From Alitta virens (Eukaryota; Annelida; Polychaeta; Phyllodocida; Nereididae): a stretch of 64,000 nucleotides of DNA. Of the stretch, positions 1 through 64,000 are shown in pieces (the first letter of the stretch is position 1; each line of letters opens with the position of its first letter). The notes below the pieces were generated by a model. It was not told the origin of the DNA and made no database searches. It worked only from the letters and a program-made list of their open reading frames with translations. Position numbers and translations under genes: made by a program. Location: positions 56,701,829 to 56,765,828 of the forward strand of contig OW028573.1 of NCBI GenBank assembly GCA_932294295.1, written 5' to 3'.

Positions 1-3000
1 GCAAACAAGGAGGTCTGCTGCCCTCCGCTCTCTTCAATTGATTACACTTGGCCAGTGCGAACACAGGGCTACATTGGACCACTGGTCACTCTGTTTGTCC
101 GGCTGCAGCATCACTGAAAGCTGGTCCAACTGCAGAAACAACCGATGCAGAGGCACCACTGCTGCAGGAGCACCAAACTGCAGGACCCCAGCTGCCGTTG
201 CATCTGCAGGGGCTCACAAGTACACCCACCCCCTCTCAACCCCTCACTCTTTTGTCCGACCAGATGCTCCTCTCGGAATTGATTGACCCCCGAATCCATT
301 ACTGGCATTATACTGAAGCTGCAACTCAATCTAGCCCTGGTGACGGGAACCTCCTCTCTGGTCGCTGGTCAATTGACCAATTACGTAATGCCGATTGCCT
401 CCCAAAGATTAAAACGTGAGACGTCCTCAAGTCCAATCGATTGCCAACCAAAAACTGTCTCTCCTCTCCTTTCTCTCATAGAACATATTGCAGCTCACTG
501 CTCAAGTGTATTTTGAGAGAATTTCTCTTCTGATCCCGACTAACGACTTGTTACATTTAATTATCCAATTCCCTCTGATGGTAGACAAGGGACCCCAGCT
601 ATGTGGTAATCTTGGCTTTCAGCAGTGCTTTGGGTGAAAAATGCCTAATATAGAAATCCTTTAGAAACCGAATATTGTTTCAAGTTTTTAAGAAGTAACT
701 CTTCGAGTTCATTCATTATTCAAACTCTAGAAGTCTAAGGGAATACAATAACTCACATTCAGCTCATCTTCTCTGTCTTAATTGAGGCATCGCTTCACCT
801 ATGTACCAGCAATCTAAAGGTCCGGAATAAATGATTTATGACAGCTTTTAGATTGCTTTATGTGCATATGATTTGTAATTCATTGATGTGTTTCATCTTC
901 CCCTGCCAGCTTTCTAGAAAGAATTGGCTGCTTTGATTATCCTTTCATAATCAATAAGGGCGTCATTTATCATTTGGAACCTTGGGACTGTGCATTCATT
1001 ACGTATTTGGTGTGACTGTCTACCAATAGGTACATGATTAATATCCTGTCGAGTATGAAATGGTCATATTGTTTGCACTCAACTTTGCTCTTTGCTAATT
1101 TTTTCCTGATGATTTACCCGCCCTCAGCATCCTCTCATCTCGCACTGATGCATGTGGAATCCAAATGATGTGTCAGGTGATACTAGGCTGCCAATATAGA
1201 GTCGTGTCTTTTGGTTTACAAGATATTACAGTTCTCATCTCATATTCTCTATTTGATCTTGTTAATTATTCAGACGAAATGTGCTTCAGCTTGACAACTG
1301 ATCCAGCATAATGTGCTGCCTTTGATCTATGTTGCTTTGTATTTCTGACTGTTTGCCAAAATATGAAGTTATCAGTATTTGGCATACTTACTGCTGCTGG
1401 ATATCATTGTAATCTGCCTCTGTTTCTGATTCATATGCCTCTGACTTGTTGCCAAGCCTTTCAGGCACCTGTGTGTGGCACTGATAAAGCATGCCAAGGG
1501 GGTTGTTGGGCTCTGCTTGAAAGGCTCTAGTTTGACAAAGGATAAAACCATAGATAGTTCTGCTACATTGGGCTATATACCACAGGGGATTTATACAACA
1601 AATGTGCAGACTATAGGACTATCAGAGACATAGCCTCAGGGATTAATATTCCTTATTTGATTCCCTCCCCACTGATATACCTAAAGCCTTTTATGTAGAT
1701 TGTGATGTCTGCATGAGAGCTCCAACAGGTGTGCTGTATGTTGTATTAATAATTGAACGTAGAACACACAATTATTGCAATTCACTTAGGTAAGATAATT
1801 TGCCCTAGACTTGTGCGTGCATCAAATCAAGAGTGCTCTTGTTCAGGTGTCGACCCACTGGCATATTCGACAGTTTCAGGCATTTGTCTTGTCTTTTTAG
1901 TGGTATATTTACTTCATATTCAAGGATTTGGCTTTCCCTTTTTGTTCTTTGTTTGTGGCTTTTCCATATTATATTTATTCTTTAAGGTTCAAACCTAGTA
2001 CACTTACCATTCACGTCTGCCTCTGGAAGCTAATCAAATATAAGCTGAATAAACTTCAGACCAATATATAAGTATTAAGCATTCAGACATGTTGGAACAT
2101 GCATGTACCAATATTAAACAAACACTGTACATGCTCTGCTGTGTAGCAACCAGTTATAAACCAGCTCACTATTGGAATCGCTTAGACCATCTATAACCAT
2201 TTCTCTGTTATTACTACCTCGCTGATACGCCTACCTCACAGTTAGGACCTCTCAATTTTGGGCTCTTAGTGATCATATCACATGCTCATCAAAGTGATAT
2301 TGTATAGGATTATTTTATTGGTGTTCTGATTTAGATTCTATTGTCTAATTATAATCTTTGGTTATTTTATTCTATTGAAAACATTTCATCTGTCCTTCTG
2401 GCGACTGTACGCCAAAAAAAAACAAAAAAACTCCCAATTCACCACCATAATGATAGTAGTGAATTGGGAGTTTCAAGTATGCTACTTGCCAATGTCTGGG
2501 CGACAGTTTCATTGCCAGCCATGATTTAGTTTTGCAAAGCAGCCGCCTCATTCAAACTGCCTTTTGTCTCAGATCTATTTGTGAAAGTAATCAACTTGGG
2601 TCTCGTATGACTAATGAACGTGTTCCAAATGATCAGGCTTTGATGATAAGCCAGGTTGCCAAACAAGCTCCCGTGCCAAAATGTACAGCAAAAAAAAAAT
2701 CGAAGTTGTTTCCACGGTTGGCAGGCGAGTGCTTGAATTGCTATTTTAGCTCTCGTTAAAAGAGCGAAAGAAAAGTCACCTGTGGCAGTGGATGGCTGGG
2801 AGCGGGAGCAGGGCAGCTTTCGTGATCCGTCATTTAGACGAAATTGTTGAAAAGTGTAGCGGGCAATGTTTGCCACTTGGAGGGCAGCTGTGAAAACGTG
2901 AGAGATCAATAATCGATCACCTGACGGCCATGGAGCAGGGATAGGGCTGAAATGAAGTGAGCATTTGCTCAGTCATTGCTTGATGTTCTGTTGGCTGCTG

Positions 3001-3779
3001 CTGCTGGGCACTGATGCTGCAGTGATTGTGTCTCTGACTCCTCATTGCCTGTGTCTGTGCCTGCGTCTGTTTGTTAGGCACACGCAGGTGTTCTCCAAGG
3101 GAACACACTATCACTGTGCATGTATGGACACTGATGAGACTTATTGAGGGGCTGCTGGACCGATGCTGCAAGGCCAAAGAGAACTGTAATGACCGTGTCC
3201 TGATCAATAGAGCATTTCGTGAGCAGTTGCATGTGCCCCATCTTCCACGAAGGACAACTAATCTCACATGTAATGCAGTTAACTTGGATTTATTGAAGAT
3301 TTCGAAGGAGCATGCTTCTCATTAAGACCCTTTTCTCCCCCTTTTCTCCTTCCGTCTTAGGTGCATGTTCAAAGCCTTTCACCAAGCAGTCAATCCAACT
3401 TTTTTTTCTCACTTTCTTTTTCATGTTTGCTTCAAATATAACAAGCACAAGTAATGAACCGTCAGTGTGGATCAATGCAGGTTTGTGACAAAGAAACTTG
3501 GTCTAAGGTCTAACATTTCTTGCTTATTTCCCCCTCTTTTAATTGCTCATAAAGGTAAGGTTGGAATTGGAAAACTCTCTAACCCAATACAGCTGCAATT
3601 ATTGACACAAAAACCAGTATTTCGTTTGGATAAACACCAATGAATAGTAAAGCGCAATGTGATGAGAATACAATGCATATAGTTAAGGCTGGCGTGTTTC
3701 ATCAGCTAGTATCATTGGCTTACAAAGTGCACCGGCAAGGCCATTATGAGTAGCGAGGCCCTTGAGTGCACCTCCTGTC
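1..3779. other. Non-coding, AT-rich spacer
   Basis: Open frames here are short, lack family similarity and show no matched splice structure. A hydrophobic, start-initiated stretch at 2983-3064 (MFCWLLLLGTDAAV...) could be a distant signal-peptide exon for gene A, but its only phase-1 donors are weak and lie in CTG/TGT low complexity. Otherwise only the hairpin at 2428-2473 stands out. Confidence 0.5.
2428..2473. repeat. Perfect 15-bp hairpin
   Basis: AAACTCCCAATTCAC (2428-2442) and its exact complement GTGAATTGGGAGTTT (2459-2473) are separated by 16 nt. The arms are shorter than a usual pre-miRNA. Confidence 0.8.
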
Positions 3780-3889
3780 TCGTGTTTGCAAAGGTCAGCA
3801 GGATCCGCGAGAGGGCGCCCTGTGGCTGGTGGGCGTGATTGCGTCTGCCAGGGCTTGACACGTCCATTAGAGCGTCCTGCGCCATGTGC

Positions 3890-4040
3890 TACGGCCCTGA
3901 CGTCTGTCTAGCACGTTGTGCGCACGCAAACCGGAAGTTGATTTGAACACAAGTGTTGCCGAGTGCTACTGATGACGTCGGGTAGCACGTTCCGAGCATG
4001 CGCAAAGAATGAGTGGAAAGTTCAAGCGGAAGTACACCAG
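3890..4040. promoter_or_regulatory. Promoter-like CpG-rich patch with ETS, CRE and NRF1-like sites
   Basis: Within 3780-4250, CpG density rises sharply. Visible elements are CCGGAAGT (3931-3938), TGACGTCG (3973-3980), GCATGCGCAA (3996-4005) and GCGGAAGT (4026-4033), a combination common at housekeeping or bidirectional promoters. A GGGGGCGCC core follows at about 4220. No coding exon is recognised next to it, so the gene served, if any, is unknown. Confidence 0.4.
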
Positions 4041-6046
4041 GGCAGTGACTGAGTCATCCGGCTTGCGGGTTGATTAGTTTAGGCAAACTGGATCCTCTGA
4101 CCACATTGCAAGGATTTGAGAGGCAGAAGCTGTAATAGGAGTGACCATCTTCTAAGGTCAGCTCATTAGGAGCAGTTGTTGGTGTATTTACTGGAGAGGA
4201 CGTTGGTTTATTTCCCGTAGGGGGCGCCGCGTTGGGCGAAGTACAGTAATAAACCTTTTTGCATGTAAATAACGGAAGGAAATAAGCGGCTCGCCACAAA
4301 AGAGAATATCCGAGACATGCTGCTCTGTTTATGAATATTGCACTGCTCATACCTCCATTATGTATCTAATTAATATGTTAATAAGCATATAGTTTGGCAG
4401 ATGGAAAGATATGGTTTTCATTATGGGCCAGTGTCGTGTCTCAACTGGTCGATCAATATTTATGTACTCGTATTTCTTAATTGGTTATATGAATATCGTA
4501 TGCTTTGCTGTATTTGCATTCATTCAGCCGAATTTATTGAATATGTCTGCCAGAATTAGCGCTTTATACCTATATTTTGACGAATTATGCTGGTGATCAC
4601 TAGTTTTATGGCTGCTATAGCTCATTTCCATCTTGTGTACTAGCCACCAGAGCTTCTGACAGCCCCTGTATCATACGATATTTTTATGGGGCACCTGTGT
4701 AGATTTAGAGGGTATTCAGTATGGAGAGTGCCACTTCATGACATGATTCTTCATGAGGAAGAAGAGAGCTCGGCTCATGTCTACATGACTACAGAGATCA
4801 TGGAGAGTTGGTGGGCATAAATGTCAGAGGCAGATGGGGGAGTTATAGGCCATGAGCTCCAAGGAAGGAGTACATCTCTTGCTCCTGTCAGTGATCTACC
4901 TGGGGGAATGTTTATAGCAACGTGACGATAGGGAGCCCTGAGGAATTCCAGGCAGCGGTGTCTGCAGTCGGTGGTCCCTGTGAACTCACCTATACCCCGG
5001 GGATCATTCTTTTACTCGCTGATAATACTATCACAACTTACCAATAAATCTTCGCCCCTAGGTTGTGTTCCTGCACCTCAGCTAAAAATAACCGTGTAAT
5101 TGAACTCCACTGCAGGTGTGTTACGTCACTAGTGCACTACATGACCCTTCATGGCAATTAAGCTAACAGGTTGCAATCGAATGTCAATTAAACCTTTCTT
5201 TCAGGCTTTTAAACAACAATGTGAGAGTTTACCCTCAGTGCTTTCTTGGTGCTTTGTTTTTACGCAATCCATAGCTCCTCTGCCGCTTAAAGAAAACTCG
5301 TCAATAGTCAAGTTTCAACTGCCTTTAAACTTAATCGATGTGCCTTCATAGCAACCTAGACAAAATTCACTCACAAATAATTTATCAGAATTTGGTTTAT
5401 AGTTTCATTTCACGACGCATTAACTTTTTAAAGTGTTAACAGACTCCTGACATCTATGTATTTTGATGAAATGTATGATAACTGATAAGCTATGAGTTAT
5501 CTTTGATGTGTATAGGTAAACCTATAGCATTGCACACAAGCTAAATGCAGTCAGGTGAAAGACATTGCACAGCAAGGAGAGAAAGCTATTCCAGGAATCG
5601 GGCTCTGTTTCTGGGGTTATTTAAGGGTACAGAAGTTTTACTGCTGAGCTCTGACCGTGAAACAAGAACACGTAAACTCGTGTTTCTAGGACGTGAAAAA
5701 ATTCTGCTTAGATGGCTGTACTTCCTGTTGCTGGGGTGGAACGTATCTTCTACATTTGTTCTATTGGTATCTGAAGCTTGTATGTAAGAGCCCTCCCCTC
5801 CCACTCACGCTTTGAAGACGGGTCTATCTCCCACACACACAGAATATTAAAAAAGATCCTATTCTTTTCTCTAGTTTATTATGTGTTTTTTTTTAAATAG
5901 AGGAAAAATACACATCTATGTTATTTATGATTTCCGAAATTTTAATGCAGTCTCTCATGACAATACTTAAAGAAAAATCGTCCATATCTCTTTAAACCTG
6001 ACAGGGTTGCATTTATTTTTTCTGTTCACAGGAAGTCTTTACTAGA

Positions 6047-6135
6047 CCGGAAGTGTGGTTTAGGCTCCATTTTACCGGCGGAAGTGCTTGTGTACTTTAA
6101 GTGATATATACAACTGAGATGTTTGCTGATTCTAA
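6047..6135 (+). promoter_or_regulatory. Paired ETS motifs and possible untranslated first exon
   Basis: CCGGAAGTG (6047-6055) and GCGGAAGTG (6078-6086) sit 31 bp apart. About 50 bp further is a good splice donor, TCTAAG|GTGAGG, at 6136. This could be a promoter plus non-coding first exon for gene A, 8.8 kb downstream, but nothing links them directly. Confidence 0.3.
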
Positions 6136-7591
6136 GGTGAGGTGGGCCAAAAATCAGCAAAGCTTTCAGACTTTCAATGACTTTTAGGAATTACTCGTTT
6201 GTTAAAAGCAGAATGGGGCTGAAATGTTTTTTTCTGTTTGTGATTTATTTTCCATGCAATGAGCTACTTCATCTGGGGCTCTGCAAAGCTCTGTCATTTG
6301 GAAGAATGAGATATCATTAGCGAGCAAAACAGCAGCCCACGATGGTCCCAGCAGCCTCAAAACTATCAAATTGAATCACGATATATCAATTAGAGTGGGC
6401 CACGTATTTCTGTTTGTAATTGACATACTCCAGACGGATCCTTCAGTGGCTTCTGTCACTGATGGCATTATGCATCTCAGATAAATCAAACCGAGGACTA
6501 AGTACGGCTTATGTGATTCAAAATAACTCCATTGAATCGGGACTGATGAATTTCTCAATTCTATCCTTGGTCCAGGAGTATGAAGCCCCAAGGCTGTTTG
6601 TCCAAGTCATCATATTTCGCATATATTTGTATTCAAATCCATTTAAAGAACTGCCACCAATGTAATTTAATTCTGAGAGTATACACAAGGTCGTCTGGCA
6701 ATCTTGAAACTGATGGAATCCTGGCAGTTTTTATTTCACTAGATCATACCGCTAGTCTGCTCTAATGAAATATAAGGTGACTCAACAATATTGATGTTTG
6801 TGTCAGTGTAGATATTCTGTGCTGCAAGCCGTGAAATAAGAGTCATGCCACTTTCTTATGAGAGGCTTACATATACATGCAGTTATGCACATGATCCTGT
6901 AAAGCATTATATGGCTACATATGATGTGAGCATGTCAACGAGGGTGTATCTCTGGGAGCCTGATGAAGCCCTAGAATTTTACTTGAGCCCAGACATATTA
7001 TCCTGCAGTTGCAGATACAGGTGGTCGGGAGAAGCAGTTTTCTGCAGGAGTGTTGCAGAATCCATCACCCGAAAGGTCAGTCTGGTGATGGCGTGTCCGA
7101 GGGAGCTGCAGGATGCGGTGCCAGATGCGGATTACTGCAGCTGCAGGTGATGACAGGGCTCTCCGTGTGTGACAGGCCAACTGGCCAACTGTTGCAGAAG
7201 CTGAAGTGGGGATGAAGGACCAATTAGATGAGAAAGCAAGATGTGGCCATGGGTCACTTTGTGTCCTGCTTCGGTCACCAGACTCACCACTGGCAATGGC
7301 CTCTATCTATCTATCCATCTATCAGATTCTTTTTATTTTGCCCAAAAATATTTAGAGTTTATTTTCATATTTCATTTATAAATATTTGTTTCGCAAGAAG
7401 ACCTCACAAAGATAAATATATTTTATCGCTAGCTTGAGGCCACCTGGACCGATCCATTAATATTACATAGTGAACATTAAATCAAACACAATATGGAAAT
7501 TACTCTCATCAGTAGTAGTTTCATCTACGTTACTCATCTCAAGTTAAAGAATATAGTGTTGAAAAATATTATGAAGAATATTATGAAGAAG

Positions 7592-7684
7592 CAGACAGAC
7601 AGACAGAAATCTATCTATCTATATCTATCTATCTAACTATCTGTCTGTCTGTCTGTCTGTCTTATCTGTCTTATCTATCTATCA
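7592..7684. repeat. Compound (CAGA)/(TATC)/(TGTC) microsatellite, partly self-complementary
   Basis: CAGACAGACAGACAG is followed by CTAT units and then CTGTCTGTCTGTCTG, so the two ends are inverted copies and can pair. A second CTAT/CCAT tract lies at about 7300-7325. Confidence 0.85.
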
Positions 7685-10600
7685 GCATGATCAGTTTGTC
7701 GCCCTGTCCGTCATGGTGTCTAGCTGTCTGGCTGTCAATCAGCCTGACTGTCTTGTTTTGTCTCTGCTGCTGGACTGTACGCATGTACTAATCATATCAT
7801 CATAGACTCACATATGAGTTTGTTGCCTCAACGTAGACCACAGGCGCAGTACTCACTATCCAGTGTGCTAGTGGACCCATGGAGCTTTCGAAAAGCTGAA
7901 AAATGTCTTAACCTTTACACCGTTCAGCAGCTGCGTTCTAGTATTGTTAGACTTTTTTCTGATGAGTATGCTGCACATACACATTGATACCCAGACAGCA
8001 GTATCAGTAAGGGAGAGAGGGAATTTTATTTTGGCCAAAGCAGCGTAAGTGACTCTCGGATACAAAAGCCAATCCCGTCATGCAAATGCCATTTTGATGT
8101 GGTTTTGACATCTGCTGCCTTCGATTTATCAAATTTTTGTTTGTTTTGTCGTCTGCGGGGAGAGGTTAGGAATTTCGCCTCTGGTTGGTTTTATTCTGGA
8201 AAGTGCCATAAACCAACTGGGGAATTACAGCTACATTATAAAACACAATGCTCTTCATATTTCCCTCCAATCAAGCTGAGATGGAATGGAAATTCTCTCC
8301 TGAAATATCTCTAACGCAATTATGATATTTCTGTAAATGTTCAATATTATTTCACTGTTGATTTTACTGGATGGGAAATGAAGTGTGGCATTTAAGGATA
8401 ACACATATTAGCTCTTGCAATGATGTGTTATTCTTTTTGAAATATGGCTTAGTAAGTAGTTACTGCTTCGTCTGTATCAGACAGTGAGGACAGGAAGTGC
8501 AAGTAATAGAATGTTAAAATATTCAGTATTTTCTGTTTGCTCTAAGTGAATCTGAGGGAGATAAAAGAGCTAAGGAGACTTTTTGTGCAATTCCAAGAGC
8601 TTTAGTTCGGTGCTTCGTGAAATGGATTTTTCTACAGCTGTAAATTAGGCAATTACAAAGAGCATTAACGGAGCTGAAATATTATCTGCGCTTTAACTAA
8701 AGTGCGCAGTCGTTGGTGACGCCATTTTTCTTGGAGCTCTTCATTATGGAAGCAGGGAAAGAAGCTTCCGGCACAGCAGCGACATCTGCGACCTGTCAAG
8801 TGACCGAGACATGACTTGCTTGACCAAAGTGGGCAGTGGACGGTCAGCGGACTCCCCGGGCCATGTTTATTTGATAAATCCAGCAATGGGGATTCACAGG
8901 CTGCTCTGAGCTGCAATTAGTATGATATGAATTCACATATATCGCCTCATTTTATGACCGTGATATCCTAATGCATATGCTTGTTTATCGCACCCCGGAG
9001 GCTTCTATTCTGCCCACTATGATGTATGGGTCGAGGATGCCTTCAACCATCCCAATGCCTTGCTTTGTATGTACTGAAAACTTTCATACAACTCGCTTCT
9101 TTGACAGGCCTGTTTTGTCTGCATTTGCTCAATTTTCCTGCACTTGTTGTACCTCGCACTTTGAGCAGCTGAAAGTCTGAAACTTCTGACATTTCCATCC
9201 GCCATATGGTGGAGCATCTAACAGCCTGTTCAGCTTCCATAAGAATGCTTGGCCGCTAATGACTGAGCAACGTGCGTTCTAGATATTATGGTGAAACAAT
9301 GAGTGCATTCCTATTTCGACATTTGATCTAGCAACAACAAAAATCTGAAGATTTCATAAGGCAAATGATTAACCTCAGTACTTTTTCAGTAGGATACTTT
9401 TCCAGACTTCGACGTCTCTTTTTAAGTGGGGTCAGTGAGTCACTTTCATTTTGACACAACATTCAATCGACCACTGAGGTGTCAGGTTTCTTCCATTGAA
9501 TCACTGGATCAGAAAACTCCCGAACTTGGAAAAAAGGGGAAGAAATGAAGGTGCCAAGTCTCTTGACTTGTGATTTGATGAAACCCTATAGATTTATTGA
9601 TCACGCCAACACGGTCATTACCTGGGGGTAATTGTATTTACTCAAGGTTCTTTCAACTTTGAGGGTTATTGCTGTGGTTGTCATTGAATGGATAGAGTTT
9701 CATGGACTGTGTTTGAACAAATGCTTCATTGCCTCTGGGTTTATACTTGGTAGCTTGTTGCAATACAGTTTCCAAGACAGGTGCTTTGCACTAAGAAAAT
9801 TTGTCGCTTTAATGTAAAAGCCCGCCTCGCATATATTTGCCTTTGAAGGTGTCTCAATCTTTTCAGGATATCTGCAAGCTGATTTTGATAACACCTTACT
9901 ACACTGCAGATCTAACACTGTACAGGACGGTGTACTTGGTATCTATTGATGTGAACATGCTGATGCTTTTAAGTTTTCAGGTGTGATAATTTATCCTCCT
10001 CCACTCAGAATGAAAAACATTCTGGGTAAATCTAACAAAGGTGTGATGCTTTCCCCATACACACTGCTTGGTATGCGTCTGAACTTTGCGAAACTAACAT
10101 AACTGCGAGAACTCTGTCGGAGGCATGTACCATATACTATGATATGTGTATTTTGACATAATAAATTGCAATTACCTGCTATGGCAGAATGCCTTATATG
10201 CAGTAATACAGGAGATGACACATTAAGCAAACGTGACCCGTAGGTAGTTCGACCGAGTCCTGTTTTCTTGAGCAAGTCTTACAGATGACATTTTTAATAA
10301 TGTATGGCTGGACCCTCTTGACATTTGGCTGAAAAAGGTTAAAGCAACTCGTTTGATCTTTGCTATGCGTCTGCACTTCTCACATTCTGTGGCTGTTGTG
10401 CATGCCTCTGTATTCCGTTTTTGATGGATGCCTCTTACAATATATTATCAGGAAAGCAATGTAATGGGCACTGCCTGCTGCTGCTCTGATGTAGCTCCTA
10501 TAGAGGGGCAAAAATATTCATCAGGGATGCTGCTGGACCACTAGAAAGGCATGATGCTGTGATAAAGAGTTGTGATGCCCCTCTATCGCATAGCAGCCTC

Positions 10601-11514
10601 TGAAGCAACTAGACAGGCGATGGCTGAGGCATACATGTATGTAGGTCATAGATATGGCTGATACATAAATCCAGCAAGGGCCATTTGTATCAGTATGTAG
10701 TACTATTGGCTGTCATACCTTGTTTCCTATTCTGTGGTACGACGTGCTTTATATTCTTATTAGGAATGCTTCTTTTTTCTTTTTTTTTACCAGATTTGGA
10801 TATGAAAAAACTTACAAAAATGTTTTAGCAGGAATGTTATTAATTTTACAGGTGTGTTATGAAAATACTTGAAAAATGATTTGAACTGAAACTAATAGAA
10901 TTTGACACGCTGGATAGATCTGTTCTATTTACGTTTGATTCTTTGAATTCAGCTTTTGAACTTGAGTATCCATGCAGGTACAATGTCCAAAAGACATCCC
11001 TGTGAAAGCTGATGTAGATGCGCGCAGGCGGAAGTGGGCAAGTGTGTATGGCAAGCGGAGCACGTGGGCAGCAGGGCAGGGAATGGTGGCTCTCTCCTCT
11101 CTATCAATAATTTATTTGGAACGCGGGGCGTCGTTTGAACTGATGATTAATATAGACAGGGCTTCTGTATGATCTGGTCGTCATATTCTGCCAAGAATGG
11201 CAAACCTGTACATCAAAGAAAATAGTGAATGGCGTCATTAAAGCGTGAACGTTGCTCAATCTCTGCAGGCCAATCCAGGAAGTTGCCTTCCTCTGTACTA
11301 GTAACACGGCCACATAACAGGCTTCCATATCATCGCTTCTCTAATGATGCTCATGACAAAGCCGGGCGGCTAACTTTTTATCAATGTCTTGGCGCGCAAA
11401 GGCAGACGAACCGTTTGGTAAAATCGTAACCAGTTAGTTTTATTGTGTGGCCCGCCGTTTGATCAAAGCGCCTGTGGCATCATGCCGAAGGAATTAAAAG
11501 CATTAGAGGGACAT

Positions 11515-11560
11515 GATGCTGATGAAGATGATGATGATGATAACAATAAAGATGACGATG
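11515..11560. repeat. Imperfect (GAT)n tract
   Basis: GATGCTGATGAAGATGATGATGATGATAAC-type triplets form a short low-complexity run in the region 5' of gene A. Confidence 0.7.
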
Positions 11561-14500
11561 GCGGCCAAAAGCGCAGCTGCCCACAGCTGATGCGCCAACA
11601 TGATGGAAGGATTTGAATCCTCCGTTTGCCCTTCATGTTTTATTCAGCAGCTTCTCCCTAATGCGCCATGGCTATTAGGTTCCGCCCGTGGCAAATTTGT
11701 TCTCTATCGTCTTCATCTGTTCCCTTCCCGGCAACAATTCCTCTAAAGTTCTCCGGGTCATCCGCTAGGTGGCGAACGCCCTCTAGTGTTAATGCGGGTC
11801 GCGCGTTCGATTCTGACCTCATTATGCTTCATGTATTATGTAATTCTGGTACAACCGGCAGACGGAGGGTTGCGGCAAACAATGCCTTAGCGCAGGAGAT
11901 AAATGAACAGAGTGCTTGGTATTAGCGAGCAAGCTGGCCATCAGACATGCAAGCTGGGTGGACTGTGCATTGTTTATTACATTACGGCCCCTAATTTCTT
12001 TGAGTGCTGGAGTCTATCATGGTCTAAGCAGTTGGACATCAAGGAAATCGTGTTTGCACGTTGTGATTTGGACGGACGGCCAGCAAATTGCGAAATAACC
12101 CCAGTCAGCAAGCTAGTAATTGTATTAGCAGCAAGGGTTAAGCAGTGCCAGACAATGCCATTTGCAGTTCGCCTTGGGACCACTGTGTTGACAGGCCTAC
12201 ATAAACTCCTATGCAGATTTAATCACAACTCCAAAGCTGCTGTTCATTCCCCATATTAGTTCACACAAACATATAATATAACCTAACACCTTATATGTGG
12301 CTGTCCTTTGCCATCACGAGTCTGTCTTCCTCATTTCTTGTTGCTCTCTTATTTCTCATTCGCTCTCCGTTATCTATCATTTCTCACTCGTTTCTCCCTG
12401 TGCCCTCTCCCCAGATAGAGATGCTTCGGGTTTCTCATGTCCTCCCAGCATCCGAAACAGTCCTGATGCTGCATTGGATCGCATGTCACTCACTCAATCA
12501 GCATCCACTGCCAAATATATTAGTCAAAGATCTGGTTGCCATGAGGCTGCGAATAAGCAATGATCTGTCCATGAATAACGCAAAATATAAATCAAGCATT
12601 GCGTAATATTGCCCCATACAGTGGGAAAAAAGAAAGAGGCCCATGTGCAAGAGAACATTACCTTCAGACACTGAAGTTAAATGTGCACGGGTCAATTTGA
12701 TTATTACAGAGAAGGTTCAGTATCAGTAAAATTTCTGACATTTTTTCTGTCTCATGTTGTATATGAGAAGAGAAAAAAACCCCAAAATAACCACGGGTAC
12801 ATTCATTTTGATTATAATATAAGAAGGCGATACAATATTTATTTCAATTAGGTTATTGTGTTTTTTAACACATAAAAAACTTTATATTAAAGATACCTAA
12901 TTCTTAAGACTCCTTTAATCTAGAGGGATGCTGGCCTTACAGCTGATTTCGGAGACTTGGAAACTTCTTAAGACTCCCATTGGAAAGAGGATTGCCTCAG
13001 CCTATGGGAGTCTCCAGTGAGGCCATGCATGTACAGTGTACATGTATGAGCAGTCATTATGCATGTTGTATCCATGGTATATGTTACAAACCAACCGTAT
13101 TTGCAGCATCTGGTTATTTATGTCTTTATTGTGAGCCTTTCAGCTCGGCCCACATCCAGTCGAGATAACACTGTCAATGCTACAAGGGAATGTCTATTGT
13201 CCACTTGAAGTAGCCACTGCTGACCCAGGGCTTTGTCAGCGGCCAACACAAGTACCCTCACTTCCTGTTGCAGTGAACCCTTCATGATGCTTCTCCTGAT
13301 GCTGCTCCTGCAGCCTCCAGGTGATGCTATTCTGCTGCTGGATCTTGCTATAGAATACCCATAAATCCAATGTCTAGGGTTTAACTTCTACTGTTACCTT
13401 CTGTATGGCAGGTAGTTTAGTAGCAGCTTAGTGGAATAGTTGATTAGTTGCTGACTAGCTCTCTAAAAGAACCACATAGGTTCGACACTCAGCCCAAACA
13501 TAAGTTAGTAATGAAATTTGAGACGTTAAACATTGCCTAATTATCATTGTCCCTATGGTGTGTTTATACTGAGTCAAATGGAATACAAACTAAACCCCTC
13601 AGGGTAGATATGTCTGTGTAATGGTGTGGACTCCAAGCATGATCACCTCTTCATTAGGTCTACCTGTCGAGAAGATCGATACAAATCCTGAGGTACTGCA
13701 GTAGAATCGAGATATATAAACCAGTGAATATTTGTATATTGCTTTGCCATATGAGAATTAAGTGTAGCATTCAGTTGTTGCACATGTGACCGCCGTTGAC
13801 CTGTAGTTTTGATAAATTGCTGCCAGTATGATTGTCTCATCATAGCATCCGTGTTATTTTGATCTCCCTATTACTCTGTGTCTTTGATTCCTTAGATTTT
13901 CGACTTCATAGAGAGAAGCGGAATACCTCAGCTGGGCAAAATCGATAGCCTTGGATCCTAATTGCCCCATTAGGGTCGTTAAGCTCAGCTGTGTCACGAC
14001 CTGATGGGTGTATTTCACTTTTAACCCCCACATACCACCCTCCTGTTTCAAGTGTTTGTGCCAGGAGAGTCAGCCTGACACAACTCTTGTATCAAATTCG
14101 ACCACTGAGTTGGCATTATGCAATATCTGTGTTATTAATTATAGTTTGATGCTTTAGTGTCGTCACAGAGTAACTAATTAGCGTGGTGTACCAATTAAGA
14201 ATGGTCCCTTAACTCGGGTATGACGCACCTGCCGTTTTAGATGACCTTAGTTTTATACCGTGACATTTTGGAGAACGCCATTTAATACCGTATCACGCAA
14301 TCATTAACGTCAGCATCCCGCGATCTGTAATTTTAAAGACGTTATATTTTACGATGTTCTATTTAGGGGAGTGAATTAAAGAAATATCGTTAGTACTCTG
14401 GACTGGTATTCTCATGGATCAGTGCGGCGACTTTACACGAATATTTTCATGTATAAATTGTAAGTAATCCACACCGTATATATTATGACTATACTAAGCA

Positions 14501-14932
14501 CCCAATGCCTTGTATAAGTTCCAGAAAATGAAAACTTGAAGAAATTCATCCGCAAGGTGGAGTGTTTGTCGTGGAACGAGATCCCCCTAGTGTTAATTTC
14601 AGCAACTTCACATCATTGTGGCAGCTGAATCTTACAGGCATCGACTTTGGATTTCCCGTGCTTCATTGAGTAATAGCTCCCTCTCCCTGCCCACACAAAT
14701 TTGTTTCCAATTGCAGAGACTTTCCTGTAAGATTTTGCAGAGGCTTCTATTTGCAACAGCTCATCATTTGTCAAAATATTCTGTATGTCATTAAGTACAG
14801 TTCAACCGGGGCCAGGCACGTTTTGGCGTCTGATGGTGTGAACAAAGATAATTGATGGCACTCAGACGCAATGCCACACTTTAGAGCAAACGTTTACTTT
14901 GAGTAATGTGTGATCTTGATTGATGATTTCAG

Positions 14933-15217
14933 GCGCTCGGGAATATTGCGAGGCTGAGGAGTTTTTGGCGCGTTGCAAAGCAGACGAAGTGGTTGTCATG
15001 GAGACGGCGTTGTACGGACGCATGTCAGTCGGACGTTGCGTCATCAAAGACTATGGCTACGTCGGCTGCAAAGCGGACGTCCTGGAGCACATGGACAACA
15101 AATGCTCAGGCCGAAGGTCCTGCGAAATAAGAATCCCGGACTCGACACTTGATGACGCCAACCCCTGTCCCAAAGACTTCAAGACGTTCTTGGAGGCCAG
15201 CTACAAGTGCGTTAAAG
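14933..15217 (+). CDS. Gene A exon: SUEL-type lectin domain
   Basis: The exon follows a TTTCAG acceptor and ends AAAG|GTGCGT; both borders are phase 1. The protein begins AREYCEAEEF. It shows the SUEL cysteine pattern and landmarks: the YGRM motif after VVVMETAL, GRCVIKDYGYVGC, CSGRRSCEIRIPD, NPCPKDFKTFLEASYKC. YGR and the Pro-Cys...(K/F)TxLEAxYxC end are the signatures of rhamnose/galactose-binding lectin domains. The motif order matches the SUEL exons of genes B and C. Confidence 0.92.
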
Positions 15218-18200
15218 GTGCGTTGCCATGGCAATTGATCTATAGTCGCTGTGAAATGAAAGCAGACTCCTCTGAGAGGTTTTTATCTCTTTCCTTTCAC
15301 GTCAGAATGGATAAGAGAGTCTAAAGCAAAAAGACTTTCAGACGAATGAGAAAGGCCCTGAAAAGGTGACATGGCAGATTCTTACTTAGCCACTCGCTCT
15401 AAAAGGGAATATAGTCTTATAGATGCCAACAGTATAATGAAATGAATCAGTCTTATTCTTAGTTCTTAAGAGTCTTTTATTGTGTTGTAATGAAATTGCT
15501 GAATTGTCTTGCACAGAGGGTGTGATAAATCCAAAAGTGTGGTGAAAACAATTTATGACGGTAATTTAAAACCACTCGGTTTGAAATAGATTAATAGATT
15601 CTCACACATTTCACTATCATGTCATATTTGAAAAGCTACGCAGGCTCCTCCCTAGGTAGGCTAGCCAGATTCAGGAGCCTTGAACATAAACATAATTTGA
15701 ATCAAATTGGGAAACTTTTAGGTTAATATGCTTGGGGTATTATTATTGCCAGATTCATTGCATATATGTTGTAAGAAGAACGCTTTTGAATAATAATGAT
15801 TACTTGTGACTCAATGGTATGTAGAATGGAGATAGGGTTGGAAGTTTTGTTAAAAATGATTTTCCATTTACTTTCAGTCGACAACCCTCCCTGTCGACCT
15901 TGCAAGAACTTCACAGAGGTCATAGCCACCTCCCCTCAGGGCTTTCTAGCCAGTATAGTCAGTGAAGAGAATAACTGTGGCACTGCTAACTGCCCTTACC
16001 TTCTCAGTGCTAGGCCTGGCCAGAGCTTCAACTTCACCCTGGTGGATTTTGCACTTTCACCGAAGCGCCGCTCTACGGCTGCGGTAAGCAACATGGAGGA
16101 TTTCTGCTACCGCTACGCCACTATGCGGGAACAAGGCCTTGACAAAGAAATATTCGTCTGTGGGGGAACACAACGCGTTCGATTCTCTTATACGTCACAA
16201 ACGAATGTCGTTCGAATAAAATTCGAAGGAGGACGCCATGGGGGTGCTTTCGGCCACTTCCTGTTAAAATATGATGGTAAAATGATTTGTTGCTTTTGAT
16301 ACAAATAAAGAAAACTTGGGCTCATGAAACTTTCTAAACATCATAAATGTGAATGCTTATTGTAAGAATCAAAATCTTATCTTCATGAAGAAAATTTTTT
16401 GTCATAACTTTTGCCACTTTTGATGATTTTAAACAACATTCCTGCAATTGCAGTTCTCGGCTGCGCAGAATACGAACCCCCACGCAACACGTGGATGAAA
16501 CCGGAAGGAAGTGACGTCATCGTTGGATGCGTATCAACAGGGGTACATTGGAGAGTCACGTGTCACGACAAACTATGGGTAGGAGAAGTGGGCGATTGTC
16601 CCCCAGGTGGGTAATTGGATTTTTATTTGATTGAATTACATGGAAATAGATCGATAAACATAATCATAATAATACTGCATGTAGGCCTGCCTGATTGCTC
16701 TAAGATACTATTATATATAAAGTAAATACACCATTAGATTAGATTAGACTAGATTAGACAAGATTAGATTAGATTCACTGGCACTGGACTGCTGTTATGA
16801 CATCAGCAAGTAAATCAACAATTTTTTTTTTTGTGATTGATGGTGTCACGGCCTCGCTCTGGGCACAATGGTTGCGTCACAGGACTGTGGGTGCAAATAG
16901 TGCGGAACTCAGCGCCTGTGGCAGGTTACCCCATGGTGCCCCACTTTGACATTAATTTTATGACCTTTTATTGATTTTTTTCAGGGGGCCCCGTGTCTGT
17001 CGGAAGTTCAACAGAGAGGTCCATGGCTCTTCCATTAGGTGATTTATAACCATTTCCTCGTTTCTCAAATAAAATATTCATGATAGTCTGTAATAATTAC
17101 CATTGCCTATTATGACTTAAAAATTTTTTGTGGTATCTAACCTATTATTGAATATAAGGCATCATTAGCGTTTATAAATTGTTTCCTGGATTGACTGACT
17201 GTGATATTTTCTTTGCAGGGATATTAATAGCCATTATTTTAGCCATTGCCATGGTGATCGGCGTCTTCATCTTAACATGTGGTCTTGTTTTTATAAAACG
17301 GTCTGTATTGATTTTTATAGTTTCCGGTGCATGTATAAGAATTATATTTATTTTGAAAATTTTGTGTTCTAATTTAATTGATGTGCAACGTGGTAGATCG
17401 GAAATTAGATGCACCTGTATGGTTAAATTGAAAGTACAAATTCTACAGACTAAGTAGTATGTAGTAGTTAAATGAACGGGCAGTCGTCTAAATGGAGTAT
17501 TTAACTTAGTAGTTGGTGCAGGAAATATCGACCAATAAATCTTGGGGACTTTTGGATCAACAGGGGGAGCTGTACGCTGGTCCTCAACATCATTGTGACG
17601 TCATCAATGCACTCTCTGACCTTATTGTATGATTACGTCATCAAACGAGGTTGTAAGGACCGACACGGGGCTTCCCCTGTTGGCTATAAAGTCCCCCCTT
17701 TTCTACTAGCTAGATTAAAACAAATTCAGCTGCTTCAGTCCCTTTAATGTATGATTGCTAACTTGTATTCTTACTCTCCCGCAGTCGTCGAATGGCAGCT
17801 TCCTCCCCTGCCACCACGGGCACTGTGGCCCTGTCCCGAGACCCGTACTACAAGGGCCAGCAGTTTTCCCACTACGGCACCGGAAGTCGGCGCTCGACCA
17901 AGGACTACGGGGGCAGGGTCCCTTATTCCAAGGAATACGATCCGCGATTACCAAAAGCAGAGTTTTTACCCGACTGCCAAGCGCAGACACTCGGACGATA
18001 CCAGCCGGGGCTTCCGTTTGAAGACAAGCAGCTCCCCCGGCGGCAGGACTTGGAACTGAGGCCCTTGCCCTCCATTCCTGATCTAAACTGCTCAGTGGTC
18101 CACCACGAGCCGGAGCTATCGCCCCCTATGTCTGCTGGCATTATACCCACAATGCCTAGCGATGAGGACCTTCCCAATGCCCCTCATTACTTTGAACTGG

Positions 18201-18394
18201 ACCCCGACATGAGAGGGCCCCCCTTCCGGAACCACGCCCGCCATGTTCCCTTGATTCACAAATCGCCAGAACAGGAGAACGCAGAAAACACGGGCAAAGA
18301 ATCGTATTGCTGGAACCCCCCTCGCCCAGCGCCCCCTATCAACAACGCCTTCGTTTTTACTTACAACGAATCAGCCAATTGCAGCTGGCCCTGA
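14933..18394 (+). CDS. Gene A: SUEL-CUB-CCP-like single-pass membrane receptor (5' leader exon not found)
   Basis: Six exons (14933-15217, 15878-16276, 16454-16606, 16985-17038, 17219-17300, 17785-18394) join in one open frame of 527 codons plus stop, given one upstream base from a leader exon. Counting from the first residue seen: SUEL/galactose-binding lectin 1-95, CUB 96-228, CCP-like 229-279, Ser/Pro linker 280-297, transmembrane 298-324, cytoplasmic tail 325-527. Known of the families: SUEL domains bind rhamnose or galactose, or protein ligands, and CUB and CCP modules mediate extracellular contacts. Inferred: a type I plasma-membrane lectin receptor. The signal-peptide exon is missing. 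The first acceptor is phase 1, as in B and C, so a leader ending in one extra base is expected, perhaps upstream of the window. It is the closest relative of gene B, 2 kb downstream. Not recognised as a named gene. Confidence 0.86.
15878..16276 (+). CDS. Gene A exon: CUB domain
   Basis: One uninterrupted exon of 133 codons between a CTTTCAG acceptor and a GATG|GTAAAA donor, phase 1 at both ends. CUB hallmarks in order are CRPCKNF, GFLASIVSEENNCG, CPYLLSARPGQSFNFTLVDF, FCYRYATMREQG, VCGGTQRVRFSY, VVRIKFEGG and GHFLLKYDG. Two N-glycosylation sequons are visible (NFTE and NFTL). The second aligns with NLTL in gene B. Gene B carries an extra intron in this domain that gene A lacks. Confidence 0.9.
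16454..16606 (+). CDS. Gene A exon: short CCP/sushi-like module
   Basis: A 51-codon exon, phase 1 to phase 1, after a TTGCAG acceptor. It has four cysteines and the late CCP pattern W-x-V-x-C...LWVGEVGDCPPG. It is shorter than a usual sushi domain of about 60 residues, so the family call is tentative. The module aligns with its gene B counterpart (GC...GGC...WAMTC...W.G...NCPQG), so it is conserved within this family. Confidence 0.82.
16733..16776. repeat. (TTAGA)n pentanucleotide microsatellite
   Basis: About eight imperfect ATTAG/ACTAG/ACAAG units, in the gene A intron between the CCP-like and linker exons. Confidence 0.85.
16985..17038 (+). CDS. Gene A exon: 18-codon juxtamembrane linker
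   Basis: A tiny exon between a TTTTTTTCAG acceptor and a TTAG|GTGATT donor, phase 1 at both ends. It encodes a Gly/Ser/Pro-type spacer ending MALPL, with the next exon supplying G. The gene B exon has identical length (54 bp) and ends FTLPL-G. The matching length, phase and LPLG end argue that this small exon is real. Confidence 0.75.
   Translation, partial: GAPCLSEVQQRGPWLFH
17219..17300 (+). CDS. Gene A exon: transmembrane segment
   Basis: An 82-bp exon after CTTTGCAG. It encodes about 24 hydrophobic residues (ILIAIILAIAMVIGVFILTC, then GLVFIK) followed by a basic stop-transfer run (KR, then RR from the next exon). It starts phase 1 and ends phase 2 at AAACG|GTCTGT. The donor is weak, but phase, length and position match gene B's TM exon (also 82 bp) exactly. 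Confidence 0.86.
17544..17695. repeat. Foldback element in gene A's last intron, carrying CRE and TATA motifs
   Basis: The two halves are imperfect reverse complements over about 50-70 bp, by eye about 75% identical near the ends. Examples are GGGGACTTTT with AAAGTCCCC, CAACAGGGGGAGC (17558-17570) with GCTTCCCCTGTTG (17670-17682), and GGTCCT with AGGACC. Near the centre lie TGACGTCA (17596-17603) and TTACGTCA (17633-17640), with TATAAA at 17685-17690. It may be a small MITE/foldback transposon or a long RNA hairpin. A regulatory role is only inferred. Confidence 0.6.
17785..18394 (+). CDS. Gene A exon: cytoplasmic tail and stop
   Basis: The exon starts after CTCCCGCAG with RRMAASSP, giving the basic inner-membrane flank, and ends at TGA 18392-18394. 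The tail is rich in Pro, Tyr, Ser and charge. Motifs shared with gene B in the same order are RPLPSIP (fits the class I SH3 ligand pattern R-x-x-P-x-x-P), YFELDPD, SPEQENAEN and a C-terminal NCSWP. Other features are DPYYKG and the Pro stretch PPRPAPP. No enzyme domain is seen. The tail is likely an adaptor-binding segment. Confidence 0.88.
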
Positions 18395-18501
18395 GGTCAC
18401 ATGACTGCTGTACCCGGTGAGCATGCGCACTGTCACATGCTATCCATACTGGTTGCCTGGCAACACTTTTTATCGTGCTGCGTCGTTCTGTGGGTCGTAT
18501 G

Positions 18502-18507
18502 AATAAA
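18502..18507 (+). terminator. Gene A poly(A) signal
   Basis: AATAAA lies about 107 nt after the gene A stop codon in AT-containing sequence, a normal place for a cleavage/polyadenylation signal. It gives a short 3' UTR. Confidence 0.65.
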
Positions 18508-20199
18508 ATTACTGAATGGAATCCATGGTTTTCATTAATTTTGAGCAGCAACGTGTTGTGTGTTTACCCTTATGGCAGCAGCGTGACCCCTCCATGCGCC
18601 CCACGTGGGTTACGTAATTGGGTCAAGTGCAGCACGTGTTTGTCATGTGCTGGTGCAAAGTGTCGTGCTATTCTGCTGCCCCCTGGATCTATCACTGGAT
18701 TAAAGATGCTGGGGCCCGCATCAGCCATAGATGCTGCTGCCGCTGCTGCTGCTGCCATGAATCAACGGCTGCATGAATGAGGATGCACGCTTCCCATAAT
18801 AACACTGGCGCAGCCCAGTCATGAATGAACACCCATAAAGCTTTCATGAATGAATTTAACGTTCGTGGATCCAATTCCACTGGTCCTGTTGTTGAAAAGT
18901 ACTCGCATTGATTTCTGTGAAACCAAAGTTCTTATGTTGCCATTGACGACCAAAATAAGTTAGCTTCGAAGCTTACATGTATATGTTATGTAAGTTACAG
19001 TAACGTGTAAACAAATCGGTCCTGCATTCAATATGACAAATATGTGACAACACATCAGTAATCGTGTGTACAAAATGACCAAAAAATGTATTATTATCAT
19101 CATAATTATTACGTACGTGCATTTGCCAAAGCTGATAATTTATTTTCCGGTTATATGGTGTTATTTATATAGTGCTTGTCCAGTTGACCTTTGGTCAGTG
19201 AATGTATGATCTTGTATGACTTCTGTGATAAACAAATTATCAAGTATGAATTGGTTTTTTCTTCTAATGGAATGGGTTAATGCTTTGTATTCGATATTGT
19301 AAGTTATCAATGATGAACCAGGGTATTATAAACAATAGCCACACAGTCCTACGATACTGTCACAACTCTCTGCACAGCGCTATAATATTACGTCATCAGG
19401 GCTGCAGCGCAGGTCAACGAAATTCTGTGAGCCTAATACGGTTGCAATATTGTTGTCATACATGACGCTGCGCTCAGTACGCTTGCACGTGTGACAGCAT
19501 CTAGGCTGTGACTGAGGAGCCCAGTACTCATCTAGCTGCAGTCCTTGTTTACATAGGGGAGAAATTGATCTGCCGATTATGTAACAGTGCCTAGAAATAG
19601 GTTAATAATAACGAGTATTCCCATCTTTATTACATAGATTACCAGCTATTATGATCAATGAATTGTATTAAATCATGGCACGTATGCGATTAATTTGTTT
19701 ATAATGTAAGGATTAAATTGGTATATTGATTTTGTAACAAGGCATACTTTGTAGATATTAGTTAAATGAGTAGGCCCTAATATAAATATGTTACTAACTG
19801 TCAGTATTAATGAAATTTGTGGAAATCGTGACATAATTATTTGCTAGATTCGGTTTGCAAGTGTTCATATAGTGAAATATTATTGCTAATATTGTCTGCC
19901 TGCAGCTGTAATGGTTTTAAGTGGATCAGGTTTACAAAATGGTATAACAGTTTGTTGTTGTCACGTGGGTTGGCCATTCACGGAGTTTTCACTTCATGTG
20001 AGCAATATTTAAATTGGAAATCGAGAAATACACCTGAATGGGCTTGCTATAATTCAAGAGATAGTGAATAGAGATGTGTTGAGATTTATAGAGGCACATG
20101 CTGGCAGCGCCATGATTATATACAATGGGAAAAGACATTGATCGCTTATGCAGGAGTGTCTGCTTGCTGCAGGCATGTGAGGATCCTGCGCTGGCCTAA
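18508..20199. other. Spacer between genes A and B
   Basis: AT-rich. It has a CTG/GCC tract (18726-18763) and several GAATGA words just past gene A. No exon is recognised. Confidence 0.55.
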
Positions 20200-20553
20200 C
20201 TGCATCTAGCATCAGTCTAGAATGGTTGATGCGGCGGCAGCGGCTCTCTAGCCAGCAGCTGCAGGCAGTGTAGAAGTGCAGGCAAGTGCAGGTACAGCAG
20301 CAACAGGGGACAGTTAGCAACATCACTGCAAGAAGAAAGAAGTACAAAAGCTGCAGTCACAGACACAGCAGCATCTTCAAGCAGCATTGCTTGATGTTTC
20401 AGAGCAGCTAGCTAGCTGCTTGCTGAATGTTTGCTGCGCAGAACCGTGCATAAATTATGTGCTGGATTAGACAGAATGAGAGAAGTGATGAGTAAAGAGA
20501 GTATCAGGCGGGCCAGGCATTACCATCCATTGTGAAGGGACACTCTAGTGGAC
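20200..20553 (+). promoter_or_regulatory. Presumed 5' UTR/promoter region of gene B
   Basis: A CAG/GCAG-rich segment immediately before the gene B leader exon. It includes an 18-bp perfect palindrome, AGCAGCTAGCTAGCTGCT, at 20403-20420. CAGTCT, GTTGATGC, GCGGCAG and GCCAGCA occur in this order at 20213-20258, as they do before gene C. Promoter function is inferred from position only. Confidence 0.4.
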
Positions 20554-20644
20554 ATGAGACTGACCTGCGGCCGAGCGTTGGTTTGGTTCTTTGCTCGAAT
20601 TGTCCTCTTGGAGACCGTTGGTCAGTGCTATGGCCGGAAGACAG
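20554..20644 (+). CDS. Gene B exon: start codon and signal peptide
   Basis: ATG in context GACATGA opens 30 codons beginning MRLTCGR, then a hydrophobic stretch ALVWFFARIVLLETV and a plausible cleavage zone VGQC. The exon ends phase 1 at ACAG|GTGGGT. Joined to the SUEL exon it gives Glu-Phe-Cys, the phase and Cys position seen in gene C. One Arg inside the hydrophobic run weakens the signal-peptide call. Upstream sequence shares ordered motifs with gene C's leader region, which supports this choice. Confidence 0.58.
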
Positions 20645-23600
20645 GTGGGTACTAAGGTGTTGCGAGTAGTCAGATTGGATAGTCATCGTCATATATTGTT
20701 GATCATATTATCTTCCTGTATATTTCACTGCTCCAGTTCGCATTGATGTTTCTGTGACAATAATTTGTCACCAAACATGGCTGCTGACATAGAAAATGTA
20801 TCTAGTCAAAACCTTTTATGTGACAAACAATTCGAGGCATTTCCCCTTAAAGCTGGCCTGTGCTCTGTAGTGGTATGGAAATTACTTCTCGGGGGAAATT
20901 TCATTTTGGAATAGTAAATATTTTTGAGCTAATGATGGCTTTAGACTCTATAGCATGCTAGACCTGGCTGTGGCAGCTCCATAGAGCTCTGATCGTATAT
21001 CGATTTTCTCATGCTGCTCTTGTCTGCTACTGTCCTCTATTATCGTCCTAGCGCCAGCCTTCTCTTCCTGATAGCATTGTTATTTGTTAATCAAAGCGCC
21101 ATATGCAATAGTTGGGCAAAAAGTACCAAATACGGTTGCCAGGTTATGACAATATACGGCTTATAGTTGTGTGCTTCTCTGTGAATGGGGAAAAACTAGC
21201 TGATGCCATCCATTGATAAAGCTGAGAGGCTTCAATGGAGAATAATGCATTTGTGAATGGCATTCGCCTGCAGCCACTGCTATAGATTATACAGCCCTGC
21301 GTTGTAATTCATTATCCAAATATGGTCTGCCTCTAGCAATCATTCCTTCTCCATAAGACTGATTTTTTCTTGGTTAATATTGTTTATTCTGAGCTTGCTT
21401 CAGGGAAGATGTGATAAATTCAAGGAATGTGGCAAACAAACTAGAAAACATAATTGTGTGACAAACTAGCCATAGCTCATAAGGCACTATGCAGCAAACA
21501 GTGCCCATGTGTCACAGCCAGCAGCTTACATGCTTTATATCGGAATTCAGGAAATATAATTTTGTTCAGGCTAATAACCATATTTGATTGTGCCAAAATG
21601 GGTATCAACTACATAATGATAAAAACATAAAGAGTGATAACATGAAAGAATGTGATGGTTTTCCTGTTTATTTTGGCATATTTAGAGTGTTTTCATTATT
21701 AGCTCCATTCCCTATTACATAAGGTATATATCCCTTCGGCTCAAACACCATATATTACTCTGTGGTTAATTTTATGATTCCAGTGTTTACCACCACTTTG
21801 CTTATAATTTATTGACAAAATTAAGATTATATTATTTGATGATATACGGGGTATTTGCTTTGAACTACAGAAAGATGCAAAAGGAATGTCCTGAAGTTTT
21901 TCGGTCAAAGCATTAAGCAACGCAAAATGGACATGATGCTGGCAATATTTAAAGCATGATAAGTTGTTAATCGTAAGAAGCGTTTTTATCATTGACAGTT
22001 GAATAATTTGTTTGTGATGTCCATGCTGTGTGAAAGAAAAATATAACCGCAAAACATGGGGACATAATCCCGGACATTCTTTTTGACTCATAGTGCTAGA
22101 GAGTCATCAGTGTCTGTGTAGGTTGTTTATTGATTTGTGTAATTGTTTATTGATTGATGCGTTAGTACAATACCCTTCTTTGCCCTTTATTTCCATCACC
22201 AGAGTTTTGCGAAACGGACGAATTCGAAGCCTCGTGCAACCCCAGCGAGGTGGTTGTCATGGAAACGGCGTGGTATGGGCGGATGAAGCTGGGTCGCTGC
22301 GTAAAGACGGACTACGGTTTTGTGGGGTGCCAAGCCAACGTCAAAGAGCACTTCGATAGCATCTGCAGCGGAAGGAGGTCGTGTGCCCTGAGACTTCCGG
22401 ATCGGGCCTTGGACAAGTTGAAAGAGTGCCCGCATGAGTTTAAAACTTACCTAGAAGCGAACTACACATGTATACCTGGTACTTTAACTTTGTTTATATA
22501 TATATAATAACGAATTTCCATCCTTGGTAAATCTAGAAACATTGGGATTAAAAAAAAAAAAATTTAAAATGTAACAAACCAAATCCACAACTATTTGAAT
22601 GAAGCCTTCATCAGTTCAACTCTCCAAACATTCATAGTAAGATCAATCAGTATCTTGGCGTAAAATGGTTAAAGCTACCAATATGTTATAAATTATTGGT
22701 TATTGTATACATGTACACGACCGTTGGCTTTGTCATTGCAGTTATTTAAATTTATTGGTCATAATAATCGATGAAGTGCTCATATAGTATTAGTACTTCA
22801 TGAGGTTTTTTCGTTGAAACATTCAATATATTGACTGTTATTTCATTCGAAAAAAGAGGGTGTTGAGAATTAATTGGAATTCATTTTTGTTTTTCTGTTC
22901 AGTGCTATACGAAATGTTCATCGATTTATTTACGCATGCATAGTGTTAACTTTTCTGAATGATAAATCATTAACGTAACTTAGATATATTTAGTGTCCTC
23001 AAGATATAGTACATGCAGTGTATATATATGTACAGTGTTTATGCTTAGTGCAAGGTGTTTGACTGACTATGTCACTCTGTCTCTTTGTCTCTATCTCTGT
23101 CTCTCTATCTTGATTGCCCCCTTTCTCTGTTATTCCCCTCTTCTACCCTTGTGTACCAAATGTAAACAAACGTGGTCTGCACTGGTGCCCCTTCATTGAC
23201 AATGTTTGACAGGAAGGCTCTTACCCCACTTTCCCAGCTGCCTAACTGCCCCACCACCCAAGACACGCTCAGCTTACTATCATGGCTTGTCCATTAAATA
23301 ATGATGTGAAATGAGTGGTGCAATTGTCATAACTCTTACAATCCATTAATTTGATTTAGCTTGTGCAACTACAGGCAGTCCCTAATATAGAAGTGACTTT
23401 TGCCACTTAAAATGCAATAACGCATGCATTCTGCAGAACGACTATAACTTCTGGTAATTGTATATATGTGCATGAGGAAAGGGTTGGAGTTGGATGCCAT
23501 ATATTTTACTTTTTAGACGTCATACGTACAGCTAAACAATTTGAATCATTTCGGTAGTGTAAATAAACAAACTGCAGGCTTTTCACTGCAGGATCCTGCT

Positions 23601-25730
23601 CCTGCCAAATTCCATCCTGCATTGCTCTCCAAGCAAACTTTCCCAGGCCCATCGACCCTATTTATTAAGCCCCATGAGTCACCCCATATACAAGACCCGG
23701 GAGAAAGGAAAGCTCGGGATTTATGCCAAGTATCCAGAAGGGTTTGCAAGCAGGGCGTGATCATTGCTGCACAATGCAACCTGATAGGTTTGCACAAGAA
23801 ACTGAGAAGGAAACGTTGCCGTCACCTACTTTGCAAACTTTGATATAAAACGCATGATCATACGATACATTTTGTATTTATTCTTATGATAAGTGCACGA
23901 CAATACTTTGAGAAACTGAAATGTCAGGCGAAATGTGCTACGTGCGTTTTCCATGCGTTTGGGTAAACGCATGGAAAACGCATGGTTTTAACCTCATTTT
24001 AATTCGGCAAAAACCATGCCTATTCAATGCGTTTATCCTTCTCATGGAAAATGCACGTGGCACATTTGGCCATGTAGATCCTTTAAAAATGTCCCTATGT
24101 AAGATTTAGATTGCTAAATATCAGCTAATTTGCTTTTTGCATCTATATTCCGCGCATTGCATCTAACTGGGTAACTAACTGTCTGTTTAGTGTTATGTTA
24201 GTATGACCATTTCTTTTGCTAATTTATTTGCCATTCAATCTGCCCTTTCATTTGTCATTTTGTCTGCCATTTCATCTGCTATTTCATTTACAATTTCATC
24301 TGCCATATAATTTGCCTTTTTATTTGCCACATTATGTCTTTTCATTTGCCATATCACCTGCCAGTTCGACTACAGTCTCATTTGCTATTTTATTTGCCAT
24401 TTCAATTGCCATATCATCTTCCATAGCATCTGCCTTGTCATTTACCATTTAACCCGCAATTTCATTTGTCATTTCATTCGTTATGTCACTTGTCATTTCA
24501 GTTGAGGCAAGCCAATGCCAATTGTGCCAAACTTCTCAGTACGCAAAGGTCACGGGGGCCAGTGGCTATTTGGCCAGCATAGTGACCAACGAAACCAGAC
24601 AGCAGTCCGAATGTGGATCTTCCAAGTGTCCCTGGCTGCTGCAGGTCAACCCAGGCCAAAGGATCAATCTCACCCTCTTCGATTTTTCCACCTCAAATAA
24701 TAAGGTCCATGGCAGGTTGGTAATAAAACACCTAGTGGAGACAAAAGAGCGAGAAAAAATAGCAGTTACGTTGTGTGTTGAATGTGATCATAACAGACCA
24801 AGTGTGGTCTACTGCAATCAGAAAAAACTTAAGTACCTGGTTACATTGCCTGAAAATATTGCTTGTAGTTTGAGATAAAAATGCACTGTGCAAACATAGT
24901 ATACTATTATTGAGCCAGCCAGAACACTATAATGGTGTATGCGATCAATTTTATGAAGTATACTAACATATACATGTACGTATTACTACCACGTGGTGCA
25001 GCACCTTGGTTGAACATAGTGATTAGATTTAAACACAAACTGAATGTAAGAGTCCTATCAATCAAATTAACTTGATATCATAGAAGCTGACAGCAAGTTG
25101 TAGCCAGTTTATTGCTGTAGTCACATCAAGAGGTTCAAAGTAATATGACTTCCGGCATGCCCCTTTCAAAGCTCTTGTGGGTGAACCGAGTGTCAACATC
25201 ATCTTCTTGTTAAATGTTTGATTTCTAAGAAAGGCTGAGTATTTAGAAGGTCGATGTCAAAGCAAAAATGCTCATAGTAATTCCAAAAGCCATTCCGATC
25301 AAGTGTTTATGAATATTACCTTCTCAAAAGCCAAGTGTTGGGGTATAGGTCAGTGACATCCACCATCTTTTATAAAGGAACCACCTTCTAGGCAAGAGCC
25401 AATGTTAGCTTTGCATCAGGAAATCTGTTTTATGCAATAAGCCATTAATGAATTCATTGATAAGCGAGACATGAATAAATGTATGTGACCCACTTTTTTC
25501 ACCAGCAGCTTGGATGGCTGCTTCCGGTTTGCTGTGATCAAAGAGAAACGGCCGTCAGCGACGTCTAGCGGGTATGAGATACACGACAGTCCTGCCTGTT
25601 CAGGGGGAGGCAGGGTGCGCCATCTATACACTTCTTCTACCAATGAAATAGAAATTCACGTCATCAGCCCAGAGGTCTTCTCAAGCCAGGGCCAATTCCT
25701 ATTTTATTATGAAGGTATGTAGTAGTAGTC

Positions 25731-25808
<78 letters not shown>

Positions 25809-27911
25809 TGAAGCTGTAAAAGGGACATTATGAGGTCGAATTTCACTCGAATTTCTAGTGAAAGTTGTGTCCATCAATAGTGTCATTAGTGCGCAGTTCA
25901 CTATAAATTAGCAAACAGTTCACTAGAAATTAGTGTGCAATTTGCGCGCATTTATACGAACACGCAACTTTTAAAGCTTCATAGATAGTTGTATCTTTCA
26001 GTACTAGTAGCTTCTTCGTTTATTAATTATGGTGTCAAATATTGATTTGTGTATTTCAACTGATATATAGTATTAGTAACAAATTTCATCGTAGCATTCC
26101 TTGTTTTATTGCAGCCGTTGGCTGTCCAGACATTCCACCGGAGCCGAATTCATGGTTCAAGCGCAAGAACGACCAGGAGGCGACGGGAGGTTGCGTCACA
26201 GACGCCTTGGAGTGGGCGATGACCTGTGTGGGGTCAAAGTGGGAGGGCGATGATAGACGGAATTGCCCTCAAGGTCAGTTAAGATGTCTATTTTGGTCGT
26301 TTGTATAAGATTAAACACCCTTACTTAAGGCCTTTCTGGGGTGCATTTTCTTTCTTGCATTTGTTTCCAGTATCTTTTGAACAATCTCCTTAATCTAAGA
26401 AAAGAAGGTGTTCTTATTAATATTATAGTTTCTCTTTGTGATTGTAGACCTAAAAATGCAGATATTTCTAGCATGACTGATTTAGGATGTTCAAAACAAT
26501 GAGAAAATTGCTATTTATTCAGAATTTGCTGGAAACAATAGACTTCTCAAATCCATAAGTCAGCGAGCAGAATAATTCTGAAACTCAAAATTGTATTTAT
26601 TTATATATGTAAATTTTTTAATTTGGTTGAATAATCTCAGAAAGTGTGGAAAATTTGCATTAAGCATAATTAATTGACTTTGCCCTACACCTCATTATAT
26701 ATACGTACTGAATCGGATGTGATGTTTTCAGATGTTTTGCCTCCTGGTCCAGCAACAGGGAAACCTTCATTCACACTACCTCTAGGTAATCCAATTACCT
26801 TTAATAAACTTGGTGCTTCGGAATAAACTGAACATCCTCGGAAAATACACTTAATCAAAGTGGCTAACTTTTTTTATACATACCGTTTCAACAAACCTTT
26901 TAGACATTTTGACTGACCTTTTTAACAAAGGTTTAGACATTTCCACTAACATTAGATATTTTTCAATCTAGAATTACAAAGATCTTAGCCATGTTGGTTT
27001 AGCATTTGATGTGTTTGTTATGCAGTGGCTAATGGTACGTCTACATAACTTATTTATCTGTATATCTTTGCAGGGGTCCTTGTAGCAATTATAATTGGTA
27101 TAGCTTTAGTGATTGGAGTTCTTATTTTGACAATTGGGCTTGTATGTTTCAAGAGGTGAGTGTCTTTGATATGATCTGGAAATTCAAATTATGCTTAATA
27201 TAGATATAATTGTGTATTTTGAGTAAATATCGTGGCTAATATGTTTCCAGTTACGCCCACAGACGTCAACCAGTGACGTACCGCCGACCGGACACCTACG
27301 GCAGTCGGCACCGACGCAGCTCGGCCTTCCACGAGGATATGTCGGCAGCCACGCCCTTGCAGTACGCCAAACATCCGCCGGAAGTTCCTCCGGAGAAGCG
27401 CCACGTGCCCGCCAACATCCGGGAGAATGTGTACATGGAATCACGGCCCCTTCCCTCTATCCCCAACCAGCCTGACAATGACGCAGATGACAAGAGTGAG
27501 CGCAGTTCCAAAATACAAGTGTACAGGACCTCTTCCGGGAGAGAACACTACCACAACCCACGACTGGTGGTCAACACCCGATTCGAGGCTCCCTACGGCA
27601 TGCCCGTCGGAGAGTACGACCCGCAGTACTTCGTGCTAGACCCGGACAATGAACTGGCCGTGGACATTCCGCCCTCTCCGTGCTGCGTAGCGGCTTCCGC
27701 TTCCGGTCCGCCCCGGCGGCAGGCCAGAGGAGGCATCAGTAGCGCCAAGCAGAAGTCCCCAGAAGAGGAGAATGCTGAGAATTTCTGTAAGGAAGTTGCA
27801 AGTCTCAATAATTCCTGTCATGAATTCCCCATTAGTCCAATTCCTCCACCTTTACCTGGGCCCAGTTTCATTCCCCATAACTGCAAGGGAGGCAACAGCA
27901 GCTGGCCCTGA
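20554..27911 (+). CDS. Gene B: SUEL-CUB-CCP-like single-pass membrane receptor, complete
   Basis: Eight exons (20554-20644, 22203-22478, 24502-24715, 25509-25714, 26115-26273, 26732-26785, 27074-27155, 27251-27911) total 1743 nt, exactly 581 codons including stop. Order: signal peptide 1 to about 25, SUEL 31-122, CUB 123-262, CCP-like 263-315, linker 316-333, TM 334-361, tail 361-580. Splice phases equal those of gene A at every shared border, and one extra phase-2 intron splits the CUB domain. Inferred role: type I surface lectin receptor with a signalling tail. It is a tandem duplicate of gene A. The N-terminal exon is the least certain part; the rest is well supported by paralogy. I recognise no named orthologue. 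Confidence 0.87.
20645..22202 (+). other. Gene B intron 1
   Basis: Bounded by GTGGGT and CATCACCAG. It contains a second short hydrophobic start-initiated stretch at 21011 (MLLLSATVLYY...) whose only phase-1 donor is weak. Nothing else is recognised. Confidence 0.5.
22203..22478 (+). CDS. Gene B exon: SUEL-type lectin domain
   Basis: The acceptor is CATCACCAG and the donor CCTG|GTACTT, phase 1 at both ends. The protein runs EFCETDEF, NPSEVVVMETAWYGRMKLG, RCVKTDYGFVGC, CSGRRSCALRLPD, ECPHEFKTYLEANYTC. Cysteines and YGR match genes A and C. An N-glycosylation sequon (NYT) sits at the last cysteine. Confidence 0.92.
23928..24070. repeat. Nested inverted-repeat element in gene B intron
   Basis: The outer arms 23931-23955 and 24043-24067 match as reverse complements at 23 of 25 positions. 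Inside lies a perfect 18-bp inverted repeat (23943-23960 with 23965-23982, 4-nt loop GGGT) and a third pair, GCATGGTTTT/AAAACCATGC. The element is about 140 bp and would fold strongly. It is probably a MITE-type insertion; a hairpin RNA is an alternative. Confidence 0.65.
24206..24501 (+). repeat. Degenerate 12-bp minisatellite (TTTGCCATTTCA) ending in a splice acceptor
   Basis: About 24 imperfect copies of a 12-bp unit resembling TTTGCCATTTCA run through the 3' end of the gene B intron. The last copy, TTGTCATTTCAG, supplies the acceptor of the first CUB exon at 24502. Internal units carry T in place of the final G and so lack AG. Confidence 0.75.
24502..24715 (+). CDS. Gene B exon: N-terminal half of CUB domain
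   Basis: The exon starts after CATTTCAG, which is itself the end of a 12-bp minisatellite, in phase 1. It encodes QCQLCQTSQY, GASGYLASIVTNETR, ECGSSKCPWLLQVNPGQRIN and LTLFDFSTS. The donor GGCAG|GTTGGT is phase 2. It aligns with the first half of gene A's single-exon CUB (GFLASIV, CPYLL, PGQSFNFTLVDF). Sequons NET and NLT are visible. Confidence 0.82.
24716..25508 (+). other. Gene B intron inside the CUB domain
   Basis: A 793-bp phase-2 intron (GTTGGT...CAGCAG) absent from gene A. It is AT-rich with no recognised insert. Confidence 0.7.
25509..25714 (+). CDS. Gene B exon: C-terminal half of CUB domain
   Basis: The exon encodes SLDGCFRFAVIKEKRPS, then SGYEIHDSPACSGGGRVRHL, NEIEIHVIS and GQFLFYYEG, aligning with FCYRYATMRE...GHFLLKYDG of gene A. 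The acceptor is a tandem CAGCAG (NAGNAG), so use of 25506 instead of 25509 would add one Ser without a frameshift. The donor GAAG|GTATGT is phase 1 and runs straight into a TAG microsatellite. Confidence 0.83.
25720..25808 (+). repeat. (TAG)n microsatellite
   Basis: About 30 units of TAG with two interruptions (TCG near 25730, GAA near 25764). It begins five bases inside the intron that follows gene B's second CUB exon, so it abuts the donor GTATGT. Confidence 0.9.
26115..26273 (+). CDS. Gene B exon: short CCP/sushi-like module
   Basis: A 53-codon exon, phase 1 to phase 1 (TTGCAG acceptor, CAAG|GTCAGT donor). Four cysteines are seen (VGCPDIPPEPNSWF, TGGCVTD, WAMTCVGSKWEG, NCPQG). The spacing and Trp positions match gene A. 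Confidence 0.84.
26732..26785 (+). CDS. Gene B exon: 18-codon juxtamembrane linker
   Basis: A 54-bp phase 1-1 exon encoding a Pro/Gly spacer, DVLPPGPATGKPSFTLPL, after TTTTCAG and before CTAG|GTAATC. Size, phase and the LPL-G ending match gene A. Confidence 0.75.
   Translation: MFCLLVQQQGNLHSHYL
27074..27155 (+). CDS. Gene B exon: transmembrane segment
   Basis: An 82-bp exon after CTTTGCAG, with a strong donor AAGAG|GTGAGT (phase 2). It encodes VLVAIIIGIALVIGVLILTI then GLVCFKR, a typical single-pass helix with a basic inner flank. The core AIxxGIALVIGVxILT pattern is shared with gene A. Confidence 0.9.
27251..27911 (+). CDS. Gene B exon: cytoplasmic tail and stop
   Basis: The exon opens after TTTCCAG with SYAHRRQP and ends at TGA 27909-27911. 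The tail is about 220 residues, basic at first, then Pro- and Ser-rich. Motifs shared with gene A in order are RPLPSIP, DPQYFVLDPD, SPEEENAEN and NSSWP at the C-terminus. Extra features are a Tyr motif ENVYMES and a proline run PIPPPLPGP. No catalytic domain is seen; SH3 and possibly phospho-Tyr adaptor binding are inferred. Confidence 0.9.
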
Positions 27912-28712
27912 GTGCGAATCTTGCACTAGGCCTTTTCCAGTTAAAGCCCGAAAACAAACTGTAAGAAACCTGTGCACTTTTGTGCTCCGTAGAAAACAGG
28001 ACTGAACACTGAATATATATATAATCATCATTATGTACTTTTGAGATTAATTATTACCAAATGATATTAGTTAACTTGCATTTACGTGGTTGCCTGTAAG
28101 CTCTTTCTGTTTGTTTTCGTAAGTGATGTTTTTGTTATCGTGCAAACACTAATAATAATACCAGCTTTTAATATGAATGCTAATGTCATGATTATCGTTA
28201 ATTATTAGCGGATAGTATACAGCGTCCAATCAGGGTTAAGTGTCTATAACCACTCGAATGATTATTGCAATCAAATGCAGACATATCTGACTAAGATAAT
28301 ATTATTATTGCTGCTTTCAGATCTATAGCTTGGTTTAGGGACCTAAATAATTGAGCAAAATGGCAGCTGCCTCTACCGCCTCCTCTCTCCTCCGATACCC
28401 CAAAGGACTGCGTCATGAAATGAAAAGTAATCTCAATTTGTGTTGTGCTGAATATTTGCTAAACTGAATTTGTAAATATTCCAATGAAACTAAGTGATAT
28501 GAAGTACCCAAAGATATGTTTGTTATTTTCAATATGGCGACCACGCATGGTCGATAAAATGCGACATAATATTGTTACATAATCTTCATTGTCTCGTCAC
28601 AACGTGATCTTGATTTTGGAGTTGTTTTGTTGATATGAATATGATCGATGTATATGATTATGATGTGACTACCATGAGCAATTGAGTATAGCATTCTGTA
28701 TAATGTTTGAAT

Positions 28713-28773
28713 AATAAAACCGCTTTAAATGACTTTCGTGTGAGCAATGATTCATAGAGATATTTTTAATAAA
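28713..28773 (+). terminator. Gene B candidate poly(A) signals
   Basis: AATAAA occurs at 28713-28718 and again at 28768-28773, about 800-860 nt after the gene B stop. The interval 27912-28712 is AT-rich and would be the 3' UTR. Which signal is used cannot be told from sequence. Confidence 0.5.
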
Positions 28774-29013
28774 TGTTCATGCAAGATTCCAAAGCAACTG
28801 CCCTGAGCCTTACAGCTATTGCCCGTGAAATCCCAAACTAGCCTAGAGCGCCCCTAGCGTATTTTCAGGAACTAAAAGCTTAGCATTTCAGGCACGTTTG
28901 AGCACTACACTGTTGCAGGCAACAAATGATTTGGATCAAGTTGCTTGCAATAAAGGAAACAGACAATGTTTCAAATAGATTTTAACGCCCACTAAAGCAA
29001 TGGATGATGTGTA

Positions 29014-29885
29014 GGGAAAGGCGGGGAGAATGGGCCCGCTATATTTGAACCCCTTATAGCTTGGAGGAGTTAAATATTAAAACCACAAATTGTTACAAAA
29101 CTGTTAAGGGTGCACACATTTATCAGCTGAATAACAACTCAATGAATTCCTTCTTTTAGGATGACCACACAATTAAAATAATGTAAAATGCTGTTTTGTC
29201 CCATTTTGTCCCGTGCCTTGGGCAAAATGGGACATACCATGAGCCAAAGAAGTTAGGTAGCCAATTCTTCAAGAATAAGATCCTAAATGTATACTATAGT
29301 CAGTAAAGGCTATTTATGTTATGTATAATTGGTTACGTTGCATCTTGTTTTCTGTCTCATTGTAGTTTACTTTTACTTTTTTATTTAATTATATAAAAAT
29401 GCAGTTCCAATAACAAAAACAGATTCAGTGAATCGTGGTTAAAAAAAGGGAAAGTGGGGCAAAATGGGGACACTAGCAATGCTGTCTTAGAAACCCCATT
29501 TTGCCCCATTCAGTCTGTCCCATTTTGCCCCGCATGGACTTATTAATGAAGTTAATCAACAATAACAAATTATGTACATCCATTACACTCAAGATGTACG
29601 ATTGAAGATCAACTGCAGTAATTGCTCCAGCAAAGTGAATATAGTACATTAGTAAGTCATGTTCATTAACCTATTAATTACAACTTCAAAAAAGCTAAAT
29701 ATTTAAAAAGAAAAATATTTTTTCATGGCATATTAATACAAGGTGTCAGCATCATTCAAAATGACTGTCATGGAAGTCTTTGTGATACCATTTGTTAATT
29801 TATACTATTTACACCTGGTGGCAGTGCCAAAAAATAAGAGAATTTTCACTGTCCCATTTTTTCCCCATTTTGCCCGGCCTTCCCC
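29014..29885. mobile_element. Candidate non-autonomous TIR transposon (872 bp) with TA target duplication
   Basis: The left end GGGAAAGGCGGGGAG-AATGGG and the reverse complement of the right end, GGGGAAGGCCGGGCAAAATG, are imperfect inverted repeats. Both ends are flanked by TA (29012-29013 and 29886-29887). Inside, GGGGCAAAATGGGG (29456-29469) pairs with CCCCATTTTGCCCC (29494-29507), and related GTCCCATTTTG/CAAAATGGGAC words recur near 29200, 29515 and 29850. No transposase frame is present. TA duplication fits Tc1/mariner-like cut-and-paste elements. Confidence 0.6.
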
Positions 29886-32800
29886 TAATCCTTAATATAT
29901 TTCACCTTGCCTAATTTTGAAAAGTTGCAAAAAATAATTGATACAGAAAGAAAATACCGTTATTGTTTACAAAGTGATATTCAATTGATTTTGAAAATCT
30001 TTAAATATATATTCTTTACTTTTTTTCCCCCTCAAAATGACAATTTAAGTTTTATCAAATATAGGCCTAAGAATAAAAATGTTTGCCAAAACTGAGTAAT
30101 TTTTTTTTACCCGATGTATTGGCTCCCAAATTGGACATTATGTTTTCCAAATGTCCTTGTGCAGTGCTTTAAACTTTCAATCACATCTCGTGGTTAACCG
30201 AATCAGGAGGTTTGCTATCGTGAATTTTGTTGTAACTGATGACAGCAGACTAAAAAAAAACCCTTGTGTGACAATTTCAATTTAAAACTTTTCCCATGAA
30301 TTATCCAATAAGAGATACATTACTAACATCGATTTCACATTTCTAGGCGTTCTAAATAACACGTTAGAAAGCAGTTGCAATGTTTTTGCTTGTCACAGTG
30401 ATTCGTGACAGAGCTCCCTGTAATAATGCAATGCAACAGCCAATAGGAAGGCCAGGGGAGATCACGTGGGCCATTGTCAGGTATTGATTGAATTTAGGGC
30501 GTTATGTCCATTGATGTTTTGTCCATTGATGTTCTGTCGAGACCCGAACATTCTGTCGAGACCCGAACATCACAGGAGTTGTTCCATGCAAAGGCCACCG
30601 CTGGCATCAACATATGGCATAACTTGGAGAACGAGAAAGTTGCATGTTATTTCATTTTAAAACATCACTTGTCTCGGAACTTCAGCAACAAAAAGCACAA
30701 TGGGAGGATCAGAGGAACATTGATCCCTTGTCTAGCATGAAGCGAGCAAAGCTGCTGCTGAATAAAATCTAAAATTACTTCTGGTCCGCTGGGCTCTTTT
30801 GCCAGATTAAAATCCAGTTGCTTTGTAGTCTTTTTGTGAGGTTGTATAGTTTGGAGTCTATTTCTAAGAGATTGATTGACAGCTCTAGTAAACAACTTCT
30901 AACACTTCCTCTGAGATTAACTAACTGGCTGAGAGTAGATTAAACATATTTGGAATTGTTATTCAACTGTAAAGTATTACCATGAGAGACAAAGTCCACA
31001 TTTGATATGAATCACAATAAAATTCCATGAGCGTTGACAGTGGGTTTTCAGTGATAAGGGCTGGTTGCCTTTAGAAACGATGTTTTAGTAGTTTGTTGTA
31101 ATGTGTTCTAGTCTACTCGACCAGACTTTTGACTCACGTTAGGGTCATCTAATTCCTCACAATCTGTTTTCATTTTAGGACAGGTAAAAGTCCCCATCAA
31201 CACTTATTTAGTTGTGTTGAGCAGACTCCTCCTAATCTTGACCACCCATTTTCATATGTTAACACAGTCAAAAGCACTATAGGTTTCACGTACTTGAAAT
31301 AGGAATTATAAATTCGATGTGACTGACAATATAATAATATTATATGCATATATATTACTATATATGAACATGGAGGCAAGAGTCTCCATGATTTGACTGA
31401 CAAGAAATTGTTTTGCTTTGGCCTCCACTTTCAAATTCAAACCATGGTCCAATGCTTTCTTGCTCTAACAAATAACGACAACTCTGCAGCTCAGCTGAAT
31501 ATCTTGTAATTACAAATGCAAATTCTGTTGTGCGTTTTTGTCAGAAAACGATTGCCTCCACCTAGGTGGTCTGTTAAATTCTTCTTGAAAGTGAATATCA
31601 GGATTTCTGAAACTGCCTCAATCCGAGTGAGAGCAGTAAGGTGGGCTGCACAGCTGGCCTGTTTCAAGTCTCAGTCTGATTAGGAGAGATCATTTGCTGC
31701 AAGGATGCTGGTGCCTCTCCTCCGCATCTCTGCGTCTTGTTAATATCATCCATCACACACTTAACTCCCAGGAAGCGCCTTAACACTTCTCTCAGCCTGC
31801 TTTTAAACAGCATCCTCCAGACCTCTCATTCTGGTCCATTTCAAATCTAGCCCAGCAACCCACATCTGCTTCAGTGTTTTCAAGAAGTCAGGCAAAGTAC
31901 TCAAAAGCTAAGGCCAGGAGAGTTGATGTTTTTCCTTGTAATGCATTCAGTAAGCTCATGGAATTAGGACAGCTGCTCCATAGCAATTGGTGGTTGGGTG
32001 AGGGACCTCAGTTAGCAATCGGAAGTTCCTCATCTGTGCATTGTGCGACTTCCTCTTGTTATAAAGTTTCCATAATAAAGCAAATAGTGCAGTTCACAGC
32101 AATTTCTGAGGGATAACATTTTGATAAGGCTCAATTTGGCTGTCTTTTGAAAGTGCATCGTACACAACACTATAATGACACATTTCTATCACTATTTTCC
32201 ATGTATTGAATTTGCAATTATAAAAAAAAAACTTCAATTACAATATTTACAATGACAACCAACTTCCTCTCTACAGGATATATGAAAATTGGCCTCATAT
32301 ATCACATATATCAATTTAAAAGGAAACGAAATTGCACTTAATTCGTATATACATAGTTCAATTAGCTTCAACCAACTGGTAGGATATCAACAATGACAAT
32401 AGAGTGCATTAGATTGTAGAGTATTGCAGTGCATAAAATGTAGGCTGCAGCTTATGTATGCTCATGTACAATTCAATGGGGTGTTCTTCCATGACCTGGT
32501 CAGAGCTATTAGCCTGTGAATAAAACGACTGTTTTCCGGATTAAAAAAATGGAATAGACCTTAGGGTAATTGCGGGGTCACTGGGTGACAAGGTTTGCAA
32601 AATACACCACAAATTTAGGGTAATTGGGGGATATCAATGAGGGGAAATTCTGAGCACAAAAATCACGCATTATGGGGTTATCCCAGTGGGAAATTGTTAT
32701 ATGAACACTATATTTATACACTTCAGCCTCACTATTAAGATCACCTTCTGCCAAAGCCAAAGTGATTGTTATTACGAGGTGCTTTATAAGAGATACTGTT

Positions 32801-33999
32801 TATAACAGTGAAACATACTGAACTGAAGTTTTGTGGCCTGAAACCACAGGCGATAGTATTGGTGCAGTAGCCTCATTGGGGAGGTTTCGTTGTATATGGG
32901 AAGTCTCGTGTTTACAGGTTGGGTCGGTGATGGAAATATCGTGTGCTATAAGCCCACCACAGAAGAGTGGTGTAAATGGCACACTTGAGGATCGACCTTA
33001 TATAACTTTGCAGAAATGCATAGAGCCAAATTGGACTTGCTAAGGGCCTAATAGGTTATACTGTTCTCATTAGCCTGTCAGCAGTGAATCACTTGAAACC
33101 TGACAGGTGCAAATGCAGCTTGTAATAGCCAGGTCTTGTTACTGAATATGGTTAATGTGCAATGCCAGCTACATCCAAAGCCATTGGCTGGTTTTGGGCG
33201 TTGCTAATTGTAATAATTACAGATCATAGTTTGGTAGTTTTTTCCATACTAATCTGTCCAACACCAACCAATGTACTGTCTGGTATAATGATGCCTTTGT
33301 AGATATTTTCATCCAGCGTTTGTTATAGTTTGCTTTGCAAGTTCTATTCTCTGTGACTGAAACGAAGGCATATTTTCCATAATGATGACAAGAAGGCAAA
33401 ATGTAACATCGAAGATTGAAAACTTAAGGTTAATTAGTCAAAAGAGGTGCTTTTGTCAGTCAGACATTTGTAACATGGCCGTCTCTAATACGTACATGGT
33501 TGTGTTTGGTAGAACATTTCTTGCTGCTTCTGCTTTGGTCTTTCGTATGAAAAAATTTAACCCATAAACGTGTGGACGCACTCATTTTGTTTGATATCAT
33601 AATGCACGTGGACAAATAATTTGAGATAGTGAATAATATGATTTGATTCTTTGGGTGGGAATCGTATATCATGTAAAGCATTGTATGTGAATAGCTGCTT
33701 TTACATTTTAAGTAATTTATTATGCCTTTTGAAGAATCACACTGTTTCCCTGCTGGGGATTAATTTTCATTAAACATTAAAGAGCTTTAGGCAATTTGTT
33801 GTGTAAAATAATAGGATTGTCTTCTTCTCCATTCAACATTCATAAGTTACAAATTGATCCATGGCTGTTGTCTGTTTTGGCCAGGGTTTATTTAGATTCT
33901 TGGACCGTTAATCACATGTACAATGTATGGCAGACCGCATACCTCACATATTTGTGTTACTACAGCGAGCAGTATAGTACAAGTAGTACAGATGATGCT
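29886..33999. other. Spacer between genes B and C
   Basis: AT-rich, no coding exon recognised. It holds the double tandem duplication at 30505-30569 and an ATAT palindromic run near 31330-31365. Confidence 0.55.
30505..30569. repeat. Two adjacent tandem duplications (15 bp x2, 19 bp x2)
   Basis: TGTCCATTGATGTT(T/C) occurs at 30505-30519 and 30520-30534. TTCTGTCGAGACCCGAACA occurs at 30532-30550 and 30551-30569 with no mismatch. The duplications overlap by three bases. Confidence 0.85.
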
Positions 34000-34400
34000 G
34001 GTTTGGATAATGCCTCACCTTGCATCCCTCCAGCTGCTGCAGCAGGGAGAGGATAAGAGGAGGGAGGAGGCCAGTGACGGGGCATGCCTGTGATGCGCCA
34101 GCGCAGGGGTGGGAGGGAGGGAGTCTTCGAGAGAGCCTGGCTGAGCGGTGCCAGTCTGTAGTTGATGCTGGAGCGCGGCAGAGGATCCAACGGCCAGCAC
34201 TAGCAGCAGCAGCAGCAGTTGCAGCGTCAGAGGCAGAGCGGTCACTGTGCCCCATCCACGCACCGTGCCCATATGGCCCTTGTTAGCATCCATCCTACAT
34301 CCTAGTGCTGCTCCACAAACAATCACAGTCTAGCTGAAAACAAACTTCGGGAGTATCCACTCTTCCCAAGACTCAAGCAGGAGTACCCCAAGGATCTAAT
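34000..34400 (+). promoter_or_regulatory. Presumed 5' UTR/promoter region of gene C
   Basis: This stretch is more G- and CpG-rich than its surroundings and lies just 5' of the gene C start. It holds a CAG run (about 34203-34218) and a short upstream open frame starting ATGGCC at 34273 (11 codons). No TATA box is evident and the transcription start is not determinable. An ordered set of motifs (34152-34199) is shared with the region 5' of gene B. Confidence 0.45.
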
Positions 34401-34467
34401 ATGGAGCTCATGTTCTTACAAGAAACTTTCACCTTAGCAGTTTTGCTCACAGTCGTCTCGGCATTCG
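34401..34467 (+). CDS. Gene C exon: start codon and signal peptide
   Basis: ATG preceded by TCTAAT opens MELMFLQE, then the hydrophobic core TFTLAVLLTVV and a good cleavage motif V-S-A before Phe. The donor is the perfect consensus G|GTAAGT at 34468. The exon is 67 coding bases (22 codons plus one base), phase 1. Confidence 0.78.
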
Positions 34468-37400
34468 GTAAGTACTTTTATGAATTATCTTCATCGCAAT
34501 ATACTGTATTTCCTCTGACATCTTTGTTGCTCTTTTTCTTTCTCTATCTTCTAAGTTTCTCTGATTTCCATTATTCTGAATGTTGGTAACATGATCCTGA
34601 CTTCTTTTGCGGCCTAAGTTTCAAATACAAAGATATCTCTACACAACCAATACGGCAGCTTTTAAACAGCAGCCTTTTGTAGCTGAAAAGAATTCAGGCT
34701 TTTTAGGATACGCTCATAGGGACTGGTATATTACAAGAAGCGTTGACAAAGCGTTTGATGTGTTAGGATAACTGCTGCGGGAGTAAAGAGATGTTGTATG
34801 CCGTGGTAATCCCTTTGTGGAGCTATGGGTTGAGTGGCGTCACCCTTCTGACGCGCTCCCAGACTCAATTTAATCACAGATGACCATGAGATGACGATGT
34901 CACCTAATAGGCAAGTGTTTGGACTGGGAGATGTATATATGACGCTTTGGTCATTACTCCTTAATGTATTTGCAGAGGAAATTGGGCGGGCAGGAGTTTG
35001 ATTACTCAATATGATCTTGTTGACTCTGTGCTCGCTGACTTGGTCGCCCGCGAGCGTGGACCGTCGTCTGCTGTCACACGAGTGTTTGTCCACTGTCACT
35101 GACCCAGCACAGATCCCATCGCCATATTGCTTCTATTGACCAATTACAGATCGTGACAGAAGCATTTCTGCTCTTGACAGCCTTTTAATCTGCCATCTCT
35201 CGTAGTCAATCACAGAAGCGAGGCAGTCTCTTGGCAGAACCATTTCCTTTTACAGATATCTCTGCTTGTCCAAGCAATATCATTAATGTCACCCGAGCAG
35301 TCAAGTGGATAATGTAATCTCCTATCATTAATGACCTGACTTTTGGTATTAGCCTAATACAGTTTCTGTCGATAGCTGTGGCATTTGTGACTACTGTGAT
35401 AAGTCTTTCATCTTACAGAATCACTGAGACATAAACAGAGTCTAGTTGGATCAGTCTTTCTCAGTCATGTGCTTAACGCTATATCCTCACAAGTAAATCA
35501 GAATTCCGTTTCAGAGACGTATGTTGCCACAACACTACACTGGACTTGACACTGCTTTGTTTTTGTTAAGAGCTGGCACGACCTCTTGACAAGCCCTCAG
35601 TGGATACTTCACTTGCTTCCAAAGATACTTCACTTCCTGTGTTATGGAAGCTGGTCCAGGGCAGACACGTGACACCCAAGTAGCCAATCAGGGAACATTA
35701 TAGGCCATGGGGGGGTTAAGAAGAAGCTGGGCACTGACCTGTATACATGGGTCAGCCAACTGGACAACCCTGTGATGACAACTTCCATCTAAGATGTATA
35801 CATCATCTTACTCTCCAGGGTGATGGGGCAACTTGATATGACCTCCATGCTGACCTCTTGGGGTAGGGAAGAGCTGTGCGGGGTGAATAAACATCCATTG
35901 CTTACAGGTCATTATTTCTGGCTCCTCTAGTGTATGATAATCTCATGAGACTAGCTGCTGCACTGCCCAATCTACTTAGCTGAACGACAGAGGAAATATA
36001 CATTGTTATATTCATCCTACCTGTATTAGGCATGCATAGGTTTTTTGTCATGCATAGTCTGTCTCTCTGGTCGATCTGTATTAATTTTATGGACGTGTAA
36101 TGCAATCAAAGAGAGCCTTTTTGACATGCTTTGCTCCAGACTTCTCTAATGGAAGGCAAAGGAAAGGCAAGTTGACTGATGTTGTGAGTAAGGCAGAAAG
36201 ACATTTGCAAAGGAAAAACGCACCTTGATGTAATTAGAAGTAGCCTACTGCAGAAGTGCTCCTGTTTTCCTCAAAATCTCCCCGAGCAGAAAATATCCGC
36301 TGGTCTGCCTTAAATATGATCTATTGACCACTGCTGTGAAAATTGCTGCCAAGTGACCGACTTCTCTTTGAGTCAGGCGACTACACCACTTGGGCTGAAT
36401 TTGTGATTGTAATGTAGTCAAAAGAATATGAGCAATGGTCCTGGCTCCTCAGATATTTCAGAAAAGAAAAAAGTTGCCTGAATTATGGTCAAGTAATGCA
36501 TTAGGGCCAACAATATTTATGCGGTATAAGATGGCAGTCAATCATCATTTTTGTTTACAAAATTCTGGTTTATCCCCATTTTTTACAGAATAACTGAGGC
36601 TGACCGATAGTGTTTTCCTGAAAAGCTTTAATGTGAGATTTTCCCTAAATATGAACAATATAATAAGGATAAATATTCATTCACCATCTATTTGTAGCTA
36701 GACATTTCTTACATAAGTAATAAGTGGCTTGGCTGTAGACTGCTAATCACACTCAACAAGAAAAGGGACTTTTTGTTTACTCTTGTTGCCATAGAAACAT
36801 TGTTCTTGATGAAATTTCTTCCGACCAGATTACAGCATAATATAACATCGCCAGGGCACCTGGGCCAGGAAGTAATGATAACCAGAAAGGATTATGGGAT
36901 ATGTCAGCGGCGCCATTTTGTTGCTTTTTAGGTTTCCTGTGTGGCTTAGTTTCTTATGCGAGCTGATATGGCAGAATTAATGTGGCCTGATAAACGTTAG
37001 GTCCTAATAATTTTCCTGTCTTGAACAGTAATAAGGCCTCCATGAATACAGAGGAGAATTTGAAGATATATATATTTTTTAAAGTTAACGTCGTGTTTAT
37101 CTGATTTTGAACTGCCTACATGGAAAGAAGAACTCTCTTAAACTTTTCGGAAATAGATAACATGACATTTAAACATTGAATATGTTGTTATTGAGATATA
37201 CTTATGATATCATAACTTGCGTAGATGTTTTTGTGATCAAATATTACAATGTTGGATATTGACACGAATTTCAAAAACTGTGTTTCCATTGTGATCATTC
37301 TTTGTGGCGAGTTGTGTCAAAAAGGTGAATGGAATTTAGACAAGAATTCGCCAAGAGTTTTTGCGGAAGTTCGAGTAAGCGATACCCAGGCAGATGAAGC

Positions 37401-40400
37401 AACAAAGAAACATGCAGGCTGATGTTGACCTGCAGCTGTCAGGGATGCTGAGGAGCATCTCTGGTCTGCATCCGCATCTGTGACCCACTTCCTCAAGGGG
37501 TTTTGCGCGTACCTCATGAAAACATAAAAAAGACAGGGGGCAGAAAAACAAGAAGGATAAAATCTCACAACACAAAACAACTCACGAATGCCAACCCATG
37601 GTAAGCAGCCATCTGATGACGTCACCAGACATCAATTTAAAAACTGTTGTTGAAAAATAATGTAATTACGTCAATTTGATTATTAAATGTTTCCTGGATT
37701 TGGCCTAAAGCTTTGTAAAGCACAACAATTTAAATGATCACTACCCTCAATCATGGTTTTGCCAAAAGTTCTTGCCGAGGGTACAGCAATTGTGACGTCA
37801 TAATGTCTTCCTCAATCAAACGAAATCCCAAGATTGCCTTTGATAGTGAAGCTCTGAAGCACTAATGATACATAAAAAGAAGATTTTCGAAGCGTTGACC
37901 ATTAAACATTGGCAGCCACAACTGGTATGAATCACGGGGAATCATTGAATCAATCACAATTGGATGAGTCCCAAACATCTGCACACAAAGGTGAAAACAA
38001 CACGCGTCTGTGCTGATTGGATCAATGAGGTGCAAGCGATTTGGGTCAATTGCCCTGTTCATGGATCCACTCTGGGAGGTCGATGTGACTGTCCACATAA
38101 ATTGAGGTTACAGCCCATATCAGACAGTGTGGCCCAAAGACAATAAAGGTCAAAGGAGGCAGACGAACAAGAAAGGAAGTAGAGAAGAAATTGAGGTCTG
38201 CGGCGCCAGAAGGCCATCGCAGCAACCACAATTGTCGAAGAGATAGGCTGCTTCCAAATGTATCTGTTTGATGTAAAGATATCGAGAGAGACTGGGCGTG
38301 CTGAGATATCATTGGGAAGCCCTGGCTATGTGTTGATACACAGCTGGCAAGGAATGCTCTTCTGAAGACGGGGCATTTGGCCTTATCAGCCACCCCCAGG
38401 GGCAAATAGCCTGCCAGATTATCTAGCCACTAATCACCCATCCATGCTGATTATTTCTTCAACTTTCATGATACAGCTTCATTTCCTTCTGAGGTTCATT
38501 GTGATTCCTCTGAACATACCCCACGGAATTCCTTCAAGTATGTGATGTCGCATATCTCCGGTGTCCCACAGGCCTGACCCCTTCACCACAGTTGAGCCTG
38601 CTGTCCTATGGTAGGGCACAAACTTGTGAACAATGCCAGGGACAGAAATCCAAGTCTTCTTTTGTTTTGGCAAGAGTTAGATGGCACTTGTGGGAACTGC
38701 CTTGTCTCCAAGTGCATTCAACTTGTATGTCTTTAGTTACCTGAGCATCCGAGTGCAGCAGGCTGTTGGCACAGGGCGTCAGTGGCTTCAAAGATGGCGT
38801 GTCAGTATAACGACTGGCATTGTGTTTCACATCCTGGAGCAGAGAAATGCAGGAATCCTGGCCAAACATCAGAGCATTTAGGAGCAGAATGGCCTCCGCT
38901 GCCAAGACACGAATGTTTATGTAAGACTAGGCGTCCCTGGCCCTGGGCAAGAGAAAACCTGGGATCATGCGGCATCCATGAGTCGCCCCCCTGCATCTGT
39001 CATGTCACATACTGACACATCATATGACACATCCAATGACACTTGAAATGACACGACGCCTTGGTCGTGTCTTCTCATATATATCATGTGTCCCGAGTCT
39101 TCTTATGAGCCCCAACGATTTTCTCGCATGTCTTAAATCTTTAGTGTCTGAACTTCATGTGAAGCTGCAGCCTTCTACTCATCTCATGCTTCTAGCTATT
39201 AGGACGATCTCAAAATGACATTTGGCAGATTCGGCTGAAAGTGTAAAGCCACGTCATAGCCTTGTTACATACATCTAGTCCGCTTTTTGCAATGCATCTA
39301 CCTCCACTTAATTGAGGCAGACAAATTGAAAGCGACGCCTCTTGAAGTTGCAGTTGAAATTCTAACAAGTTTAGAAATGGATCGGAACAATTCTAAGCGA
39401 ATTCAATTGACTCATGTGTTATTAACGATATCCCATAACAAAAAGAGGGATTCCCTAAAAGCATTCGCTTGTAGAGCTGTTCTTTCACTGGCTGTCGTAA
39501 ATAACCTATTTGAAGTGAAGTCAAATGAACTGAACTAATTTGATTTTGATTGAAATTAATTAGAGAGGGTTGTGTTAAAACATGGGGGTCTGTAATCCCA
39601 AATGGCTCAAGCTCAGCTTGTGGAGGTTTATTTTCTAATGGAGCCTTTTTCATCTGGAATTGGTAAAAGTGGATCTGCAATGTTATTGCTTTTATATCGA
39701 CTGCCTTGATTTTACTTTATGAATGAGGTCAGCATAACTATGTATTCTGCATCTGGAAAATGGATTGACTATCAACCTACAGTAATGCCATTACAACATC
39801 ATTACTGCTAGGGCATTGGAACCATCAATGTATAGCATGGGGGTAATGTGCTGGAATAATGGCGAAGCAATCTAGACTGGACATTAGTGGACATTCCAGA
39901 TTGATGCCCAGCCAACCTTGGATCCCTAATCGCTGTCCACTATCCAAACAAGCTGGTCATGGTTTAGAAATTTGCTGCCAGAGATAAGGGGTGGCGTTGT
40001 AGGACTAATGTAAACAGGAAAGGCTGACTTAGTTTAGGGATTATTATCTCTACGTGGTCTGTGAGTTTCTGGCAGTCATTTCTATAGATATACATATAGA
40101 GTAGTCATAGCATGGAGTCATAAATGCTTATGACTCCATGGTCATAGTCACAATGATTTTTGTAAGTCTTCAGGTTCTAATATTTACAGATATCCAGGGC
40201 AGAACCCATTGGCAGGACAGCTTATCTATATGGGTGAAACCTATCAGTAAGTCTTGCCAATTAGTTCTCCAGCGCCACTTCTTTTTTCTGATGTAATTGG
40301 AAGAACGTGGAAGGGTAATGCAGGGGAATTTGAGACAGCTGTGGTCGTAAATCTGAGGTTTCCTTTATGTGGAAAGCAGCATAAAGAGAAGGTGGGCAGA

Positions 40401-43400
40401 ATGTAAGCTTTTCCAGGAAATTCAAGGAATGGATGCAAATGTATTGGTGCCACAAGGTCATTTAATGCATTTCTCCTGTTTCTGATTATGTTCAAAAGCC
40501 TTGGGGAGGTGAGGATTTGCATAAACCGTAGCTCTTGAGTGTTGCCAATTTTTCTTTGCAATTTGCGCCAGGTATTGGGGTTTATATTGCTTGTTACAGG
40601 GCCAGGCAATTTGTTTTCAAGTACATCGCCCTTGCATGTGTTATTTCTGTGAAAGTTGTGTTGTCATCTTGCCAATGCAGCCAATTCTGAACTTACGCAA
40701 TTGGATTACTGGCCATGGGAGAATCTCGGAAATGTTGGTCATCCAATGCATCCAATGTAGGAGCTTGTCCTTTTCTAAGATGGATGCCAAGGCACAAAAA
40801 GCTGCTGCTGCTGCTTCAGAAGCCACGAAATACCCATGATGCATTTTGCATACGTCCTATGCAAGCTCCCCTGCTGATCCATCACTCAGCTACAAATTGC
40901 AGCGCATAGCTAGAAACGCCGTTCATATACTACGCCCATGAATCACGTGGGAAAAAGTGACACCAACTTACAGGGACTGGAAAACCTGTGCAAAACAGAA
41001 AACAGCACAACACGGGGTTGCAGAGCCAACCCTTTCTGTTGGAGCAAAAAATGAAATGAAGATAACGTGCCAGGAAGTCTACTGCCTGGAAAAAAATAAG
41101 GCCTGCTGGAGTGAGTGTACGTTGCCTGGCACCCTGCCTGTCAGGGGCGGAGACAGGAAGAGGGGTCTCTTTGTTTTCTTTGCTGGGGTAAAATCACATG
41201 CAATCCTGCTATAAACCCCCCACAACACAAACAGACCTGTCAGCTTTTTGCTCCTCTCCCCAAAAGATGCCATGCACCAGGCCACCAGCATGGAGAGGCC
41301 TGGTTTGTGTTTACTGTGTTTGTTGTGTTCAAGTGTTCACAACTACTTTGCAGGGTTTACACTCAAAATCTGTGTACTCCTGGCTAATGTATTTTTGTAT
41401 CTAAGTTTTAGACTTTACTCCATCCTTTGTTGCTTGCTGCTTGGATCCAGGTATACCTGTTCCAGTCCAAAAATAGCCCCCGGACCTCTGTAATTCACTT
41501 AAAACCTTGTTCCCAGTAATTAACTCCTCTTGTTACCTGTGTTTACGAGGTCCAGGTTATGTTTCATTTCAGTTACACGTGAGTTCATTAGGAACTAAGC
41601 ATCGAAAGTTTACCAAATTCCCTGAAGGTCATTGAGGAACCTTGACATTTTGCACCAACTCGCTTATGAAATCTGCTTAATCGTAATTGATCGGGGATGA
41701 GTCCAGTAGTGTACAGTCATGCAGCAGCTCTGAGTACATTTCTTATTGAAAATGACATAGCAATTATGTGGACTGTTTTCTAGCGTGCTGTGATGCTATT
41801 TTATGCATTGAAGAAGCTCTGGATCCATCAAGAGGCCATTACAGCTAATAGAAAGGATAAAAGATAGATTGAGATATCTGGGGACAGGGCGCCTTGTTTG
41901 CTGCTTGGGGAGATAGCAGGCCAGTCAACAGGGCAGGGGAAGCCTTGGGGATGCAGGTAAAGCCTCTTGCTGGTGTTGATGTTGCTGGCTACGCCTAGGA
42001 TGCCTCGTATAGAGGGTGATAACCCCCACCTCAGTTTCCCAGGGCTATAGGTTGCCACTACCCCATTTCATAGAAGAAAAAAACGGCGGGGTGTGCAGCC
42101 GGTCTGTGGTTATAAATAGCAGGTGGAGTACAACTGGCGGCCTAAACTTTCTGGTTGTTTGGCAGCATGTCGTAAAATCGAATACGTCATGACGCCCTCC
42201 AGACCTTTTTGACGTTACGATTTGATGTTAGTTACAACGCAACATACACCGGACGTCACATGATCACTGGAGCAGCATTCTCCCATGACCAGGTGCTCCT
42301 AACCCCAGATCCAGGAAACCCCAGCAACCCTCTGCACCCCTCTTGTGACCCCGACCACGCGCATTTGCCCCCCGACCCACCCCCGCCGCGATCAGCCCAT
42401 CGTTCCCAGGTCGAGTTCAGAGTGGAAGTGTTTCCATGGTTACGTGGATACACTGATGCAGTAACCAGCATCCTAAATGAAAGATGTGCCGCTACAGGAT
42501 TCATTAAGCAAATACCGGAACAGAGCTGCGAATCACCTGCAGCTGAAAGTCAATTATGGAAGTGCAGAAACATATTGATAACTATACGCTTCTTCTAATC
42601 ACCTTGGAATAGCACGGAAATCTGGCATCGGTCGCTTTACCCGATTGTGCCTCCAGCTATTTGCAACACTCTGTCAATACATTATGACAACACCATTATG
42701 ACAACACCATTATGACAGCACCATTATGACGTGGTGTGTTTAAATCAAGGCCAATTGCAGCCGCTCATTTCTTCTTTGCGGCCCAGCTGTAATCCCCGCC
42801 ACTATCCGCTCATCAGTTATGAGATTAAAAGATTTATCTCAGTGGCTGACGCACCGCTCTACCTTATCTGACCGGGTCATCAATTTGACGTTGGCGCGGC
42901 GAGTAACGACGTCGCTCGGGAGCCGATAATCGCTGGCGTTTGGAAATATGATGGTGTAGAGAACGTCTTGCTGGATCCTTGTAAACATCCATCCACCGAG
43001 CCGTATAAGAACGGCAATCTACTGAGGTCAGCTGCGGTGGTCAGAGAGGCCTTTGCGCTGTTAAGCCCCTATGCAAATCCCCAGGTCACCTGGCCGCCTC
43101 AGGTCACGACGCGCTAACGCCGAGCCTCGGTGCTTATGACGCGCGTTGGGCCGGCAGATGAGATTTGGCCGCATCGGAATCCCCCAACTTATCCGGGGGC
43201 GATAAGAGCGCAAAGTTTTGGTTGTGAGGGCACCCCGGGGGCAGAGTGGCAGCGGACTTGGGGGGATGCCCTAATCCCTTCCCGGGGGGTCTTGCAAATG
43301 CCATCACTGCCAGGAAGCAGGCACCACTGAAGCGCCGTCAAATGTGAACACTACATTGGCACGTTGGCCGGAGTAATGTTATACCAGGAGGCGATAGCCA

Positions 43401-46400
43401 TAGAATGCAATTATTGCTGCTCACCATGGCCGCATGATGAATAACGCCGCATCTTGTTAGACTGACACAGTGTGCTATATTGCTCCACGTGTGAGCACTT
43501 GAGTCCTGCCACCTCTATGCAAAATGTATGAGGCAGTTGATTGTGTGTGTATTGGCGACAATTTGCTGCTTCATTAGAGGCAAGCCGAATAAAGGTTAGC
43601 TCCAGTAATGAGATCTATCAGGAAGAGAGATGATACATGGCCTGGAATTCAGTGCACATGCGCAAGGGTGACAGGAAGTTGCGTGCCCCCAGCACGTGCT
43701 CAGGTCATCCTCAGAATCCAAGAATTCGTACCCCCTACACCCCTCCCCTGCCTCCACCCCCTGGAAGCTTGGTGACATATGGAGCATCACGTGTGAGCTT
43801 TAATCCCCAGGAAGTGCGTATCATTTTCTGTGACCTCCTGATCCCTGTGATGCTTCTGATCTATTCATCTTGTTGCTCTCATCACAAAGTTCTGAAGTAG
43901 TATCCCTTGGACCTTCCTTTGCTAATGAACAAGTGCACTGGTCACTTGCAGGCGGTCATTCACAGGACTGACCATCAAAGCATTGCATTACTCTATGAAT
44001 AACTTCTCCCTTTGATTCTACTTATTACAAATTCAAAGCACCTTTAATATGCAGTGGAGCTATGTACACAAATGACAGCCGTCATGAATATCATCTATAG
44101 TGCATGAGGCGAAATCACTTCCATGGAAATCCCCTGGATTTTTCCTGCCCTATTTCTCCTCGTGATGGCTGTGAATGTATAGCAATTGATTTTGAAATTA
44201 AAACAAAGCATCCACAGAAAAGAACAAGTGAAGCAGACAGACATTTAATCTGACTTGACGCAGTTTCACATACATGGCTGACTGTTCACATTTCATGCCC
44301 AGCTTGCCTGCAGACATGATATGGGACTTGCCTAATACACAGCCAGATCATCACATAGTTTGCAATTAGACACACAGCAACCCATCACAATTTGTAATGC
44401 ACAAAAACACAAAAACCTCAATCACTAGAGGAAATTTTATCAAATTTTCATTGATTTTCTGATTTGAGCTGGATGAAATTTTAATCAAATCTTGCAAGCA
44501 ATGTCTGACACAAGATGGGATGCACCAGGATGCTACAGATGCAGGGAAATCAGGATGGGATCTGCTGAATTTAAAACTTGCAGAGCATGGCATCCCTGAT
44601 GCTTAGAAGCTCTCAAATCAACTTGTCTATGTCTCAATTAAGGGACTCCTGACACTGTGAACTAACAACGGTGACAAGCCAGTGTAAACAGCGCATCAAT
44701 TGCTTTTTAGCTTCATGCATCTTGGATGGTTGCTGCTGCAGAACTTGTTCTGTTATGTTATCAAGACATCAAGATGCTTGCAATGATGCTGCTGCTGCTG
44801 CTTCTGCAGCCTGTGTTGCCAAATTCTGCCTTGATGTCATTGCACACATTTTGAAATATGTATTTGGTGCATTGTCTTTTCATGACGCAGGGGTGGGCAG
44901 GCTCCACACGTGAATTATTAAAAGAAAGAGCAGAGAGCCGTCCATACTTGCATCCAGGCTGCTTCTTTGTTAGTCCATGAATAATTTAGCCTGATGTTTG
45001 TGGGGGTCGACAGCTGTGAAGTGGCTGTATTGGTTTATGACATCCAAAACAGGACGTTGGCTGGGTCTCTGTGCTGAGCAAAAAACTTTCTCAAAGACTG
45101 AAGACAAACGAGCAAATAGAGAATGTCATCCGCCAATTCATCTTCCACCGAATCCCCATTGTTACGACAGCATTAGTAAAAGGACAAAGGGGCTTCAGCC
45201 ATGGAGTACATTGTGTTGCCCACAAGACATTAATGTCACTCCACATCAAAGATAATACATCATAAAGCATTGTGTTGGCCATTGTTTTGCCTGGAATTGA
45301 TGTATTATTAAGTAGTTTATCATTGTATAGTTTATCAGACAGGAGCTGGACAGATTGTGTGTACTGATGCAGTGATGTCATACACAGCATGTTTACTAAA
45401 TAGGTCATGATGCATGTGTAGAGCCAATCCAGCCATTATAGCTAGTGGAAAGTACACACCTACTACCATCTGACCAGGGTCTGATCAAGTAAATATTTTG
45501 CCATTGGACCCAGCATCTTATTGCCCACCGATTGATTTTCCCGTATGGATGCATATTTCCGCTTACAAGACATGTACAGATGTTTTTGGCGATGTCCAGC
45601 AGGCTGCCCTGCAGTGGTCAGTCCAGTTGCTTTGGACAGTGTCCAAGTATCTGATTCGAGCTGTGTCAGGCAGACCCTGAGGGGTCATGGCTTTGAAGAG
45701 GGGTCCAGGGGCTATATCACATTAGTGTAGTCGGAGAGTTAGGGCGGAGTACACAGAACGGCCATCGATGGCAATGAAATTAAGCGAGTCAAACAGCAAA
45801 AGGGAACCAGAGGGGACCTTGGAGTAAGCCATGTTTTGTGTTTGCAATGGCATAACAACGCTCATTAGGCTGCTGATGTTGGTGAATGCGCTTAAATTGC
45901 GCAAGTGGCATGACAGGGATGCGACAAACAATTAAGGACAAGGTCTCTCCGGCGATGCTGCTTGATGAATGGAAGAGGGCTGCGCTCGGTTGTGGCCAGG
46001 CTCTTTTGTATAATCTGGTTGGGCAGGGGTCTCAGGAGTTGCTCGGGGTTATCCATCCGGGACCTGGTGTTGTGGCTGAGCGACTCTTTGGCAGATAAGC
46101 CGTGTCCGTTGTGAGCAATCGGCTTCACGCAATTCGGCACCTGGCCATTTCGGCCTCAGTTATTCTGTTTAGCGGTAATGTGACCTGACATGTGGATGCC
46201 AAGCCAGCCTCTGCAGGCGATCAACCCGCTATTAGTCAGCAGCTGCAGTCTGCACGCCGATTCAGTGATAAGGCATTTACTGCAGGGCCTGATCAAATCA
46301 GCAATTAACAAATGTCATAATGATCTGCCGGGTTATCCACCACCCGCTGCAATGGCCTGCATGGTACACTATGTGCGTGTGTAACTGGTAGCTGCTCTTT

Positions 46401-49400
46401 TAGTGCCGTTTTTCATCTGGCAAACCTTTGTTCCAGTTCCACTCAGCCTTTCAAATATTGATCTCCTGGCTGCCTTTGTATGGCTGGGTCAACACGTATT
46501 CCACTGATCTGCCTCCAAACTTCAGCAACCATATCCTCGCCTCGCTTACATGTAGCACTGAGGAAACATTCTAGTTTCATCTGGGCAAACCTTTCGAATG
46601 CTCCCGAGTCCTGAATAATTAAAAACAAAAGTTGTAAACTTGAGGCAGTATCCTTTTTTCTTTATGCTGCAAGACGTCGCTACTATTGGTAATCTCATGC
46701 AGAAAATATTCTTCTTTTCCTCCCCAGTGCCAGGTCTCCTAAATAATTGAAAGGTTCAGCACATTGCTTGACAAATATTGAAATACAGCAGGCAGTCAGC
46801 CAACCAAATTTGAGTGTGGAAACAATGCAAATTGTAGTGTGAATGCCATCTTGCAATGATGAGTTTTTCTCACGTCCCCGGGTTGCCACTCCAGCACAGT
46901 ACCTTTCCTGGGTGCGGGGTTGCATAATTTGAAGTAAGAACGGAAAAAGAAGTACCAAAAAAAAACAGTAAGACAGTAAGCCACCGAGCTACTAATCCAG
47001 CAGGCAGTTGCAATACATTTCTTGCTTTGTTTGCAGCACCCTGCGGCTGTCTTTGATGAAATTGCAGAGCAAGAGTCAACCTCAGTATTTTATCTCATTT
47101 CCACATCCACACAGATAATGTATCAATCAGAGGGTTTTTGTTGGTGAGGGACACAAAGCTAAGTATTTACTCATTTTAATTGGCTGCTTTTGATGCCATG
47201 CCAGTCCTGTTTAAAGAGCAATTGAATGTTTACCTTGGAAACTCATTGGCTCCAGGAGTATTGACGCTTCATCATGGCTTTGTGGAGTGCGTCGTATAAA
47301 ACCCGATTTGGTAGCCAGTGAAAAATGCTCGGTTGCTATCGACTTCGTTAGGCTCCGTCAGAATCGAAGCTGATTATGACTTGAGTTGATTCGCCGGAAG
47401 TGGCTGACGACTGCAGAACGTTTCAGTCGGTGCAGGTCAAGCCCTGCAGGAAGACTAGAGGGGCAGGGAGCAGATGAGAGGGTGGAGATGCTACTGCTGC
47501 TGCTGATGCTGCTGCTTGTAGCCAGGATGTTCAGGGCTTTTTGATAGTCCAACGGATCCGCGGACTCGACTGTAATCGGAACACTGAACATCTAATCAAT
47601 AGAAAGCGAGGACACTAGTAATCTGAGATTGCCAATCACTGGTGTCTGCCTTTCATAACCAGCCCAGATGAATGGTGCATGTCGCGCCCGGTGGATCCTG
47701 CATCCCAGTAATGATCCCCTTCTGATTCACACTGATCGAACTGAAAAGCAAAAACTCCCAACCAACTTAGAGAACATTTCTGCAACTGCCGCGGAAGACT
47801 GTAAAGCTCTAATGACAGCATGATGACTGCATCCTCCTTTGATTTGCATCATCTTATGATCATCTGTCTCTGCAGCTGCAGTCTCTCTTCCATCACCTGC
47901 ACTACATCACTGGGTACAGCAGCCCCGCAAGTCTCTGCCTCATCAAACTGGTCCAATTAAACGGCAACTTGGTCAACTGCAGGATGGATTGATTAGAGGA
48001 GCAACTGCTTTGAATGGGCTGGGATTTTATGGAATGCTGGCAAGTTGGATGGCACACAGAGGTGCTTTTATTGGGCTCTGGGTGCAGTGAGGGAGAGAGT
48101 ACACCACATGTGCACACTTGGCAGCAGGACACAGGAGACGGGCTTCAAATGACCTTCAACGGTAGCAGCGGCAGCAGCAGCATCAGAGGCATCAGATCCA
48201 GCAGCAGCAGCAGCAGCAACAACAATGGGGCCTAGGAATCCCAAGCGAGATTGTCTTGTCTTGGCAGCACTGCAGCAATAGTATGAATACGGGGCCCATA
48301 TTTGACACGGCGTGTCAACAGCAGCGCTGAGTCGCTCGACCCGGGGGTTTAGCGCCCGTCTGACCCGAGGGCCACTTCTGCTGCGCAAGAACCTTCTCCC
48401 GCAGCTGTGAGCCCCGCGGCCATGCCCTCTACACTCCCACAAATAACAACCATCGCTTACATTATCGCGCCTGTAGACATGCCTAATTTCCATGGCAACG
48501 CAAGATGGAGTAGTCAAAAATGACGCTTGACACGGCCTGGGCTGCTACGAGGGCTTAAGATAATGTGGCGCAAATGCAGCGGATATGACCTAGGGCCAGG
48601 CAGCCAACTCACTGTGCCTATCGATAAAAGGTACAATGCAACATAATGCACTAGGCGTCGACAGAAGAGGAAATGCAATGCGCATGCACCCAACTTATTG
48701 TTCCTCTGTTCTTTGGGCCCTCTCTGGCAAAAGGCTTTTTAGCAAAATTCCATGAAATGTCATAGAAATTCATAGAAAAAGCATTTGAAAGATATGCCAG
48801 GAAGGTTCGTGCAAGACTTGTCTAGATATATGTGAGCTTTACAGATTGTCTTGTGAGCAGGCAAGCGGCGAAAAATGCAGGGTTGCTGTATTGCTGCTGC
48901 TGCTGCTGCTGCCACAATGATGGCTGATATTCAGATGCTGCGACTTGTTCTTTCAAATCTTAAAGGATGCGCAGCCTCAAAAAGCCGCTTACTATAGAAC
49001 TGGGAAGCAATTCAGCCTGCACAATATCCGGACTCTCTGGCTGAAGTCAAAGTCTTGGCTGCCTTTCACTGACATTTTTCTGGCGAATGGAAAGCGGGCT
49101 AAAGGAACAAAAGCCATTGAGGCAGAGTAATGGCAGGGGGAGCCAGCGACGGAGCATCGGCTGAATGATGTCTGTTTGTCATCAGGTCTCATCTCATCCC
49201 CTTTTTACCTGCTAATGACCTGCTGATGATGTCATCGCAAAGTCAGAGAAATTCCCTTCGTTTGGTTGTCAAGATGAAAAAAAAAAAGTTGGCAGCCAAG
49301 TCAGTTGGGGGGGGGGGAAGAAGGGCGCTGACTCAATTGGATTCTTGGATCTACAAGGATTTACTGGGCTTAGAGGGAAGCGACAAATATCTCTCTGCTG

Positions 49401-52400
49401 ATTTCTTCCATTTCGGTTTATCGCTGTTTTGAGCAAAGCAGTCAAAGGAGGGAGCAGTAGCCACGACCACGCGCAGCCAGTGACCCAAGGTTAACAAGAC
49501 TGGGTCACCGTCATGACAATGTTTGCGGCCGTTATGACGTGAATAAATGACGTCGTGTAGAGCGCTATAACGGCCGCTGTGAAAAGCGCGTTGCCCGATG
49601 CAATGTGACAAGCGACCGACACTAATGCCCAGCGATGCCCGCTGGCCACTGAGAAATGGCCATGGCATCCGGGCGGGGGTCGTTGTGGCCAGTTCCCTGC
49701 TTGATCCGATGGCTTTGTTCCGCCTCCTCTGCCCTTGACTGGTCGGTTGACCACTGCTGACCAGCACAGCCTGCCTTGCACTTCCTGTCGCCAGCCTTCG
49801 CTCAAGACGCGCTGGCCATTCAAGAGGAAATTACGCCGCGACGCTCGGAAATTGCTTGAGACGTCGGCCTGACAGTCCTGATTTCATTTTGGAGATCGAA
49901 TAAATCTGGCGACAAATTCCATGTCGCATGCCTAAATGAGGCGGCGGCGGCCGCATGGAAGATCATCAAGTGGTCACCCCCCACCATTAACTGGCAGAGG
50001 AGGCCATATAGGTGGCAGCACGCATCTCCTACGTCACAAGCACTTGGTGACGCACAGCAGATATATAACTCACAATGGAGCCATATTCTTGCTCCAAACA
50101 AAGCCGACCCACTCAGTGTACATTGTGATAGTGCGTTACCTCATCTCAGCCCTTCTCCATGACCTGAATAATAATTCAGTCCCAGGAAACTTTCTTCCCT
50201 TGTTGTGTTTTCTCAGCACACTGACTGGGAAAACGTCTCAGAATCGTTGGCCTTTGTTGTGGTCACATGTGTCCATTTCTATAGAATAGGTAAATGCTAA
50301 ACAGACATCCAAGGAATTCATCAGAGAGACAGTTAGTCAGGTGAAGGTAGTTTTGCACAGAGACAAAGGTATATTTATTTGTACTTGCACACGACAGTCA
50401 ACAATAGGGAACAATAGCTAGGGGCAAGTGGAGTTTTCGTTGGTGTGGGATTACGTCAGTTGCCTGCAGATCAGGTCCCACGTGGGCAACAGGTACTTGC
50501 GGCTGCAGCTACACAGCCTGCAGTTTGACATTCAAGATCATGCAGCTTGTTGCTGAGCGTTCCTGGGCATCACTAACTGCAACACGAGCAGATGGTCAGT
50601 GTTAGCAGAGCAGAGTGACCGCTGTCCGGCCTGATGGCCAGTCTGATGGATGACCACATTGCTGAGTGATGTTTGTTGGGGTGATCTTCGGACACGACCA
50701 TCAGCCAGTGATCCTTGCCCCTGCACCTGTTGGCGCATTGCCCTGCATTTCTCAGACATGTTGCTGAGGCAATGGGATCCACGGGAGGGCAGTGATGCTT
50801 ATACTGCAGTGAGATGCCCTTCCACTGTGAGATGCCCTCTGCAGCAGTATCCTTGCAGTATCCCTTCCCCTGCATCGACTTTCTTGTCTCCGTGGCCAGA
50901 CACGCCAAGTACGCATAGCGCCCAGCCCTTCGACCGCTCCGACTAATCACGGAAAGTCACGAAGTAGGCCGAACAGGAGATGACCTCCTTGATTACAGGT
51001 GCAGAGGTCGTATGACTACGTTCACCTCCTGACTCAGCTCGTTGCGCTGCCTTAATTATTGGCTTTGCTGTGTGACTGCGCTCCTCAACAAGTCCATTAA
51101 TGCTGAGGCGCTGACCCAACTTTCTTGCTGCTGTCAATGCCAATTCCGACTCTTTCTTGTTCTCCTGCAGTTGTCTTTCTGAAGGGGGGGGGGGGGGTGG
51201 GGGGTATCATGGGGGGTGGGTATAATGGCGTAGATTAAAATTTAAACGAGAAAGATATGAACGGAATATTGTCACTTTCCCCACCGGATGACCATGTTCT
51301 TGCCAATGGCATTTTCAACATTTAATGTGGATTTCCTGAGCAGAAAACCCTTGGAAGCGTTCTTGAGGTTACATATATCGTGTTTTATTGGATTTTCTTC
51401 ATTTGAAAAACACGCAATGCGGAGGGTTTTGTATAATGCAAGACGGCAGCTTCCTCATGCATAAGTCGCTTGCATGTTGATGCCTTGAGGCACAGAGCAC
51501 ATCTGGTCAGATGGAAGAAACAAGCTCAGATGCAAGGCAGGAACAAGCAGGGAACTTGTCTGGCTGCCTCTGAGACCTCAAGGCCACAGAAAAAGACTGA
51601 ATCTCGTTTGTGATACGAGGCTAGGTTTGGCAGATGCCCACATATGAATGTTAGGTCATGTGGAATGAACTGGGGCTTGGAATTAGAGCAGTTGCCAGGG
51701 GCAGAGAGGATGTCAGAAGGTGTCATCCGTCATCTGCCGACAGGAATATAGCAAGGAGAGCCATCTGTGCCCCAAGCCATTGCAGCCTGTTCGCCACCGA
51801 CAACTTAATTAGCTTCCTAGCCAGTCTCTTCTAATACGGCCAAATGTCAGCTTCCTTTGGGAGGTGACATTTCTTGCAAAAATGCCCCCAGTCTCTGCGT
51901 TTATCTGTTCACCATAAAACTTGAGCGGTAGCGGGCCACATGACTGGAGGTCACTGCTGTGTGGTTCTTTGGGGGATGGGGGGGGGGGAGAGAAGGTGGA
52001 GGCTCAAGGGGAGGGGGAGGCCCTTCTTTGTCGTGCATGGGCTGAGCAAGAAAAAGAACAGATGACACACAATGAACAGGCATTGCAAGGAGGTCCCCCG
52101 AAGAACAGCATTTGGCCCAGCAGAAAAGTGGTTGGTCTGCCATAAGAGAAGTTGCTCCAGCAGAAAAGCGGTTGGAGAGGCATTATCTTGGATACGGTGA
52201 TAGGAGGAAATGAGTTGGCCATGGAGAGAGAGGCTGAACCGCCCTCCACTGAGTTTCTATGGGGCTTGATTAGATCAGCCCCAGGTCCATGAGGTGAACA
52301 TTGGGCATAAGCAGCTATGCAGTAATTGCTAGACACTGTGTACTTTTAGCAGGTAATGGATTCGGCAGAGGACGGGAAGGGATTGTCACCTGGGATTTCA

Positions 52401-55400
52401 GGAGCTTGGGCCAGTTGAATGCCCCGGGCGCCAGTCCCAATCTGACTGCGTGCCTTTCAGAATCCTAATGGTTCGGCTTGTGCATGTGTCATCTGGAGCC
52501 GTGCTTAATCGAAAAGTTTGTCTGCTGCTCTGATTCCATCTGACCTGTCCTTCATAGTGCTGATAAGAAGGGCATGAAGTCTTCTTACTTTGCAGCATTT
52601 CAACTCAGCTCTGACTCACTGGTCACCCAATGTTTGCATGGTGCACGCTTCGAGCCTGTCTCTTGCTTGCTACTCACGATTGGCCAATAATGATTTGGCA
52701 AGCGCGTTACATCGTCCATTGCTTGTGAATGCAGCCAACGTGTTGTGAGTGGCCAACGACCCACCAGAGACCCCGGCCCTCATCTGCTTCCCACCAAACT
52801 AGCCATGATTTACAGCCTACATATTAACTGTGGCCTTTTTGTGCTCAATTCCTGCCTGCCTAGATTGCTGATAATATGCAAATGCTTTCTTGCGTCAGCT
52901 AGTCCATCACCCGGTCCTAATCCTCTGATATCTTATGGGTGCTTGGATAGGGCCAGGCTATGGCAGCTAAGGCAAATGAGCAGCAGGCTGTAAACAACCA
53001 GAATATTGCTTGTCTCAGCTGCAGCTAAGTGTGGATGTACACTGCTAGTGATATAGGGGAAGAAAAGTCTTGCAGACCTGTGGTTTGTCTGTATGAGGAA
53101 ATAGTATTGATGGAACAACTGTGAGTGCTGTTAGCACAGTGTGCTTGGATGCAAACACAGGAAGATCTGTCGCCCTGGATCAATGTGCATAACTTGGCAA
53201 TATCTTGTGTGTTGCCTGATACATTGTCTGCCCACATTGACCAGCAGCAGGCTAAAGGACGTGCCGGCTGCATTGCCAATTTCCATATCTTGTTCATAGT
53301 TGTCTCTTGGCTGCATCGGGTCATCTGCTTGACCTCGTGTGAGACAAGAATCTCTATTACAGATGGCCATTCTCCAGACACGCGAGACTCTCGCAGCTAC
53401 GCGAGATTCAGGTGCAGGACGGGATTAAGACTGTCACGTGACCTGGGCTGGTCATATTGCAATCCTAGCGGTCAGTTTGGTAACTTGACGAGGCCAAGTA
53501 TATGCCAAACTAATAGGCTTGCTCCAGTTACAGCAGAATAACACACATGTCATCTGATTTGGGCAGAGCACATGAGGTGTCATATACTGCTGAAATTTCA
53601 TGCCATGCATGTCCTATTTTAAACGTATTTATTTTACACATGATTTGTAGCTATTCAATAGTTTCCCATCCCGCTGTGATGTTGTTCATGGACTTCACAT
53701 GATTTTGTAAATCGAGAAATGTCAGTAACTGATGACTATCTGATGATTGTCATCGCTGTGGTAACGATGAACATTTCAAAATGAAATAGAATGTTAAAAG
53801 TCACAAAGCACGAACCATTTCTTATGCCAACCTGTAGTATATATATATTATAAATACTTCGTGATAAGTCAATTGCCCTTTGGCAGTTAAGAATATGAGA
53901 CATACATGTAGGCAGAGAATATAATACCATAGCAATGTAGCGATGTACATGTATTGTGGCTGAATGAATATGTGTATTATTTTCATCATAAACATGCTAC
54001 AGCATTCTGTGTGTACCAGATTTGGCTCGGCAGTTTCACAACTATATACAATGTTTAATGCACATTCATATGTTGTAGCTGAATATGTGCTATTTTGAAT
54101 ATTCTCCTCATAAAACTTTTAGTTTATGTTATTTATTCTGCCAGATTTGGCCCTACAGTTCCATAACTGTCATATCCAAAGCTTATTGGCTTCACTTCCT
54201 GAGACTTCATATAGAACACCTTTTTCTGGCAAATTGCAAATATCAAACACTGTGCCAAAGTGGGCATTATGCATTCTGCTGTCAATGGAGGTCTGGAATC
54301 GCAGGCATGAGTTTTGGTTATGATATATATATTACACACAATGGCCACAGACAGTCCTGCCCTAATGCACTATATCAGGGTATATTTGGAGAGCAGAGCA
54401 TAAAATTCAGTTAGGCAACTGACCATTCAGTGTAGGTAAGGCGAGTAACACTATCTGAGGCTGCAAATTGGCTCTGGCCTTACTTGCCCACTGCTGGGGC
54501 ACCACTGGCCCACAATTTGCAAATAGAGCCGATAGGTTAGCCTGGTTCAGCAACGTGTTATCGTCTGCAAATTGATGACCGGTCTTTGAACGTTATACAG
54601 CAGCAATAAACGAATCCATGCAAGTCGCAGTGCGCTCATGTGACCAGGCGAAGATTAGATGTCAAAGCGAGGCTGAGGTGTGGATAAGAATGAGATTGTA
54701 TTCGACCTGTCTGTCAACCCTTGCTCACTCCACACTCACTGCATGCCCCAGCTGTCGATCGTGGGGTATCCACCCCATTCCCTAGCGATTGTCTGGCGTT
54801 TTATGATCCCTATTCTCACTGCTACACTGCTCGAAAGATGGCGTCATTGTTGTGGCCTAAATCTCTTTCTAATGCAGTGATTTGTTGGTGTTATAAAGCA
54901 ATGAATAAATTGCTCAATCCCCAGTTATTGGTTATGGCCATGAGCAATTTGGATCTAGCAATGGGATTGTGCTGTCTCAATTGCTCCTGTTTGGCTTTAT
55001 TAGACCATATCTGTGTGAAATTTATCACTGCAGCATTGCATTTAGGATGAAACTCCTTTCATGACGAAACTACCTTTTATTGACATAAAAAACGTCAATG
55101 CTACAAAGGGGCAACTACTCTTGCGGATAAATATACCTCCAAGCGAGCAACGAGGTCACCGTAGTTGCAATGTGGTAAAGGTTGGTCTATATCATGTCTT
55201 TCCATTGCACATTAAGGGCCAAGACAAATCGTATGTAGTGGGAAGCAAACTGGTTTGGCCTTCTGTGTTACTTGGGGTCAGCGATTTTTGTAAGACACTC
55301 TTTTTTAGATGCGCAATTTGGTGTCGTACGAATTGAGAAATGTCATTTGTGACAGGCCCATACTTCAGCTGTCTTTTTATGGGAGGCGCACTGTATACTT

Positions 55401-58400
55401 CAGGGATGAGCTGTATAACCCGAGTGGTTCACACAACCTGGCCTCAGGAATATGAGGCAGCACCAGACGTAAGGGAGATAATCTCTTTGGTCTTCCTCTT
55501 ATGAATAGTTTATCAATCTTGCACTTAGTCGCCTCTGAAGATGATTTGCTCCATCTTTCATGAAGTATATCGCATCTTCGCGAGGTAGATTCCCGTCTTT
55601 CAAGTGAAAAAGTATCTTTGGAGTCGTGAAATGCCCACAAAGGATATCTACATAAAGCTTGAGGCTCCTCTAGAAATGTGAATAAACATTACCTGATAGT
55701 GCTTGAAAGATTTCCCAGAAGAAAGAAAAGACAGATAATAAGGAGGTTTAGAGGAGACCAAAGGAAAGAAGAGAACTTGTCTGAGCAACGTGCATTTATT
55801 GGCAAGATGTGAGGACATGGCGTACCCAGAAAGAATCCGCTTGTTATGGTAAAAAAGACAAATTGAATCTGTGAATTTCCGCAAACGGAAAGAGGAAACG
55901 GAAGCATTTGTGGAGAAAATGGCCCTCCAAGCCCAGGGCACAAGCGCTCTGTTCCTGCTGTCACATTTCCCTCGTGTTTCTGGCTCAAAGAAAGCAGCAT
56001 CTTTGGGAATGTGACAGCAATTTTGGTCCACTGTCAAAATCACACAGTGTGTTGTGTTGCTATGCACGCAGACTGAGTGGGCAGGCAGGACTGTCGAAAT
56101 ATTTAGCATCGGGAACATCGTTTGAGGCAAATGCATGGCTTATTATAGCAATGGGGAAACACTTGTTTCGATCATAGCTGAAGTCATGCGCATAGCAGAG
56201 TAATTATGTTGACGGATATGCCATTGTGTGTCATTGTGTCTTCAGCTAGTCTCATTAGGGACACAATGAGTTGCCGGATGCATCACTGGCCTTGTTTATG
56301 TGCATTCGCCAAATAGATGGTTGTGTCTCCCTCTTTTCTCTCCCAGCTGTTTGCTAATTTGCCTTTACTGCGCGATATGAATGTAGTGCTAACATGGTCA
56401 ATTAGTTGAGCATGAATTCAATTAGGGAATGTAATTTGCTCTGCTTTGGGGGCCAGGCAGATGAGCAATGGCTCTGCCTCTTCAATTTATCACCCATTGA
56501 TGGCCTCTCAGCCATTTATTTGACAGGGCAGGCTCTGTGGCGTTACGTCATGCTACTGCTGCTGCTGCTGCTGCTGTAGTGGGGTGATGGGGATGGTCAT
56601 TGGTCTCATCGTTCTTTTTCTAATTCACCGCTGTTCCTCTCACCTAATGGCGCTGGCAGTCTTGTCTGCTGACAGCAATCAACCCCGAAACATGAATATC
56701 AGAGCTGGGCTTGGGCTAGCCCTGTCGTATTAAATGAACACGACGCGGTGATTATTGCCCCGATAAGGTGGCTGGCCTGGCCTATAAATACAGCCTTTAA
56801 TACACCTTGATATTAGGTGGGCTCGTTATCTGCTTGGCAATTCCTCCCAGCCAACCCAGGAGAAAATGAAGCGGGCTGGTCTGATATGCAAAGCCCTCAG
56901 CGATGGCTGCTCCCTGATAATTCTAATGACACTGAATCCAGCCAAAAAGCCTGACATTGGCACTTGCCTTGCCTTAGAAGACAGCATATCAAGCAACACA
57001 AGCCTCGCTCTTTTAGTACCTATTGCAATGCAGTCAACAGTATCAATGACACGTTTATTGATTAATCATGATTATTTACTTATGAAGACCACATAAAGAA
57101 AGCCTGGCAAGCTGCCACATGAACTGAATGACCAATGAAGTATCCAAACTAGCAACCAAATAGGCAACCAAGCGATGACAGAAACAAAGAACAAAACAAC
57201 CAGTTCTAGCAAAACAAACAGCAAAGGAGCATTTCTGCATGCTTTGACTCAAATTGGGGCATTTTTTGTGCTGTCTTTTGCAGGCTTTACTGTCAGTGTC
57301 CTTTTTTGTTGCTCCAACAAACAAAGGGAGAGATGAGAAGGAAAGATGGCTGTCTTTGCTAATCCCATCATATCCCTTTCTGTCTTTGCACTTTAAAGAC
57401 GAAGGTGGCTGCCGAACCTGAAACCTGAAACTGCTGAAGGAAAATTTGCAAAGTGGAGGCTGGGATCAAAGCAACTAAAGGCTTCATTATATGATGGCAT
57501 TAAGTCCTGCTTCACTAGGGTGCAGGAAGTGGGTGATTACAAACAACAGGAAAACTGTATGTATTGATTGAGTCAAGTGCTGCAGCACCATTGCCGTCTC
57601 CCCCACTGCATTATTGACCCTCTCTGCAGTCATAGGTTGATCAGCACGAGTTTAGTTTCATTTCTGCCACCCATCATCCATAACATCCATGCCACCATCC
57701 ATCCTTAAAAAAAAGTCCCATTTCTCCCTAGGTAATATAATCGTGGGAAGGAAACAGCATCTTGCAAAGAAAAAGCAGCATTAAGAAACAAGTTCTACAC
57801 TTTTATGTGATGGCTCTTTTTCTTATTTGAGTTTTAATGTTCTTTCAAATCGTTCTTTATATGTGAGAATCACAAGAGAAAATGATATATCACGCAAGAA
57901 ATGCGAGTTCTGACAGTTGTATGACATTATTATGCGCAACAATGATATGAATTCTTCAGAAGTAATTATGTGCAGATAAGATGAGCTGAATTTTTAACCG
58001 ACAAACGCATAAAGGAAAAGTAATACAATAGAAAGAGTAGTGGATATATTCAACAGGAATCTATGCAGATAATGAAATGGTGTAGTGTGACAGGCTGCTA
58101 GCAGTGGGGCTTTTGTCTCTGCCCTTCCATAGAATATGAGACGTGACAGGCATGGCGCTTTGGGAAACCTGTGGAGGCCATTGAAGGTCTTGGAGGTCCT
58201 CCAGTCCTCCTTTGAGGTAGTGGAGGCCCTTTGAGATAAACCTCTGAAGGTCCTCCCTGTCATCGTTCACTTTTGTGTCTTCATGAGGTCTTCATCAAGT
58301 CTTCATCAAACCCTTATACCTGACCTGCTAACTTGTGTGTGTGCGTTTACACATACAGCTGCACATGTATATGCAGATTGTGTGTGTTGGGCCTTGGTCA

Positions 58401-59390
58401 TTGTTATGCTGATGGGCTGCTCAGTTGCCTGTCAATATTGCCTGTTAGCCCATAACACTAATGTCCATTTCCATCTCGCGTCTATTTCTCCTCATGCCGC
58501 CTCTTTGTCTCTAAGCCCTTTGAAACCCAGAGGTCCTTCTGCAAGCCCTTTGAAATACAGAGGTGGTTCTGCCATGCTGTTTTCAATAGGCAGGCCATGT
58601 TCAATGCTATAATCTCCAGAATCAAATGCAATACATGTATACATATTTGCATGCAGCTTGCATTAATGCCATGGGCATGTTGTATATTGCATGTAGCTTT
58701 TGTGTGAAGTACAGCTGCACCTTGAAGCAAATGGAGTTTCCTAATTAAGAGAGCTGACGTCTGGCACACATTACAATAAATCTCTGTGACTTAAACACGT
58801 GTTCATTCCGACTGCTCAATTCCGCTGCTAATGCAGTGTTAAAAAAGAAACGAGAAGCTGTGAGGATAATGAAACCGCGGCACATAGCAGATGGTATACA
58901 ACACAAAACAAAAAAGTCAATTGATGCAGCACTTCAAGCTTACAGAGCTCCTGCAGATCAAATGTCGCAAAGAAGGGCCTTCTTATTTTCCACTTTAATG
59001 TGTTTTTATCTCATTGCTTTTGATGTGTGCTGTATATTTTTTTCACAATTCGAATGGCAATGTGTCATGTTTCATTCTTTCTGTTTTCTTTTCTAGGTCT
59101 CAACGATTACTGCGAAGGAGAGATTTTTGTTGCCAAATGTGAACCCGATGAAGTGGTTGTCATGACCAACGCCTCCTACGGCCGAATGAACCTGGGCAAA
59201 TGTCTGCGAGTGGATTATGGCAACATCGGTTGCTCTAGCAACGTCCTAAGCATCCTGGACGCCAAGTGTTCCGGTCGGCGAGGCTGCGAGGTCAGGGTAT
59301 CGTCCATAGTGGACCTCATGAGGGCCAAGCCCCACCCTTGTTCGAGAGACCTTCGCAGCTACTTGGAAGCCACCTACAAATGTGTCAAAG
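34401..59390 (+). CDS. Gene C: third SUEL receptor gene, 3' partial (signal peptide and lectin exons only)
   Basis: Exon 34401-34467 encodes a signal peptide and ends phase 1 (TTCG|GTAAGT). Exon 59097-59390 encodes a SUEL domain that starts phase 1 after TTTTCTTTTCTAG, and joining gives ...SAF-G-LNDYC. No other signal-peptide or SUEL exon was seen in the 24.6 kb between them, so the pairing is inferred from phase, strand and family structure. The lectin exon ends phase 1 (AAAG|GTAGGC), as in A and B, so CUB, CCP, TM and tail exons are expected past 64000. A leader from another gene is the main alternative. Confidence 0.74.
39013..39060. repeat. Four 12-bp units each beginning TGACAC
   Basis: TGACACATCATA, TGACACATCCAA, TGACACTTGAAA and TGACACGACGCC follow one another exactly. 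The first six bases are invariant and the rest diverge, within the gene C intron. Confidence 0.8.
40111..40140. repeat. Perfect 13-bp hairpin with 4-nt loop
   Basis: CATGGAGTCATAA (40111-40123) and TTATGACTCCATG (40128-40140) around ATGC, flanked on both sides by directly repeated GTCATAG-like words. It is inside the gene C first intron. Confidence 0.8.
42680..42731. repeat. 14-bp tandem repeat (CATTATGACAACAC), about 3.7 copies
   Basis: The copies start at 42680, 42694, 42708 and 42722, with only an A/G change in copy three and a shortened last copy. Confidence 0.85.
48162..48226. repeat. CAG-rich triplet tract
   Basis: AGCAGCGGCAGCAGCAGCAT, then another CAG x6 run and CAA triplets. It is the longest of several CAG/CTG tracts in the gene C first intron. 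Others lie at about 40800, 44788, 47490, 48895 and 56553. Confidence 0.85.
51184..51220. repeat. Poly-G tract
   Basis: A run of 14 G (51184-51197), then further G6 blocks within 25 bp. Four or more G-tracts close together have G-quadruplex potential. Similar runs are at 49307-49317 and 51971-52020. Confidence 0.9.
58513..58572. repeat. 30-bp tandem duplication
   Basis: AAGCCCTTTGAAA followed by CAGAGGT and TTCTGC repeats at 58513-58542 and 58543-58572 with a few mismatches, shortly before gene C's SUEL exon. A looser relative, GAGGCCCTTTGAGATAAACC, lies at about 58225. Confidence 0.75.
59097..59390 (+). CDS. Gene C exon: SUEL-type lectin domain
   Basis: 98 codons with all family landmarks: LNDYCEGEIFVAKCEPDEVV, YGRMNLGKC, VDYGNIGC, DAKCSGRRGCEVRV, HPCSRDLRSYLEATYKC. 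It is slightly longer than the A and B versions between CEVRV and HPC. A glycosylation sequon (NAS) directly precedes YGR, which A (TAL) and B (TAW) lack. Confidence 0.9.
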
Positions 59391-61968
59391 GTAGGCCTAA
59401 CGCTTGCAATCCCCTTCATCATTTTCTCACCTTCAGCTGTCAGCCCTGCACCTGCTTCAGTCTTTTATCTAGATCCTGTCAGAATTCCTGTCTAATAGTC
59501 TGCCGGTGCCTTCTTGCAACTGGGATTCATTCATAGTGCAGGTCATTTACCAAGTCCGCCCATTGTGGAAGACAATGCAGTCTAGTCTACCTGAATAGCT
59601 CTAGCCTTATCTTGGAATCCTGCTCATCTTGTAAGTTAATGAGCAGATACATACGATACGCGACTTCATTACAGCCCTGATTGTGTGACATTATGGAGGA
59701 TGACCAAGTCTAGTAATGAATCTATTAAAGGTCTGAAGGAAATCCTAGCTGCAAATGCAAGATCATGGCTGCAGCACAAGTCAATAGGATCATTGGAAAC
59801 TGCAGCTTGAAGCCATGAACCTCCATTACTGCATTCAGTCGGAGAGTGTGAATCTGTTCTGACACTTTTTATCCCAATAACCAAAGCATTTAACAGCTTT
59901 CTGTTTTAAAGCGCACGAATGATCCTTCAATGAGCAGAAAGGCTTCTATTGCAAAAGAACAATTAGCAGAAGCATGGAGATCTGGGACCATCAGGGACAG
60001 AGAACATCTTCATCAAAGGCACAAACACTGGTTTGTAGACGTGCTGAATATCCCTGGCTGTTTGAACAGCTCTTTCTCCCTTTGCTTTATTCATAACTCA
60101 ACACCCTTTCTTATCTGCTTGTCCTCCCAAGGGCTCCTGGATATTAGCATTTCCAACTTGCTTTGAACACTCGTCAGCGCTCTTCTCTTGATTTTTACAT
60201 CTTGGGGATTTGCGCAATCACCCGAGAAGAAAGTATCAGAGACAGCTTGGGGGTCCTTGCAAATTCGTGGGGTGGAGGGGGTGTTTGATTGGCCACCCCT
60301 GGAGGGGGAAAAAAAGCAAAAAATGAAGAGGAAGAAGAAGGGGTGGGATGTCCCGTTGAAGGCCCACTGAAGGCCCACGCCCTTGTAAAGGCTGTTGGTT
60401 TATGTGGCCCTTTGAAATGCAATCTCCCCTTGGCCTTTTTCTGAGTGGCTTAATGAAAGTAGGAACGAACATTAGCAGGCAATACGAGGCGTCATTGTCT
60501 TGTGAGCCTGATAAATAAATGATAGAAGTGGAAGAGACGAGAGACCCGTTTCCTTCTGTCCTCCTCAAGCCAATTGTTCCTGATTGTACGCGCAGACAAT
60601 ACAGCCTCGCTTTGGTCCGGATCGCCTCTGTTCATCATAGAAACCGTACACAGGCAGGACACAATAGGCCCAAAATATCGGCCTTTTTGCAGGCGAGATA
60701 GGAGAGTTTAAGCCAACATCAGCATATGAAGAGAATCGCTTATCTCGGGAGGCATGAATCACGGCTTCTCTCCATCCTTCAGGCAAAAGAGATGGTAAGC
60801 ACCAAGTCTGCTCAAAATCATTACAAGCCGATTAAGGTTTAATACAGTGAACGATAATAAGAGCTCGAGCTATTGCTACCCTGCATAATTTAGTAGCGTC
60901 TATTCCGCTTGAAGTACGGACTGTTATTAAATATGCATGGTTGTGTTGGCAGAAAATTGCCAGTGGATTTGGTGGTCCGGGGACAAGGAAGCTGTCATTG
61001 GGGTGTCACGAGCACAGCACGTGCGGATCAACGATCCAGATGCTTATCTCCGCTAGGTAGACTCACTCTGATACAAGTGTTTTCAAAATCAATGACATGG
61101 CGTCACAACTTAGTAGAGAGTTGTAACAGTCATCTGTCAGCCGAAATACTCCACTTAGATGGATATCTCAAGGTTGGCAAAAGTTTATGTAGTATCGGAG
61201 TGGGCCACCAGTCAGCAAATTGTCGATAGGAGCAGAAAGTAGAAACAAATGCCCCAGCTCGGTGCTGCTCATCTGAGGCTTATCATCTCAACTTTGACGG
61301 GTAGCATCAGGCAGGCTGAACACAGAGCAGCTGGTCCCAGAAATTGATGGAACGACAAGGTCCAGGAGGAAATTACAGGCCCTGGTCCACTTCAGTGTCC
61401 ACTCCTCTATCGACTGTCAATGTGGACATCTGGCAGGACGGACATCTGACCGCAGTGGCCAGTGGTCATTCACCTGGAAGGACCGAGCACGGCTCCATGC
61501 TCAGGACCGTGTTCGGCAAATCATGCATAGCACTTCATAATATAATCACAACCCCGAGCAACCATGACTAAGCCAGCGGATCGAAGAAATCAGAGCTCAT
61601 TGAAAAGGCAGAGGGAGCGGGGACTAGCTGGCACAAAAAGGGGGCATACCATTGTCGCTGCCTTTCAGGGCTCGGGTATTTTAAAATGTTATCGATTGTG
61701 ATAGATGGCGGGGGTCGAGGGCTGCAATCACGACAACTGCGTTTGTTTATCACACCTTGGCCACAGCCCGGCAATATCGACGGCTGCCGGGCCATCGGAT
61801 AGGCATTCTGGACGGAGGAGACTTTTTAAAGCCCATACCAAATTGCCATTCGATATTGCAAGGCAGCTTTGGGGGCTGATTGTGGTTGTGGGGCTGGACC
61901 TGCTGGTTCAGCCTCGGGGAATCCTCTCATATTGATTGTAACGGCCCTAGATACCCATGCTATGACAC

Positions 61969-62008
61969 ATGTGGCCAAATGTGGCCCAATGTGGCCCAAC
62001 GTGCCCCA
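61969..62008. repeat. 10-bp tandem repeat (ATGTGGCCCA) x4
   Basis: ATGTGGCCAA, ATGTGGCCCA, ATGTGGCCCA and ACGTGCCCCA follow in register, in the gene C second intron. Confidence 0.75.
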
Positions 62009-62868
62009 TAGCCCAGGGTAGCTAAAGTGGCCTAACTAGTCTTAGGCAATTGTGTTGATAAGGCCCTTCGGATAGCCGCCAGAGCTCTTTTACCCCGTCT
62101 CGGGTTAGATCAGCCGGGCCAATTATTTGTCCCCCCCCCCTCGTCCCATGGCTAGCTTGCCCCTGAGCCCGCCGCCATTTCCTGGCCGATTCGTCCGCGT
62201 CCACCAGTCCGGAACACGTCGTAATTTCCACATTAGGGATCGGGGCCGCCAAGTGCTATTGACCAGTGCACTGCAAATATTTCTCTCGCCATGTCTGCGC
62301 TCATTTATCCAGCCAAGCTTCATCTAACGCCAACCAAGCAGTCTGCTCCAATTTATGCCCTTCTGTCGAAATGGTGGGGGGAGGGGGTTGGAGTGATACA
62401 CGTTTCCATTTTAATAATCAATCCTTCCGCCTCGACAAGGACTGAAGAAATTATGGCTTCTAAAGTAAATACATGCATTAGGAGGATCAATAGCAGTCCA
62501 TGACAAGCCATGAAAGCAGATAATATGAGAAATAATGTGAAAAATGACAGTGGTACATTATTGCAAGTATTACTCTTTTTGAAAGAATGGGCATGGTGGG
62601 TAGGGTATTTCTCTTGCAGAGAAACAGAGGCTGGAGGTGTGGCAAACAATTTTGGCAGTGCGTGACATTTGGACATAATAGTAATGGTCTGAGGGTCATA
62701 TGGGCCCTTGACATGTAAAAGGGAAAAGACATGAAGAAGAAAAATGTCCTGGCCACATATAAGAAAGAAGCATAGCGACAAACGGCAGGGCGAGATGGCT
62801 CCTGGCTGCTTAATCCATCTTCAGGCCTTGAGAGCATGGGACAAAAGCTTTGGGGGTTGGCAACCGAT

Positions 62869-62896
62869 GGGGGGGGGGGGGGGGTGTCTTGGGGGG
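62869..62896. repeat. Poly-G tract (G16 plus G6)
   Basis: G16 at 62869-62884 is followed by TGTCTT and G6, in the gene C second intron. A C10-type run (about 62129-62138) lies nearby. Confidence 0.9.
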
Positions 62897-63823
62897 TGAT
62901 GGGCTGGCTAGCTTTGTAACCCTCATTTGTCTCTCTTGGTCCAGCCTGGCTTATTTTGATGACCTTGTGTGCCAGTAAACCTCCAAGTCAAGCCAGTTTG
63001 ATTCTAATGTCTCAGAGAGACTCAGACATGTCTAAGGGCTGTCCAGGCATGTCTCAATGATGTCCAGCCATGTCTGCCGAAGACCCTGCTGTCTATTTAT
63101 CTGTCTGCTTGTCTGTCCATCCCTTATCGACTTTCTCATGGATCCTTGGGCCAGCTGGATCCTCCCACTACTCGGTTGCAACCAGGCGGAAATAATTGTT
63201 GGTCAAATAGGCCTTTCTTCATCCTCATTCACAAACATGTGTGTCATGTAGTCCTGCAGCTGAGTCCTGCATTTGGTCTTGCATCCCCTGCAGCTGGATG
63301 AATCCTCTTTATATGCTGCATCACTCTTTTGCTTTACAAGTTGTGTTTAGGCAGGGGCCAAAGAACATAGCGTGCTGTCAATGCTGTTTGTAGTCTTTTA
63401 GCGGAATAAGCCCACCTTGTGTAAATATCCGCCCAGAAAGACCTACTATTTGTGTATCCAGTGCGTCGGGAAGTATATGTATTCATGACATCTCGTATGT
63501 CATCATTTCAGACACACAGGATACATCTGAAGTTTGTGGCAGAGAAATAGTTGCCCGAAAAAATGTCATAACTTAAGCAAATATAGCTTGACTTCTTGAG
63601 CAACTAAGGTGGCAAAGTTACATGTAGAAACTATCTAGACAGCATGCAGTGCACCGTGGTGTCAATATTCTGGTTGGGCAACTCAGAATAGAGCAGTATC
63701 TAACAATGCTACTATAAAAGAAGGCAAGAAAGTCCCTGGCAAGAGGCTTGTGGCGCTGTATGAGGGATCAGCTTCAGTATACAATGAGCCAACATCTTTG
63801 CTTGATCCAGGCGTGATCGGGCC

Positions 63824-63846
63824 TCTGCTGCTGCTGCTGCTGCTGC
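63824..63846. repeat. (CTG)7 tract
   Basis: CTGCTGCTGCTGCTGCTGCTG near the window's right end, in the gene C second intron. Confidence 0.9.
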
Positions 63847-64000
63847 AACAGAGAAAGACTGATGAAGCCAGGCGTCTTTTGTGGTTAGGTGCACTTTTTT
63901 TTTATTGAACATGAACCACGATGGATACATGAGAAGTAGGATACGATACAATAGGATACAATAGGATAAAAAGTATATTACAGTGGGATACATGAACTCA

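What the first reader, a model, noticed from the sequence alone, without database searches (positions are those of the whole stretch)
14933..59390. Tandem cluster of SUEL-CUB-CCP-like transmembrane receptors
Seen: three same-strand units with matching SUEL exons, two of them with a full CUB, CCP-like, TM and tail series. Known: SUEL domains occur in egg lectins, EVA-1-type and latrophilin-type receptors. I know of no described family with this exact order, so a lineage-specific, possibly immune or gamete-recognition, receptor family is inferred.
Basis: partly seen in the sequence, partly recalled or inferred. Interest (0 to 1): 0.8.

Follow-up and report, generated by a model that had tools for sequence, protein, structure and literature searches.

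The report
Annelid lectin-CUB receptor gene cluster
Two nearly complete receptor genes and the first part of a third lie side by side in what is probably a segmented-worm genome; they belong to an unstudied family of single-pass cell-surface proteins with a sugar-binding-type head and a tail that looks built to dock a signalling enzyme, but what they recognise is unknown.

Summary
Units 1 (14933-18394) and 2 (22203-27911) each splice into one open frame: SUEL lectin domain, CUB-type domain, a short four-cysteine CCP-like module, one transmembrane helix and a tail ending SWP-stop; their first (signal) exons were not found. Unit 3 shows only a SUEL exon (59097-59390). Of 28 relatives found, 26 carry the head and 2 only the tail. 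The 10 with a species name are all annelids (Capitella 6, Paralvinella 2, Helobdella 2). SUEL is firm; CUB rests on relatives and predicted fold; CCP on a cysteine/tryptophan pattern and a loose fold match only (0 of 26 modules hit Pfam Sushi). In the ectodomain tree U1 and U2 fall in two clades that each hold a Capitella protein, so they are old paralogues, not a recent local expansion. Two tail motifs, RPLPx(I/L/V)P and Y(F/Y/T)xLD(P/A), occur in 16 of 16 members of that part of the tree. The first keeps four of the five contact residues of VSL12, a Src-family SH3 ligand, with I, L or V at the fifth. Best reading: a lectin-type receptor or co-receptor that recruits SH3/SH2 signalling proteins. 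Ligand and role are untested; nothing here supports an immune or gamete role.

The parts
14933..15217 (+). U1 SUEL lectin exon, phase 1-1
   Evidence: Pfam PF02140 40.1 bits for the frame over it; splice sites
15878..16276 (+). U1 CUB-type exon, phase 1-1
   Evidence: no Pfam hit itself; aligned to relatives by tblastn; relative P0015 passes Pfam CUB; CUB fold in models of relatives
16454..16606 (+). U1 CCP-like four-cysteine exon, phase 1-1
   Evidence: invariant Cys/Trp pattern in 26 aligned modules; fold match with C1s CUB2-CCP1; no Sushi Pfam hit
16985..17038 (+). U1 stalk exon (54 nt), phase 1-1
   Evidence: splice sites, same length as in U2
17219..17300 (+). U1 transmembrane exon (82 nt), phase 1-2
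   Evidence: splice sites; 18 of 27 residues identical to U2
17785..18394 (+). U1 cytoplasmic tail exon with stop (SWP-stop)
18059..18079 (+). U1 RPLPSIP, SH3-ligand-like motif
   Evidence: read; 16 of 16 tails of the 16-row clade; VSL12 contacts
18188..18208 (+). U1 YFELDPD conserved tyrosine motif
   Evidence: read
20554..20644 (+). Weak candidate for the U2 signal-peptide exon (phase 1 donor)
   Evidence: the minus-strand control gave 2 such hits, so not better than chance
22203..22478 (+). U2 SUEL lectin exon, phase 1-1
   Evidence: Pfam PF02140 34.2 bits for the frame over it
24502..24715 (+). U2 CUB exon, first half, phase 1-2
   Evidence: Pfam CUB 19.0 bits, below cut-off
25506..25714 (+). 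U2 CUB exon, second half, phase 2-1 (this intron is absent from U1)
26115..26273 (+). U2 CCP-like exon, phase 1-1
26732..26785 (+). U2 stalk exon (54 nt), phase 1-1
27074..27155 (+). U2 transmembrane exon (82 nt), phase 1-2
27251..27911 (+). U2 cytoplasmic tail exon with stop (SWP-stop)
27444..27464 (+). U2 RPLPSIP, SH3-ligand-like motif
   Evidence: read
27627..27647 (+). U2 YFVLDPD conserved tyrosine motif
   Evidence: read
59097..59390 (+). U3 SUEL lectin exon, phase 1-1; rest of the gene beyond the window, undetected or absent
   Evidence: Pfam PF02140 37.5 bits for the frame over it; borders; no further exon found

Best explanation
A tandem pair, perhaps a triplet, of type I single-pass receptors of an annelid multigene family. 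Shown by sequence: SUEL, CUB-type, four-cysteine CCP-like module, short stalk, one transmembrane helix, and a tail with two sharply conserved motifs. Inferred: the head binds a ligand, either a glycan through the Glu/Tyr/Lys site kept in U1 and U2 or a protein as in latrophilin. Inferred: the class I SH3-type motif RPLPSIP recruits and opens a Src-family or similar SH3 kinase, which phosphorylates the Y(F/Y/T)xLD(P/A) tyrosine and creates an SH2/PTB docking site. This would make it a receptor or co-receptor for adhesion or guidance rather than a secreted lectin. Architecture about 0.9; SH3 recruitment about 0.5; Src-family identity and tyrosine switch about 0.3.
Against: No binding, expression or ligand data. 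The Lys of the sugar site is followed by a one-residue insertion relative to latrophilin, and 17 of 29 rows lack the full triad or are gapped there. U3 has Arg, and the Lys-to-Arg change dramatically reduced or abolished sugar binding in latrophilin-1. None of the 12 members outside the 16-row clade has the SH3 motif (some of their gene models lack a tail), so the mechanism is not shown for the whole family and cannot be stated for U3. A PxxP motif alone does not name its SH3 partner. CUB and CCP-like parts diverge a good deal (U1-U2 46 of 130 and 16 of 50). The CCP-like module has no sequence-profile match.
Confidence: 0.5

Rival explanations
1. Guidance or adhesion co-receptor like EVA-1 or Neto: the head binds a protein ligand and partners sideways with another receptor, while the tail motifs serve scaffolding or trafficking rather than Src-type kinase signalling.
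For: Receptor SUEL domains often lack sugar-site residues, and EVA-1 acts as co-receptor (PMC2430599, passages; PMC4133157, start of abstract in listing). Neto2 and neuropilin are among the fold matches. SUEL is well conserved (55 of 91 U1-U2).
Against: The sugar-site triad is intact in U1 and U2. The tail carries an SH3-ligand core kept in 16 of 16 members of that clade, more specific than a generic scaffold tail.
Confidence: 0.3
2. Immune pattern-recognition receptor: the SUEL domain binds bacterial rhamnose or galactose glycans and the CUB-CCP part assembles complement-like partners.
For: CUB-CCP pairing resembles MAP-1, C1s and MASP. The sugar triad is present in U1 and U2. A bivalve SUEL lectin promotes agglutination of Gram-negative bacteria, as stated in PMC8878817 (passages). 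CUB and CCP-like parts are less conserved than SUEL.
Against: SUEL, the presumed recognition domain, is well conserved; few copies found (6 in Capitella, 2 each in the other two; lower bounds); no protease or effector domain in the Pfam rows shown.
Confidence: 0.12
3. Gamete-recognition receptor, as the egg-lectin link suggests.
For: Only that SUEL lectins are known from sea-urchin eggs (PMC8878817, passages).
Against: Gamete proteins usually diverge fast (general knowledge), while SUEL keeps 66 of 91 residues between U1 and P0016. No expression data.
Confidence: 0.04
4. The three SUEL exons are alternative parts of one gene, or unit 3 is a pseudogene fragment or belongs to another gene.
For: No convincing separate first exon was found for any unit and no downstream exon of unit 3 within 4.6 kb.
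Against: U1 and U2 each have their own TM, tail and stop, and fall in different clades with separate relatives. U3 has intact frame and splice sites.
Confidence: 0.14

Closest known systems
EVA-1 / C21orf63 (EVA1C)
   Same: Single-pass receptor with SUEL (RBL) domain outside
   Different: EVA-1 is described as two extracellular RBL domains and one TM (PMC2430599, passages); here one SUEL, then CUB and CCP-like modules, and a different tail
Latrophilins (ADGRL, LAT-1)
   Different: Latrophilins are 7TM adhesion GPCRs; one TM helix here, and no GPCR family among the 25 of 29 Pfam families shown
Egg lectins and secreted rhamnose-binding lectins (SUL-I, CSL3)
   Same: SUEL fold; Glu/Tyr/Lys residues in U1 and U2
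   Different: Those are secreted tandem SUEL domains (recalled); this is a membrane receptor with a signalling-type tail
Neto and neuropilin type CUB receptors
   Same: Single-pass, CUB-containing ectodomain; fold matches
   Different: No SUEL domain there (recalled); no sequence relation shown
C1r/C1s/MASP/MAP-1 CUB-CCP proteins
   Same: CUB followed by a CCP-type module
   Different: Secreted complement proteins, no SUEL, no TM (recalled)
Annelid database proteins named hypothetical, SUEL-type lectin or CUB domain-containing
   Same: Same order, long relatives: this is the family
   Different: 28-49% identical to the U1 or U2 query; none seen characterised in the papers searched

Membership tests
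Annelid SUEL-CUB-CCP-TM receptor family (defined here) | SUEL-CUB-CCP-like-TM-tail order in one reading frame | tested here: met
   U1, U2; relatives. U3 only SUEL.
SUEL/RBL domain proteins | SUEL domain with its cysteines and YGR motif | tested here: met
   3 of 3 exon frames above Pfam cut-off; YGR in U1, U2 and U3
Sugar-binding RBL lectins | Glu after first Cys, Tyr of YGR, Lys of loop 2 | tested here: inconclusive
   Present in U1, U2 with an insertion next to Lys; Arg in U3; binding not testable
CUB domain | Pfam CUB match or CUB fold | tested here: met
CCP/Sushi domain | Pfam Sushi profile match | tested here: not met
   0 of 26 modules (filters drop most weak matches); no convincing PDB profile hit
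CCP/Sushi domain | Four cysteines with Trp before the last, CCP fold after CUB | tested here: inconclusive
EVA-1 | Two SUEL domains | tested here: not met
   One SUEL stretch in U1, U2 and P0015
EVA-1 | FAM176 C-terminal region (recalled as EVA-1 feature) | tested here: inconclusive
   PF14851 in 1 of 15 members at E 0.12 only
Latrophilin | Seven TM helices | tested here: not met
   One long helix after the head in both models, besides a signal-peptide-like N-terminal helix
Src-type SH3 ligand (class I) | RxxPxxP core with contact residues | tested here: met
   RPLPSIP in U1, U2; RPLPx(I/L/V)P in 16 of 16 of the clade
Src-type SH3 ligand (class I) | Measured SH3 binding | not testable with these tools
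   needs binding assay

The most novel reading that the evidence does not exclude
An annelid-restricted receptor family in which a lectin-CUB-CCP head is wired straight to Src-family kinases through a near-optimal SH3 ligand and one conserved tyrosine: a lectin-controlled tyrosine-kinase switch evolved separately from vertebrate lectin receptors. In this genome members of both old clades sit together in a tandem array.
Probability: 0.22. Interest if true: 0.68.

Novelty: new variant of a known kind. Interest (0 to 1): 0.48.

Why it matters
SUEL receptors are known from a few kinds (latrophilin, EVA-1, PKD1-like; PMC2430599, passages), and PMC8878817 calls the role of SUEL lectins in lophotrochozoans elusive (passages). 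A separate annelid receptor family with two sharply defined tail motifs gives a direct, cheap test: does the tail bind SH3 domains, and does the head bind sugar or protein. It would add a receptor class to annelid development, regeneration or immunity studies, with Capitella as a named species in which to test it.

Tried and rejected
Own-genome search for further SUEL genes: the genome search was busy on all seven tries, so the copy number in this genome is unknown.

Downstream exons of unit 3: tblastn over 59391-64000 with U1, U2 and 14 relatives, then with U1, U2 and all 28, gave nothing convincing; the best rows were E 0.011 (minus strand, a proline-rich tail piece of P0014) and 0.038 (P0017). 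Absence may only mean a long intron.

Signal-peptide exons: a heuristic scan of 9001-14932, 18396-22202 and 45001-59104 found 0 for U1, 1 for U2 (20554-20644) and 1 for U3, against minus-strand controls of 0, 2 and 0; not accepted.

Extra copy between units: 20248-20340 (+) resembles the start of the CUB module (E 0.023 and 0.039 against the whole window; 0.001-0.047 against the 3.8 kb gap). Short and unflanked; left open. The other gaps (1-14932, 27912-59096) gave nothing at E up to 0.05.

Other genes: Pfam on 10 of the 218 ORFs of 70 aa or more gave only one sub-threshold match (SPOC, E 0.02). The other ORFs outside the units were not scanned.

The profile search with A1 returned only 7 proteins, with candidates capped; single-sequence queries did better. 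All three searches find only relatives sharing short exact words, so the lack of named hits outside annelids is weak evidence of absence elsewhere.

Tree limits: long branches in 12 of 28 rows; the SUEL-only tree is poorly resolved (2 of 26 inner branches starred), leaves U3 unplaced and puts U2 beside Capitella P0015 (95/89), against the ectodomain tree. Roots are midpoint only. P0013 and P0014 (tail-only) were left out. A shared SxIVDL stretch of U3 and P0024 (by eye) hints at kinship but was not tested.

Fold rows set aside: matches of the second model to Clostridium perfringens enterotoxin at 7-12% identity and of both models to Plasmodium P113 and RIPR, taken as shared beta-sandwich shape.

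Literature: nine searches. The seven on the family (21, 31, 32, 47, 58, 64, 65) list no paper that I saw to describe this architecture, but listings were capped (e.g. 20 of 598, 15 of 52). The papers with both domain names that looked closest (PMC3390340, PMC6626399, PMC4877951) name Gal_Lectin or rhamnose-binding lectin and CUB separately in the passages read; PMC3390340's domain figures could not be seen. The library lacks most subscription papers. One search (RPLPPLP) found nothing; one found VSL12 papers.
Full report
What was checked. The window is animal-type DNA of 34-52% GC in 2-kb steps. Translating it around the stated coordinates shows two series of exons on the plus strand and a third SUEL exon. 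Unit 1 uses exons 14933-15217, 15878-16276, 16454-16606, 16985-17038, 17219-17300 and 17785-18394. Unit 2 uses 22203-22478, 24502-24715, 25506-25714, 26115-26273, 26732-26785, 27074-27155 and 27251-27911. Joined, they give open frames of 526 and 550 residues, both ending SWP-stop. Every listed intron starts with GT and ends with AG, and the phases agree between units: 1-1 for the SUEL, CCP-like and 54-base stalk exons, 1-2 for the 82-base TM exon, and 2 at the start of the tail. The difference is an extra phase-2 intron inside the CUB region of unit 2. Unit 3 has a SUEL exon at 59097-59390 with good borders and nothing recognisable after it. The first, signal-peptide, exons of all units are missing from these models.

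Domains. SUEL (PF02140) passes Pfam's cut-off in the frames over all three exons: 40.1, 34.2 and 37.5 bits against 31.4. In the joined unit 2 the score drops to 29.2. CUB is below cut-off for unit 2 and without a hit for unit 1, but a Capitella relative, P0015, passes (25.9 against 21.4), and 9 of 15 scanned members match at E up to 1. The third module has invariant G-C, C, C, W and C columns in 26 of 26 aligned copies (26 of 28 available were used). It matches neither Pfam Sushi (0 of 26) nor, convincingly, any PDB chain by profile (best E 0.49).

Relatives. A search with unit 2 gave 14 proteins; the best was 49% identical over 95% of the query. A profile search gave one more, and a search with unit 1 gave 13 more: 28 in all, of which P0013 and P0014 hold only the tail, and some of the other 26 are incomplete at either end. 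Ten carry a species name: Capitella teleta 6, Paralvinella palmiformis 2, Helobdella robusta 2, all Annelida. Several unnamed ones are uninterrupted proteins on contigs of about 2-3 kb, which I take to be spliced transcripts; they support the exon joins. The window species is therefore probably an annelid (inference). The six Capitella proteins lie on contigs of six different lengths, so they are not shown to be clustered there.

History. In the ectodomain tree of 28 rows, unit 1 groups with P0016 (95/87) and P0007 (100/99), and then with Capitella P0015 and P0017 (95/82). Unit 2 lies in a separate clade of 11 rows (98/93) that includes Capitella P0005 and Paralvinella P0002. The 16 rows together stand apart from the other 12 (97/90). 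On this tree the split between unit 1 and unit 2 predates the split of this species from Capitella. The tree of SUEL alone disagrees for unit 2 and leaves unit 3 unplaced; it has 91 columns and 2 of 26 inner branches well supported.

Tail. Aligning the 16 tails of the clade that holds units 1 and 2 leaves two conserved islands at the threshold used: RPLPx(I/L/V)P and Y(F/Y/T)xLD(P/A), each in 16 of 16. SWP ends 13 of 16; the exceptions are P0005, P0010 and P0017. In 2,000 rounds of shuffling the tails, at most 1 of 16 had the first motif; this tests composition, not shared descent. None of the other 12 members has the first motif and 3 of 12 have a form of the second; some of these 12 lack a tail in the gene model. 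[quoted passage not shown] PMC6864063, passages). RPLPSIP keeps four of these five and has Ile for Leu11. That it fits the class I consensus is general knowledge. What binds the SWP end is unknown.

Sugar site. In latrophilin-1, Glu42 (next to the first Cys), Tyr63 and Lys120 bond rhamnose, and changes of Glu42 or Lys120, even to Asp or Arg, dramatically reduced or abolished binding (PMC2430599, passages). Units 1 and 2 keep Glu, Tyr and Lys, with one residue inserted after Lys; unit 3 has Arg. 12 of 29 rows keep all three; 5 rows are gapped at the Glu position. Sugar binding is thus possible for units 1 and 2 and doubtful for unit 3.

Role. SUEL keeps 55 of 91 residues between units 1 and 2, 66 of 91 between unit 1 and P0016, and 56 of 91 between unit 2 and P0001. 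CUB keeps 46 of 130, 64 of 134 and 68 of 132; CCP-like 16 of 50, 28 of 50 and 19 of 51; TM 18, 23 and 23 of 27; tail 43 of 161, 30 of 136 and 81 of 185. So SUEL and TM are the most conserved parts, while CUB and CCP-like are much less so. A conserved SUEL argues against an arms race at that domain and lowers the immune and gamete readings, but this is no rate test, and CUB or CCP could still be the contact surface (inference). The best reading is a receptor or co-receptor that signals through SH3- and perhaps SH2-containing proteins. The architecture is shown; every step from ligand binding on is inferred.

Literature. Seven searches on the family listed no paper that I saw to describe this order; listings were capped. 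I read passages of PMC8878817, PMC9334734, PMC2430599, PMC4140816, PMC6864063, PMC3390340, PMC6626399 and PMC4877951, and only listings of the others. PMC8878817 says the role of SUEL lectins in lophotrochozoans is elusive and that bdelloid rotifers have SUEL in large membrane proteins; whether those are related was not tested.

Checking. Mended: identity range of relatives (28-49%), enterotoxin rows (7-12%), the statement on conservation of the head (now SUEL only), and the limits of the scans; two checks were added (tblastn with all 28 relatives; three papers). The odds did not change.

Noticed in passing
25719-25808: A (GTA)30 microsatellite begins 5 bases after the exon border at 25714, at the start of the intron after U2's CUB exon.
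   Followed up: no
24207-24477: Degenerate 12-base tandem repeat (CCATTTCATCTG, 22.8 copies, 62% matches) ends 25 bases before the U2 CUB exon begins.
   Followed up: no
24716-25505: Extra phase-2 intron inside the CUB region of unit 2 that unit 1 lacks; gain or loss not resolved.
   Followed up: partly
27912-59096: 31 kb between units 2 and 3 in which no gene was recognised by the limited scan, with a GC-richer stretch (about 42-54 kb, up to 52%).
   Followed up: partly
20248-20340: Weak plus-strand similarity (E 0.001-0.047 against the gap alone) to the start of the CUB module, between units 1 and 2; possible decayed copy or chance.
   Followed up: partly
P0011, P0012, P0019, P0020, P0022, P0024, P0025, P0027 tails: Members outside the 16-row clade carry other tail motifs by eye (YESPNF/K-like; HIWxxPLP-like), suggesting different partners.
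   Followed up: no
42680-42730 and 58513-58572: Short tandem repeats: 14-base unit x3.6 and 30-base unit x2.
   Followed up: no
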